Shown here piece by piece: positions 1 through 64,000 of a DNA stretch of 64,000 bases (position 1 is the first letter of the stretch; every line of letters begins with the position of its first letter). Location: contig JASSKH010000006.1 of assembly GCA_031763025.1 (NCBI GenBank), forward strand, positions 1,523,048 to 1,587,047. The letters run 5' to 3'. This DNA is from Macrocystis pyrifera (lineage: Eukaryota; Sar; Phaeophyceae; Laminariales; Laminariaceae). The position numbers and the translations under genes are program-made. The notes beneath the pieces are model-generated. The model ran no database searches. It was not told the origin of the DNA and was given only the letters and a program-made list of their open reading frames with translations.

Positions 1-611
1 ATTCTACACGACCTTACACCACAACATCTGCGACGCTGGCTTGGCTGTGTTGCCACTTCTGCCACTGCTCGGCGCGAGTCAGCGTGATACACATCGTTAT
101 CTACCCCCGTCAGCAGCACGTGACAGCACCCACACGATGGCCGCAGTGCGCGATATCGATGACATTTGCCAACTGCTGCGCTGGCTGTGGCTTTAGCGAC
201 TCTCGAAGAAAGCCAGCGCCGCGATGGCCTCGAGGACGAGATGGAGGAGAACGCTCCTCTTGTGAAGCTCACACGCTGCTCGAGAAAGAAGCTAGACATC
301 AGCGTGTATGTGTGGTTGGGCGCAGCTGCTGGAAAATGAAGAGCTCTCTGACCCCACGAGCATTACGGCGAGGGAAGCATTTTCGAACCGACGTCCGCCT
401 GCCCTACGTACCCTTTTCTCTTGGAGCTAATAATAGTCAATATATTGAAAGTCACACCCCCTTTCATCAAACGTCTCCAGAAAAAACACAACAACTGTGT
501 ATTCGATCCGACGGACGATAAGAGGGTAGTTATTTATATTCCGGTCGGAAAAATGACCGATCGGGAATCGGCTTTTTCAATCCTGGTTTCCGACTGCGTA
601 AGAATGGGCCT
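1..611. other. Intergenic, no supported gene
   Basis: Short overlapping open frames are present, but none has a recognisable motif, splice context or family resemblance. I see no tRNA-like boxes and no long repeat here. Confidence 0.5.
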
Positions 612-826
612 TACGGGGGACCATAGTAAAGAGGATCTACGGTACATACAAAAACCTATGTATTTACCTATTTTTGCTATTACGGGGGCCCATAGTTAAT
701 GGGACCAATTTTTTTTTAGTAAAAATACGTTAATATATAGGTTTTTATGTATATAACATAGGTCCTATTAACTATGGACCCCCGTAATATCAATATTTGG
801 TCCTTTTTACCATGGTCCCCCGCAGT
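612..826. mobile_element. Nested foldback MITE pair
   Basis: The outer arms start TACGGGGGACCATAGTAAA and end with its near reverse complement (TTTACCATGGTCCCCCGCAGTA). Inside, at 679-788, lies a second inverted-repeat element with arms beginning ATTACGGGGGCCCATAGTTA. The inner element is a relative of the outer one inserted into it. An uninterrupted relative lies at 58,679-58,788. There is no coding capacity, so this is a non-autonomous DNA element whose transposase family I cannot assign. Confidence 0.7.
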
Positions 827-1790
827 AGCGGGAATGACATGTTTAGGTCCGCGGGCTCTTCGCCTAGGTCTCGAGAAGACTTAAAGCTGATTGCTGCTGT
901 ACGAACGAGTTATGTATTGTTGTGCCGAATGGCGGATGGCAATGAATGGTCGTTTTTCCTGTGTTCCCAGCGTTTCCTTTCTCTTCACTCGAAATTGTTT
1001 TTTATAATGCACCCCTTGGCATACCGTTACGCGTTCAGCCATTACGGGCATGCGCGGAGCCGCTGGCGGGCGTCAGCCCACCGTCGCGAAGCCCCCCTAG
1101 TATTGAAGTATGATATACGGGCAAGGATCTTCCGGAAAAAAATGCCTGACCAATACTACCCCCTCCCCCCCACCCCCCCCCCCGCTATGGCCATACGACT
1201 ACAGTACTTTGCACGATAATGAGCATGTGGGATTTGCTCGTACCATAGTCATCGCGGACTGAGTGGTCTAGCAGGCGGTGCTATATAATCGACAAAAACG
1301 GCCTTAGAGTACCCCTCCGGGCGGGCCGAAGAAGCTATTTTCGCCCGACTATTTTTCTGGAAAGCCCCACTGTGGACACGCTTCGACGAGCTTTGAAAAG
1401 TGTCTTTCCCTTGCCTTGCCCAGGCGTTTGTGCTTCTTTCAACACAGCTAGCGACTAATAGCCGAACGTTCATGTTTCCATTCGATTGCGCATCGGTCAT
1501 CATGATTGAATATATAGTCTTGGCGAACGTATACCGAGTGCAACCAACCGTGGGACGCAGCAGCAGCATTGGTGTGATACTACTCTTCTTCAGTCTTGTG
1601 TGACACGTTATGCCAACCAGTGCCAGCGGGAGCCAGTCCGTAGACAAGGCTGTCGCCTTTGAGCTGTCGACTACTGGAACATGAGCTGCCTGTTTCGGCA
1701 GAAGCAGAATTAGAGAGTTGCAGATCCTCGTGCAGTTCCATGATCATTGCCAGTCAATGAAAATAAATAGACCAATGCGGAACTTGTCTA

Positions 1791-1829
<39 letters not shown>

Positions 1830-3079
1830 GTGTTTCCCCAGGTACAGAACAAACTTCGCGGGTGTGCTAACTCAAGACTATACTTGACAAAGAGTCGCCG
1901 TCAGAATGTGAACAAGAAGCAACACCTCCTTGCGCTACGCCGACGAGGAACTTTCTCGTCTGCCTTCACAGAGAATAGGCCCTACCCCGACCGGTAGAGG
2001 CTAGGATAGTGTACATGGTACGGACTCTGAATTGACTGCCCGAGCTGGACTACCCTTTATCCAGGCAAGCCTGAAGATTGAACGGTGTTGCTGTACCTGC
2101 TGCTGCACCCTCATCAGAGCTCTTTGGTGGGGTGTGTGTGCTTGTGCGCCGCAGTGTTGCCGTCGGCGGCGGTGAAGGGGGGAAGAATCTCGCCACGTCT
2201 TTTAAGGTTTTGAATCGGTCATTGCGTCCGCGAAAGCTTTTCAGCTTTGTTTCATCTAGGAATTATAGTATGGAAACATATATAGGATTTAGTATGGACG
2301 TTTTTGGGAAAAGGAACAGACACCTGGTACCCCCCCCCCCCTCCCCAAAAAATGGCCAAAGATGAAAAAATGGAGTGCTCGTACAGGCCTTTTCGAGTAC
2401 TCTTGCCCTGGCGAACTGCAAAAGTTTGGTGTTGCAAGCCGTTTTTTCATCGGTGATGTACTCATCGTGTTAGGCTCCGGCGCGTGAATCGCAGTATTCC
2501 AGCGATTCTCGGAGTTGTTCGTGCTGCTGGCTCGCAGCTTTGAGTGTACGAAAGCACCTCGTCGCTTCTGGCTGCTTACGACTACTGCTGTCTGACGCTC
2601 TCGACGCCCATCAGGAGCGTCCCTCGATATAGCGGGCTGTGTATTCCTTGTGAGGAGCTGTAGTTGTCCACAAGTGAAATGCAAACGTTCAGTTCAGGGT
2701 AGTGTTTTATCTCTTTTTGTGCCCCCCCCAGATTTCTACCAGTTTCCACCACTGCAGCACCTCCAAATCGGAGGTGTAGGCCTCTGTTGAGATAGCGCGG
2801 ACCACCACTCTGAAGAGAATCACAAGCTGCTGAGCTGAAGCTCCCTTGGGTCACTCCCGATCTCGGGTAAGCACGAGCCAGTCGAACGTGCAAACGCAGC
2901 TGGTAGAACAACACCCCCGGTTTGTGCTCCGATTAATAAGACATAGGTAGAGTAGAGTCACCCGGAAACCCGAGGACGGGGGGTAGGTAAGATCCTCCGT
3001 GGCCTTTAAAAAAAACTCTCCGATAAGAATTGTGGGATAATAACAAGATTATCTTTCTTTCCCCGGGGATCTGCGTTGT
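827..3079. other. Intergenic with a (GTT)n microsatellite
   Basis: A (GTT)n tract of about 40 bp lies at 1,790-1,829 and short poly-C runs occur near 1,160 and 2,332. No coding region is supported; the short frames on both strands have no family features. Confidence 0.5.
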
Positions 3080-3084
3080 TTGAT

Positions 3085-3960
3085 TTTTTCGCGGCACGCA
3101 ATGGCAGCATGGTGACCACGACGGCCCATGGCATTGCCATGGCATTGCCATCGAAAATTCGCGATGGCAACACGCCGTGACAATGGCACATCAATGTCAT
3201 GGCATTCGCCACGGCGTTCACCATGGTACCGGCATGATTGAATTCAAGGGTGCTAGTTCACGAAAGATCTCTTAATATGACACTACTCAAATATGACGGG
3301 GTAATCCTATTGTGGGGTACCGTGGTATCACGGGGCCTCATGGTATCATGGCCATGAGCCAATATGGCATCTACGGAGGCCCATGAACCTCCATCGTCCT
3401 CCATGAACTTTTCCATGACACGTTATGGGTCTGCCATGGCGTCCGCCTCGCCATGGCTTTCTTCGCTATGGACCTTCATGGCACGCCATGGCATTGCCAC
3501 GTAGGTTGCCATGGCATTACCATGGGGCATCATGACATTGCCGTGGTGTATCATGGCAATGTCATGGCAACCCATAGCATAGCAATGGACTGTTGTCGCA
3601 ATGGCGTGGTGTGCCAAGGCAAGGCCATGGTCTGTCGTCGAAAAGAAATGACGACCCACACGGCGAAACCATGCCCCCCCATGCGACATCATGCACGCGC
3701 CATGTGGTAGTGCCGTGGCAACGCTTGCCAGTGCCATGGTGTTACCATAAAGTTACGGTGGGGCCGCTCTACGGAGCCATTGAATTCCCATGGGCCGTTC
3801 CATGGCCACGCCATGGTGTTGACCATGACAACCCATGAAGTAATGCGTTGTAAAACCCCATGGCATTGCCATGCAGCACCATGGCAGTTAGTGGGAGCCC
3901 ATGAAGTCCCATGATGTACCATGCAATTCCGTGGCAACCCTTGCGGAATACCGCGACGCG
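3085..3960. repeat. CATGG-rich degenerate minisatellite
   Basis: About 0.9 kb is packed with CCATGG/CATGGCA words, for example CCATGGCATTGCCATGGCA at several places, on a loose 12 bp period. The palindromic core makes both strands translate into Met/His/Gly/Ala-rich peptides, so the frames here are repeat artefacts. Confidence 0.75.
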
Positions 3961-5410
3961 CCATAAAAACATCCAATAATGATGTACATCCCCACAAAAC
4001 GCCCGAATTTTCAGGATCACTTGACTTGTTGTGGAGGTAGGTCCAGACATCAAGTGTAAGCTAAGCGGGATACCTGATACCCACTCCCCATGGGTTACGT
4101 ATCTAACGAGTACCAGAACGAGCGTTGAGTTCGCACAACGGTGCGAACGTGTTTCACCGCTCGTCTTCTCTTAGAGCCCCTCCCTCTAAATTTCGTTCAA
4201 TCAGATGTAAATTGGATTAGAAAACAAAAATCAAGTCAAATTGAAAGAACCGAAAGTCCTCGATAAGATGGGCCCTTATTTAGGTCGCTTCCTACACTGT
4301 TCGATTTTTTAGCTTCAGATTTTGACCCGATCTCATTTTTGAATGTGGACTTGGCAAATCGAAACAGTCTTCCTACGCGGAAAAATCAGATTTATTACTC
4401 GTGCTGAGATTGGAGCAAACGTCAAGGCCAACTGCTGTTGTTGACTGCTGTTGTTGTGGTTTGGCGCCGCTAAGGGAAGCGCTGGGTGCGCTGCCCTGCG
4501 CGTAGGACCCAAGCGTCCGAGCCAAGGCTGCCTGCCTCCGGTCTGGCGGCGAAGAGACGCCAGACTGGCGGCGAAGAGACGTGGCGAGTAGCTAGAGTCA
4601 AGCTGTCTTGGTATTTTGTGCTTCATAATATGAGTGAGTGCTGCTGTACAGCAGTGTAGTCTACGAGTACGTACCCACGGAGAGGTGGGCGCCGAGTGCG
4701 CTTATCTTGGTCTCTAGGACCGAGCCCGCGCCAACAGACTGCAGTCTGGCCACGGAGGACCGCTCGTCGGGCGCGAAGCAACGTCACAGTACAACTGTGT
4801 GTCACCATCCAGCTCATCGATCATCCTGCTTCTATTTGCCGTCGTGGATAACATCTTGAATTTAGAGAGCATGCCATTTTTCGATTTGAAACTCTCATGA
4901 CGCAAGTCGTCGGATTTTGGTCCAAAACCCGACGACATGATGAGTAATCGGATTCTCAAATCGAAAAAATTCCGGACGGATTTCGCATGTTTGGACTGCA
5001 TAAAGCAGGGTCCCTAATAATAGTTTTTTGTATCGAAAAATACGAATCTGAAGCTCGAACTCGAACCACACATTTGGAAACAGCCTCAACAACGACGGTA
5101 GAAGGGTACCAAAAGCCGCAGATTATATTTTTGGAATGGTCCCTAGCAGATCTTTTCGAGAAACATCTTCTTGGTGCGGTATTATGTTGGCAACATTTCG
5201 GTTCTGGAAAACCCTCTGCATAGCGCTGCAAAACGATTTCACCCCTGTCCGAACTCGACGGTTCTTATACGGCGGCAGCAATGTGGTGTACACTTACATC
5301 GAACCCAACGTATCTCCAAGGTTGCAATGGTTGGGGAGCCCCCCTCCCCCGTCAAGTGACACATGCAACCCCACAGTCTTTTGGTACTACCGCTCGATGG
5401 CAAACGCTGC
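3961..5410. other. Intergenic, no supported gene
   Basis: Contains a short tandem duplication of TGGCGGCGAAGAGACG near 4,547-4,583. The remaining frames are short and unrecognised. Confidence 0.45.
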
Positions 5411-5740
5411 TTTTTTTTTTTTTTTTTTTTTATCATCACTTTTACTTTCCAGCCCACTCGTAGGAGGTTTTACCCTCGACGATCTTCTGGACAAGCCGTG
5501 GTCACAGGTGTCGTCCCTTCTCCCCCCCGGTACGTGCCTTTATTTTTTATCGCGCATAGGGTTCAGCATTCCCACTGCTCGTCGATTTTCATCGAATGTA
5601 CAGCTAACTCACGCTCTCGCGCTTTCCGCTAATCAATTTTATGCAAGAAAAAGTCCCTATGAGCATGCACTCGGTGAGACTCGAACTCACGAAATTGATC
5701 TTGATAGGCTCGCGGACCACCTACCAAGCCACCGGGGACG
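5411..5740 (-). mobile_element. SINE A copy 1, tRNA-derived
   Basis: On the minus strand the element starts with a tRNA-like head (5,740 downwards). Its T-arm is perfect: GTGAG-TTCGAGT-CTCAC. The element ends in a 21-nt poly(A), seen as poly(T) at 5,411-5,431. The body is shared with copies at 15.1, 47.2, 52.1 and 54.4 kb. A 5' tRNA-like head with internal promoter boxes and a 3' poly(A) is the classic layout of a SINE retroposed by a partner LINE. Confidence 0.8.
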
Positions 5741-6470
5741 CCGGCTTGGAGTAACATGATGGTAGTGATTATGATGAGCTCTTTGGAGTGGTTGTTAAAC
5801 TTAAGCCCTCGCGCAAAAGGGGTCTTGCATACGGGTTTTCAGGTGATTGAGGGAGGTATTATTGTTCTGTATTATCCCACGAACAACTCACTGACCGACT
5901 TACTGGCTGACTGACTGCCTGCCTGCCGCATCGTCCATACAATTCCTTTAGCCCCAGGTATGTACAACATGTACCCTTTCATTTTTTTGTTCCCATCCCA
6001 GCCGATAATTGTATTCGCCCTTCTTCTCCAACTCCCTCCGTGTCGCAGATCTGGGATCACATAGCGGGCACTCCTGCTCTCTCCCTTCCCCCCCCCGTCT
6101 CACCCTTACGGTACCATACGAGTACCTGCACATGATATCAGTTATTTAGTCCGTGTTTGGTTCCGACGATGGATTACCCGCCACAACCAACCTGTCTGTA
6201 TGAAAACAAGTCCTGGTAGTGCATATTAGTAGTAGTCTGTCACACTACAGTAGATACCGGTTTCCGGTACCAGTGGTATATGTTTTTGTTATTCGCAAGT
6301 AGCCTGGCTGCAATGATCCCGACCGGCTGGGTCGAGGAACGAGCGGGGGGGGCGGGCTGAAAATATTGCGTGCGAATCTAGGACGAAATACAAGATTCAT
6401 TCCAGACGTAATTGGGCAGAGTAATGATTTCTCTGTACCTAGTGCCGGTAGCGCCAGCAGACGAAGCCGG

Positions 6471-7867
6471 CACTATAACGGCAACCGGCACTATACTCCG
6501 CATACTGCCACACTGGTTGATCCCGTATGTGCCGAACGAGACTTCATAGATAGGCACTATGATAGCGAGCAGCCGGCACTATAGCGAGGCCACTACTACT
6601 GTATCGTGCTCTACGTACTCGTACTGCTGTGCATAATCCTGTACGGCCACCGCAATCAATTCAAACGCTGCAGCAACTAACTCAGGCACTATATATGCAG
6701 TAATATTCGTTCAGTTCAAGACACCCCACAGTGTTTCGTTTGCCGTCTGAGAAGAGGACATCATCAGTGGTATCGTTTTTCGGCTAAACAAATTGTGACT
6801 GTCGTGACTCCTTAACCCTTTCGGAGACTACAATCTCGTTTTCCGGGAGAGACTACTCAAACTACATTGTAAGTAGGTTGTCCCCAAGGACGGGACTACA
6901 GTACTATCAATAGAAGGGTTAACTGAGGACCTATTTACCCAAGCAAGAACAGCATTTATTTTGATTTTCGCCCGTCATTCAATGAGTACCTACTGAAGTC
7001 CATCAGGTTGCACTTTAATATTATCTCAAAGTCAGTTTGCGGGTGGCTTACTGGTGGTGTGGGGCTCCTCAAGCGAGGAACCCCAGAAGGCAAAGCAAGT
7101 GCACTCCTCCTATCGTAAGCACGGTGTCCTGACTTACCATTTACGATAATCAAGATAACACGCAACCCGGGACGGGTTTCCCGCACCGAACGTCTGCAAA
7201 AACAAGCGGGGCACATACAGCAGTACAACCAAAATGGTGGCTTCTTGGGAAAGACCTCGACGATGTACATATTACCATGAACACATGATGGGCTTGTTAT
7301 CATACGTGTATACGGAAAATGCGAAAGGCGGGCTTGAGATTCGCATGGAAACAGTACTAAAGTAGTACTTGAAGTAACAAACTCGGGAGGCATTTAGTAC
7401 TGAGAAAACTTTCTGTAGAACGCAACACCGGCAGATTGCTCTCAGTATCGATATTGCCGGTGCAGCCCTAAATTTTTAAGTGCTGCAAGGGCGAGCCCTG
7501 TGTGCGTGTGTGTGGTGGAGCAACCCGATGAACGGGCGGCATCGCACGCTCGCATGACTTTAGTCACCGCTTCAGTTTGACGAAGGAAGATACTCTGGTA
7601 CACTGGTAAGCTGCTCCGTCTGGAGTGGAAAAGGCGATGGCTCGTGTGGCTAAGGGAGGCGGCAACTATGCATTGCCGTATATGTGACCATAACATATCT
7701 ACCTTCAAGTACGCACCGTACAAATAGTGGTCGCTCTAAAGTGCCGACTGAGTATATCGCCGGCTGCCCGCTATAGAGTGCCCGTGAAACAGCTTGGCAC
7801 AGCAGATGGGATCAGTCAGTGTGGCAGTGTCCGGAGTAGTGCCAGTTGCCGCCGTAGTGCCGGTATT
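6471..7867. mobile_element. 1.4 kb non-autonomous element with ~125 bp terminal inverted repeats
   Basis: The left end (6,471-6,597) carries CCGGCACTATA words and ACTGCCACACTGGTTGATCC. The right end (7,736-7,867) carries the same series inverted (GGATCAGTCAGTGTGGCAGT and AGTGCCGG words). A related single end lies at 51,265-51,330. No transposase-like frame is visible inside. A small TTAA-flanked MITE sits in the interior. Confidence 0.6.
6812..6922. mobile_element. piggyBac-like MITE, copy 1
   Basis: A 111 bp hairpin bounded by TTAA on both sides, with termini TTAACCCTTTC and GAAGGGTTAA. The TTAA target and CCCTT start match the general pattern of piggyBac-superfamily MITEs. A 101 bp relative lies at 40,252-40,352. 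Confidence 0.6.
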
Positions 7868-8458
7868 GTTATTTGGCGCATGCCGACATTTTACGTATCG
7901 AGACACCTCACAGTATGTATAGTAGTGGGTAAGACGGGGGTGGGAGCGACGCTACGAACGACTTATACGGGGGAACGTGCTGCAGTTATCAGAACCAAAT
8001 ACCTCTAGTACCGGGTATGGTACAATAATAATAAAGCGACACGTATTTTAAATGTGTGGATCGTGGGCTCTGCTGTGCCCCCCGGAGATACTGGCGGCAA
8101 CGCACGCTCGCGGGCTTGGCCTTGCGCTGTGTGTTGTATCCAGAGGAGGATCTCTCTGTGGTGGCGGCAGGCAGGGGAAAGAGGGAGGGGGCGAGCTACA
8201 GCAGTACATACGCGACATGGGTGAAGAATTTGGGGGTTCAGAATCCTAGGCTGATATTGTTCAGTTCAACAATTTACAAACACGAGTGAGTATTTGTGAT
8301 CAGTGAGGAACGCCACATTTTTAATCCAGGTATGTATGTATATAATCCTACATTTTTTTAAGCCTATACTCAAAGTTGGTATTAGAATAAAATGCGAGTC
8401 TGAGCCAAAACAGGAGAATATTAACTGTCATGGCGTACTGTACAGTAGTATAGCTCAC

Positions 8459-8569
8459 CAGGCGAGTGTTGAAGACGAAAGCCGCGCCGATGCATGTCGA
8501 CAGCCCGGCGAATACGACGAGCACGAAAGCGATAGGAGCATTTTCGAGGTTTTCGGATGACGTTCCCAT
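8459..8569 (-). CDS. ZIP metal transporter, first exon of a second gene copy (partial)
   Basis: A 37-codon exon starts at ATG (8,569) and ends in CTG before a GTGAGC splice donor, in phase 0. It encodes the first transmembrane helix of a ZIP transporter (residues LVVFAGLSTCIGAAFVF). It is 27/29 identical over the shared segment to the exon at 51,559-51,666. Of ten differing codons in that segment, eight are synonymous and two replace a residue, which suggests protein-level constraint on both copies. No matching exon 2 lies to its left in the window. Either its intron exceeds 8.4 kb and the gene continues past the left edge, or this is an orphan duplicate. Homology continues into the upstream flank (to about 8,890) and into the intron (about 8,080-8,180). 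Confidence 0.6.
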
Positions 8570-8890
8570 CCTTGTTACGTGTTGCCTGCCACCCCTCCTC
8601 TCTCAGCAATCAACACTCCTGGTTGGTGTGGTCTGCACTTGCCGCCAGTGCGAAAACGTGTGATGTATGCGCGCGGAGACCTATATTTTGTACACGGCTG
8701 GGGTTCTGCTCTCTTGCGCAGACTTGCGAGCGGGCAGAGGCTAGAATTAAAGTGCCGTGGGGCGTCTCGCTGCCTGGTTGACTCAATTGTGATGTAGAAA
8801 TAGTTTTCGCCCTTTACGAGGTTGTTTGAATTTGTATGGATCACGCATACATTCGTTCTCCTTGTTGTGTGTGCTCGGAGCTCGTAGATT
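8570..8890 (-). promoter_or_regulatory. Duplicated 5' flank of the ZIP first exon
   Basis: Sequence upstream of the start codon resembles 51,667-52,095 in blocks, for example CACCCCTCCTCT, CATACATTCGTTCTC and GATTGGCTG (which holds a CCAAT-box-like ATTGG). Conservation of the flank with the exon suggests that the promoter and 5' UTR were copied together. No TATA box is clear. Confidence 0.3.
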
Positions 8891-9109
8891 ATGATTGGCT
8901 GCTGTATCGTTCTGGATGACAAGGAGTACATAGAATGATAAATGCGGTGGGTGATGTTCTTTATATGCCCAGAGTATGTCGTATCTGAAACAGGAAGCAA
9001 TAACTTTAGATTCGACACGCGTGACGTATCGAACTCTTTGGTCTATAGGGCAAGCCGTCTGATTATGTGGTCAGTGGGAGGCTACTGTTGATAGTCCGGC
9101 TGCGAGTGA

Positions 9110-10045
9110 GCGGAAACGGTTCAGAAAAATCCGTGGACACGCAAACTCCAAGCAGGGGCAGAAATATCCAATATGTGAACTACTGCACGTAGACTTTTTT
9201 GTTAACTTCATGACAAAAAACACGGGGGCTATCATGCAAGCCTCACTCTTACCGGATAGCTTTAGTTTCCGTGAGTTCCATATTTTTTTCGCCCAATCTT
9301 TTAATCTTCCAGATTTTCCTGAACGTGATGGTATAATACGCGCGCAAGGAAGCTCATAAAAATAAACAATTCAAAAACAAGCCGAAAGGATCAACAACAC
9401 ATACATACCTGGTATGTTGTTGATAGTAGCCGTAGCGCAAACAAACATATCAAGTAAGTGTTTGCATTAACGAGTAGACAGAGGGGGGGTCCGAGCTACC
9501 GGTTTCACCCGGGCTAAAAAACACGTTGTCAATAACACGTGACGATGATTAGGTTCGTTTCGTTTCTTATTGTTGTGTGGCTTACCCTGGACCGAAGTAA
9601 TGTATCAATAAGTTACCCCAATATAATAAGCTCTTACTACACTTCCACATGGACAACAATACGTGTCGCGTGTCAAGTTAACCCGTCCCTTCCGGTGCAA
9701 CAGCTGCATACCGCAGGCTTCTGCTACCCCAGGTGAGCATGTTGACGCGACCTGGTCAGAGCCAGACTTAAGTGTCTTGGGCGACATGGCCCATCCCTCC
9801 CCTCCCCCGCGCAGTGATGTCGCCGACGGTACGTTCCGTGATTGCAGTATTCACCTGCCGCACTGCCGCTTTACTTCTCTCCGCCTAGCGTTAACCCCGC
9901 GCTTGAAGGCGTTCGTTCCGTGCTCGACCCGTCTGCGTCATCCAAGTACCTTTCTTTATAAAAAAATGTATTGAGTAAGAAAAAACTTGTGATCCTACAC
10001 ATGCAACTGCCGTTGGGGCGGGGGGTGGTACATGGAATGGCAGGT
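9110..10045. repeat. Duplicated block, copy a (partner 60,095-60,825)
   Basis: Shared pieces in the same order include CGGGGGCTATC, TTCCGTGCTC and GTTGGGGCGGGGGGTG. No gene is supported in either copy. One footprint motif, TACCTGGTA, lies at 9,406-9,414. Confidence 0.55.
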
Positions 10046-10471
10046 ATAAAACTACTGTATTTTTTGGGGGAAAAGCCAAAATCGGGTACACCTGTTCCAT
10101 CTGAGTCAAAAACAGGTACGCACTAAAACAACGTAAATATCACACGCCACGAGAGGTAGTTTCGACCATTACAAGCTTATATTTACTACACTGGGGAAAA
10201 GCGTGCTCAGCACCTCTTTGGCAGCGTGGCCGAAAGCACTGCGCAAAATTTTTACCTGTTTCTTATACGACTGTGTTTGGCAGCGACCTGATCGATTAGG
10301 TGGCCGCAAGAATCGTCGCAGGGATGGACGGGTTGTCGTTGGCGAGGACAAGTGTCAACAAAGAACGGATTTTCAAAATGATCTCTATGACCACCCAGGT
10401 CGCGATATCACGTCGAGTGTAGTATACCCGCACAAACTGGCACTGAGGGACCGCCAAGCCTCTAGTTTTAT

Positions 10472-10592
10472 GAGGATCACTCTTGGCTGGCTAATCGATC
10501 GATCGTTTACGTCTATAGCTCAGTAGGTATTACCATCACATTTGACGTCGTCGAGAACATGGGTTCGAATCTCACTTCGAACGTTTCTTTTT
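10472..10592 (+). mobile_element. tRNA-like repeat, family B copy 1
   Basis: Contains a perfect A-box-like TAGCTCAGTAGG and a B-box-like GGTTCGAATCT about 35 nt later, but flanking stems do not close into an acceptor. Relatives at 10.75, 61.08 and 61.63 kb share the leader TAATCGATCGATC, so this is a dispersed tRNA-derived repeat and not a working tRNA gene. Confidence 0.65.
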
Positions 10593-10751
10593 TAGAAAAA
10601 CGCTTGCGCGTGCGCCCTTAAAAACGTATGTATCACCCTGGTTCCCCAGGTATTGAAACGAGGCGAGTAGGTCAGCGTACGGCCGTACCAGATATACGGT
10701 ACCGACGCCCTAAAGATCCCGCCATTCAGAGGGGGGGGGGGGGGGGGGGGG

Positions 10752-10836
10752 TTATTAGGAGTACCCTGGGCTGGGTAATCGATCGATCTTTTACCCCTAT
10801 ACCTGGTAGCTCAGTAGGTAACACCTTCATACTATA
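10752..10836 (+). mobile_element. tRNA-like repeat, family B copy 2 (truncated)
   Basis: Has the leader GGGTAATCGATCGATC and the A box TAGCTCAGTAGG but lacks the B box. Relative to copy 1, a CCWGGTA-type 7 bp insertion (TACCTGGTA, 10,800-10,808) lies just before the A box. A 21-nt G run (10,731-10,751) precedes it. Confidence 0.6.
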
Positions 10837-11084
10837 GGGGAAGGAGGGCAAAAACGGAGCACTGCTGCCAATGACGTGGGGGTGGAGAACGTTGACGAGG
10901 AGTATGGTAGACGAGGGTCTGCCAAGGAAGGAAGGCACAAGTAGGAGCCTTTGAGAAGGGAACACGAGATATCTGTTGGTTCGGAGTGATACAAGAGTGC
11001 TGCAGTTTGGTACTACTCCGGTGTATTACATTTAAGTCAGAATGGCACATGCACGATATATTGTCGGAGGGCAAAAATTTTAAG

Positions 11085-11510
11085 CGTAACATTTCTGATT
11101 CAACCCCACAGAAAGAAAAGTGGAATTTGTTACCAACCGTTCGAGTTCACTGTTAAGATAATCATGGGCTCTATATCGGCGCATGGGCTCTACCGACGTG
11201 CGCGTAGGGGTTTTATCTTGGTAGAAGGCAAGGAGGACGGAAACAGGGGGTCACACTCGACTGCCTTTATTTCTACCGAGGTATTCCTCCACTCCAGAGT
11301 TATTGGAGCCTGTCCTGCGACCACAGAACAATTGTGGCGATGAGTTAACGTGAGAACAACAACAACAGCAACAAACACCTCGTGCTTGATGTGCACATAT
11401 ATAGCTGCGCGTGCGGAGCAGAAAGAAGCACACGACACGACACAGCCAGCTGCCGATTGACAGGCCTAGACTACCGTATAGGTCTACTGTTATGGTTTCT
11501 AGTCTCTGTT
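11085..11510. repeat. Dispersed repeat, partner at 26,655-26,930
   Basis: Shares a series of ordered blocks with the partner: TAACATTTCT, ACAGAAAGAAAAGTG, GATAATCATGG, GGTTTTATC, CTCGTGCTTGATGTG and TAGGCCTAGACTA. It is non-coding as far as I can see. Confidence 0.6.
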
Positions 11511-11596
11511 GATGTGGCCAACTCCCTTGCCCTCCCTCCTGCACCGTTGAAAGAAGAACGGCAGTGCCATCGGGGGGTTGGTGAAATGGTATATCC

Positions 11597-11714
11597 ATGT
11601 ACGAGAGCGACCATGTCCTCGCCACCTTCACCGCGGGGTCTTGGGTGGAGACGAACTACGAGCTGCTTGCCGCGATGAGGGAGAACGACTTCGACGCCTC
11701 GGACGCGGCAAACA
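11597..11714 (+). CDS. Exon-like segment, unknown protein (partial)
   Basis: From ATG 11,597 the frame reads MYESDHVLATFTAGSWVETN and continues for 39 codons to a strong splice donor (ACA|GTAAGT, donor at 11,715), leaving phase 1. An in-frame stop lies just upstream at 11,582, so this ATG is the likely start. The composition is acidic and ordinary for a soluble protein; I recognise no family. It may be the first exon of the gene whose zinc-finger exons lie at 16.0 and 18.7 kb on the same strand, but the phases do not join directly, so other exons would be needed. Confidence 0.4.
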
Positions 11715-12359
11715 GTAAGTCTCTCGTCTGAAGCAAGCGGGGAGAGGCGCCGCGTCTCTCATTCGTGTTTCTGTTTGGCGAAGACCATTGTTTGCACGCG
11801 CGTATACCCTGTACGTACAGGGCAGGCTAAGCCTTGTATACGCTTTCGTGTACGTTTGAGTGTTCCAGTGTAAAAATTGACGAAACCATTCCTTTTGAAA
11901 ACAGAAAATCGACGAACTCCTTGTTGTTGGCCTGTCACATACGAGGTACCAAGGTATTGTGTTGTTGCGTCGCTGTTGCTCGTGCTGCTTTGCTACACAC
12001 CGTGGGTTGGTTTGCCCAACTCGTTCAGGTCTGAGCGACACGTACCTGTGTTGCCGGCAAGGCATTTTGATACTGTATCTGGTATGTACGTCCTGCTGTA
12101 CATACACACGTACACACCGCGATAGAGCCGATGACCGCTCAACTGTTCTGCCGAACTACACTGGCCACTGAACCTGGTGTCCCTGGCACGTACTCATTCT
12201 AAGGCGGGCATGCATACACCAACCAGCACAATGGCGGTACCAGAGATGTGCACTTGACGCGCTACTATATACGACGGGTAAAAGCATGCAGCCCTAGACC
12301 TACTTTAGATGAGAGACCGGCTCTATAGACGACATACCAGGCTTTGGCAGTAGCACATG
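11715..12359. other. No supported gene
   Basis: If the 11.6 kb exon is real, this is intron. Short frames only; I see no repeat of note. Confidence 0.4.
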
Positions 12360-12500
12360 GCAGGTGGTGTGTGCGTTCTTCGTTATTTCTACCCGTTGAC
12401 ATCCAGCACAAAGTGTCCATGTCGATTCTTCAATCCTGGAGAGATACAAGCTCCGTGGTAACAATACCAATAATACGACAAAGAGATACTACGCTTACTT
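12360..12500 (-). mobile_element. LINE 3'-end repeat, solo copy
   Basis: Matches the reverse of the dispersed 3' module: CGTTGACATCCAGCACA, GTCGATTCTTCAATCCT, GAGATACTACG. About 15 copies occur in the window; this one has no coding part attached. Confidence 0.6.
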
Positions 12501-12694
12501 GTTATGCTGGTAGTAGTCTACGAACACGGAAGCCCGTCGTAAATAGGCGAAAAAAAGGTGTCTTCGTTTATTATGCTGATCCGGAGTTAACCTTCAGTAG
12601 TATAAGTAGCGTCGTTTTTAACAAGATGAAGTAACCAGCTGGAAATAACTCAAACAACAAATTTAATTTTACTCCGTAATACGACAACGAAAAA

Positions 12695-12886
12695 ATGGCA
12701 GATTTTGCCACAACGAGAAAAAAAAAACAAAAAACGTCCAACTCTTTTATCGGCAAACACATAAAAAAGTCGCAACAGAATGCTATTCCCAGGGACATGG
12801 CAACTATTTTAGCCAAAGAAACGCCCTCAGAACTTAATCTAAAACCCCGTACAGCAATGTGTACCATTACCAGGCAATGGGAATGA
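12695..12886 (+). CDS. Possible small lysine-rich ORF, unknown
   Basis: A 63-codon frame starting MADFATTRKKKQKTSNSFIG, rich in lysine, AT-rich and unlike its surroundings. It ends inside a 26 bp perfect palindrome (12,876-12,901). I recognise no family. It could be a remnant of a transposon or viral gene, or chance. The opposite strand also has a long open frame (12,571-12,957), which weakens the case. Confidence 0.2.
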   Translation: MADFATTRKKKQKTSNSFIGKHIKKSQQNAIPRDMATILAKETPSELNLKPRTAMCTITRQWE

Positions 12887-12901
12887 CTAGTCATTCCCAT
12901 T
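12876..12901. repeat. 26 bp perfect palindrome
   Basis: AATGGGAATGACTAG followed by its exact reverse complement. It has no spacer, so it would form a cruciform with no loop bases. Flanked by TACCAGG/TTACCAGG words. Confidence 0.7.
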
Positions 12902-13774
12902 AGTACCAGGGAAAAGGGAAAAGTTCGTATTAATAGACTAAAAATGTTGCGCAACAAACGCTACCAGATTTTCAGGCTTATCACAATTGCAATATCGATT
13001 TCCACCACATACACATACATACATTCTCCCCTACTATTATATTAAAAAACCTGAACTATCTCTTCTTCGGTCAAGTCGAGAACCCCGATGAGACTCTTGG
13101 GTATCCAAGTTTTACCTCCGACTTTCTCGGTGTCGGACTCAGTATGCAATGGTCGCATTGCTCCCCATCGTTCCTTCCCATAGATAGATTTGAATAGCTA
13201 GCTGCTCGTTGGCAAGTTCCTCGGGAAAGTCAGATCTATCATGCGTGTGTGTGAGGATGTAACTTGTAACTTGCCATTTCAGCCCAATAACGCCACCGCA
13301 AGGTTGTATAAACCGCACGCCGGCGCTAGACTGGCACGAACCTCTGCACTACAGGGGGAACATCGAGGATTGCAGGGTGTGGTTGGTGGCAACAGAACAG
13401 CACTGACTGGTGGCGCTCTAACAGCACGGCTGTTTGATGGGGTACACGACAAGGGTGACGCACTCCGTGTGGGTGTGTGTGTCGTTGCGGTAGTGCCTAA
13501 GTCAACCCCAACAGCAGCCGTCCCAGCTTCCCTAAGACAACCGAGACGTGTCTAGGTACTCGGGCTGGAAGACCTGAGAACCTCTGGGGTCTACAGCAAT
13601 TATAGTTGTGATTGCACTCCTCTCCAGGCCACCTATCTATTTATTGCTCGACAGAGGATGTCGCCCATATAGTAGGTTGTTTGCTGTCGTGGAAAGGGAA
13701 TCTATGTCAAAAGCCTTAAAAACCGTTTCCGTAGCGTCTGTCGCGCAACTTGTGTTGTCTACTTTTCCCTACGT

Positions 13775-13793
13775 TGGCGTCGATGGCAGGACG
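13775..13793 (-). pseudogene. tRNA-Ser 3' fragment with encoded CCA
   Basis: On the minus strand it reads GTCCTGCCATCGACGCCA, the T-arm 3' strand, acceptor and CCA of a serine-type tRNA. Too short to be functional. Confidence 0.35.
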
Positions 13794-13969
13794 TGAGATT
13801 GTGAAGAGGGAGGTCGGACGTCCGTGGTTTGATTATCACACCTTCATCCCCAACAGGAGGAAAAAAAATGGAATATCTCATGTTCAAGTATAATTCACTC
13901 TCACCTTGAAACAGTATAGTGGACAAACCTTGATAGTAGATCTTCCCGGGGTAGCTAATTAGGCACTCT

Positions 13970-14187
13970 GATTGGCTAGGGGTGTGTTTTACGCGGCTTC
14001 ATCGACTTTCGAGTCCTTCCCAGCCACAGCATCCCGAGTCATCCCGAGTCAACCTAGAGTCTTCCCAAGCTCAGCATCCACGCCGGCCGAGCCAACCTAG
14101 AGTCTTAACAAGCACAGCATCCCAGCACTGACCACTGGCATAGGGTTCGGGTTCGGGTTAGGGTCAGGGTTCGGGTCGGAGGGTCGG
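13970..14187. repeat. Short repeats and telomere-like tract
   Basis: At 14,010-14,110 the words CCCGAGTCA and CAACCTAGAGTCTT recur. At 14,141-14,187 there is AGGGTTCGGGTTCGGGTTAGG followed by similar units, a degenerate TTAGGG/TTCGGG interstitial tract of about seven units. Confidence 0.5.
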
Positions 14188-14710
14188 CTTCAGGCGTCCA
14201 ACACAAAACCCCCATAAAGATCTACTGTCAAGGTCTGTCCACCCCTCCCTTGAAAACACCCTGTTGTGGATACCATGTCCCCGGAACCAACACGCCTACG
14301 CAAATAGTCGAAACCCCCGCATCCTTCGAGAAAGCTCTTCTAGAAGCTTTGCTCGGGGAACTTGGGAGATTGTCATGTCTGGATCTCGCCACGGAGCCTT
14401 CTCTTTCACGTTCCGCTGACGGATCCTCACCGGCGGCTATTCTGCCTAGCGGATTCTCCGCCGCGGAACATAGCAAGGCCCCGCTGAACTGTCCTTTGAC
14501 CCGAGTGCCGCGAGAGCAACGATAATTGCTCGCACCCCAGCTCTCACTCCTCATATCTCCCTGTCTGATCTTGTCATCGGGGCTGCTGTCTCAGCCCGAG
14601 CTGTCCTACACTCTTCTAACCGTCGTAGTTCAACAGTAAGAACACTCCGTCCGCTAACGCAGAGAGACGTGGGATCACGAGCCACCGACGGTATCGACTA
14701 CGAATCTCAT

Positions 14711-14728
14711 TGGCGTCGACGGCAGGAC
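14711..14728 (-). pseudogene. tRNA-Ser 3' fragment with encoded CCA
   Basis: Minus-strand GTCCTGCCGTCGACGCCA, the same fragment as at 59,186 but without the upstream anticodon arm. Confidence 0.35.
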
Positions 14729-15130
14729 ATTGCTAACAGCAAAATAGGGATTTGTTTTTGTTCCCTCGTGAAAAAGTTTGGCATTTTTTTTATTGCTATT
14801 TTGGCAAGTCGAAATTCCCGTATTATAACTTGCAATTTTAGGAAGTTTCTTTGCTTAACACGTTTCATTAGCCCGCGACCCTTAATGGACTTTATGTCGA
14901 CGGGTGATCCGTGTTCATGAAATAACAGAAGACCCAAAGCGCCCTATCAGATCTGTGTATATCGAGAACTGCTGCTCGTGAGTCGAAATGCTGTCTAATC
15001 AAAACACCTAGCCGATCATGGGCTCTCCATCGATGCTACAGTTTGTTGTACTATTAATAGTATATGTCAGAAGAACATCGTGAAGTCTCTGCCCTCGGTT
15101 TTGGGGCTACTACTAGCAGCATATATCAGG

Positions 15131-15462
15131 GGCCATAACTTGGTAGGTGGCCCGCGAGCCTATCAAGATCAATTTCGTGAGTTCGAGTCTCACCGAGTGC
15201 ATGCTCATAGGGACTTTTTCGTGCATAGAATTGATTAGCGGAAAGCGCGAGGGCGTGAGTTAGCTGTACATTCGATGAAAATCGACGAGCAGTGGGAATG
15301 CTGAACCCTATGCGCGATAAAAACTTAAGGCACGTACCGGGGGGGAGAAGGGAGACGACACCTGTGACCACGGCTTGTCTAGAAGATCGTCGAGGGTAAA
15401 ACCTCCTACGAGTGGGCTGGAAAGTAAAAATGATGGATGAAAAATATATAAAAATAAATAGC
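15131..15462 (+). mobile_element. SINE A copy 2, tRNA-derived
   Basis: Plus-strand copy with the tRNA-like head first (CTTGGTAGGTGG A-box region, then GTGAG-TTCGAGT-CTCAC) and an A-rich tail near 15,430-15,462. It is the only copy of family A on this strand. Confidence 0.78.
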
Positions 15463-15966
15463 AGTGATATACGCGACGAGTATGACTACCGTATGTCATG
15501 TACCTGGTATATACCTGGTGAGCATGGCAGCTTGGTGGTTCGGTATTTTCCCCATGGGGCCATGACAATACTTACTACATGGTCTAAGACGACCCTTGTG
15601 ACATATATATAAATACAACTATTTTTACGATTTTCGGGGTCGGTGTCGCTTGCTAGCTCTTGGCAAACAGACCAACTGATAGACAGCTCTTCGCAAACAG
15701 CCCTTCTTCTTTGAAACAGTCGAACAGCCAAACAGCCAAACAAGTTAACCTTTCTTCTTTCTTCTTCACAAACTGCCAACCAATAGACAGCTCTTCGCAC
15801 GGCGCCTAAAAGAGGCGCCTCGCCTTCGACGAACGGCATAGGTGCAGCTGTAGGCGGCCAAGCTGCTGCTGTCGGTGGCGAACCTGCTGGTGCTACAACC
15901 CCCGCCTGTCCCTTCTCCACGCCCTCTAAGCTCACCTCCCCCTCGTCGAGAGGCGCGTGGTCCTAG

Positions 15967-16213
15967 CCCTCTGGCAAGAGAGCGGCAACGACAAAGACCG
16001 ACCTGGTGCCGGCTGTTTTTTGCGACCGGTGCACGGACCAGCACTTGGTCAAGAACTCCGCGCCTGGTGGCAAAAACGTGGCCCTCGCCACCTGCAAGGA
16101 TCTCACGTGCGCTGGTGGCGGGATCATCCTGTACTGGGCAACCGACTGCGAGTTCTGTGCTCGCCCGATCAAGGAAGGGACTGTCTCGTACTCCCTCGAG
16201 ACTGCTGACAGTG
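15967..16213 (+). CDS. Cysteine-rich zinc-finger-like exon (partial)
   Basis: Preceded by an acceptor-like TCCTAG and followed by a strong donor (AGTG|GTGAGT at 16,214). The frame carries CDRC at about residues 19-22, further cysteines in TCKDLTC, then CEFCARPIKEG. This C-x2-C / C-x2-C arrangement with IKEG resembles the start of LIM or PARP-type zinc-binding modules, but the family is not certain. The same frame continues upstream to a pyrimidine-rich acceptor near 15,789 except for one TAG at 15,964, so the true 5' limit is open. Its 3' phase (1) does not match the phase 0 entry of the related exon at 18,681, so there is either a missed exon or decay. A soluble zinc-binding protein is the most I would infer. 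Confidence 0.45.
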
Positions 16214-16790
16214 GTGAGTGTCTTGGGTCTGTTGTTGAATGCTCTCTGTTGCCAGTACTTTTTTTTAGGGTTTTCAGTTGCCTTTTTGCATACAAACCTA
16301 CCTCAAAGCGTTTACTATTTTTTGGACTCATCCATGCTCGTTCTTTCCCCTTCGTGCGTTGCGTCGGCTCCTCTTACACAGTGCACGCGAACGCGCACAT
16401 GCACAACTGTTTGCGGGACGTGAACGAAGGAACGGAGGATTCAGCTGTCGCCGTCACCGCTGCACCGAACGACGTGAGTGCTGCTGCTACTGTGGTGCAT
16501 TTTCGGTGCACACGATTTCTGCGTGTACATGTTTTGGTGACCCTACGTACCCCTTTGCTCGTTTTCGGCTGCTGCTGCTGCTGCTGCTGCTGTCAGCGCC
16601 ACGCCATGAGTGCTGCTGCTGTGCACCTGCTGCTCCTGCGCACTTGCTGCTGCTGTAGTGCTGCTGCGTTGTGGCCGTGCATCATGCTGGAAGTGTACAT
16701 ATTTTCGGATCGTCCATACAATTCCGTAGGTTTTGCGAAGGCGGCATACCAGGGTACATGCTTTTTTTCTTCCTTATGTTCATATCGTTG

Positions 16791-16834
<44 letters not shown>

Positions 16835-17464
16835 ACGCTGCGGCGATTCGTTTCAGCTTCTGCTGCTGCTAATGCTGTAGCTGCTTCTGCTACTGCTGCT
16901 GCTGCTAATGCTGCCGCAATATCCACTAGGTGTTCGTATGTACTCGGATTACTGTTTTTCTTGCAGCTCGGTCGTTTTTGTACCCAAATGGTTCTTTTGA
17001 TACGTGAAAAAAAAAAAAAATTGTCGTTTTGCTCCTGCATTTTGCATGTACGTGCTGCTTTTTCTCGTTTGTGGCTTGGTTTTTTTCATATCGTTGCTAT
17101 GCTGCTGCTTGCTGCTGCTGTGGGTGCTGCTGTGTTGTTGCCGTACATCATGCCGCACTTGTGTGTGTACATTTTTCTGTATTGTCAATGAATTTCCGTA
17201 GGTTTTGCGATCGCGGCATACCAGGATACATAGTTTTTTTCTTCCTTATTTTCATATCGTTGCTATGCTGCTGCCAACGCGGATTATTGTTTTTGTTGGC
17301 CCTTTTTGTACCCAAATGGTTTTTTTGATACGTAAAAAAGATATATATATGTTGGTCGTTTTGCTCCTGCATTTTGCGTACGAACTACTTTTTCTCGTAT
17401 TTAGCTTGGTTCTTTTCGGACGGACTCGGGGTACATACTTTTTTTCTTCCTATTCATATCGTTG

Positions 17465-17501
<37 letters not shown>

Positions 17502-18288
17502 GCTGCTAGTAGTGCTGCCGCAATTTCACTGAATGTTCGTGTGTACTCGGATAACTGTGTTTCTTGGTCGTTTTGTGGCGCTGCTGCGTTGTTGCCGTAC
17601 ATCATGCTGGGCATGATTTGTGTGTCTATTACACTTGTGCGTGTGTACATATTTCTGTATCGTCAATGATTTTTTTTGTGGTGCTGCTGCGTTGTGTACA
17701 TATTTCTGTATCGTCAATGAAATTCCGTAGGTTTTGCGATTGCGGCAGACCAGGGTACATAGTTTTTTTCTTCCTTCTTTTCATATCGTTGCTATGCTGC
17801 TGTTGCAGCCAACGTTGCGGCGATCCGTTGCTGCTTCTGCTGCTGCTGCTGCTGCTAATGCTAATGCTGCCGAAATGTTCACTGAATGTTCGTATGTACT
17901 CGGATTATTGTTTTTCTTGGTCGTTTATGTACCTAAATGGTCGTTTTGGTACCTGAAAAGAATGTTTTGGTCATTTTGCTGCTGCATTTTGCGTACGTAC
18001 TGCTTTTGCTCGTTTTGGGCTTCGTTCTTTTCATATCGCTGCTATGCTGCTGCTGTGGGGCTGCTGCTGCGTTGTACATCATGCTGGTCATTTGTGTGTA
18101 CATATTTTTGTTTCGCCAATGAAATTCCGCAGTTTTTGCGGTCGCGGCATACCAGGGTACGTACTTTTCTTCTTCTTTTTTATCATATCGTTGCTATGCC
18201 GCTACTGCTGCCAACGCTGCGGCGATCCATTGCTGCTTTTGCTGTTGCTAATGTTGCTAATGCTGCCGCAACCGCTGCTCGAAAGCGT

Positions 18289-18334
<46 letters not shown>

Positions 18335-18480
18335 ATTGCTGCTAATGCTGCCTCAATATCCACTGATTGTTCGTATGTATTCGAATTACTGTTTTTCTTG
18401 GTCGTTTTTGCACCCAAATGGTCGTTTTGGTACGTTAAAAAATATTTTTGCCGTTTTCCTGCTGCGTTTAACGCACGTAC

Positions 18481-18527
<47 letters not shown>

Positions 18528-18680
18528 GTCGTATAGCAAGCGATTACGTACTGCTGTTGTGCCGCTGTAGAGCAGTACAAACAATGAACACTGCCCCCCC
18601 CCCCCCCCCCCCCTTCCCCCTCCCCCACCATTCCCTGCACGCCACTCCCGCCCCGCCCACCCTATGTTTACTTCGACCAG
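16214..18680. repeat. Satellite array with CTG microsatellites
   Basis: About five degenerate units of roughly 300-520 bp. Landmarks recur: CATATCGTTGCTATGCTGCTG (16,785; 17,088; 17,253; 17,455; 17,782; 18,027; 18,185), CCGTAGGTTTTGCG (16,725; 17,193; 17,725; variant 18,128) and TCGTATGTACTCGGAT. Within units, (CTG)n tracts have expanded separately, the longest near 18,291-18,341 and 18,481-18,525. A C20 run lies at 18,594-18,613. Long frames across the array are poly-Leu/Cys/Ala artefacts. It may lie in an intron between the two zinc-finger-like exons. Confidence 0.75.
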
Positions 18681-18785
18681 GTCGGTGGCAAGTGCTACAA
18701 CTGCCGCCTGACGGACTCCACCATCAAAGACGGAGACATCATCATCAAGCGCAAGAAGACTCCCTTCCATTTCGCCTGCTCCAGG
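18681..18785 (+). CDS. Second cysteine-rich zinc-finger-like exon (partial)
   Basis: After an acceptor at CGACCAG (18,680) the phase 0 frame reads VGGKCYNCRLTDSTIKDGDI and goes on to HFAC, giving C-x2-C-x21-H-x2-C, a plausible zinc ligand set. The CxxC...IKxG pattern echoes the exon at 15,967-16,213, which suggests two related fingers in one protein. Just after HFAC the best protein-like reading (GFRGIPKQYAKQIVAIQ) continues in another frame. This is either a frameshift in a decayed copy or an unrecognised junction. I cannot name the product. Confidence 0.4.
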
Positions 18786-19303
18786 GTTTCGCGGAATTCC
18801 GAAGCAGTACGCCAAGCAGATTGTCGCCATCCAGGACGAACGAGAGACAACAAATTGTTTCCCACACTTCCCAAAATCACGATTATTTCTCCCTACACAT
18901 ACCCAACGGGTTCAACAGCGGACAGATCCACATTCTGGGCCTCCCGCCTCGTTACTACAGCAGCCTGGAAGACTATTTACATATCATGCCTCATCCAAAC
19001 TCCTATATGCTGGCTACATCGAAATCGCGGCCGCCCAGCAACTATACAACATTTCCATAACCGTTGTCGTTGCCGGTACTGCTGCTTTCCCCTTCTGTCC
19101 CAAACCTTCCTTTAAACAACAGCCTGTATGTTGTATATCATCAACATGCCATGCGCTACTCCACTCCTCTCTCTCCCGCACTGATGAAAGATGTTATTCT
19201 TATTATTAGATGAATGTCATTCTTACTCTTGCGTCACCCGATCTTACGTTTCACATTACGTTCATAAATAAACGTGATTATTACATCCTTCACAGTTTCC
19301 TAC

Positions 19304-19423
19304 ACAAATACATTTAGTTTGGTTGGTCTTGGGCTATTACCCCAATTGCAGTTACATTTAGTTTGGTTGGCCTTGCTATAATGCAAGTAATAGCCCAAGG
19401 CCAACCAAACTTAATGTATTTGT
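19304..19423. mobile_element. 120 bp foldback MITE
   Basis: Arms ACAAATACATTTAGTTTGG and its complement meet through matching TTGGGCTATTAC / GTAATAGCCCAA. A third partial TTTAGTTTGGTTGGCCTTG lies in the loop. Non-coding hairpin element. Confidence 0.65.
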
Positions 19424-19720
19424 ACAAGAAACGACGGAATACCCACTCCGAAGGAAAGCCTTGTATATATATATATATGATACCGTGCTCTAATATTACA
19501 TCGAGTTGCCACGCGCGCATCCGCTATAGTCCTGGCTGTAGCGCGACATTGATACGGCATGCTACTGTAGATATTGTGTTTGATACGGCTACTGTACGTA
19601 GTGATGTAGTGCATACCAGTGTGCCAGTACGGACTATTGTTGCAGGGTTAGATAAGGCTTAAATATATTTCCATCGTATACGATCGTAAGGGATGTATAA
19701 ATACATTATTTAAAAAATTA

Positions 19721-21878
19721 CACCCTGGGCAAACACCATTTCAATAGTCTTTTGTGTCTACAATTGATTCAGGAGGATATGTGTTAATTGGATTTGTCTT
19801 GACAATTGCTTTTGGTGACTGTCTGTTAATTGAAATTGTCAATACAACCGATTTCGGCGATTGCCCACTAATTGAAATCGACCAGGCAATTGTTGTCGAC
19901 GATTGTCTATGAATTGGTTTTGTCCAGGCAATTGACTTTGAATATCATCTACTAGTTGGAATGGTGTGAGCAATAGGTTTCGAGTGTTGTCTATGAATTG
20001 GAATTGTTCAAGCAATTGGTTGCTGCGGAGACTGCCAATTAATTAGAATTATTCACCAAATTGATTTCGGGTGCTATCCAATAATTGGAATTATCCAGAC
20101 AATTGATTTCGGGTGTTGTCCACTAACTGAAATTGTTCAGACAACTGATTTCGGAAGCTGTCTATTATTTGGATTTGTCTGAACATTTGATTTCGGCTGC
20201 TGCTTATTAACTGAAATTGTCCGCACAGTTGATTTCGGGTGCTGTCAATTGAATGGAATTGTCCAAACGGACTTCGGCGACTGGAATGTAGTTGGAACTG
20301 CCGCACAATTCATTTCAGATGCCGCGCAAGAAATCAATTGCTCGACAAATGCCATGGCCGTGTACCTACAGTATTTATTGTATTATGATAGACACTCCCC
20401 ATTGAAGTGATACTACTCGTAATATGGCACAATAGAGGACCTTGCAAATGATTACGTATTAAGAGAAGTTCCCGATCCTGTTGTAGAGGCAATACTATAG
20501 CATAGTGGTACTGTTGTGTACTTACCACAAATCAAAGAATTAAATGTAGTTCTACAAGTAGCTACCAGCTTTCAAATGACAGAGCTTTCTTAAACTTGAT
20601 ACCTGGTAGTCATGATAATTCCAATTAGTAGATCGCTCCGAATCCCATTGTCCGGACAATTCCAATTAATAGACGGTATCTCAAAGCAGTTGCCCCGACA
20701 AGTCCAATTCATGTAAATCACCCGAAAACAATCGTTCAAGCAATTCCAATTAGTAGACAGCCTGTGAAATCATTTGCCAGCACAATTTCAATTGATAGGC
20801 AATCTCGGAGCTCATTTGTCTGGACAATCCCAATTATTGAAAAGCACCAAACATCAATTGTTCATACAATTCCAATTAATGGACAGTCTCTGAAATCAAT
20901 TGTCAGGTCAACTTCCATTGATAGAGAGCCTCCAAAATTATTTGTGCGGACAATTCCAATTGTTAAACAGTACCCGATATCTATTGTCCGAATAAATCCA
21001 ATTGTTAGACAGTATCCAAGATCAATTGTCTAAACAATTTCGATTGCTAGACAGTGTATGACATCACTTACTGCCCGGACAATTCCAATTAGTAGGCAAG
21101 TTCGTGATTCTGCTGTAGGGGCAATAGTCTATTGGTGAGTCTATTGTCCAAGACATAAGCAGAAAAGGGCGGGACACACCTCAACGTTAGCTTTGTATTT
21201 TATGCCCGCGGGTACTAATCCGTATGCACTCTGTTGTTTTGACATGTACGGGCAGTTAATTTAGGAGACTGCCCACCAATGATGGCATTGTCTGTAGTTT
21301 GGGAGATTTCGTATTGGTCGAAATTGTCGGGATAATTGATTTTGCATACCGTCTATTAATTGGAATTGCCCGGACAATTGATTTAGAAAGCAGTCTGCTA
21401 ATTGAAATTGTCCGGATAATTGATTTTGGAGAATGCGCGTATAAATTGGAATTGTCGGGCCAATTGATCTGGGAGAATGTCTATTGATTTGAGTTGTCGG
21501 GACAAATACTTTTGGCGTCAGTCTACTCATTGAAATTGTCCGGACAACTATTTCGGGGGGCCGACTATCAATTGGAATTGTCGGGATATTTGATTCAGGA
21601 AACAGTCTGTCAATTGGAAATGGTCGGACAATTTATTTAGGAGAAAGTCCATTAATTGGAATTGTCCGGACCATTGACTACGGAGACTACCCATAAGGTG
21701 AAATTATCTGGACAATGGGGTCAGGTAGGGGTCACTTAATAGAAATTGTCTGGATAATAGAGCTCAACTCCTTTCAATTAACCGGAATTAGGGCCCACAA
21801 TAGACAGTCAATTGCAATAGGAAGCTATTAATAGACTATTGGACTATTATTGTCCACCAGGTATTGTGCAGGGTGTGT
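19721..21878. mobile_element. Repeat-built transposon-like arm, left copy
   Basis: A 2.16 kb block whose two ends both read CACCCTGSRCAA inward. It is filled with roughly 40 bp degenerate units containing AATTGTCCGGACAATT-like palindromes and CAATTAATAGACAG. It is the inverted counterpart of 23,336-25,559. No transposase frame is seen; short frames such as those rich in QFQLIDS are the tandem unit translated. A CCTGGTA insertion (20,600-20,608) and another near 21,857 are absent from the other arm. Confidence 0.75.
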
Positions 21879-21889
21879 TGTACATAGGT

Positions 21890-22610
21890 ATCCTGCATGA
21901 GGCCAAATAAAACCCGTAGTACCCGTGATCGAAGTATGACACACAGCTTGAAAAGATGAGCTTTCGACGAATCCTCGATCTCACAGCTGTCGTTTTCTTT
22001 TTTTCTTTTTATGAATACAGCAGCAGCAGTATATTGTTTATGTTTTATGCCCATATAGGGGTGCCCCAGCACTATCAATTCTCAATAGTGGTGCCGATAT
22101 ATATGATCAAGATTGGTAGAATACCGCTTACGAAACTGTCGCTCAATCAAGAGAAAAGTGGCTCGTTTTTCGTACACCTTAAAATATTTCGTCAAGAGCC
22201 TCGCGAGAGCGCGCGCCCTTGCACCACAACAACGAAAAAGAGGTGCCGGCGCACCAGCAAAAGGCGTGGTATTTATTGCTGTCAAATGCGCGTGCGGTGG
22301 TACCTCTACCTAGGTATTTATGGGAAAGTTACTGGAGTATTTACCGAAGTCACAGTCGGAGTCGATGCCCTCAACGGCCCGGAACCCTGGTCAGCGAGGA
22401 TATCTGTAGAAATCCAGTACAGCAGCAAATCCTCCGCACACAATATTTCGTCTTTTCTAACATCACCGGGCAGCCAGCGGTCAACAACCTTGTTTTCCCA
22501 CGAAGCGTTTTGGTCGATGGCTCTCCAGCGGTGTGGGAAAAGAGACGCGCGTATACGTACGCAAACAGTACGGGATACGGAAAGCGAGCTGCGCGTACAT
22601 GCATGAACCC
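21890..22610. repeat. Spacer between arms; MSF-type repeat copy 1
   Basis: Starts with a dispersed module (CCCGTAGTACCCGTGATCGAAGTATG) leading to ATG at 21,956 and the frame MSFRRILDLTAVVFFF. Copies lie at 40,930 and 41,097. The open frame runs 216 codons to 22,606, but its later part is unrecognised and I do not call it a gene. Confidence 0.45.
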
Positions 22611-22622
22611 AGAAGATGGTGC

Positions 22623-22770
22623 AGCTTGGTCGCTTCCAGACTGGGGTTGAAAACGGCCGGATTTTGTGTTTGCCCTTTCACGTATCGGTGCCCGTAGCTT
22701 GGTCGCTTCCAGACTGGGGTTGAGAAAGACCGGATTTTGTGTTTACCCTTTCACGTATCGGTGCCCGCGC
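22623..22770. repeat. Two-copy 74 bp tandem duplication
   Basis: GCTTGGTCGCTTCCAGACTG opens both units and CACGTATCGGTGCCCG closes both; few differences between them, so the duplication is recent. Confidence 0.8.
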
Positions 22771-23335
22771 ATATATCTAGTACCAGTGTCACGTAGACTC
22801 CCGAGTGTCAAACCACTCAATCGGTCGAACTCACAGCCGGCTTACTTGTGATACGTGACGATTTTCAAAGCTGGTTTCCTTCAACTAAAATGGTGGCGTT
22901 GGAAAGATTTCGTCGAGAAGGCTGCATAGACGCATCGCTCGTCGTACTCCTTACGCCCTCCCCGTTGTCGAGAAATCCAGCTTTCAAAATCGTCCGAGGG
23001 GGTGTGATATATTATCACCCTAGCGTGATACGGTATATACTGGTGTGTTTCTCACGCACCATTGGTGACGGTACCATTTCGTCTTGCCTGTGCATAGAAT
23101 ATTACTATACTTCTTGAGTATCTAACCCTCAATCGGTCGAGCTCACAGCTGGCGTAGTGGCTACCACGGTATGGTTTACATAACATTCTGGCGTTTAATA
23201 CTCGCTCGAAAGTACGTAAGTACAACGACTCACGCAGTGCCAAGCACCAGCTAGAGGGTGTTGATAATCGGAACATCATGCCGGTGCATGCATATAAAAA
23301 AAATCAAAAACGTACATATGGTATAGACAAAAAAT

Positions 23336-25559
23336 CACACCCTGGAGAATAGACAATAGTCCAATAGTCTATTAATAGCTTCCTATTGCAATTGACTGTC
23401 TAGGGTGGGCCCTAATTCCAGTTAATTGAAAGGGGTCGAGCTCTATGGTCCAGACAACTTCTATTAAGTGACCCCTACCTGACCCCATTGTCCAGACAAT
23501 TTCCTTTTATAGGTAGTCTCCGTAATCTATGGTCAGGACAATTCCAATTAATGGACCTTCTCCTAAATAAATTGTCCGGCCAATTCCAGTTGACAGGCTG
23601 TCTCCTGAATCAATTGTCCCGATAATTCCAGTTGATAGTCCGCCCCCCGAAATAGTTGTCCGGACAATTTCAATGAGTAGACTGACGCCAAAAGCATGTG
23701 TCCCGACAACTTCAATTAATAGACATTCTCCCAGATCAATTGACCCGACAATTTCAATTTATACAGTCTCCAATATCAATTGTCCTGACAATTTCAATTC
23801 GCAGACTGCTTTCTAAATCAATTGTCCGGGCAATTCCAATTAACAGACAGTATACAAAATCAATTATCCCGACAATTTCGACTAATTCGAAATCTCCAAA
23901 ATTACTTCAGACAATGCCATCATTGGTGGGCAGTCTCCTAAATTGACTCCCCGTACATGTCAAAACAACAGTGCATACTGATTACTCTGTTTCGTGAAAA
24001 CTTTTTAGTGATTTACATCTGAGCACATGGGCTAAGCGGTGAAAAAAAAATCCTACCTGCCGACATAAAACACAAAGCTAACGTTGAGGTGTCCCGCCCT
24101 TTTCTGCTTATGCCTTGGACAATAGACCTATCAATAGACTATTGCCCCTAAAGCAGAGTCACGAAGTTGTCTTTTATTAATTGGAATCGTCCGGGCAAGT
24201 GATGGCATAGACTGTCGAGCAATCGAAATTGTTTAGACAATTGATCTTGGATACTGTCTAACAATTGGATTTATTCGGACAATTTATATCGGGCACTGTT
24301 TAACAATTGGAATTGTCCGGACAAATAATTTTGGAGACTCTCTATCAATGGAAGTTGCCTTGACAATTGATTTCAGAGACTGTCCATTAATTGGAATTGT
24401 ATGAACAATTGATGTTTGGTGCTTTTCAATAATTGAAATTTTCCAGACAAATGAGCTCGGAGACTGCCTATCAATTGAAATTGTGCTGGCAAATGATTTC
24501 ACAGGCTGTCTACCAATTGGAATTGCTTGAACGATTGTTTTCGGGTGATTTACATTAATTGGACTTGTCGGGGCAACTGCTTTGAGATACCGTCTATTAA
24601 TTGGAATTGTCCGGACAATGGGATTCGGAGCGATCTACTAATTGGAATGGTCATAACGATCGAGTTTAAGAGGGCTCTGTTATTTGAAAGGTGGCAGCTG
24701 CCTCTAGAACTACATTTGATTTGGTAAGTACACAACAGTACCACCATGCTAGTATTGCCTATACAACAGTAACAGTCTGTTACAGGATCGGGAACTTCCC
24801 TCAATACGAAATAATTTGCAAGGTCCTCTATTATGCCATATTACGAGTAGAATCAATTCAATGGGGAGTGTCTATCATAATACAATAAATACTGTAGGTA
24901 CACGGCCATGACATTTATCGAGCAATTGATTTCTTGCGCGGCATCTGAAATGATTTGTGCCCACAGTTCCAACTAATTTCCAGTCGCCGAAGTCCGTTTG
25001 GACAATTTCATTCAATTGACAGCACCCGAAATCAATTGTGCGGACAATTTCAGTTAATAAGCAGCAGCCGAAATCAAATGTTCAGACAAATCCAATTAGT
25101 AGACAGCTCCCGAAATCAATTATCTGAACAGCAGTTTCAGTTAGTGGACAACACCCGAAATCAATTGTCTGGACAATTCCCATTATTGGATAGCACCCGA
25201 AATCAATTTGCTGAAATCAATTTGCTGAATAATTCTAATTAATTGGCAGTCTCCGCAGCCAATTGTTTGAACAATTCCAATTCATAGACAACACTCGAAA
25301 CCTATTGCTCACACAATTCCAACTAGTAGATGGTATTCGAAATCAATTGCCTGGACAATTCCAATTCATAGACAATCGCCGAAAACAATTACCTGGCCAA
25401 TTTCAATTAAAGGGCAATCGCCGAAATCGATTATATTGACAATTTCAATTTATAGACAGTCATCAAAAGCAATTGTCAAGACAAATCCAATTAACACACA
25501 TCCTCCTGAATCATTTGTAGACGCAATAGACTACTGAAATAGTAGTTGTCCAGAGTGTG
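23336..25559. mobile_element. Repeat-built transposon-like arm, right copy
   Basis: A 2.22 kb block in opposite orientation to 19,721-21,878. Ends read CACACCCTGGAGAA (left) and, on the other strand, CACACTCTGGACAA (right). It is filled with the same ~40 bp degenerate palindromic units. No transposase frame. It lacks the two CCTGGT insertions present in the left arm and so serves as their empty-site reference. Confidence 0.75.
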
Positions 25560-25659
25560 ATTTTTAGATATAAAAAATAAAAATAAATGGCAGCAATACA
25601 CAAACGCCGATACGTACTCTCGCCCAGGCCGATGCACGGATTATACGCGCCATCGTCTA

Positions 25660-26110
25660 CGCCAATGCATGGATAGTACCCACTCTCGTCCAGGGCGGGT
25701 CATGGGTAGCAGTGGTTAAACGGTATGCCAGCGCAAATTAAGAGGATGTGTACTCTCGCTCACGCCAATGCCCGGAGAAGCACCCCCGTCCGGAATGGTG
25801 CATGGGTATAGTAGTGACTCGAGAATATATGTCGGTGCATATAAATAAAGTACAAAATATTGCGGAAAAACACAATAAATAACGCGGCAATACACAACGC
25901 CGAAGCGACCATTTCAAACGCATGGATAGTACTCTCTTCCGTCCAGGCCAATGCATGGATAGTACCCACCCTCGTCCATGCCGGTGTATGGATAGCACCC
26001 TCGTCCTTGCTGGTGTGTGGATAGCACCCTCCCTCGTCCATGCCGGTGCATGGATAGTACCCTCATCCATACCGGTGCATCGATAGTACCCTTACCCATA
26101 CCGGTGCATC
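25660..26110. repeat. About 30 bp minisatellite
   Basis: Degenerate units built on TGCCGGTGCATGGATAGTAC and CCTCGTCCA, densest at 25,925-26,110. Preceded by a separate duplication of CAATACACAACGCC. The frames over it are the repeat translated. Confidence 0.7.
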
Positions 26111-26439
26111 GGAGGCCCTGGGGGCACTTCGCCAGGTGAAACCGAAGGCAGAAGATTACCCCAGTGGAGTTACCCTCCATTCATCGCGTATCGGTGCAGC
26201 CACATCGCTGGCGGCCATTGGGGAGGTGCCGCAGAGGATGATCCAGGTGTAAGGTACTTGGAAACCCTCAGAGTCTTCCAAAGAACATACCCGCTACAAC
26301 CCAGAGGACGCGAGTATGGTATCTCATAAACTAGCTAAAACGGGCAAGATAGAGCAGAAGCGGCCGGGTTGGGTACCGTATGGGGCCAAACACCGTAGTA
26401 TCGACGCGACCTCGGAGTAGGGATGTAGCATTGGTTGTT

Positions 26440-26645
26440 TTCCATTGGGGGTCCCGGTCGTCCGAGACTACGTGTGTTAGGGCCCGGCAAGTCGGCTGGA
26501 GGGGGGGATTCTCGGGTACTGCCATAGGGAACGACAAGCAGCGGCCGGTGGCGCAGCTCTCGTACCACACCAGTGGCGCCCCCGGCCCTCCGGCCCCCGA
26601 TGTCGCAGATGATAATAACGTGACATTTCGAAGAATATACAACAA
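26440..26645. repeat. Direct repeat, copy a (partner 27,095-27,295)
   Basis: Shared order: CATTGGGGGTC, GTCGTCCGAGACT, AGTCGGCTGG, GGTGTCG/GGTGGCG, CGTACCACACCAGTGG and a G/C-homopolymer-rich middle. Non-coding. Confidence 0.65.
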
Positions 26646-26654
26646 AGCATAACA

Positions 26655-26930
26655 TTTCTAACGTCAAGCATACAGAAAGAAAAGTGAGCTTTGTTGCCAA
26701 CGATTCGACTTCACTGCTTGATAATCATGGACTCTATCGACGTTTGGGCTTTACGACCAACAAGAGGGTTTTATCCTGGTAGAAGTCAAGGAGGACGGAA
26801 ATAGGGCGTCCCGCTCGGGCACCTCGTGCTTGATGTGCGTAGTCGCGCGTATAGAGAAGACGCGCACGGCATGACACTGCCCGCTGCCGATTGATAGGCC
26901 TAGACTAGGTCTACTGCTGTAGTTTCTCCC
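26655..26930. repeat. Dispersed repeat, partner at 11,085-11,510
   Basis: Shorter version of the 11 kb copy with the same block order; lies between the two 26-27 kb direct repeats. Confidence 0.6.
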
Positions 26931-27094
26931 GCCCGCGCGCCCGCCTCTATCCTCTTTCGTATGTGGGTGGAACGGAGCGGCCATACATGCATGGTGCTGG
27001 CTACACCGTACTATATTGTACCAGGTATATATTTATTTTTGACGATTGACTGGTAGCGATTCCCGGCTCGATAGCAAAATGGGGCATGTCAACG

Positions 27095-27295
27095 GTTTTC
27101 TACCATTGGGGGTCTTGGTCGTCCGAGACTGCGTGTGTTATAATCCCGGCCAGTCGGCTGGGGGGGGGGGACTTTCGGAACGAGAAGCAGCGCCCGGTGT
27201 CGCGGCTTTCGTGCCACGCCAGTGGAGCCTCCCCCCCCCCGACGTCGCAGAGAGTGAGAATAGCATGACATTTCACAGGGTATAAAACAAACAAT
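27095..27295. repeat. Direct repeat, copy b (partner 26,440-26,645)
   Basis: Same blocks as copy a with a G10 run near 27,161 and a C10 run near 27,231. Confidence 0.65.
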
Positions 27296-27662
27296 AATGT
27301 ACGAAGTACGGGGTATTAGTCCAGGGTAATCAGAATAAACTTGTACGGCGGTGTACTGCGGTGTACTGCTGCGTACTGCTGTACCTTCATCCCTTGTTCG
27401 GGTTATATAGTATCAGTACGCAGAATGATTGTTTAAAATTGCCCTGTTGACCCGGGCAGCATCCAAGGGAGCCACGGGCCTATATCTTTGACAAGGAATT
27501 ACATATAGAATACGCCCGTTCGGTTTATCACAATACTTGTAAAGTTCGGTAAAAATTGACTGTACGAGTAGACGAGACGTATTACGCAGCTTGCAAAGTT
27601 GAGTATCAACTATTTAATCAGTCGAACTCACAGCTGACGTATTTCAAAATTTATAAAAAAAA

Positions 27663-30600
27663 TAGGACGTTCCTCGGATGGTTCCCGTTCGGGGTATTTA
27701 GCCGTATTCGGTGCGTGCTGCATTCAGTGCATTTACAAGAACGAAACCGTCAATTATGTGTCTCCGTCCGGTCCGGACGTAGCGTACACAACAATGAATG
27801 GCACGTTCAACGAGCAATCAGTTTTTTAAGATCTTTACTGGTATTTAGCAATCATTGTCGTCGCTGCTCGTGCGGTTGAATGCTAGGACTAAACAGACAG
27901 ATTGCAACGGTCAACCGTTCGCCTCATATTTGCAAAATGTCGGAGCGTCGCTCAATCGCGAGCGGCAACCGACAACTCTAGACGGACGTTTAAAAGTGTT
28001 ATTAATGCTGAGGATTGGGAGGCATATTTTTTACATTTTCTGGGGTTCCCAATGTGTATTGAGGCGTTTCCCGCCAGAGGCCAGTTTTAAATTCCGTGAA
28101 TGCCAATTTTGTTTAGACGATCGCGCGGATTTGCAAACGAACGCGAGCGAAGGTGTTACATACACGTATCATGCATTCCCGGGGGGTAGGTCGGAGCGTA
28201 CCATGGCCAGTACGAAACATCTAGCTGTAGAACGTGCGTCGTGTTGAGCGAGTTGATGGGTGGTGGTCTCATCCTTTGACTACATACTATTTACATACAA
28301 ACATATTGCCACGCTGTCTCCAGATTGTGTGTCCCCCAAATTGTGGGCTGTAGTTTTAAAGGGGTTGTTACAACATTTAAACTTTTCCTTTCTTTTCTTG
28401 ACGCATCCTACGATAGGGGTGGACCTGCAATTTTCTGAGAATTTTCTGAAGCTCCTCTTTTGAGGAGCTCTATAATACCTCACCTCAATCACTGACCTTG
28501 ACAGAAAGAAAGTGCAAGACTCATTATCCCACGCTACAAGTACGGATTGCAGTGTTTGCCCCACTAGTTTCTGACCGATTGATCTCCTCGAGCGAGCAAC
28601 CATCTATGGTATGACATTACGTCGTATGACACTCTGACTGCTACCGTTGTTTTAGGGCTACGTACGAGTGCGGCAACACGAAGGGCGATTGTCCAGTCGG
28701 TTGATGTTCGGGACGATCGCTGGTGGGTAAAGCCCGAAACTAGGCGGGAAGCTCAAGAGTTGGCCTAGGGCCATTGCTGAGGACCTTAGAGTGTTCAAAG
28801 CCACCGAGGGATCTACGGAAGACTCCCCCTTAGTCTTTGGAGTTGGGACCGCACTGTGGCCCACTGCAGCAAAACAGACGGGAAAGTGGTACCGGGGAAT
28901 CTTCGAAGCAGCTGAACGGTTCATGGGCAGGTGGCACGAGGCTGAGGCAAAGCTGAGTAGACAGCGCCGCGCATCCGCTGCGGGTAGTGTTAAAGGGAAC
29001 GGGGGGAGGGGTAACAGCAGGAGGGGTAGAAGGAACACCGTGCAAGTGTATGGGGGCAGGAGGGGGAACGGGAGGAGTAGAAGGGAAACCGCGGTAGAAG
29101 AGAGTAACACAGAGACCGCAGACAGGGTAGCAAGGTACCAGGCCGACCAATAGGTTGGACTTTTCTTTGCTACTCGTACCGCCAACTGCTGCGGCCGTTC
29201 GGTATGTATTGGCTTGGTGCTTTGATTTTTCCATGACTTAACTTTTCCTATATTTTCCCCTTCTTATCCTTATGAAAGAAGTACTACAAGTTATTTTACT
29301 ATTAAATCACAAAGTTCATCAAAAATATTAGCTTTTTTAGATATTTTGAAATATTTAAAATGGGTGGGTGACCAGCGTATTTTGGCCCGGTCATTATTTC
29401 TCTTTTTACTTAGCTAAGTGTTCCCCGGGATGCATATTTCCCTTTTTTCCTTCCCGTTTCTTCCCCCTTGCACATCCATTTTGGCTCATGCTCGGGGTTT
29501 GTATCTGAGCTTTGGATTCCCATTTTATTTATTTATTTCGGATTCTTCCCCTCTTCTTTTTCTGTTTGGTTTCTTCGTTGCTTCTCTCTTTCTTTATGGT
29601 GTATTTTGGTTGCTGGCGTATGTATGTTGTGTCGGCCGCACCTAGTGCAAAGGAATGTGGTAGGCTATTAATGCATTACGGTGTGTTATCTCTGTGTCGT
29701 AGTATGTGACCACAGAGCTCGTATCTTTCTTGGGTGAAGAATCAGCACGGACACTGGGCTTGCTGGATGTCGACGAGTAGAAGAACGGTTTAATGTGAAG
29801 AACACACACACGAGTATAGCGCGGTGCACGGAAAATTTGATCGGGTTGTGCGGACGAACTTCTTCGAAGTCATGTATCGCGTGCGATATTGGGCTTCAGG
29901 TGAGGAGCTCAGAAAACAAGGCACCACCCCTACAAGGCTCCACCCCTATGCCCGTGGCATTACTCGCACCCCGATCGACAACCCCACGCCATGGCCTCCT
30001 GCAGGTGTCATAACAAACTAAATCACTGGTATTCCTCAGTGATATTGATGTTTGTAATAGTAGTGTTTTCTCAGTGGAGAAGGTCCGTCAGCCACAGATG
30101 GTTTGGCCAAAAAGCTCTACCCCCGAATTAAGGCACGCTTGGCTTGTTTGAGTCACCTGGATAGCTTTGAATTACGTTGCTGTTCGAGTTATTTTGGGCA
30201 CGACGAGGAAATATTAGTATTCTCTTGCACAGCTCCTGTGTCGGAGACAACAGTAATAACATTCTAGCCTTATTGAGTAATCTACGTGCGTGTTGGGGGG
30301 GGGGGTGTACTCGATAGGACAGATGTACTCGATCTCATGCATGGCCGTGGTCGTATGACCGTGTTGGGGGGGGGGGGGGGGGCAACCTTCGAGCACATCC
30401 TAACAGGTGTTGAGCCTCGTTTCCTGTTTCACACCATCACCACATCTAAGCAATGTGTATACCACCACTATCATCTTCATACAACAAGTAGCGAGCAGCT
30501 CAGGACCCGTTTAGTGTTGCCTGAAAAAAAAAAAAAACGGTAATCTTTCAACCGTTACACCACATGGCTGAATCACCTGTTAGATTCAGTGACACGAGGC

Positions 30601-30885
30601 ATGAGTTAATGAGTTAATGAGTGATGACGGTACTATTGCTCCAAGTAGAATCCAAGTAACGCTATGATACGACGTGCTATAAATAGGGTACCGTTTAGTT
30701 TGCAATGCTGTCTCCCACGTTTCCTGTATCCAACCATGCGGTCCGCCGCTGCACCGTAGAGTAGAAGAGAACAAACAGCTGAGATGTATCTTGTTGTCAT
30801 AATCTCCACACGAACATATACACCACAGAAGGAATGAGCCGTACCTTGATGTCGCAGACTCCGCCCGCACATTCACATATACGGG
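27663..30885. repeat. Segmental duplication, copy a (interrupted)
   Basis: Matches 61,767-63,600 in order, from GACGTTCCTC-GATGGTTCCC through CACCACCCCTACAAGGC and CATGGCCTCCTGCAGGTGTC to CACGTTTCCTGTA. Only copy a carries a LINE fragment (about 28,650-29,815) in the middle. G runs at 30,295-30,305 and 30,366-30,382. No coding region is certain. A short frame with the residues EVMYRVRYWA (29,870-29,900) has a counterpart EVMFRVRDWA in copy b. Confidence 0.65.
28650..29815 (+). pseudogene. 5'-truncated LINE, C-terminal fragment plus 3' UTR
   Basis: Residues near the start (GRLSSRLMFGTIAGG, then a stop at 28,724-28,726) resemble the conserved tail of non-LTR retrotransposon polyproteins. An open stretch follows to RVARYQAD at about 29,150. 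The 3' UTR includes CTTATCCTTATGAAAGAAGT, a T-rich zone and the dispersed 3' module GGATGTCGACGAGTAGAAG, and ends in an ACACAC tail. There is no reverse transcriptase domain, so the copy is dead on arrival. It lies inside segmental duplication copy a. Confidence 0.7.
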
Positions 30886-32114
30886 AAGTAACATTATATT
30901 ACAGGGTCGTATCATATCGCTATCAGCGACTATCCCCGAAGGGCAAGCAATGCTCATGACATTCAAGCAACACCAAGTATTTTTATTTTATCAATAAGGC
31001 CTCTCGCCAAACGACCGCAAACCCCAAATCTCCGTATAGACCGGTATCGGTCATCTTCACAGAATAAAATAGGTCACCCGCTGACAGTGAAGTTCCTAAG
31101 GTGGACATTTGCTCACTCTGGTTGGCTAAGGGGTATACTGTAAGCGGCACAATCAACCTACAGAGTATTTCCAAGCCACAGCTTCTGGAGCGGGCCGTAT
31201 CAAACCCACATAAAGTACCTCCAAGCGCAGCATCCAAGCCAGATGTTTGCTACGATAGGTGTTTACTCTCTATTTTTTTTCGCTCCTGCCCTAAGGATCC
31301 CCATGACTCAGAAGCGGCTTGAAGGTCACGCGTCTTTTCTAGCGTCTCCTGGTCCTCGGGTGCCCGTTGACTCCAATATCTTGAGGTTTTATTCGAACAG
31401 AACAAAAAAAAACATCACCACTACTGTTGTTTTAACACGCTTGAGCGTAGATAGTCATCCTGTCCGTGCCTACCGGAGAACGGCCGTGACCCGAAAGAGT
31501 TTCATCACAGCAGGTTGTGTTTCTCACGAGGTTGCCTCCCCGCAGGTGCTTTTCAACACAAGAAGCCTACACGTCGGCATAGGAGAAACTGCAGTGATCG
31601 CAATTGGTCGAAAGTCGGGGTACACAAAACGAGACGAAAAACAATCCCCAACTAACTGAACGTTTGCACTTCACGTCCGGACAGGTGCAGCTCCTCACAG
31701 GAAACTGACTACAGCCCGTGAACTTGAGGCATGCACTCGACGGAGTGTGCGAGGGCGCCGGGTGCACAAGACAGCAGTCGCAGGCAGCCAGAAACAACAC
31801 TCACGAGGAGTTTGGATGTGCTCGAAGTTAAGAGCATAGCACAAAATGGCTACATTCTCGATGAAGAAATGGCCTTCCCTTGAAAATCGCTGTTCTCCAG
31901 AGACGGAAACTACGGTTAGTACTTATCTTTTCGAGTCGTCGTCGAAGCTGCTGGGGTAAAACCAAAACTACGTTGCCATGGTCGGGAGTAACTTGTTGCC
32001 CTAAAGGGCAGGAAAGGGAAAAAAAGCTCTGGCTTATCGTCTCGTCGACCCTGGTGACATCCAGGGGAGTCACCGGCCAGTAGTCAATCTTTTTGAGTTT
32101 TTTAATAAAAAACA
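30886..32114. other. No supported gene
   Basis: A 138-codon frame at 31,243-31,659 lacks motif or splice support. A block near 31,105-31,240 loosely echoes 13,970-14,110 (TGGTTGGCTAAGGGG and CCAAGC-GCAGCATCC words). Confidence 0.4.
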
Positions 32115-32207
32115 TATGTGAAATCAATTTTTCTCAAAAGTTCGAAATACGGATCTTGGCTATGTGAATCAATTTTTCTCAAAAGTTCGAAATACGGATC
32201 TTGGCTG
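32115..32207. repeat. Two-copy ~47 bp tandem duplication
   Basis: ATCAATTTTTCTCAAAAGTT through ACGGATCTTGGCT is repeated back to back with almost no change. Confidence 0.8.
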
Positions 32208-35177
32208 CAAAGCCCTTACTCTAATCACAGGTTGTATGCAAGTATGTATTGCCCAAACGCCTATTGATAGTAGTAGGTACCTTACGCATACCTGAGGTAA
32301 CCAGCGTCCCTTGAACGGAGAGTTACATCCAGATTGTCCATTTTTGTCCCCCAAGAAAAACAGGGAAAGCAGGAAATACTTTCAGAATTCGGAATTTTGA
32401 CAGAGGGAAAATATCAGGAAAGTTGAACTTCACGTATGTCGAAAAACAAATCAGGAAATTCTAGGGGTTGGGGGGGGGGGGACAATGTGTGAAAAACAAA
32501 ACAAAACACGGAAAATACGGAAAAATTCGGAAACGTCCTCCGAGAAAAACGGCCCTCAAGGAAAGCGACTGCCCGAAAATATGCATGCACGAAAAGGCAC
32601 GCTTACTCACTCAAGGCACGCCTACTCCTCCAGAGGGCAGAGCGGTAAGGCAACTTTTTGTGTGTCTCCATTGCTGCTTCAATAGCTGAAGCAGCCGATG
32701 CATGCTACGGCCGGGGTATCCCCAGGCGTTCTACGAAAATCGAGGTTCACGCTGATTCTTCTGGGGCTCGTCTGTTGAGGAGCTCCATAACTCACCCCGA
32801 ATACGTACTGACTTCAGCATGATGAATCAAATTGCATCCTGATGAATAACCTCATGCATGTCCCAAGTATACAAAAACGTCAATCATTCGAAAAACGATT
32901 GGCATTCCGACGATTTATAACCCCGTCATTCACGAAACAGTGCATTCAGCGGAAATGTGCTGTTAATACCTCTATCGTAGAACACGTCTCGCATCACCTC
33001 TCGTTTCCCGGGCTCCTCGCCTGGGGCGTTCTATACCCAGTGGCTGTAGTGGGTATATTACCACCACTCACGGTGTTAAGTCACCGAAAATCCGATTTTG
33101 TTGTTTTTTCAAAGTGTGCATTAAACCCCTTTTGGGATCCCGAGACAACGACCGAAAAAATGACGGCTTTACCTGGTGAAACCAACTGTCTACGAGCGGG
33201 GTGAAGGCCCAGGGAGTACGGCCAGGACCGTGTTGCGGCCGTGCCGTACGACTCCTCGCGGTGTCACTCGGACGCACGAACCATTGTCTCAATCGTGGCG
33301 GTCGCTTTAACCGTCCTTTTTTTCATCGCCAACCTTCCCCCCTCTGCAAGTCCCCAAACAGGGTTTATTAACCCGAACAAATAACCTCAAAAGGCCGAAG
33401 TGTATCCACGAAATATATCTTAAAAGCTATAGACTGGGTAGCTTCTAAAGGCCCGTTAAAGAGCCCGGTCAGCCAGAAAAAGTGTGATTGTACCTCGATC
33501 GTAGCACGCGCCTACCTGCCTTCAGCGAAGCGCGGTGTGTATAACCCCCCCCAAATACAATGCATCTCGAAACGTTCAATGGATAAGGTATGTGAACGCC
33601 CCGAGCCACAAAAAAACACCGATGACACCACTGGCGCTTCGATGTGGCTCCTGAAGCTCCTCGCACGCTGTCTTTTGCGGCGGTACCAGGCTAGCGTGTA
33701 CCGTGAGGGGCGTCGAGATCGCACAGGGGCGTATGCGATCATTTCTCGGCGCTCGCTTTCTCTTGGCAACGGCAGCAACGGTGCTAACGCAAGTCCCACA
33801 TTTTCGGATTGCCCTCGGCCAAATATTTTTAGCTACCTTGGTTGGTACTGACAACCTCGCCTCTGACTTTTCGAAAAATCGAGCGCCGAAGAAACGATCG
33901 CACCTCCGCCTGTGCGAAGTAAACGTTATCTTACGGCAATTTACCGACGGCAAGAAAAACGACCGCGCAGCCTCTAAGCGTAAACCAAAATCGTGTCGCA
34001 CCGAACAAAAATTGGGCGCAGTTTTCAGCCCACTCAGCCCACTATATATAACGTTCTCGCTCCATACGTGTTCTACGTCAAAGTAAACAACAGCAAGGCA
34101 CCAAAATTACCTTGTAAGGTTTTAAGAAATAAGAAAAAGATGCCTGTGCATGAGGCTCGAGTAGACAGAGCCAGGTAGGCTAACCGGGCAAAACAGTCAA
34201 CGGGGCCCACTGTGGTGTTACATATTATACGCTCGAGAGTCCTCACTCAACGACTTCGAGACATCCAACAATTGGGCCAAGAAACAACGTGCCTCCAGCG
34301 TTGCCCAGCGTTGCCGATGATGTCGCCACCGCTGCCGGGCCCAAGTGTTTGTCGTTCGTATCGACTTTTTTTTACCTCTCTGACCCACGGTCCGACGAAC
34401 ACTTTTTATCAGAATTCCATTCGAGGTTCGTACAGCACTTAACCCCCGAGGTTTCACGACGGTATGGTCTTCATGCTCTCCCAGAAACCGTTAGCACAGT
34501 CAGCAGTACAACCCTGGAAAAACCAAAAACCTGACAAGAAGGCTCCCTACGCTATTCTGGTGGGGAAAATGGGGCGAAAGCAGCGGCTTTCGGTAGTATA
34601 AAGCGGTATGATACGAGTAAGATCCCCTTCGAAAGCAGGTAGTGGCATCGTCATCCCGACCAACCTCCAACCCCCACATGCGAAAGAAGCAAGCGCCGAT
34701 CGTGTTCACGGGTGCGCCCTCCACAAGATAGTCTCGCGACCGCGCGTCCATATGACTTCCAAGTCAAACCCCTTGGTCGAGCAGTCGGAATTCCCTATCG
34801 AAAAGCCGCGCTTTAGTCGGGAAAAAGCACCGCCTACAACATGGAATCAGGTGGGTCACTCCGACTTCGAAACCCGTTTCGTGGCGACTTGGTTCTACCC
34901 GCCCTCTAAACCGGGCTGGAATATTCACCTGGTAATCACCAAGCACCGTGCCGCCCGCACGCCCGTCAGTGCACCACTATATAAAAAGGACAAGCATGTA
35001 GCCCGCTGACCTGTTCCTCTTCTTGCGGACGGCACCAGAACTCACATCAAGACAACGTTTGGAAAATACCAAGCCGAAACATTTCGTTCCCACCACCATT
35101 GCCGTCCGCTTGCGACAATCAACAGCAGGGATCACGCCGGCTGCCTCTTCTCCTTGCCCCTCATGAGCCACCGTGAA
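32208..35177. other. Intergenic; 3' flank of the ZIP gene
   Basis: Contains a G12 run (32,470-32,481). Frames up to 141 codons around 33.5-34.1 kb overlap on both strands and have no recognisable features. The last ~170 bp before 35,178 should hold the ZIP 3' UTR. Confidence 0.45.
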
Positions 35178-36990
35178 CTAGTACTTGAAAACAATGAGAC
35201 TGATGGCCATGACTCCCATGCCGGCAAAAATGGCGTTCGTTGTGACCTTGTCAGCGGGGTCATAACGCACCCCGGTCGGGATGAGCTCGTGGATCGAGAT
35301 GTTCACCATCAATCCTGCAACCATCCCGAACAAGATGCCGTACGCTACCTCGCTCATGACGTCCTTGAGGATGATCCAGCCGAAAGCCGCGCCGATGGGC
35401 TCACTAACCCCCGACAGTAGCGCCCACCCGAACGCCTTCCAACGGTTACCAGTGGCGTAGTACACGGGGATGGCTACGCACAGCCCCTCTGGGATGTTGT
35501 GGATCGCGATGGCCACCGCGAGGGTTGCCCCCAGAGCGGGGTCGGAGATCGTCGCAATGAATGTGGCCAGGCCTTCCGGGAAATTGTGGATCCCGATCGC
35601 GAGCGCGGTCATTAAACCCATGCGCACGAGTTTCTCGTCGTTGCCCCCCTCTACCGAATTAACGTTGGCCCCGCCCCCCTCCTCCACATTATCGACCTTG
35701 CACTCGGGGTTAAGGGCGGACACAGGGGTCCCCGATTGGTTATTTTGCTGCACCTTGCCGGCCAAGCTCAGCTGCATCGTGTGGAGATCCGGCGACGGGC
35801 GTATGACCTGCCCGGTACTAAGCTCGATGACCTGGTCTTCGGACTGCTGTTCGGCGTTCCCACCGCTGTTCGTGCTCCCTTGCGCCAGCGACTTTTCGGC
35901 GCCACCTTTTGCTGTTGAGGCGTTCGGACCAGAGCGTTTACCAGTTGGGATGTTGTTCAGGTCGTAGAGGTCGATGTTAACGTCGTGGTGGCCGGCATCG
36001 CCCTCGAGGAGGTGTACCACGTAGTCCAGCCCCTTGTAGAAGAGAATGCCACCGAAGAAGCTGACCGTCGCGTACATGTACGAGTCCGCCTGGCGTTGTT
36101 GGTTATAAGGTGGTGATTCGGGAACGGAGGCAGACCGGGAGGATTGAAGAGTGAGGCTCGACACAGCAGTCGTTCGAAATAAGGGAGTATCGCGTCTCTC
36201 AGTGTACAACATCTGAAAGGACACCCGACGTGGGAAAATTCCATGATTTTCTAAGCTTCGTCTACGGAGGATTCTACGGAGGATCAAGTCAGTATCGTGA
36301 TAGGCCAAACTGTCACTGGGACTGGCGAGGTCCCTGAAGGGCACAGAAGAAGCGCCCAGCATCGTTGATCCTATTTTGTCACACAACGTAGTTCGAACAA
36401 CAACCAAACGACAGATGGGCCCAGCTTAAGCATTCGTTTTTTTGGCTAAATCAGCTTTTGTGTGACTGAGCAGTATAGTATACTACAATATAGTATACTT
36501 CGAATAGATCCAGAAGTGAACCGAGACTAACTAGGTTCTATACGCCTGCCGTAGCACTCGTCTACCATCATGGACACGAACGTTGCAACCTCGAAATCAA
36601 CAACGCTCGCAACAGCTTTAGCTAGCTAGCGGGCTGTATCCAACACCCAGGCATGCGCCGTCAATGAGGGTAGCGAACTCCCATCTCCCCAGGGCAAGCG
36701 TGCAACAGTGAACACGTCCAACGATCCCGCGTGCGCTGCCTAAAAGTCGACAGTCATATGCCCGCCGTGCAGTCGACGGCCTTGTCTCGTGGAGATACGG
36801 TAGCACCATACCAGCCAGGCATGATAAAAATAAGCTTATTGGAGAGGGGCAGACCACTCACTTCGGAAAACCCATGATTCTCGAAGGCGCCCCGCGACTT
36901 CACGACTATCTCCAGCAAGGAAAGGTAGAGCATAACTCCGGCGGAGAAGCCCAGCGAACCCGCCAAAAAGCGCTTACTCGCCAGCTTCAC
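35178..36990 (-). CDS. ZIP-family metal transporter, exons 2 and 3
   Basis: Predicted multi-pass membrane importer of zinc or similar divalent cations. Exon 2 (36,990-36,862, 43 codons) begins after CAG and ends before GTGAGT; it encodes helix 2 (FLAGSLGFSAGVMLY). Intron 2 is 36,861-36,090. Exon 3 (36,089-35,178) begins after CAG, is 303 codons, and ends in TAG. With the exon 1 at 51.6 kb the protein is 382 residues. Helix 3 is near 84-105. A polar loop (106-231, with GHHD) follows. Helix 4 carries HNFPEG (247-252), helix 5 HNIPEG (276-281) and helix 7 ends in HELIPT (346-351). These histidine/glutamate motifs form the intramembrane metal site in the ZIP family, and the SLGFSAGVMLY and HNFPEG wording is closest to the ZupT-like group. 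All junctions are phase 0. Helix 1 is absent near exon 2, which is why exon 1 must lie elsewhere. Confidence 0.9.
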
Positions 36991-38498
36991 CTGTTCGAGG
37001 GCGACGAAACACGACGCGGTTAGGCGGTGACGCAGAGCCAAGGCTTGTGAGTGGCAGGGGGGCAGTGGCGTGTGGCGGCGCAACCGAGCGATAAAAATTG
37101 CAGAGCGTACTAGCGGTTAATGGCAGTGGCGTGCGGGAACCGAGTAAGTACAGCGGAGACAGCACGGCGAGAAACGTGTCCAAGGGGGCGTGAGGGAGTG
37201 TGCAAATAGAATAGGGCACGGAGTTCTATGGTTGCAGCCCCGCACACGCATGCGTGATAGTTTTCAGCGAAAGGGCTCGGCGACGCGCGCTATGAGAGGG
37301 GTATCTAGCAATCTCCGGCCAAAATATTTGTGACTGACCGGGCTCTCTAGACCTATTGTGACTGCCCAGGCTCCCTTGTCCCATTGCCGCTGGAGTTCCA
37401 GTAGTGTTTTAGGAATATTGTTCATGAGCAATACACCTACAGTCGTAGGAGCTTGAGATTGTTCACCAGGTTCCACGTCTATGTTTCCTCAAAATCAATT
37501 TTTAGTGGGGCGCACAGGTCCTCGCGTGGGGAGTCTCTCCGTGCCACGTGTCTGGCGTAGAGATGAACGGTTTGGGGACCGGGCGTCGGCTTCTGATGCT
37601 TTCGAATGTTTATCGAAAGCTTCAAAGTGAACGGCGGGGTCCAAAGCGAGATCCGAAACGTGAAAGAAAGAAAAAAACACGTCCGGAAAGAAGTACTCGC
37701 TACTTCATATGCTCTAATTCAAACACATTGTGTATAAGAACGCACATAAGGTGGGCGACAGGAAGTAATGCAAGACACAATTACGGCACTTGAATCATCA
37801 GGTGGTGCCGAGCGGCCTCGACATCCTACTGTACTCTCTAGAGCAGAGAGAAAAATATTACCACGGTGAGAGACAAGCGATTCCCGCGATGCGGCAGGAA
37901 TAGAAGAAACGGGGCCGGGGGTATTCGGACGCTTTCGGGCAGCAACTACCTTGCCGTTGCTTGAGATCAGACGCGTTTGCGGCGATAGTCGCAGGGTATC
38001 GTAGTGCTTGTGCTGTGGGGACGCTAGCCACGTTGGAGCTTTTCAACGGCGACACGGAATCATTTGTGGGAGGTGGTGCACAGGATGGTGCAGCAGAACA
38101 CTTGACACCAGTGAAATTGACTGCTTTCTCGTGCTAGTACTCGAGGCACGAACCCACACAGGTCCGGTTCCCGCGGCGAAAAAGTAGTGGGGTGACACGC
38201 GAAGAGAGGCCGCGTCTGTTTTCAAAGGGAAGAACATCCCCGAGGTGCAAGTAGAAATCTCTTCTCTGTACATGAACTCGAGCGGCATGAATCGGAGCGG
38301 GGTGGCGCAGTAGGATAATTTGTATTGTTTGGCGTATATCGAACGATGTCGAGTCGTGTGTGATACGGCTTTTTGTGCTGGCATGCGCCACAGGAGTCAC
38401 GGCGGTAACGAACGGTTTTGCCACTCGTTCTCGAGGCTGAGGCAACGCGCAGGCACATCCAAGCGCGATTGCGAGGCTCAGGAGAGGGGCCATGCCAT
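36991..38498. other. Intron 1 of the ZIP gene (if exon 1 is at 51.6 kb), no other gene
   Basis: No exon 1 candidate encoding helix 1 is visible here. The short frames on both strands have no family features. A G20 run lies at 38,499-38,518. Confidence 0.4.
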
Positions 38499-38592
38499 GG
38501 GGGGGGGGGGGGGGGGGGCTCATGTTTACACGCTAATCACACGATATATCTATCATACGTCAACCAAAGAAAGATGTCGATAAATGTAACGT

Positions 38593-38799
38593 ATGTCCAA
38601 CCCGACGGACCATTCCATCGGCTACAAGCACAACGCATACAGGTACCAGGCAGTAGTACAACAGCTGCTGTCGACGTGCGGTGAACTGCACACCAAAACG
38701 TACGACCAGACCGTCGAAATAAAATTCCGCCGGACGCAACGCCGCCACAAGAACAACAGCAGGCAGCAGAAGCGACCCCCCCCCCCCGAGGGCCGCTAA
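38593..38799 (+). CDS. Possible small ORF, unknown
   Basis: A 68-codon frame starting MSNPTDHSIGYKHNAYRYQA, ending in a basic Arg/Lys/Gln tail and proline run, then TAA. The composition is protein-like, but there is no start context, splice site or family match I can name. It may be a remnant of a basic nucleic-acid-binding protein or chance. Confidence 0.18.
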   Translation: MSNPTDHSIGYKHNAYRYQAVVQQLLSTCGELHTKTYDQTVEIKFRRTQRRHKNNSRQQKRPPPPEGR

Positions 38800-39322
38800 T
38801 ATTGACGGACCTCTTGGTCCAATTTTTTATTTTTTCTTCACAATTCCCACGTTTTTTCTTCTGGCGCAGTTTTTCATCTCCCAGACTTTCCAGATTTTTT
38901 CCCAAACATGCGAATGCCAAGTGTTCCTGGCATGCTGCCCCCCGTGAAATTCGTCACAAACGCCTCCCTATCTTGACGCAAAACGTATATTTACAAATTT
39001 CACAAGTCGAGAAGATCTGGAAACAAAAGCTCTCCGACAATACAGCCCCGTGCGGCCTCTTGCCATTGAATCTTACCCCATGCAATTCCAGGAGGAAATA
39101 TCTGGCCATGATTGGCAAGGAGAAATATTCAGAGAGTAACTATCATAGGAAGCTCCGCAAGCGCATCTCAACGTGTCAAACGCGCTCAGGACGACCTACG
39201 GTACGCCGTAGACCTTAGACGGGCAACAGGAACAAAGGTCAGTACACAGCAGGCATCACTCAACGTTACGATTCCGATTTCGGTCGTGGCCAACCAGCAG
39301 CGGTGGGCCGGAAAACGCTACG

Positions 39323-39405
39323 GATCCTTTTAGTGCTGCGGTCCTGTTTTTAGTACAACCCACTCGAATTCTAAGTAGTTTATGCCCAAAAACGGGACTG
39401 CAGTC
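39323..39405. mobile_element. Hairpin related to the TTAA MITE
   Basis: GGATCCTTT with GTGCTGCGGTCCTG pairs with GGGACTGCAGTCCTCAGAAA; relatives of the same CTGCAGTCC arm recur to 39,520 and at 40,252-40,352. Less intact than the other copies. Confidence 0.4.
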
Positions 39406-39674
39406 CTCAGAAAGGATACAACCCCTTTAGCATTGCAATCCTGTTTTGGGAACAAACGACTCTGATTCCAAGTATATATCAGTATATAGTTCGTCCTCAA
39501 TACAGGACTGCTGCGGTCCCTTGTACGGAACAAGCAGAAGAAACAAAACCACCACCTAGCAGCCGAGAAAAGACTACGTAAGAACGAAAGAAAAGAGCAT
39601 GCAGACCGAAGCACAACAAGAAACTAAAGGCATCCTCTAGGCAGCCGCAGCGGTTCTGTCGACAGGTTCTACCT

Positions 39675-40020
39675 ACGTACTACAAGTCGGACTGGTACCT
39701 TGCTGTTCTGTCTGCCGTCTCCTTCCCGCTTTCGTCAACTGTACCCCATCCCCGCAGAGGAGGCGGCAGGCAATACAAATCACTCGCCACCCACCCACGA
39801 AGCAAGTCCTTCATATGGACAAGAGTACTGCTGTGCGACTCGACTCGGAAATTCTTCCCAGGAGGTGTGGTATCTTGCGCGATATACGGTAGTCGTCCCG
39901 AACTATCCGAAACAAAAGTGAACCGAACCTCGGGCGCCCGAGACCGGAAAATCATAATATCGACAAACTGGGGAGGGGGGGGGGGGGGGGGGGGGTTCAT
40001 CCAGTTGGTTCCCGACCGCT
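39675..40020 (-). pseudogene. LINE C-terminal and 3' fragment
   Basis: On the minus strand a frame ends ETADRTARYQSDL, matching the ETADRVARYQAD terminus of the LINE copies at 29.1 and 55.4 kb. The adjoining sequence (CTGTCTGCCGTCTCC, TTCGTCAACTGTACCCC) is shared with 57,590-57,760. A G21 run (39,975-39,995) lies in it. Confidence 0.5.
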
Positions 40021-40251
40021 TCTCCTGCACGGCACGTAGTTGGGATCCGTTGCGCGCTAGTACATCTTCTGAACGGCGTCTTGCATTCCTCTAGGTTGAT
40101 CCGAACAGAAACTTTCATGCTAAATTCGGTTAATATGCCCGTGAGCCTTTCTGCGACTTATCTAGTTTTCCACACGGAGTACTTTCTAAGCACACTATAC
40201 GTACCTCGTACTTCGCAGTATTAATAGTTTCCGTAGCTGTTTGTTCTCACA

Positions 40252-40352
40252 TTAACCCTTTCAAGACTGCAGTCCCGTTTAGGGGACAAACTACTTGGAA
40301 TTAGAGTCGTTTGTCCCCAAAATGGGGCTGCAGTCCAAACTATAAGGGTTAA
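40252..40352. mobile_element. piggyBac-like MITE, copy 2
   Basis: 101 bp hairpin flanked by TTAA at 40,252 and 40,349. Arms AACCCTTTCAAGACTGCAGT / CTGCAGTCCAAACTATAAGG and a stem of GGGGACAAAC / GTTTGTCCCC. Clear fold-back. Confidence 0.65.
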
Positions 40353-40929
40353 CTCATCATGTCCATAATGTTGAGGCCGTGGGTACGAGACAGGCTCCGA
40401 AAACTGGAGCGCACAAGAATACCTCAGGAAAAACGTGCAGCCAGATAAAAAAAATATATCAAAACAGCCAAACACGCAACATCATGGCTGGAACATACTC
40501 GGGAGTATCATACACCTCCAACAGCCAAAAGTAAAAATCCTTGGACCATGTGCAACCTATTGCACCATGTGCAACCTAAAACCCATTCCAATGGGGGCAC
40601 ATACGCATCACACGAAAAACCACACCATGCGAAAAGGAGTGAAACGAGATGAAATGAGGTCAACGACACGTCCTCATTATTCAATACTGCTCGGTAGCAG
40701 CAGTGGCGGTGGAGATGGCCTTTGTATACATCTATTTATATCTGTTCATGTTGATACAACCATATCAGGTACCTGGTGCAAAATATACTCTAAAAAAACT
40801 GCCCACTCGTGACAAGCTACAGCCTCGAAACTCATTTTCATCATTCCCCAAGTGAAAGATACAGCAGCAGCACCAATCGTTGAATTCTGCAGCTTCAGAT
40901 TTTTTTTCCTGATGTACTACCGGCTGTAC

Positions 40930-41300
40930 TTCCTGCATGAAAACATATAAAGTCCGTAGTACCCGCGATCGAAGTATCTATCGCACACAGCTCGCAAATA
41001 TGAGTTTCGACCAAATCCTCGATCTCACAGCTGTTGTTTTTATTTTATTTTTGTTTTTCAAGATAGTTACTGTCTTCCTCATCTACGGACTGGACTGGAC
41101 ATGAGGCCCATGTGAACCCCCAGTACGCGCGATCGAACTATTAATATTAATACTGCATCCCACACAGGTACGGACACAGGTTGTGCTGGATGACTTACGG
41201 GTGGGAAGAGCGTAAAGAACAACATACTCGTACACTGGGGGCAAAGATGAGTTTCGACCAATTCCTCGATCTCACAGCTACAGCAGTACAGCAGCTGTTT
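40930..41300 (+). repeat. MSF-type repeats, copies 2 and 3 in tandem
   Basis: Two adjacent copies of the module seen at 21,890: GTAGTACCCGCGATCGAAGT and CAGTACGCGCGATCGAACT, each leading to an ATG (41,000 and 41,247) with MSFDQILDLTAVVF and MSFDQFLDLTATAV. Each frame then enters low-complexity sequence. Confidence 0.5.
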
Positions 41301-41339
41301 TCAAATTTTAGAATTGTATCATATACCAGCATGTTTTTC

Positions 41340-41715
41340 TCTTCCTTCTCTGTTATTTTCTTTTTTTCTTTTCTCTCTTTCGATTTGTTTTCCTTTTTTT
41401 CTTTTCTCTCTTTCGATTTGTTTTCCTTTTTTTCTTTGGTTTTTGATTTTCTTTGCTTTCTTTCGTGTTGGCTCTTCGATAGAATATGTATGCCGTGCCT
41501 GTCATATCCGGTACGATGACATGGCCTTGCATTGTCTGCTGTGCTTACTGCATACTACGCAACAACCTATTAATAGTACTCTAGATGTGTGGCGTAGTTT
41601 TGTGATCGCAGAAGAGCTTGTATCTCTCTAGGATAATAATCAGCACGGACACTGGTTGTGCTCGATGTCAACGGGTAGAAAGCGCGGTTTAATGTGAAAA
41701 ACGAACACACGTGGT
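41340..41715 (+). mobile_element. LINE 3'-end repeat with T-rich leader
   Basis: T-rich tract with repeated TTTCGATTTGTTTTCC, then TGCCTGTCATATCCGGTACG, then the 3' module GGATAATAATCAGCACGGAC ending GGTTTAATGTGAA. Solo 3' end with no coding part. Confidence 0.6.
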
Positions 41716-42043
41716 TGTTAATCTGTACTGGTACAGCAGCAGCACTTCCACCCAACTACTAATATATATACTACTACCAACTACTAACACGCCAGTAGCA
41801 TGTACAAAAAATTGAAAAAAAATACGATCATGACGAGGTGCTCGACACCTCGGCTTGTTTTATTTTTAATAGACGATGGAATTATTCAAATAAAGAAAGT
41901 CCAAAAATGTTTTTTTTTTGGCCCCGAGAATTGCAACAGCGCATACAGATATTAATATTTGTGTACGTACACGGGGTGTTTTTGTTATTATTATGTGGTG
42001 AGCTTAAGCTTTATTTTTACCAATCCGCCTGAGGATAAAAAAA

Positions 42044-42076
<33 letters not shown>
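42044..42076. repeat. (AAT)n microsatellite
   Basis: About eleven AAT/ATA triplets in a pure run. Confidence 0.9.
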
Positions 42077-42077
<1 letters not shown>

Positions 42078-42479
42078 GCATGCGGCAGGTTAAGCGTGCG
42101 TGCGTGTACGACGACTGCCGTGGAAAGCCATGCCGTAGCCCCTTGAATTGGCATGAGGACGACCATCAACCATCGGTCGGCGAGTCAAGCAAAACAATGT
42201 TGTAAGCACTACAGAGCGCAACGCGTTTTGGTTACTACTGATATTGGTGTGGTTTTATGGGACCAAAGGGTTAATGCGAATCCGGCTGACTACGCCAGGC
42301 TATCGTGGGTGCAGCACTTGATGCTACTCCGACGTCTCGGCTGGCGGGAGGGGGGGGGAGCGCCAAGACCGTACGTACTCTACACGAATACTTCGCCCTC
42401 GCGCTTGTGAAGTCAGGCTCTGTAAACATTCACGTGACGATGACGCCCGCGTGCTTGTCGAGACAGACCCCGAGAGCAT

Positions 42480-43095
42480 TGAAGTGGCGGTGCGCGGACA
42501 AAAGATATTATCGTTCGAGGGGTTTGTGGCGCGCATGGGAAAGAAGCGCCTGCCAAAAAGGGTGACGTTTGGGGAGATGGTTGGGGGAAAGGCTACTCGT
42601 GTGGGCGTGGGCAGGAATGGGATTAGATGTGGCGCCTCGAGGAGGACCTCGAGAATTCCGGCATCAAGTCCAAAGGATGGCGTGAGACAGCACAGAAACC
42701 CAGCAAATGATTTCGAGGGGTCGAGGACGAGGCGGAGGCTTACCTGCGGAGATGGATTGCTGCGGAAAAGAGCGCTGCAGAAGAGCGACACGCGACGGCT
42801 ACAACCGCGACATGGACCGTGGACACCAATGCACCCAGGGGGTGGCGGGGACGCGGACGGGGTCCGGGGCGGGGAGTGGGGGCGGGGGCGAAGGCGGCGG
42901 CAGGGGGGGACGGGGGCGGAGGAGCGGGGGGGAAGCGGGTCGCTCTCTGCTCCAACTCTTGCCGACTGGGCACGGCGTTAATCGTCATGATGCGTATCAT
43001 CCGGCGTCGACAACAGATCGAAAAAATTGCAAACCGTTGGCGCAAGGGGCGCCCGAAAAAGAGCATGCTTCGCCGCAGAACGTTTGTTTGCTAGA
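42480..43095 (+). pseudogene. Non-LTR retrotransposon C-terminus, second family
   Basis: The frame GFVARMGKKRLPKRVTFGEM matches the conserved tail of LINE polyproteins. After a frame change near 42,640 the sequence continues as RLEEDLENSGIKSKGWRETA, a stop (42,708-42,710), and EDEAEAYLRRWIAAEKSAAE. A glycine/arginine-rich end follows to TAG at 43,092-43,094. One frameshift and one stop make it dead. It differs from the RLMFGT family at 28.7 and 55.8 kb. The reverse transcriptase part is missing. Confidence 0.6.
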
Positions 43096-43444
43096 ATAGA
43101 CCGGAGGGGAGGGGGATAATTACACGTGGAAATAAACGGAACTGAAGATCGAACAAAGTGTTTTTTTCTCATCTCATCCCTTGATCACAAAGTTCACAAC
43201 GTTTTTCCATTATGACTCCTGGGGGCTGCTGGGCGGGGGGGGGGGGGGGGTCGTTTTTCTTTTCCACGGGCGCCCTGCTGGTTGGCGCGAAGAAAGCGTT
43301 TATACGAAGAGCGCCCGTACAGCTGTAACGCTCGGGTCGAAGCGTGCAACTTTGTATTGTCGATGCGTGTCAGTATTTTCGGACGCAGACTTCTTGGGAT
43401 GTCAGGAGAGTGGGGGCGCACGCGGAAGAATGCAGCACAGCTAA

Positions 43445-43775
43445 ATGTATTATCTCTGTGCCGGAGTTGTGTGTGTCTACAGAACTTGTATCTCTTTATT
43501 TATTGATAGGATTGAAGAATCGGCACAGACACTGATTGCGCGGGATGTCGGGTACAAAGAACGGTTTAAGATGAAGAACACACACAAGCAACTCGAGAAA
43601 GAAAAAAAACATGCGTGTGTATGTGTTCTCCGTTCTTTATACTACTATACTCCCGTCGACATCCAGCACAACCAGCAAACCAGTGTCCATGCCGATTTCT
43701 TCAATTCTACTATAAATATTAGAGATACAGGTTATGTGGTCCCAAAACTACGCCACAGCAGAGCAGCAGAGATAC
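43445..43775. mobile_element. Two LINE 3' ends, converging tails
   Basis: A plus-strand 3' module (43,445-43,600, ending GAACACACACAAG) is followed at once by a minus-strand one (43,615-43,775). A G16 run lies upstream at 43,235-43,250. Confidence 0.6.
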
Positions 43776-44699
43776 TGCGGCACATTTTTGTTATGCAGTA
43801 AAGGCCTATCTTAACGCGGAACACAAAATTTCGTTCGATCACATGCAAATTAAACTAGAAAAAAACAATCTAGTCAAATTGAAAGAACCGAAAGTCCTCG
43901 ATAAGATGGGCCATTAAATTAAATTAAATTAGAAAAAAAAAAAAAAAATCAAATCAAATTGAAAGAGCCGAAAGTCCCCGTTAAGATGGGCCCTAAGGAG
44001 AGTAGACAGCAGTGCCATGCCATGTTCATACTGGATACGACGGGCACGACGTACCAATTTCCATGAAAGAGAGAATACAAAAAAATAAAAAATAAAAAAC
44101 CCAGTTGTGTACATGATCACCACACCACAGACCCAAGGATATAATTATTTAATAGTACCAGTAGCTGTTGAGCTGGCGCAACATTTTGGCCGAAATACGA
44201 AGCTGTTTTCCGCGACAGCCGCGGAGGGCCTGGTTGCGCCTAGCGCAGCACGCGATTTCGTTCGGTCTTTTTTGTTCGCCGCCGTAGGCTAACACAAAGA
44301 AAAAAGAAACACTGTTTTTGGAGAATCGTCCTTGGCGAAAAAAAAAATGAGCCCCCTTTTTGAATTCGCGGCAGTTGATTTTTGGGGGGGGGTCCATTTT
44401 CCTATTCGATTGTAGCAGAACAAAAGAAAATTATATTCTGATATCGATACACGCATTTTCGAGGTTCGGGCCTGCGGCGGGCAACAGACACCGGACCACT
44501 CGTTCTTATATCTCTGCACCACACTACGTTTTGTTTGTTGTTGTTGTTAGCTCTTTGACTAACTGTACCCTCTTTTGTCTTGCCTTTCGTCTGGTCTTCT
44601 TGTGACGTCCTCATGTTGGTTCTTCAGGTGGACACATGTATCATAGGAGGACTGATCGTACCAGCAAACAGCAACCCTGTCCTCGGGACTCGGCTTGCG

Positions 44700-46030
44700 C
44701 CCTGAGCGCATGTTTTCTTCGTTTTTCTTCCTGTTGTTTTTTTCCTTCACTTTTTTCTTCTTTTTTCCTTCACTTTCTTCTTTTTTCCTTCACTTTTTTC
44801 TTCTTCTCTCTTCTATCTGTTCTCTCTTCGTGTTCCTCTTTTTGCTATTCTTTTTATTTTTTTCGAGTGTACATATAATACCATGCATACATTCCTGGTG
44901 TTATTTAGTTGCAAGACTGACTCTGTTTATAAGTCGAGTGGTGTTTTTTTTCTCAAGCAGTTTTTTTTCAAGTGTCTGCGGAGAGGCACAGTAGTTAATT
45001 TTCTCTTTCTCTTTTCCTTTTTCCCTTTCATTTGTTGTTCTTTATTTTCTTCAACTTAGTTCTTTGCTTTCTTTCGTTTTCTCAATTCCATAGAATATGT
45101 ATGTCATGCCTGCCATATCCAGTATGATGACATGGCATTGGATTGTCTTGTGTGCTTACTGGATACGGAACAACGGGTTAGGTTTCTCTGTGGCGTAGTA
45201 TGGTAACAACAGAACTTGTACGATATCTCCTATTCATAGGATTAAAGAATCGGCACGGACACTGGTTGCGCTGCATGTCGACGGGGAGAAAAAAAAACCG
45301 GTTTAATGTGAAAAGAACACAAACAAGTGCCACGAGATGGTATACCACAGCTCATTTTTAATATTAGTAGTATCGTTTCCCTCACGGACGGGTATGACAC
45401 TGCCGTGCGCACTATTTCGTATGTGTTTGCTTGCTTCCATGCGAGAACTTGAACTGGTATCTCTCTATTATTAATAGGATTGAAGAATCTGCACGGACAC
45501 TGGTTGAGCTGGATGTCGACGGGTAGAAAGAACGGTTCAATGTGAAGAAAACAACAACAACAACAACAACAACACCAATATCTTCTCTTGGTTCTTAGTC
45601 TCACTCGGTTTACAAGTAGTGGTGTATTTCTTCGTTTTCCTTTTTTTTCCAGCTCGTTCTTTTCAAGTGTCTGCCACATCCCCTGCAGGGGGGGGCACGA
45701 CAGCAGTAGTTTGCTTCTTATATATATATCTTCTTTTTTTTTTCCTTCGATTTGTCTTTTTTTTTTGTTTCCTCGTGTTTCTCTATTTCATAGAATGTGT
45801 ATGTCGTGCCCGTCGTATCTAGTATGATGACATGGCATTGCATTGCCCACTGCTGTGCTTACTGCATACCAGGTTATTATACGTGGCAACGTAGTATCTC
45901 TGTGGAGTAGCTTCGGGACCACAGAACCTGCATCTTCTAGGATTAAAGAATCGGCACGGACACTGGTTATGCTGGATGTCGACGGGTAAAAAGAACGGTT
46001 TAACGCGAAGAACGAACACACACATCCCAG
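44700..46030 (+). mobile_element. Cluster of three LINE 3'-end repeats
   Basis: T-rich leaders (44,710-45,075 and 45,640-45,790) and 3' modules at 45,095-45,320, 45,420-45,565 (ending in (AAC)n) and 45,790-46,030, all plus strand, each with GCACGGACACTGGTT and GGATGTCGACGGG. It reads as serial insertions of truncated copies. Confidence 0.6.
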
Positions 46031-46289
46031 ATACTCGCCAGCTTCTAGTACCTGTGACCAGTTTTGGTTTTTTATCAACGCAGCTGTAGTTTCAATGACA
46101 CGCCATCTCACCGTGGATACGACAGGCCAGCCATTAGCCATACCAGCAGAATCGTACACGTTCCACAAAGGAGAAAAAACGAAAGAAAGGAAAACAAATA
46201 GAAAGCAAAAAATATATATGTCGTGTCCCCCTGTAACAGATGGTGTGGCAGACAACAGAAAAAAATCGCCAATCAGAAATAACGCTGCA

Positions 46290-47095
46290 GGTAGTGTTAG
46301 AGGGAATGGGGGGGGAGGGGTAACAGCAGGAGGGGTAGAAGGAACACCGTACAAGTGTATGGGGGCAGGGGGGGGAACAGGAGGAGTAGAAGGGAAACCG
46401 CGGTGACAAGAGAGTAGCAGAGAGACCGCAGATAGGGTAGCAAGGTACCAGGCCGACTACGTAATAGGTTGGACTTTTCTTTGCTATTCGTACTGCCAAC
46501 TGCGGCGCGGCCGTTCGGTATGTATTTTGATTTTTTTTTTTTGCCATGACTCAACTTTTTCCTATTTTATCCCTTCTTATCCTTATGAAAGAAGTACTAC
46601 ATCGTGGGTGGGTGACGAGCGTATTTTGGCCCAATCACTATTGCTCTTTTTACTTCGTTAGGTGTTCCCCGGGATGCATAGTCCCCTTTTTCCTTCTCGT
46701 ATCTTCCCCCTTGCTCGTCCCTTTTGGCTTATGCTCGGGGTAAGTATGTATGTGTCTGAGCTTTGGCTTCCCATTTTATTTATTTATTTGGGATTCTTCT
46801 CCTTTTCTTTTTATTTTTATTTTTCGGTTTGGTTTCTTCGTTGCTTCTCTTTCTATATGGTGTATTTTGGTTGCTGGCGTACGTGATATATGTTGTGTCG
46901 GCCGCACCTCTTAATAGTGCGAAGGCATGGTATCGCGTAGGCTATCAATGCATTACTGTGTGTTATCTATGTGTCGTAGTCTGTGACCACAGAGCTCGTA
47001 TCTTTCTAGGGTGAAGAATCAGCACGGACACTGGGCTTGCTGGACGTCGACGAGTAGAAGAACGGTTTAATGTGAAGAACACACACACACATTGA
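46290..47095 (+). pseudogene. 5'-truncated LINE copy
   Basis: Closest relative of the 28.6-29.8 kb copy. It retains only the extreme C-terminus (GTAACAGCAGGAGGGGTAGA region and AAGGTACCAGGCCGAC), the 3' UTR (CTTATCCTTATGAAAGAAGT, TTTATTTATTTGGGATTCTT) and the 3' module, ending in an AC repeat at 47,080-47,090. Confidence 0.65.
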
Positions 47096-47210
47096 ATACC
47101 AGGTACTCAACAATACACAACAGCATACAAACAGGCAAATCTAATATAAACAGGCAAATCTAATGGCAGTTGCACGGCCCAATCCTCATGCGGTGATGCC
47201 AAATACGTGT

Positions 47211-47499
47211 CTTTCCTATCATCACTTTTACTTTCCAGCCCACTCGTACGAGGTTTTACCCTCGACGATCTTCTGGACAAGCCGTGGTCACAGGTGTCGT
47301 CCCTTCTCCCCCCCGGTACGTGCCTTTAGTTTTTATCGCGCATAGGGTTCAGCATTCCCACTGCTCGTCGATTTTCATCGAATGTAGCCAACTCACGCTT
47401 TCGCGCTTTCCGCCCCTATGAGCATGCACTCGGTGAGACTCGAACTCACGAAATTGATCTTGACAGGCTCGCGGACCACCTACCAAGCTACCGGGGACA
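47211..47499 (-). mobile_element. SINE A copy 3, tRNA-derived
   Basis: Same layout as copy 1 but with an internal deletion of about 25 bp (CTTTCCGC joined to CCCTATGAGC) and no poly(A) left at its 3' end. Older copy. Confidence 0.75.
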
Positions 47500-47740
47500 T
47501 CGGTAGCACAAGGTGGGTGAGGGCTTATAACCCCTTGAAATATAGTCCCTGGTGTGTTTTTGAGGACATAATTTTACGTCTTTTTTTTTTTTTCGTGTGC
47601 CCGAAGACGGAAAGTAAATAATTCACTCTATTTCCAGTACGAATTAATGAAATTGAAATTGAGGTCAACTTAGTTACTTGTTTGGGTCGGATAGCATTTC
47701 CGAATCGAAAAATAAATAATAAAAGAAAGTTTCCTCGGAA

Positions 47741-47742
47741 GG

Positions 47743-47793
<51 letters not shown>

Positions 47794-47905
47794 GTTGTTG
47801 TTGTTGTTGTTGTTGTTATTGTTGTTGTTTTCTTCACATTAAACCCGACAATCCTAGAGAGATACTAGTTCCGTGGTCACAAAGTTACGCCACAGAGATA
47901 CTACG

Positions 47906-47942
<37 letters not shown>

Positions 47943-48160
47943 ATTGTTGTTGTTGTTGTTGTTGTTGTTGTGTTGTTGTTATGGTTGTTGTTGTTGTTGT
48001 TGTTGTTGTTTTCTTCACATTAAACCCGACAATCCTAGAGAGATACTAGTTCCGTGGTCACAAAGTTACGCCACAGAGATACTACGTTGCCACGTATGCA
48101 ATGTCATCATACTGCGTACGACAGGCACGACATACACATTCAATTCCATGACCTAGCTAG
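47741..48160 (-). mobile_element. Duplicated LINE 3' end with (GTT)n tails
   Basis: Two direct units, each a (GTT)n tract followed by TTTTCTTCACATTAAACC and TACTAGTTCCGTGGTCACA. The second unit alone extends into CGACAGGCACGACATACACA. On the element's own strand these are 3' ends tailed with (AAC)n. Confidence 0.65.
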
Positions 48161-49340
48161 ATAAACGAAACGAAACAAAGAGAGAAAAAACTAAAAAAAA
48201 AAAAAAAAAAAGAAGACAATTCGAAAGAGAAAAATAAACAAAAAAAAAAAATGTGGCGGTCAATCAAGCCGCTGGTTTAAGTTAGTACCAAGATTCAAGC
48301 TTTTATTACACTGTACACGCACGTAAAAGAGTCAATATAGAACAATACCAGGTATTATATACTGCTGCTGTACATCCCGAATCGGAAAATAAATAAATAC
48401 CATATGTCCTAAAAATAGATATCTTGTTCGAGAGTTTCCGAAATGTAACTTTTACTTGTTATTGTTGGGTTGTACAAAGACACGTATTTCTCACCTATGA
48501 AACACCGTACGTACATTTATTTCGGCTACAAGTAACATCGTCGGAAAGCAGATGGTGTTCTTCACCGTTCCATCGAACCTACCCACATGGTTTAGATGTC
48601 CCTCTGTACGTCGGTGTGATCGAAAAACAGTGCAAGATGCAAATACTCTGTCATAAAAAGAGGCAATATCATGGCCCAAACAAATATTCCGAGATGAAAA
48701 AACGAAAAAGTGTCGTGCCGCCAAGAAGATGTGGGAGACCTAAGAACAAAACCCACCACCCTTGAACACCACCCCATATGAGCTGAGTATGACTACGAAC
48801 CTGAAGAGAGAACAGTTCAAAAGCATCCTCTGGGATACGACAGGTATACAATATTACCTGGTAAGGTATGCAAAACGAAAAAACAAAAAAAAAAGAAAAA
48901 CTGTCGTGCCCCCCCCCAAAGATGTGGCAGACAACACGAAAAAACGACAAGCCGAAAAAAACCAAACCCACCACCACTGCACAGCCAATACACACTGAGT
49001 ATCACTACGAACCTCCTAGACATATGAACACATATGAACAGTCAGTCATTACGACTATTGTACGAACCTAAGGAAATAACAATTCGAAGCACCCTCTGGA
49101 TACGACAGGTACACACATATTATGATATCATTAGGGATGACACCTATTAATACCAAAGCAAGCAGTATAGTACAGATATTAATATCATAGATAGTCACTG
49201 CTGCATATAACACGAAGGTTTACCTACAGCAGCAGTAATAATAAAATCGTGCTGTAGCTCGTACTACCGCCGTACATCATACCAGGTATCTATGACATAA
49301 ACAGCAGCAGTACTACATGTGAAAGTAGTGGTATCTGTTT
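48161..49340. other. A-rich repeat debris
   Basis: Poly(A) tracts near 48,190 and 48,240 and two copies of the AAGATGTGG-AGAC block (48,726 and 48,920) match the reversed T-rich leader of the LINE 3' family. Contains TACCWGGTA motifs at 48,346, 48,855 and 49,280. No gene. Confidence 0.5.
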
Positions 49341-49344
49341 AGAC

Positions 49345-49450
49345 TGCGACGTAAACATTCATCGGTTATCCGACGGCGGCTGTGAGCCGTACGTTCGGAT
49401 TCTTTGGTTTCGAAAACATTCATCAGTTATCCGACGGCGGAGGATGTGAG
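49345..49450. repeat. Two-copy direct repeat
   Basis: AAACATTCATCGGTTATCCG and AAACATTCATCAGTTATCCG, each followed by ACGGCGG...TGTGAGC. A poly(A) run of 32 follows at about 49,473-49,504. Confidence 0.7.
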
Positions 49451-49473
49451 CTGCCAGACCCAACCGAATAATA

Positions 49474-49507
<34 letters not shown>

Positions 49508-49639
49508 TTGTGGCTGTCTGTGGGTATCTGCTACAACATCTTGATAACGTACCGGTATACCAGTGACCAGTCAACCAGAGTACCTGTACGCCCTCAAGGT
49601 GGACATCTGAGATACGAGTAGTAGGTACAGCTGCAGCAG

Positions 49640-49780
49640 TTGTGTGTGTGTGTTCTTCGCATTAAACCGTTCTTTCTACTCGTCGACATCCAGCACAACC
49701 AGTGTCCGTGCCCGTTCTTCGATCCTAAGAGATATATAAGTTCTGCGATCACAAAACTCTGCGCCACCATCCCGCCTTAC
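49640..49780 (-). mobile_element. LINE 3'-end repeat, solo copy
   Basis: GTCGACATCCAGCACAACCA and GATCACAAAACTCTGCGCC; preceded by a TGTG tail. Confidence 0.6.
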
Positions 49781-50934
49781 GATATACCTGGTATAACATT
49801 AGTTTCTATATAAGAACATTGAAGAGAACACACCCACTGCTGTCGGACGAATTTCAGACCAGGTTTCCTCTTAAACGTGGCATGGTGGGGGGCACGCACA
49901 TCGAAAATACGCATTGCTTGGTATACGCGCGCTGTCGAAAAACCCAGCTTTGAAATCGCGTCGGGGGGAGGGCGATTTTTCAATTTCCGTGACGATAAGG
50001 TGTTGATGGTGGCATTGGTTCCGACGGCGGATGTGAACTGGTATATGAAAAAAACTTCCAGGTACAGAATAAGAAGGACGTACATATCGTAGAGCACAGC
50101 AGTAGTTCACCCACGCTACTGCTGTGTCTGTAGGTGCCTGTTACCGTACCAGTGACCAGTCGAACATAGTACGCTCTCGGGATTCAGGATGGCCACCTAC
50201 ATATTCCAAGATAACCCTTCGTGTGTAACAGATGTATTCTAGGTATGCAGCCAAATACACCAGCAGCAGCCTACGTACCCATGGGCATGTATAACGGTTT
50301 ACTTAATGCTGTAGTACATAAAAAAAAACTACCGATAGACTACTACGTACAGCAGCGAGCAATCGAAACGGGGGCGACGCAAGGGTAGTGTGCACCCACA
50401 TTACGCAATGCCTCACTTAGTCTCAGTAGCAGAGAAAAAAGCAAGACACATCAGCAGCGCTGTAAAAAAACAGCGATTAGACCGTTCCAGCCAACTGGAA
50501 GCAAGAAAAGAGGGTGCAGTCCACGCCTTGCCTTCTCGTTAGCGGCCGACTAGACTAGTCTCCAGCATCACGATCAGACTCCACCTGCCAGCAGCATGTA
50601 CCGCATGAGGGCGTTGGCGAGCGGTGTGCCGCTCTGTGCTGTGTGGGGGGGTTGTTGTCGGTCAGCACAGAGCTGTTGCTTGCTGTAGGACCGCGGCTTT
50701 GGACCCATGAACAGCTGCAGCAGCAGCAGTATGGTGTGGGCATTAAAATTCCTATTTTTTGTTGCGTCATAATTGCTTTTCTGTGCAGTATTGTACCTAC
50801 CAGGTACATACGTACGTACATTCGTATCATCAATTATCCGGCGGCGCATGTGAAAAAAAACTCCAGGAGGTATCACTAGTACATACTGCTGTAGTCTTAC
50901 CACCCTGCTGCTGTAGGTATCTGCTACCGGTATG

Positions 50935-51000
50935 TGTGTGTTATTCACACTAAACCGTTCTTTCTACTCGTGGACATCCAGCCCAACCCGTCGTGTCCGT
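50935..51000 (-). mobile_element. LINE 3'-end repeat, short remnant
   Basis: Only CACTAAACCGTTCTTTCTAC and GGACATCCAGCCCAACC are left. Confidence 0.5.
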
Positions 51001-51558
51001 ATCTGCCACCACCTATACCAGGTACCAGGTACCTGTGAACCAGTGGTACATTTTCATGTCAGCTAGCTGTGACATTCGACTTTGATACTCAACTTTGCAA
51101 GCTGCATTATTTGTAAAATACTCGCACGTATTGGCCACGTTTTGCCAAAATGATGCCGACTGCCTGGGTTGCGGGACGCAGTGGGACGACGGGGCGGAAG
51201 CAACTTGGGTACAGCAGTAACGGTCCTTCTAAAGGGTGTGCGCCGAAGAACAAAACCGACACCGTCGTAGCGGCGACCGGCACTACTACTCCGCAAACTG
51301 CCACGCTGACTGGTTAATCCTGGTGTGATAGACTGGTACTGCCTGTGATTGATCAAGGTTGATATAACGATGACACTCATGCCAAGGGCAAAATAGGAGA
51401 GCTGATGTCGCATGTTATTGTAGGGGCAACGCACGCTCGTGAGCTTGGTTGCGTTGTGTTATATCTAGAACAGGGTCGCTTCGTGGCAGCAATGTAGGCA
51501 AGGGAGCGGGGCAAGAGGCAGGGACGGGGCGAGGGAGGGAGGGACGGGGCTAGCTCAC

Positions 51559-51666
51559 CAGGCGAGTGTTGAAGACGAAGGCCGCGCCGATGCAAGTCGA
51601 CAGCCCAGCAAAGACGACGAGCCCAAAAGCGCCCGGAGCATTCTCGGTGTTGTTGTCGTCTGACAT
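51559..51666 (-). CDS. ZIP metal transporter, exon 1
   Basis: A 36-codon exon from ATG (51,666) to CTG, followed by the donor GTGAGC (51,558 downwards), phase 0. It encodes a short hydrophilic start and transmembrane helix 1 (LVVFAGLSTCIGAAFVF). Joining it in phase to exon 2 at 36,990 gives NTRL-VKLASKRFL, the expected continuity between helices 1 and 2 of a ZIP protein. Intron 1 would be 14.6 kb and full of LINE and SINE insertions. No nearer helix 1 exon exists between 37 and 51.5 kb. A paralogous exon lies at 8,459-8,569. The exon itself is well supported; the long-range link to the 35-37 kb exons is inference. Confidence 0.7.
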
Positions 51667-52095
51667 TCTCGTCCTTGTTTCGTTTTGCTTATCACCCCTC
51701 CTCTTTCAGCAATCACACCGGGTGGTGGTGGCGACTGCGCCCGCTATGGCACAACTAAATGTACTCTGTATAGTCTGAATGAAGCTGATGTCTCTTGTTG
51801 CGAAGAATTTGTGAACGGGCAGAGGCAAGTTGCGAAGTGAAGAGGCAGGGCTGTCTCGTCTCCTGTGTCGTCTCCATGTATGTCAAGATAATGAAAAATT
51901 GTACCATTATTACGTCAGTCAGCTTTGAGTATCACAGATTGAATGGTTGAAACTTGATTTCCCATGCCACGTGACACGTCAGACACCCTCATTTTTAATT
52001 TTTAATTCATTTCTTGCCACGCATTATTATATACATACATTCGTTCTCTTTTGTGTGTCCTCGGCCCTCGCAGGGTTTTGATTGGCTGTTGCATA
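51667..52095 (-). promoter_or_regulatory. 5' flank of ZIP exon 1, shared with the 8.6 kb copy
   Basis: Blocks CACCCCTCCTCTTTCAGCAA, CATACATTCGTTCTC and TTTTGATTGGCTG are conserved in the same order beside the other copy. The last includes a CCAAT-like ATTGG. The two flanks are the obvious place for shared control elements; no defined metal-response element is visible. Confidence 0.3.
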
Positions 52096-52109
52096 ATATA
52101 TATGGATAC

Positions 52110-52455
52110 TTTTTTTTTGTTTTTTCGGTCATCACTTCTACTTTCCAGCCTATAACTCGTAGGAGGTTTTACCCTCACAACCACATCTTCTGGACAAGCT
52201 GTGGTCACAGGTGTCGTCCCTTTTCACCCCCGGTACGTGCTTTTCTTTTTTGTCGCGCATAGGGTAACAGCATTTTCCCACTGCTCGTCGATTTTCATCG
52301 AATGTAGCTAACTCACGCTCTGGCGCTAACCAATTTCTTATGCAAGAAAAAGTCCCTACGAAAAAGTCCCTACGAGCATGCACTCGGTGAGACTTGAACC
52401 CACGAAATTGGTTTCGATAGGCACGCGGACCACCTACCAGCCAAGCCACCGTGAA
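52110..52455 (-). mobile_element. SINE A copy 4, tRNA-derived
   Basis: T-rich run at 52,111 (its poly(A)) and tRNA-like head ending near 52,455. It contains a local duplication of AAAAAGTCCCTACGA and a mutated T-arm (GACTTGAACCC), so it is more diverged. Confidence 0.75.
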
Positions 52456-53280
52456 CCCTATTCATAAATATATTCATAAATGCCGCTCGGTATATTCATA
52501 GTTATGTACAAATGCAAATCTCACAGCTGATGACGTATCTCGTAATTTTATAAAGTAAAATTTAATGCAAATAATTGCAAACAAACAAAATGTAAGAAGA
52601 GTACTCTAAAGTATACATATTGGATTAAAAATTAATAGTAGGTGGAAACGTAGAAACACGCATGGCATGCATGCATGTGGAAACAAAACGTGGAAAAGAG
52701 GATGCTGCATTTTATGGTGCGATAGTTGTCAGCTTGGTTTTGGGTGACAGCTTGGTTTCGGGTGAAAAATTGTGCTCATCATGCATGCATGGTGAAATTG
52801 TGACACTGCCGTTTTGTACTCTCACAGCTGACGTATTTCAAATTTTATAAAAAAAATATATATATATCTAATATATATATATCACGCTGTGACCATAAGG
52901 CTTTGCTGTTTCACCTGAATGTCAGGATAATAAATATTAAATTAATTTAACACTTAGTGTACTAGAGTGTCTGCGCAAAAGAAAGAATATTAAAAATTAT
53001 TACGAATTTTGCTTATCTCTGATCTATTCCCCCGTTACCGACGACTAATCAAATATCCTAATCAAATTTGCATAAAATTGACGAAGTTATGCATTTTTGG
53101 ATAGCATATTATACTAGAGCCATATTTGTATGATATGAGATTCGACCGCTGCATTCTGTTGGCCGAAAACTCTCCGGACGCTTTGGATTGGCCAAGCTTG
53201 CCCCGAGAGTGGCCTCGGACCCTCGGACCATGTGTCTGTACCGGCGGAGTTTTGCGAGAAGAATTGCTGCCGCTGATGCT
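52456..53280. other. AT-rich region, no gene
   Basis: Contains TCACAGCTGACGTAT-TTATAAA repeats at 52,510 and 52,818, also present at 27,628. TA-rich tract at 52,855-52,885. Confidence 0.4.
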
Positions 53281-53900
53281 GCATGCCTTTGCTGCCTGCT
53301 GCAGCAGCAGCAGCAGATACTATTAGGTAGATGCTGCTGCTGCTGCTGTACGTCACCGACTACTGCTACTACTGCATATAGTGTGCTGCTGCTGCTGCTG
53401 CAAGTAAGTGAGTGCTGTTGTTGCTGGAAACACGGCGGCAATAAGCAAGCACTGCGGTGAGTAGGCGCTGCTGCAAACAAAAGCACTGCTGCAAGCGAGC
53501 GCTGCTGCACACAAGCAAAAGGTCTGCTGCAAGAAAGCGCTGCTGCGAGCAAGCGCTGCTGGAAGCGAGAGAGCTGCCTCAAGCAAGCGCTGCTGCGAGC
53601 AAGCGCTGCTGGAAGCGAGAGAGCTGCCTCAAGCAAGCGCTGCTGCAAGAGCTGTCGCAGGCGCTGTGCTGGTGCTGCAAGCACGTGCACACTTGCCGCC
53701 ACGCCCCTGATCTTCGACCCCTTTTCGAGGACGACGAAGAAGGAGGGCGATCTTCTTGTTGTGGCGGCGTTGCTTGCACAGCGAGTGTCGAGGAGCGCAA
53801 GATAGATCGCACTTGTGCCTGTTAGTGCTTGCTGCTGCTTACTGCTCCTGCAGCTGCAGCTGCTGCTGCTGCTGCAGGTGGGTACTACTGCTGCTGCTTG
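53281..53900. repeat. CTG-rich minisatellite
   Basis: (CTG)n tracts plus ~50 bp direct repeats (GCGCTGCTGCGAGCAAGCGC at about 53,540 and 53,590). Both strands are open for over 100 codons because the repeat lacks stop codons; a 328-codon minus frame here is repeat-driven. An acidic stretch (FEDDEEGG, near 53,725) is the only non-repeat feature. Confidence 0.55.
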
Positions 53901-54422
53901 CACGACTTGTTGTGTTCGGCTCGTTTGGTACAAAAAAAAGTGCGGCCGCTGCCGCAAGTTTTTTTTTTTTAAGAATCCAATATTTAGCTGTTTTTCGTCT
54001 ACGATTATGCGCATGCCGAAAGGCTTTCGATTATGATTACCTTTCCGACGGAAATCCTTGATAAACAAAAATATTATGCGCAGACACTCTACCACCAGGG
54101 ATTAAATATAGTTAATACGGGTATAGTATCTTCGGTGATGCTGGCTCAGGTGTGGCGTAGCTTCTGGGGGTGTGTTGGGTTGGGGCGCTGCCAGCTAGGG
54201 GGCTGCCATAGTTAATTTCCCCCCAATTTGTTCCGGTGGCGTTTATAGAATGTCCAGGTCGGTACCCTGTGTAGCAAACTACTGCTGCTGCTGCTGCTGC
54301 TGCGGGGTGGGTGTTTTACTTTGTTATAATGAGGTGCGCGAAGCGCACAGAGCGTGCGAGCCTTTTTTATCTTGGATTTTCCAAGAAAAAAAAGACTCTT
54401 CATAGCGGCTCGGATACGAGCG

Positions 54423-54758
54423 TTTTTTGTTTTGTTTTGTTTTTTTCATCATCACTTTTACTTTCCAGCCCACTCGTGGGAGGTTTTACCCTCGACGATC
54501 TTCTGGACAAGCCGTGGTCACAGGTGTCGTCCCTTCTCCCCCCCGGTACGTGTCTTTAGTTTTTATCGCGCATAGCATTCAGCATTCCCACTGCTCGTCG
54601 ACTTTCATCGAAATGTACAGCTAACTCACGCTCTCGCGCTTTCCGCTAATCAATTTTTATGCAAGAAAAAGTCCCTACGAGCATGCACTCGGTGAGACTC
54701 GAACTCACGAAATTGATCTTGATAGGCTCGCGGACCACCTACCAAGCCACCGGGGACG
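54423..54758 (-). mobile_element. SINE A copy 5, tRNA-derived
   Basis: Near-identical to copy 1 through the body and head; A-rich tail seen as TGTTTTGTTTTGTTTTTT. Abuts a LINE 3' tail at 54,765. Confidence 0.8.
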
Positions 54759-54764
54759 TATGTG

Positions 54765-56080
54765 TGTGTGTGTTCTTCACATTAAACCGTTCTTCTACTC
54801 GTCGACATCCAGCAAGCCCAGTGTCCGTGCTGATTCTTCACCCTAGAAAGATACGAGCTCTGTGGTCACAGACTACGACACAGAGATAACACACCGTAAT
54901 GCATTAATAGCCTACGCAATACCATGCCTTCGCACTAGGTGCGGCCGACACAACATACATACATACGCCAGCAACCAAAATACACCATAAAGAAAGAGAA
55001 GCATCAAAGAAACCAAACCGAAAAAGAAAAAGAAAATGAGAAGAATCCCAAATAAATAAATAAAATGGGAAGCCAAAGCTCAGACACATACTTACCCCGA
55101 GCATGAGCCAAAAGGGACGTGCAAGGGGGAAGAAACGAGAAGGAAAAAGGGAGCTATAATAATATGCATCCCGGTGAACACTTAACGAAGTAAAAAGAGA
55201 AATAATGAACGGGCCAAAATACGCTCGTCACCCACCCACTATGTAGTACTTCTTTCATAAGGATAAGAAGGGGAAAATATAGGAAAAAGTTAATTCATGG
55301 AAAAAAAATCAAAGCACCAAGCCAATACATACCGAACGGCCGCAGCAGTTGGCGGTACGAGTAGCAAAGAAAAGTCCAACCTATTAGTCGGCCTGGTACC
55401 TTGCTACCCTATCTGCGGTCTCTCTGCTACTCTCTTCTACCGCGGTTTCCCTTCTACTCCTCCTGCTCCCCCCCCCTGCCCCCATACACTTGTACGGTGT
55501 TCCTTCTACCCCTCCTGCTGTTACCCCTCCCGCCATTCCCTCTAACACTACCCCCAGCAGATGCACGGCGCTGTCTACTCAGCTTTGCCTCAGCCTCGTG
55601 CCACCTGCCCATGAACTGTTCAGCTGCTTCGAGGATTCCCCGGTACCACTTTCCCGTCTGTTTTGCTGCAGTGGGCCATAGTGCGGTCCCAACTCCAAAG
55701 ACTAAGGGGGAGTCTTCGTTGATCCCTCGGTGGCTTTGAACACTCTAAGGTCCTCAGCAATGGCCCTAGGCCAAGCCTTGGGCTGCCCGCCTGGTTTCGG
55801 GCTCCCCCCACCAGCGATCGTCCCGAACATCAACCGACTGGGCAATCGCCCCTCGTGTTGCCGCACCAGAGCGCCCGCAAAGAAGAGTCGCCGTTTACGG
55901 ATGGTCGTTTCGATACTTTCGCATCGTGTTTTCCTGAGCGCCTTCGCATACGAGAGGGTGGTGTGGTCGTGTAGGATGCCTTGGTTTGAGTTTCTCGTAT
56001 TGGTATGTTTGTGGGTGTGTGGGTGTGTGAGTGTGGGTGTGTGGGTGTGTGCGGGGGTTGTGGGTGTGTGGTTCAACAGG
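54765..56080 (-). pseudogene. 5'-truncated LINE, longest C-terminal fragment
   Basis: On the minus strand, from 56,076 the frame includes KRRLFFAGALVRQHEGRLPS, RLMFGTIAGG, WPRAIAEDLRVFKATEGST, the conserved tail of a non-LTR retrotransposon polyprotein. A frameshift near 55,705 interrupts it. Another frame then ends ETADRVARYQAD (about 55,385). The 3' UTR and 3' module follow, ending at the TGTG tract near 54,765. A (GT)n-rich tract (56,005-56,075) marks its 5' end. No reverse transcriptase domain. Confidence 0.7.
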
Positions 56081-56934
56081 TGCTACATTATCAGAACAGC
56101 ATATTATTAATAATTGTTAACAGCCTTGTATAGGCCTGCCATTCATTATGATATATACCTGGTACAATAGTTGAAGCTCTCTACACAAATGTATGATATA
56201 ATACTATTATTAGCAGGCGGCAGTATATATATGTGGTACCAGGTATACCGGTACTGCTATTAATAATTAATTGTATTATAAATAGCAGTGTTGGAATACC
56301 TCAGTGCATATATATTATACGTACTGTTCTTGTATATATATACCTGTGGTAGGCTAGAGTAGGTCTTCAGACAGACGTGTTTTATTCCATGAAATCACGT
56401 CACCCCGTACCATTGCGTAATGTTGTGGCCGTGAGTGCCACGCCACCTCTCGTTTTTTTTATGGTCGCACGCCACCAGTAGCTCGAAATCCACATAATAA
56501 ACAGCAGTACGTATTGGGCGCAAAATTGCCGTTTGGTTCAATGATATGGAGGCGTTTCACTTTGACATCCGGTTGACACCGATTTTCGGAAAACCAGTAT
56601 TAAGAACACAGGTGAAAAACAACTGGTTTTATCCGGTTTTCGCTTTCAGAATAATAACGCCTCGTTATCCGGTTTCGTTTTTATTTTCCCCCAAGGTGCC
56701 CACCTCTAGTCACAAAACCACCCCACAAAGATACTCCTACATTGGTATTCAGTAGCTACCTGGAGGGTGATTTGTGTGCTTTGGTTTGCCTGGTATTTTT
56801 CCCGTGGTATTGTTGGTCCTGCTCTGCTGTGTACAAGTAAGTAGTGGTGTTCTTCTTTTTCTTTTTCCATCTATCTGTCTTTTTGTTTTTGTTTTCGCTT
56901 TTTCTTTGTTGTCTCCTTTCGTTCCTCTATCTAA
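56081..56934. other. No supported gene
   Basis: TA-rich sequence with footprint motifs at 56,156 and 56,237, then short frames without features. Confidence 0.4.
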
Positions 56935-57170
56935 TAGAATGTGTATGTCGTGTGCCTGTCGTACCCAGTACGTATGATGAACATGGCATTGCATTGCTCA
57001 CTGCTGTGCTTACTGTACCTGGTACCTGGTACGTGGCAACGGCGTAGTATCTCTGTGGCGTAGCTTTGTGACCACAGCACTTGTATCTATTCCATGATTG
57101 AAGAATCGGCACGGACACTGACTGTTGTGCTGGATGTCGACGCGTAGAGAGAACGATTTAATGCGAAGAA
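56935..57170 (+). mobile_element. LINE 3'-end repeat with tandem footprint insertion
   Basis: TGTCGTGTGCCTGTCGTACC through GGATGTCGACGCG, ending in (AAC)n at 57,171-57,193. At 57,016-57,031 two CCTGGTA units sit in tandem where the related copy at 48.1 kb has a plain TA. Confidence 0.65.
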
Positions 57171-57559
57171 AAAACAACAACAACAACAACAACAAGCAGA
57201 GTAGACAATGCAATGCCATGTCATGATACTGATACGACAGGTGCGACGTACACATTCCATAAAAGGAAAAAAAACAAAATAAAAATAAAAATAAAACAGA
57301 GTACAACGACAACAAATCGAAAGAGAAAAAAGAAAAAGAGAAAGAAAAATTGCAGTGCCTTCCCGCAGGAGATGTGTCAGACACTTGAACAGAACAAGCT
57401 AGAGAAACAGCACCACATATAAAACAGAGTAATAATATAAACAGAGTAAGACTAAGATCGAAGTCAAGGGAAATGACAGGCAAACCCTAACCCAAAGCAC
57501 CCTCTCCATCAAGGTCTTAGGGGCAGCAGTTTCAGTTTGTGGTACGAGTAGCATAGCTA

Positions 57560-58460
57560 GTTTCTCCCTACTAGTCGGTCTGCGGTACCTTGCTACGACG
57601 TACTACTCTGTCTGCCGTCTCCGTCCTGCGTTCGTCAACTATGCCCCCACCCCCCCGGAGAGGATGCGTCAGACAATACGAAACAAGCAAAGCACACTCT
57701 CGTCATCCACTCACGCCACAAGACTCCTTTCGTGCGGACAACAAAAAGAAAAAAAGAGAAAAAGAGACAAAACGAAAGAAAGAGAAGAAAAATGTTATTA
57801 TAAGAAAATCACGGAGGATTATGCGCAGAAAAAAAAAGAAGACAAAGAAAGGGAGTAGAACATGTTCGAACCAGCTGCAGCAGTGGGAGGCACGAGTAGC
57901 ATGGACATGAATGACATCTATATGTTCTACTTACTATTCAGCCTGATGCCTCTTGCTCACCCTGTCTGCCGTACCCTTCCGACGTTCGTCCACCGCGGTT
58001 TCCCTTTTACCCCTCTTCTTCCTGTATTGCCTCCCCTCCCCGTATTCCCTTGGTCGGGTTTCCTTCCATTCCTCCTGTTGCCCTCCCTCCCCCCACCCTC
58101 GTGCCACCTGACTGCGAATCGTTCGGCTGCTTCAGGGAACCCCTGGTACCACTTCCCCGCCTTTTTTGCTGCAGTGGGCCACAGCGCGCGGTCTCAACTC
58201 CAAACACCAAGGGGGATGTTCCGTTGACTCTTCGGTGGCTCGAAACTCCCCAAGGTCTTCGACTATGCATCTGTGTCAAGTCTTAAACTGTCCGCCAGGT
58301 TCTCGGGTTTTCCCCACCAGCCATCGTCCCGAACATTGTATGCCTATATTCGGCAGTCGAAAGCTCTCGTCCAGAGCTTTTGACATAAGTGTGAGGCAGT
58401 ATCGACCTAGAGACCGACTACTGCTATCAATGGCAGGTTGATGCCTTTGGCTCTGCTCTG
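57560..58460 (-). pseudogene. LINE C-terminal fragment, diverged
   Basis: The minus frame includes SPLVFGVETARCGPLQQK, matching SPLVFGVGTALWPTAAK of the 28.8 kb copy, with interruptions. The 3' side (57,590-57,760) matches 39,675-39,840. Dead copy of the same LINE group. Confidence 0.5.
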
Positions 58461-58680
58461 GTCACTCACACGAGGTGCTTAACGATGTTAGAAGTTGGCG
58501 ATGTTAGAAGTTATAAGCTCTGGTGTTAGTTGCTGTTTGCCTCGCCAGATGTCTTTTCTGAGCGAAGGGGCGAGGTGCTCATCACAAAAGCAGGCGACAA
58601 CGCCTGTCAGGTATGATAAGGGACGATTGCTACACACCATAATGTCGCAATAGGGGAGAGGGGATACCATGACACTATCA
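58405..58680. repeat. Direct repeat, copy a (partner 59,690-59,945)
   Basis: GACCGACTACTGCTA, GGTTGATGCCTTTGGCTCTG, TTAGTTGCTGTTTGCCTCGC and GAGGGGATACCAT recur in order. Copy a has an extra AGTTGGCGATGTTAGA duplication. No coding signal. Confidence 0.7.
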
Positions 58681-58788
58681 CGGGGGACCATAGTAAATAA
58701 GTCCGGACCTACGGTATACACCAAAACCTAAATATTCACCTATTTTTACTTGCAATTTTTGGTCTTATTTACTATTGTCCCCGTAGTA
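58679..58788. mobile_element. Foldback MITE, uninterrupted relative of 612-826
   Basis: Arms ACGGGGGACCATAGTAAATA and TATTTACTATTGTCCCCGT enclose about 70 bp. Matches the outer element at 612-826 with nothing inserted. Confidence 0.65.
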
Positions 58789-59185
58789 GCTATAATAGCC
58801 CACCCTGCAGGGCCGTATATATATATTAACATTCATAGAAACTCGGGCACGAACCAAACCAATGCGGAGAATTCGGAGAATGGATCGAAGATGCGGCACT
58901 TCGCAACCCACGCCCACATGTTATTATACTGCCTTGAAAGAAGGTTGAAAGCCCGGTAATTACCTGGGTTCAGGCACTGTGGGATCGTATTTGCAATACT
59001 TGGAAGGCGTATCTTACGGGCACGAGCGTTTGGTCTCAGTCTCCGCGTGCACGAAGGAAATGAAGCTGCTCATCTTATATCTCTAAGCAACCAAGACATG
59101 TGAGTACCAACGAGAACCGAGGTAATAGGCAAACAAACCTGACCAGGGACACAAAGTGTCCCGCCTGCTGATCTTAGCAAGTAAG

Positions 59186-59245
59186 TGGCGTCGACGGCAG
59201 GACACGAACCTGCGCGTGAAATCACGATGGGTTTCGAATCCATAA
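59186..59245 (-). pseudogene. tRNA-Ser(CGA)-like 3' half with encoded CCA
   Basis: On the minus strand: anticodon arm ATGGATTCGAAACCCAT (loop with CGA), a variable-arm-like stretch, a perfect T-arm GCAGG-TTCGTGT-CCTGC, acceptor strand CGTCGACG and CCA. No D-arm or 5' acceptor strand upstream. Nuclear tRNA genes normally lack CCA, so this looks like a retroposed piece of a mature tRNA. Confidence 0.5.
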
Positions 59246-59613
59246 CTTGGAAGACTGTAGTAGTAGGCTATTCCTATTACACGTGGACACTGTGCAGCCC
59301 CCGCTGCAAGGCCGGACGCAGCGACATTGCAAGCGCGCTGGCCCCAAAACGGCACTCCGGGCAGCGGGTACCATTCTGCGCGCAGCAGGATAGTATGTTA
59401 AGGTCTCGTCGTCCGTTGGGCTACTGTTAAAAGGTTAACTGATCGCCTACCCAATCTAAACCTTGTGACACTCTCCCCCCCTGGAACGGACCGAATATAC
59501 GGGTGGACGTGCCTCCAACACGCGGTTGGTTCCAATTTTTGGGGATCCAGAAGTATTTTTGCAGAGATTCTTGACACGAGGAAATTCACCTTTCTTTAAA
59601 AAGCGATTTTGTG

Positions 59614-59672
59614 GTGGACGCGAGATTCGAACTCATGACCAACGACCCATGTCCTGCTGACGACGCCATATC
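59614..59672 (-). pseudogene. tRNA-like fragment
   Basis: Minus-strand GTCATGAGTTCGAATCTCGC followed by GTCCACCA resembles a T-arm, acceptor end and CCA; the rest does not fold convincingly. Confidence 0.25.
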
Positions 59673-59689
59673 TAAAGCGTAAGGCAGTA

Positions 59690-59945
59690 AGACCTAGGGA
59701 CCGACTACTGCTAGCAGGTTGATGCCTTTGGCTCTGCTCTAGTCACTCACACGAAGTGCTTGACGATGTTAAAATAAGGTATAATAAGCTCTTCTTGTGT
59801 TAGTTGCTGTTTGCCTCGCCAGATGTCTTCTGAACGAAGGGGCGAGGTGCTCATCAGAAAAGCAGGTGATAAGGTCTGCCAGGTATGATGAGGGGACGAC
59901 TGCTACAAACCTTAATGCCGTAACAGGGATGAGGGGATACCATAA
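59690..59945. repeat. Direct repeat, copy b (partner 58,405-58,680)
   Basis: Same blocks as copy a, about 1.3 kb downstream, ending GGGATGAGGGGATACCAT. Confidence 0.7.
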
Positions 59946-60094
59946 CACGTTCGGGCGTACCAGGTATATTTTAGATCGACGCAACTTGATTGGCATTCTC
60001 GTTTTTTATTTCAAACGTCCGAAATCAGGCCCTCTCGGTTGTCACCAATATAGATATAGGGTCCATCATTGATATCGCGACTGCAAGTGGACCA

Positions 60095-60825
60095 AAATTA
60101 GTTCCGAAAAATCAATGGTCACGCAACTTCTAAACAGGGACGGGCCAGAAAATGTTTAATGTATTGGGTAAGTTTTGATGTTTTCGCGTTACATTTACGA
60201 ATCAACGGGGGCTATCGTATGGGCCCAAGCAAAAAAGTGCACAAAAAGCGAAAGCAACCAAAAGGGAGACAGAAACGAACAAGACTGCTATAGTTATTAT
60301 AATAGTAGTTTCAGCACAATAATGGGGGCAACAAAGCGTTGCACAAAACAATAGGCAGGCGGGGAAGTCCGAGTATACCTCATGCTATCTACTTATTACG
60401 GCCAGGCGAGCAACACATACATACATCACGACTATTATTTTGATTTGTACTACGCTATATTCCCTCCGGCGGAATGGTGAAAATAAAGCTCAAGTAACAT
60501 TACCTCGCTTCCACATTAAAATGCTTGCCGTGTGTCAGTTCAACCTGTTACTCTCGTTGCAACAGCAGCAGACCACAGTCAGTGTCCTAGGCAGCATGCC
60601 CCCTCCCCCCCTCCCCGCCCCCGGCCTAGCGCACCTTGGTATCGACGGCGAGTGACGTGGTTGCGACCTTTGCGCGTCGGAGTGCTTCTCTACTCCTATC
60701 CGCAGCCGCATAGCATTCTCCCCGTATTTAAAGGCCCCCGTTCCGTGCTCAGACCGTCGGCACCGTATATCCGTCTGCGCGTGCAACTGACGTTGGGGCG
60801 GGGGGTGTTACATGATGGTACATTG
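60095..60825. repeat. Duplicated block, copy b (partner 9,110-10,045)
   Basis: CAACGGGGGCTATCGT, CCCCGTTCCGTGCTC and GTTGGGGCGGGGGGTGTTAC match the 9-10 kb block in order. Non-coding. Confidence 0.55.
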
Positions 60826-61074
60826 TTGTTTGCTGTGTACGTCGTACATATATGTGTGTTGCAGCATGGTGAGTTGTAGGCATGTTTTGTACGGCAAGCA
60901 TGATTAGCACCCATGACAGCATGGTCCAAAGCACTACCCAAATTGTCTATGTCTTGCGCGACTACTAGTTTGTGTATACCTGATATGTACGAAGTATGTA
61001 CTACTGTACGAACGCACGGGGTAGTCCGACGTAGCCGGCTAAAAACTTGAACTACCGTGTACTTCCATCATAGA

Positions 61075-61152
61075 TAGGTGTGAAGGTATTACCCACTGAG
61101 CTACAATAGGAGTAAGGCATCGATCAATTACCCAGACCAGGGTGAGATCCTT
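61075..61152 (-). mobile_element. tRNA-like repeat, family B copy 3
   Basis: Minus-strand GGGTAATTGATCGATG leader and A box TAGCTCAGTGGG. It has TATTGTAGCTC where copy 2 (10,800) carries the footprint insertion. The adjoining 61,153-61,250 is the inverted match of 10,640-10,740. Confidence 0.6.
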
Positions 61153-61631
61153 ACAACGCTCCCCCTCCCTCTCAACGGCGGGATCTTAGAGGTGTCGGTA
61201 CCGTATACGGCCGTACGCTGACCTTCCCGCTTCGTTTCAACAGGTACTACCGACAGCAGTGTGGACCAGGAACACCGCGCGGCCTTCTGCGCGTCGAAAC
61301 ATGCGCGTAGCAGGTATAGACCAACCACTTCGATGGAAAGCGGGTTTTTGGTAGATACTTGTTGTAGGGAGTGCTCAAAGAGGGGAGTGGTCGTTTTTGG
61401 TGGATGAGATAGAGGGATGTTGGTTGTGGTAGTATTCATGTGCGTCGCATCGGTTTAGATTTGTCGTGTGATGCTACTGCTGCGCTTTGGTTCTGGAGAG
61501 TTCTTCGCTTTCTGTTTCTTCAGGTTTTTTTTTAGCGACTCTACACATTGTCGGACGACAAGGATAATAATAATACCTTGGAACGAGGGAGAGATGTGTC
61601 TATAGGAACCGCACGCGCAAGGGTTTGTATA

Positions 61632-61775
61632 AAAGAAATGTTCGAAGTGAGATTCAAACCCACCCGTGTCCTCGACGACGTCTAATTGAAGATATTACCT
61701 ACTGAGCACAATTATAACTGCAGGGGTAAAATAACGATCGATTACCCAACCCAGCGTAATCCTTATAACATGGGA
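61632..61775 (-). mobile_element. tRNA-like repeat, family B copy 4
   Basis: Minus-strand leader GGGTAATCGATCGTTA, A-box-like GCTCAGTAGG, then ACGTCGTCGAGGACACGGG and GGTTTGAATCTCACTTCGAA, the same order as copy 1. Confidence 0.6.
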
Positions 61776-63600
61776 CGTTCCTCCGATGGTTCCCGTTCAG
61801 GGTATTTGACCGTATTTGGTGCGTACGGTAGTACTTCACTTGCAGGAACGAAAATGTTAAATACCTGGCAAGTGTCTACGAGCAGTTAGAAGAGGATCAG
61901 TATTGAGCTGCCATTGTCGCTGCTCGTGAGGATGCAAGCTTCTACGACGAAACGATTTACGGCCATCGACCGTTCGCCTCATGTTGGCTTAATGTCCGAG
62001 CGTCGTTCACTTGGGAGAGCGGCAACCGATAATCTCCGAAATGCAGGGGGTTGACCTATATCATCCCCTTCCTGGGGTTTCCAGTTTGTATTGAGTATTC
62101 CGTGAACATTGCCCGGATTGTTTCGAATGGACGCGAGGAATTTGGTATTTATACACGTAGCATTCATTCCCGGGGCGTGGGTCGGAGCATATAATGGCTC
62201 GTACGTCACATCTACTAGACAGGTGTAGAGAGTGCATCTTGTTGGGTGAGTCCTCTGGATGACGGTCTTTTGTCCTTTTACCACTACTGAATAAACATTG
62301 GCACGCTAACTCCAAGTTGTGTGTCCCCCACATCGCCGTGTTTCTACTATTAATACTATCACTCCAGCATTTCAACATTTCATCATCGAGTCCTCGACCT
62401 CGAGTGATCTCGACGTATTCTACAATAGGGGTGCATCTACAGTTTTCTGGGAATTTCCGAGGCTCCTCACCTGAGGAGTTCTGTAGTTATAACGAAGTCA
62501 ATATTATATAGCTTGTGTAAGACGTCACCCAAACACTAACCTAGGCAAAAAAAAAATGGTCAGCTTGCGCGAACGAAACGAGGTCATGTTTCGGGTGAGA
62601 GACTGGGCTCCTCCTGATGTGAAGACAATATAAAATAAGGCACCACCTTACAAGGCACCATCCCTACAAGGCTTCACCCCTTCAAGGCACCACCCCTATA
62701 TGCCCGTGGCATTGCTCGCAACCCGATGGACAACCCCATGCCATGGCCTCCTGCAGGTGTCATAACATACAAAAGCAACGTGTTCCACAGCATTTGAAAT
62801 ATTGACTTTGAGTAGATAGTAAATCGTAGTGTTTTCTCTGTCGAGAAGCTCCGTCAGCCAGCGATAGTTTGCCCAGAAAGCGCTACCCCCCTGTCGTACG
62901 GCACGAATCTCTTGTCTATGGTTCGCCCGGATAACTTTGAATTGCGTCGCTGTCCAAATTATTTCGGGCACAGGTTGCATTCTTCTCTTGCACGGTGGCT
63001 GTGTCGCAGAGAGCAATATCAAGAACATCAGTATTTCAGTATTTTGGTAAGCTATGTGCGTCTTGGGGGGCGGCGGGGGGGGGGCAACCTTCGCGCACAT
63101 CCTAACAAGATGTCGAGCCTCCGGCCCCACACGATTGTCCAAGCAATGTGTTTACCGGCAGCATCAGCAATCTCCGTACAGCAAGTATAGCAAGCAGCTC
63201 GTGACCCGTCAATTGCTGCCTGAAGAAACGGCTATATCCGTCATCGCATAACACCAGGTGGATGGATCACCAGTTTTAACTCTGGTGACACGAGGCATAA
63301 GTAAATGAGTAGTGAAACCGATAGTATCACCGTACGTATAATCCTACGCTCTAGTAGTGCCATGATGCATTGGACTATACCTGGTAAATAGGGTAATGTT
63401 CGTATCTGCTGCTTTTGTCACACACGTTTCCTGTACCAAAATCACGCGGCCCGCCGCTATGCCGTGAATGAGAAGAGCACAAGCAGCTGAGCCATAGTTT
63501 CTTGCCACGGACAGGTTCCACACACATACACATACACATACACATACACCTCAGGAGTGTGCCGTGCCTTGACGGTACAGGCTCCAGTCACACGTACGTA
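61767..63600. repeat. Segmental duplication, copy b (uninterrupted)
   Basis: Second copy of the 27,663-30,885 block without the LINE insertion. It carries one footprint motif (63,378-63,386) at a plain TA of copy a, and an (ACACAT)n tract at 63,523-63,552. No coding region is supported. Confidence 0.65.
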
Positions 63601-63724
63601 CGTATAATACGTTTTTTGGCAGAAATTGGTCGGACAGCACCTGGCTCTTGCGGCAGAAGGTGGCAGAGTAATATGTGCAGGGGGGTGTCGGGAATCGCAT
63701 TGAGTAAGGGAATTGGGAAAGGGG

Positions 63725-63842
63725 GGGTGGGAGTCTTCGCAGCAGAGATTCGTAAAGGGGTAGAAGTATTCGAAGTAGAGGGTATAGAAGTATTCGCGGT
63801 AGAAATTTCGCAAGGGGGGCAGAAGTATTCGCAGTAGAGATT
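63725..63842. repeat. About 27 bp minisatellite
   Basis: Four degenerate units containing GTAGAAGTATTCG / GCAGAAGTATTCGCAGTAGA. Confidence 0.65.
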
Positions 63843-64000
63843 TTGTGCGGGGGGTCACGTTTTTGGTCTGGTTTCGCAGGTCTGACTGGCAACACATCTA
63901 TCTCCGAACTCGTTGCATTCTGGATTCCTTTCTGTATGTGGATGGTGGGATGATTGGAGCAAGCGCTATACATTGTCAGATGGTCAATAGAATCATTGTA

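Follow-up and report, generated by a model that had tools for sequence, protein, structure and literature searches.

TACCWGGTA in the genome of Macrocystis pyrifera: a recurrent insertion at TA sites and probable footprint of transposon excision

A 64-kb stretch of the genome of the kelp Macrocystis pyrifera—the window in what follows—is strewn with copies of the word TACCWGGTA, and the question is how so short a word came to occupy so many places. All 19 copies listed in the original prediction are present (Table 1), against a mean of 0.37 in 100 dinucleotide shuffles with a largest count of 2, and the word is also the most frequent one of the form TA-N5-TA in the window, the runner-up reaching 7. 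The enrichment foreseen for the whole genome was found as well, TACC(A/T)GGTA occurring 121,279 times and the reversed word, used as control, 2,421 times, while ten other stretches of 10 kb each (100 kb in total) contain 13 copies, present in eight of the ten. It should be noted that the 121,279 are all copies of the word, including some inherited inside repeats (e.g. the repeat copies L013 and L015), so that independent scar events must be fewer. Since the flanking sequences differ from site to site, the motif is not part of one longer conserved repeat. Scans of the window for tRNAs and for Rfam families found none, and the matches listed by a literature search for the motif strings are all unrelated, judging by their titles. 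The reading preferred here, with a probability of roughly 0.8, is that each TACCWGGTA either records one visit by a TA-inserting cut-and-paste DNA transposon, as the footprint of its excision, or descends from such a footprint by copying.

Table 1. Footprint sites and empty-site paralogue in the 64-kb window
Feature	Position	Strand	Basis or remark
footprint TACCTGGTA	9406..9414	+	exact motif count
decayed footprint TACCAGATA	10686..10694	+	empty paralogue near 61.2 kb
footprint TACCTGGTA within tRNA-like SINE copy	10800..10808	+	empty copy 10,468-10,529
footprint TACCTGGTA	15501..15509	+	decayed second footprint TACCTGGTG at 15,512
footprint TACCTGGTA, left arm of long inverted repeat	20600..20608	+	right arm without footprint
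decayed footprint CACCAGGTA, near left arm's inner end	21855..21863	+	right arm without footprint
footprint TACCAGGTA	27019..27027	+	exact motif count
empty-site paralogue (TA) of filled L001:1033	27444..27556	+	paralogue alignment
footprint TACCAGGTA	47097..47105	+	exact motif count
footprint TACCAGGTA	48346..48354	+	exact motif count
footprint TACCTGGTA	48855..48863	+	exact motif count
footprint TACCAGGTA	49280..49288	+	exact motif count
footprint TACCTGGTA	49785..49793	+	exact motif count
footprint TACCAGGTA	50798..50806	+	exact motif count
double footprint TACCAGGTACCAGGTA	51016..51031	+	exact motif count
footprint TACCTGGTA	56156..56164	+	exact motif count
footprint TACCAGGTA	56237..56245	+	exact motif count
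double footprint TACCTGGTACCTGGTA	57016..57031	+	45.8-kb paralogue with own derivative
footprint TACCAGGTA	59958..59966	+	exact motif count
footprint TACCTGGTA	63378..63386	+	roughly aligned copy near 30.68 kb reads TA

In several repeat families, filled copies differ from their empty paralogues by a gain of 7 bp, CCWGGTA, at a TA (TA becoming TA-CCWGG-TA), so that filled and empty copies both occur and the claimed insertion with duplication of TA and a palindromic 5-bp core is seen directly between paralogues. A paralogue spanning the site was available for five of 37 query sites, and the empty or filled state was judged on those five. The insertion and the duplicated TA, both features of Tc1/mariner/IS630 footprints, are visible in the pair formed by TACCAGGTA at L001:1033 and the TA at 27,444-27,556 of the window (88% identity over 113 bp), a cleaner pair, and, as a clean 7-bp insertion, in the copy at 10,800 against that at 10,468-10,529 (85% identity). 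The former pair is absent from the original prediction; the latter is one of the six it named, five of which hold. The site at 10,686 also shows a clean 7-bp gap against the copy near 61.2 kb, albeit in the decayed form CCAGATA, and 63,378 shows such a gap at TA against 30.68 kb within roughly aligned flanks. The gap is likewise present in both inverted-arm pairs, with an altered TA: the first TA at the arm end (CACCAGGTA) reads CA, and the empty arm of the 20,600 pair has TC in place of TA, which counts against the footprint reading. The LINE pair (57,016) is muddled: 36 bases are missing from the 48.1-kb copy at this point, while a TACCAGG derivative of its own is present in the 45.8-kb copy.

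These comparisons bear on the very improbable alternative that the word is a functional palindromic site—bound by a protein or serving as a signal—spread and maintained through selection. It is indeed a near-palindrome of fixed length in many copies, but it appears as an insertion relative to paralogues without it, occurs in unrelated repeats and carries a duplicated TA that selection would not need. Beside 32 exact forms there are 57 with one mismatch (26-31 expected), an excess suggesting decay without upkeep and in keeping with the footprint reading. On the other side, 24 forms contain one additional base where 4-5 would be expected; the scar is thus not wholly uniform, and this counts against the footprint reading.

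Concerning the SINE site, CTATA-N0-9-GCTCAGTAGG has 1,113 matches genome-wide, and the empty CTATAGCTCAGTAGG was counted by hand in 83 of 100 among the matches listed. There are seven exact filled copies, all seven with CCTGG, a uniformity that speaks against the footprint reading; one further copy has CCCTGG, another departure from a uniform scar. The site has probably been hit at least twice, because the filled copy L047 scores nearest to the empty copies. The predominance of scarless copies among those listed also argues against programmed elimination, in which elements of another life stage would be cut from the haploid gametophyte in the manner of the TA-bounded sequences of ciliates. The many scars without an element found would suit such a process, as would the origin of the sequenced assembly, described as a haploid female gametophyte (PMC10498591). 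The scars are, however, decayed and common to diverged repeat copies (L013 and L015), and therefore inherited rather than renewed each generation, which makes elimination highly improbable.

Repeat visits to the TA made by an earlier footprint had also been proposed, and the head-to-tail doubles bear this out, with 5,620 genome-wide against none for the control. Both units have the same orientation in 3,602 of them, 1,409 being CAG-CTG and 609 CTG-CAG. The same-orientation share of 64%, set against the 50% predicted under random A/T resolution alone, counts against the footprint reading; random resolution combined with a side preference fits the first 50 doubles listed (by hand count CAG-CTG 22, same 27, CTG-CAG 1) but not the whole counts, and was dropped as a sufficient account. 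Tandem expansion or slippage of the heptamer, (CCWGGTA)n, would explain why same-orientation doubles exceed one half (3,602 of 5,620) and may contribute to the doubles. As the origin of the word it is nevertheless hardly credible: single units predominate among the sites, the empty sites observed show a lone TA with no heptamer to start an expansion, which speaks against slippage as the source of the singles, and 2,018 of the 5,620 doubles are of mixed orientation, beyond the reach of one-unit slippage.

The centre base of the core is informative on how excision footprints of this kind could arise. In Tc1/mariner/IS630 footprints the core is palindromic and its centre base derives from a mismatch, and the kelp core has the same design, with W at the centre in 121,279 copies and S in 12,109 (reversed control for S, 2,024), an excess of W as predicted by an A-A mismatch with some subsequent decay. 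Control of the centre base by its context was considered and set aside, the tally being mixed (of 13,707 occurrences the first 100 listed comprise 60 CCTGG and 40 CCAGG, a hand count in which many rows come from repeated units). Y is found at flank position +1 in 48 of 60 flank ends, the background being 60%, which favours the footprint reading. The ends of the element would read TA-CCAGG...CCTGG-TA, and its transposase would cut each 5' strand some 5 nt in from the end; the two 3' overhangs CCAGG could then pair through four C-G pairs, leaving at the centre an A-A mismatch to be resolved to A or T. The free A/T centre within a palindrome fits such self-complementary overhangs with an A·A mismatch. 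The scars would have accumulated over a long time, some of them being copied later inside repeats.

A variant of this explanation with different chemistry, which we consider unlikely, supposes a TA-targeting element with 3-nt overhangs (CCA), whose terminal repeat starts with CCA, not CCAGG; a single facing A-A contact followed by fill-in would leave the identical scar. It would yield the same CCWGG with a cut distance known for the superfamily, given as two to three nucleotides inside the ends (PMC2170065), but one mismatched contact should not yield so regular a product, and 247 kb of kelp sequence (of the 537-Mb genome) contain no TA-flanked pair starting with CCA at 13 or more of 16 matching bases. 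Three pairs starting with CCT pass the same threshold there; their locations are the foldback arms, a tRNA-like copy (L055) and a CAG-rich stretch, and they were rejected as element ends.

The elements with CCAGG or CCTGG termini at TA suggested by the original prediction did not appear in the approximately 170 kb searched (of 537 Mb), where the best inverted ends starting with TACCWGG are chance-like and run mostly from footprint to footprint. Among the TA-flanked inverted repeats of any sequence listed, none starts with CCA or CCT, and among the large insertions listed between repeat copies, compared as separate BLAST pieces of at least 50 bases, none has CC ends. Nine viral contigs, one double each, gave no sign of being carriers. 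Profile searches of the genome, all ignoring introns, gave no match for DDE_3 (a search detecting it in three of 14 control genomes), four for Transposase_1 at E values of at most 1, all short of the cut-off (0 of 14 controls positive), and 40 for the pogo-type DDE_1 (one of 14), for which no link to the scars was found. Ten of these 40 loci were retrieved for inspection; L018 and eight others are copies of a single repeat, sharing 98-99.7% identity along most of their length. The two of these extended to 7.4 kb showed only internal inverted repeats (exact seeds of 11), L017, L031 and L032 gave no terminal repeats (seeds of 10), and no CCAGG terminal repeats were found near the copies examined. 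In one of the DDE_1 stretches a footprint lies close to the far end (L029:76).

We tentatively picture a kelp transposon that makes an unusual 5-nt cut at its ends and departs almost completely after each insertion, a hit-and-run mutagen keeping few or no copies, which would have left some 100,000 nearly uniform scars, marking about one TA in 240 and preferring a TA adjoining its own scar. It would be uncatalogued, because repeat finders are blind to a 7-bp trace. Excision scars are usually read locus by locus, and one recurring scar would constitute a genome-wide record of transposition outliving its element, from which excision chemistry, target choice and timing could be measured in one assembly, and which would supply many presence/absence markers per kelp lineage. 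It raises the questions of how an element visits so many sites yet keeps so few copies, and whether haploid life, with no homologue as repair template, favours scars over restoration.

Among known systems, the footprints of Tc1/mariner elements (Sleeping Beauty, ZB, Tc1, Mos1) are alike in the TA target, the duplicated TA, the terminal bases left behind and the palindrome with a free centre, that of Sleeping Beauty being C-A/T-G. Their length is stated as 2-4 bp in one account (PMC7913693), a range that the 5-bp kelp core exceeds. The original prediction is partly supported: it stands as to TA insertion, TA duplication, palindromic core, enrichment, repeat visits and polymorphism between copies, while its Tc1/mariner-like source is no more than possible, given this length, the absence of ends with CCAGG or CCTGG from the approximately 170 kb searched and the lack of DDE_3 or Transposase_1 matches over the cut-off; unlike in those systems, moreover, the copies of the kelp word are of the order of 10^5 and the kelp sequence searched has yielded no parent. 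Pogo-type transposons (DDE_1, e.g. Passer) are relatives of Tc1/mariner that insert at TA, and the kelp genome has DDE_1 matches. Passer is described as leaving 0-4 bp (PMC9976928), in comparison with 5 bp in the kelp. The brown alga Ectocarpus also has Mariner-Tc1 elements and MITEs, reported as 17 families with about 12,000 mostly non-autonomous copies (PMC12477816); there the elements are present, and neither "excision" nor "footprint" is used anywhere in that text. PiggyBac, with its TTAA target and seamless excision (PMC7351741), differs from the TA target and 7-bp gain of the kelp, as does PIF/Harbinger with a 3-bp TNA or ANT duplication (PMC12477816), only TA being common to both sides of the scar. 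In rice, where excision scars were likewise found through genome comparison, the 94 putative events of Mariner and several other superfamilies were reported to show mostly deletions or filler, only eight being perfect (PMC4423477), whereas the kelp has one recurring product.

The TACCWGGTA pattern (W being A or T) of the giant kelp genome is real and very strong, and is best read as scars left by the excision of a TA-inserting transposon that has itself not been seen. All 19 copies originally listed for the window are present at the positions given, whereas 100 shuffles average 0.37, no other TA-N5-TA word exceeding 7. The window corresponds to C220:1523048-1587047 in a genome of 537,376,219 bases and 223 contigs; the assembly (537 Mb, 35 scaffolds and 188 contigs, 50.37% GC) originates from a haploid female gametophyte (PMC10498591). 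Thirteen further copies were found in ten 10-kb stretches elsewhere, eight of which have at least one (twenty were requested, the other ten falling past contig ends). The predicted genome-wide enrichment was borne out, with 121,279 copies versus 2,421 of the reversed control, i.e. the word read backwards; the form with S in the centre, TACCSGGTA, counts 12,109 (reversed 2,024). This amounts to about 0.42% of TA dinucleotides, approximately 1 in 240, as calculated from 8,805 TA in 164,010 sampled bases. The flanks vary between sites, the motif not being part of a single longer conserved repeat. Further TA-bounded words enriched in 167,921 sampled bases, namely TACGAGTA (26 vs. 3.4), TACAGCAGTA (10 vs. 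0.25) and TACAGTA (49 vs. 16), may represent repeats or traces of different elements' excision.

Concerning the insertion itself, a paralogue spanning the site was found for five of the 37 query sites: L001:1033 (a locus outside the window), 10,800, 20,600 and both halves of the double, i.e. two head-to-tail scars, at 57,016. The repeat copy at L001:1033 reads TACCAGGTA where its paralogue at 27,444-27,556 reads TA, the two being 88% identical over 113 bp spanning the site, and the pair 10,800/10,468 in the tRNA-like SINE has the same 7-bp insertion at TA. The gap proposed for the 63,378 and 10,686 pairs is present in each. Between the long inverted-repeat arms (19,705-21,877 and 23,336-25,578) there are, as proposed, two 7-bp gaps, the left arm being the filled one each time; the TA has decayed to CA in one and the empty partner is TC in the other. 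The comparison of the LINE pair at 57,016 proved muddled. Among 292 insertion places in 3-14-bp gaps between repeat copies, a listing that did not pick up the 10,800 pair, CCAGG-TA at TA was seen twice and CCAGA-TA once, outnumbered by short units (TA 8, CG 6).

The SINE site bears on the direction of the change. The pattern CTATA-N0-9-GCTCAGTAGG has 1,113 genome matches, often paired ~250-295 bp apart among the matches listed; by hand count, 83 of 100 listed are empty (plain TA) and one has CCCTGG-TA. The exact filled form occurs seven times in the genome, always as CCTGG. All seven, including the window copy, were compared with eight empty copies from the matches listed and one from the window. 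One of the eight, L055, is unlike all others and is probably not a member of this SINE, whose copies carry TAGCTCAGTAGG, which we take to be A-box-like. Since filled L047 is nearer to empty L052, L054 and window 10,513 (scores 107, 101 and 100) than to the other filled copies (just 40-60), that TA probably acquired its footprint on two or more occasions. For the other six filled copies, separate gain is indistinguishable from shared descent.

The doubles speak for the predicted repeat visits: TACCWGGTACCWGGTA occurs 5,620 times genome-wide (control 0), whereas scars falling randomly on 0.42% of TA would, by our estimate, give roughly 500-1,000, making the scar-adjacent TA a favoured target unless later duplication swells the count. 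Their classes are CAG-CTG (1,409), CTG-CAG (609) and same orientation (3,602), the 2.3-fold excess of the first over the second suggesting that the TA beside AGG is used more than that beside TGG. The same-orientation share, 64%, is above that of random resolution; slippage, duplication of repeats or a bias in repair may contribute. Part of the scar counts is inherited, since L013 and L015, repeat copies 90% identical, have identical double and single scars; in L014, a copy less closely related, the corresponding place is occupied by a double whose first centre base differs. The asymmetric context ATACCWGGTAG counts 13,707 (reversed 205), with a mixed centre base among 100 matches listed (60 CCTGG, 40 CCAGG; hand count).

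With 32 exact scars and 57 one-mismatch forms (26-31 expected), decayed scars are about as numerous as intact ones, indicating that the scars vary in age or are fairly old. Forms longer by one base are in excess (24 vs. 4-5 expected), so CCWGG is the dominant yet not the sole product. Selection removing scars near genes is perhaps the account of the 20-kb stretch in the table.

Coordinates of features in the window and at locus L011
Feature	Position	Strand	Remark
tRNA-like SINE copies	10468-10530, 10760-10830, 61081-61143, 61687-61769		
Long foldback	19705-25578		two inverted arms ~2.2 kb, largely 42-bp tandem units
Stretch without intact footprint	27028-47096		20 kb, holds the ZIP ORF
ZIP zinc-transporter ORF	35,178-36,425	minus	Pfam E 1.8e-31
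MITE-like inverted-repeat stretch	L011:3622-4032		411 bp, TA-flanked, ends CACACAAAAACCTATA

As for the parent, no inverted ends starting TACCWGG were found in ~170 kb, none convincing starting CCA or CCT in 247 kb, and no element still in place between repeat copies; the sampled fraction being small, a parent of moderate copy number could easily have been overlooked. The transposase profile DDE_3 has no genome match (the same search responds in 3 of 14 control genomes), and Transposase_1 has four up to E 1, none above cut-off, a miss of little weight because that search responds in none of the 14. DDE_1 (pogo-type) has 40 matches, the best at 1.6e-27. Ten loci were fetched, nine being one repeat; TACCWGGTA is in none of the ten 3.6-kb loci, and two extended to 7.4 kb revealed no terminal repeats. 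A pogo-type parent is thus possible, if unsupported. The long repeat of L018-L026 (>7.4 kb in both of its extended copies) has a DDE_1 domain without stops, its copies being ~98-99.7% identical.

If both element ends left CCAGG overhangs, these would pair C-G, C-G, A-A, G-C and G-C and would leave CCAGG or CCTGG with a TA on either side, which would account for scar length, palindrome and W-rich centre alike, although the cut would have to be longer than the two to three nucleotides reported for the superfamily (PMC2170065). Alternatively, a CCA overhang may be joined at a single A-A and then filled in. The Tc1/mariner membership originally suggested for the excised transposon is not established: the TA duplication agrees with it, the footprint length (5 bp against the 2-4 bp stated for the group, PMC7913693) does not, and within the scope of the searches above neither matching ends nor a qualifying DDE_3 or Transposase_1 match came up.

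Among the open-licence papers listed on motif strings, Tc1/mariner in brown algae or kelp, and five-bp or genome-wide footprints, none describes this scar; in the Ectocarpus study (PMC12477816) the words excision and footprint are absent. Concerning the target context, a small sample (32 sites, 60 flank ends) has T beside the TA at a frequency of 0.50, versus a background of 0.30, and Y there in 48 of the 60 ends; at +2 and +3 there is a weak tendency toward A and T, and +6 deviates as well (T 0.42 vs. 0.26). As far as this small sample goes, the kelp flanks resemble the targets of ZB and Sleeping Beauty, which are AT-rich and palindromic (PMC7913693).
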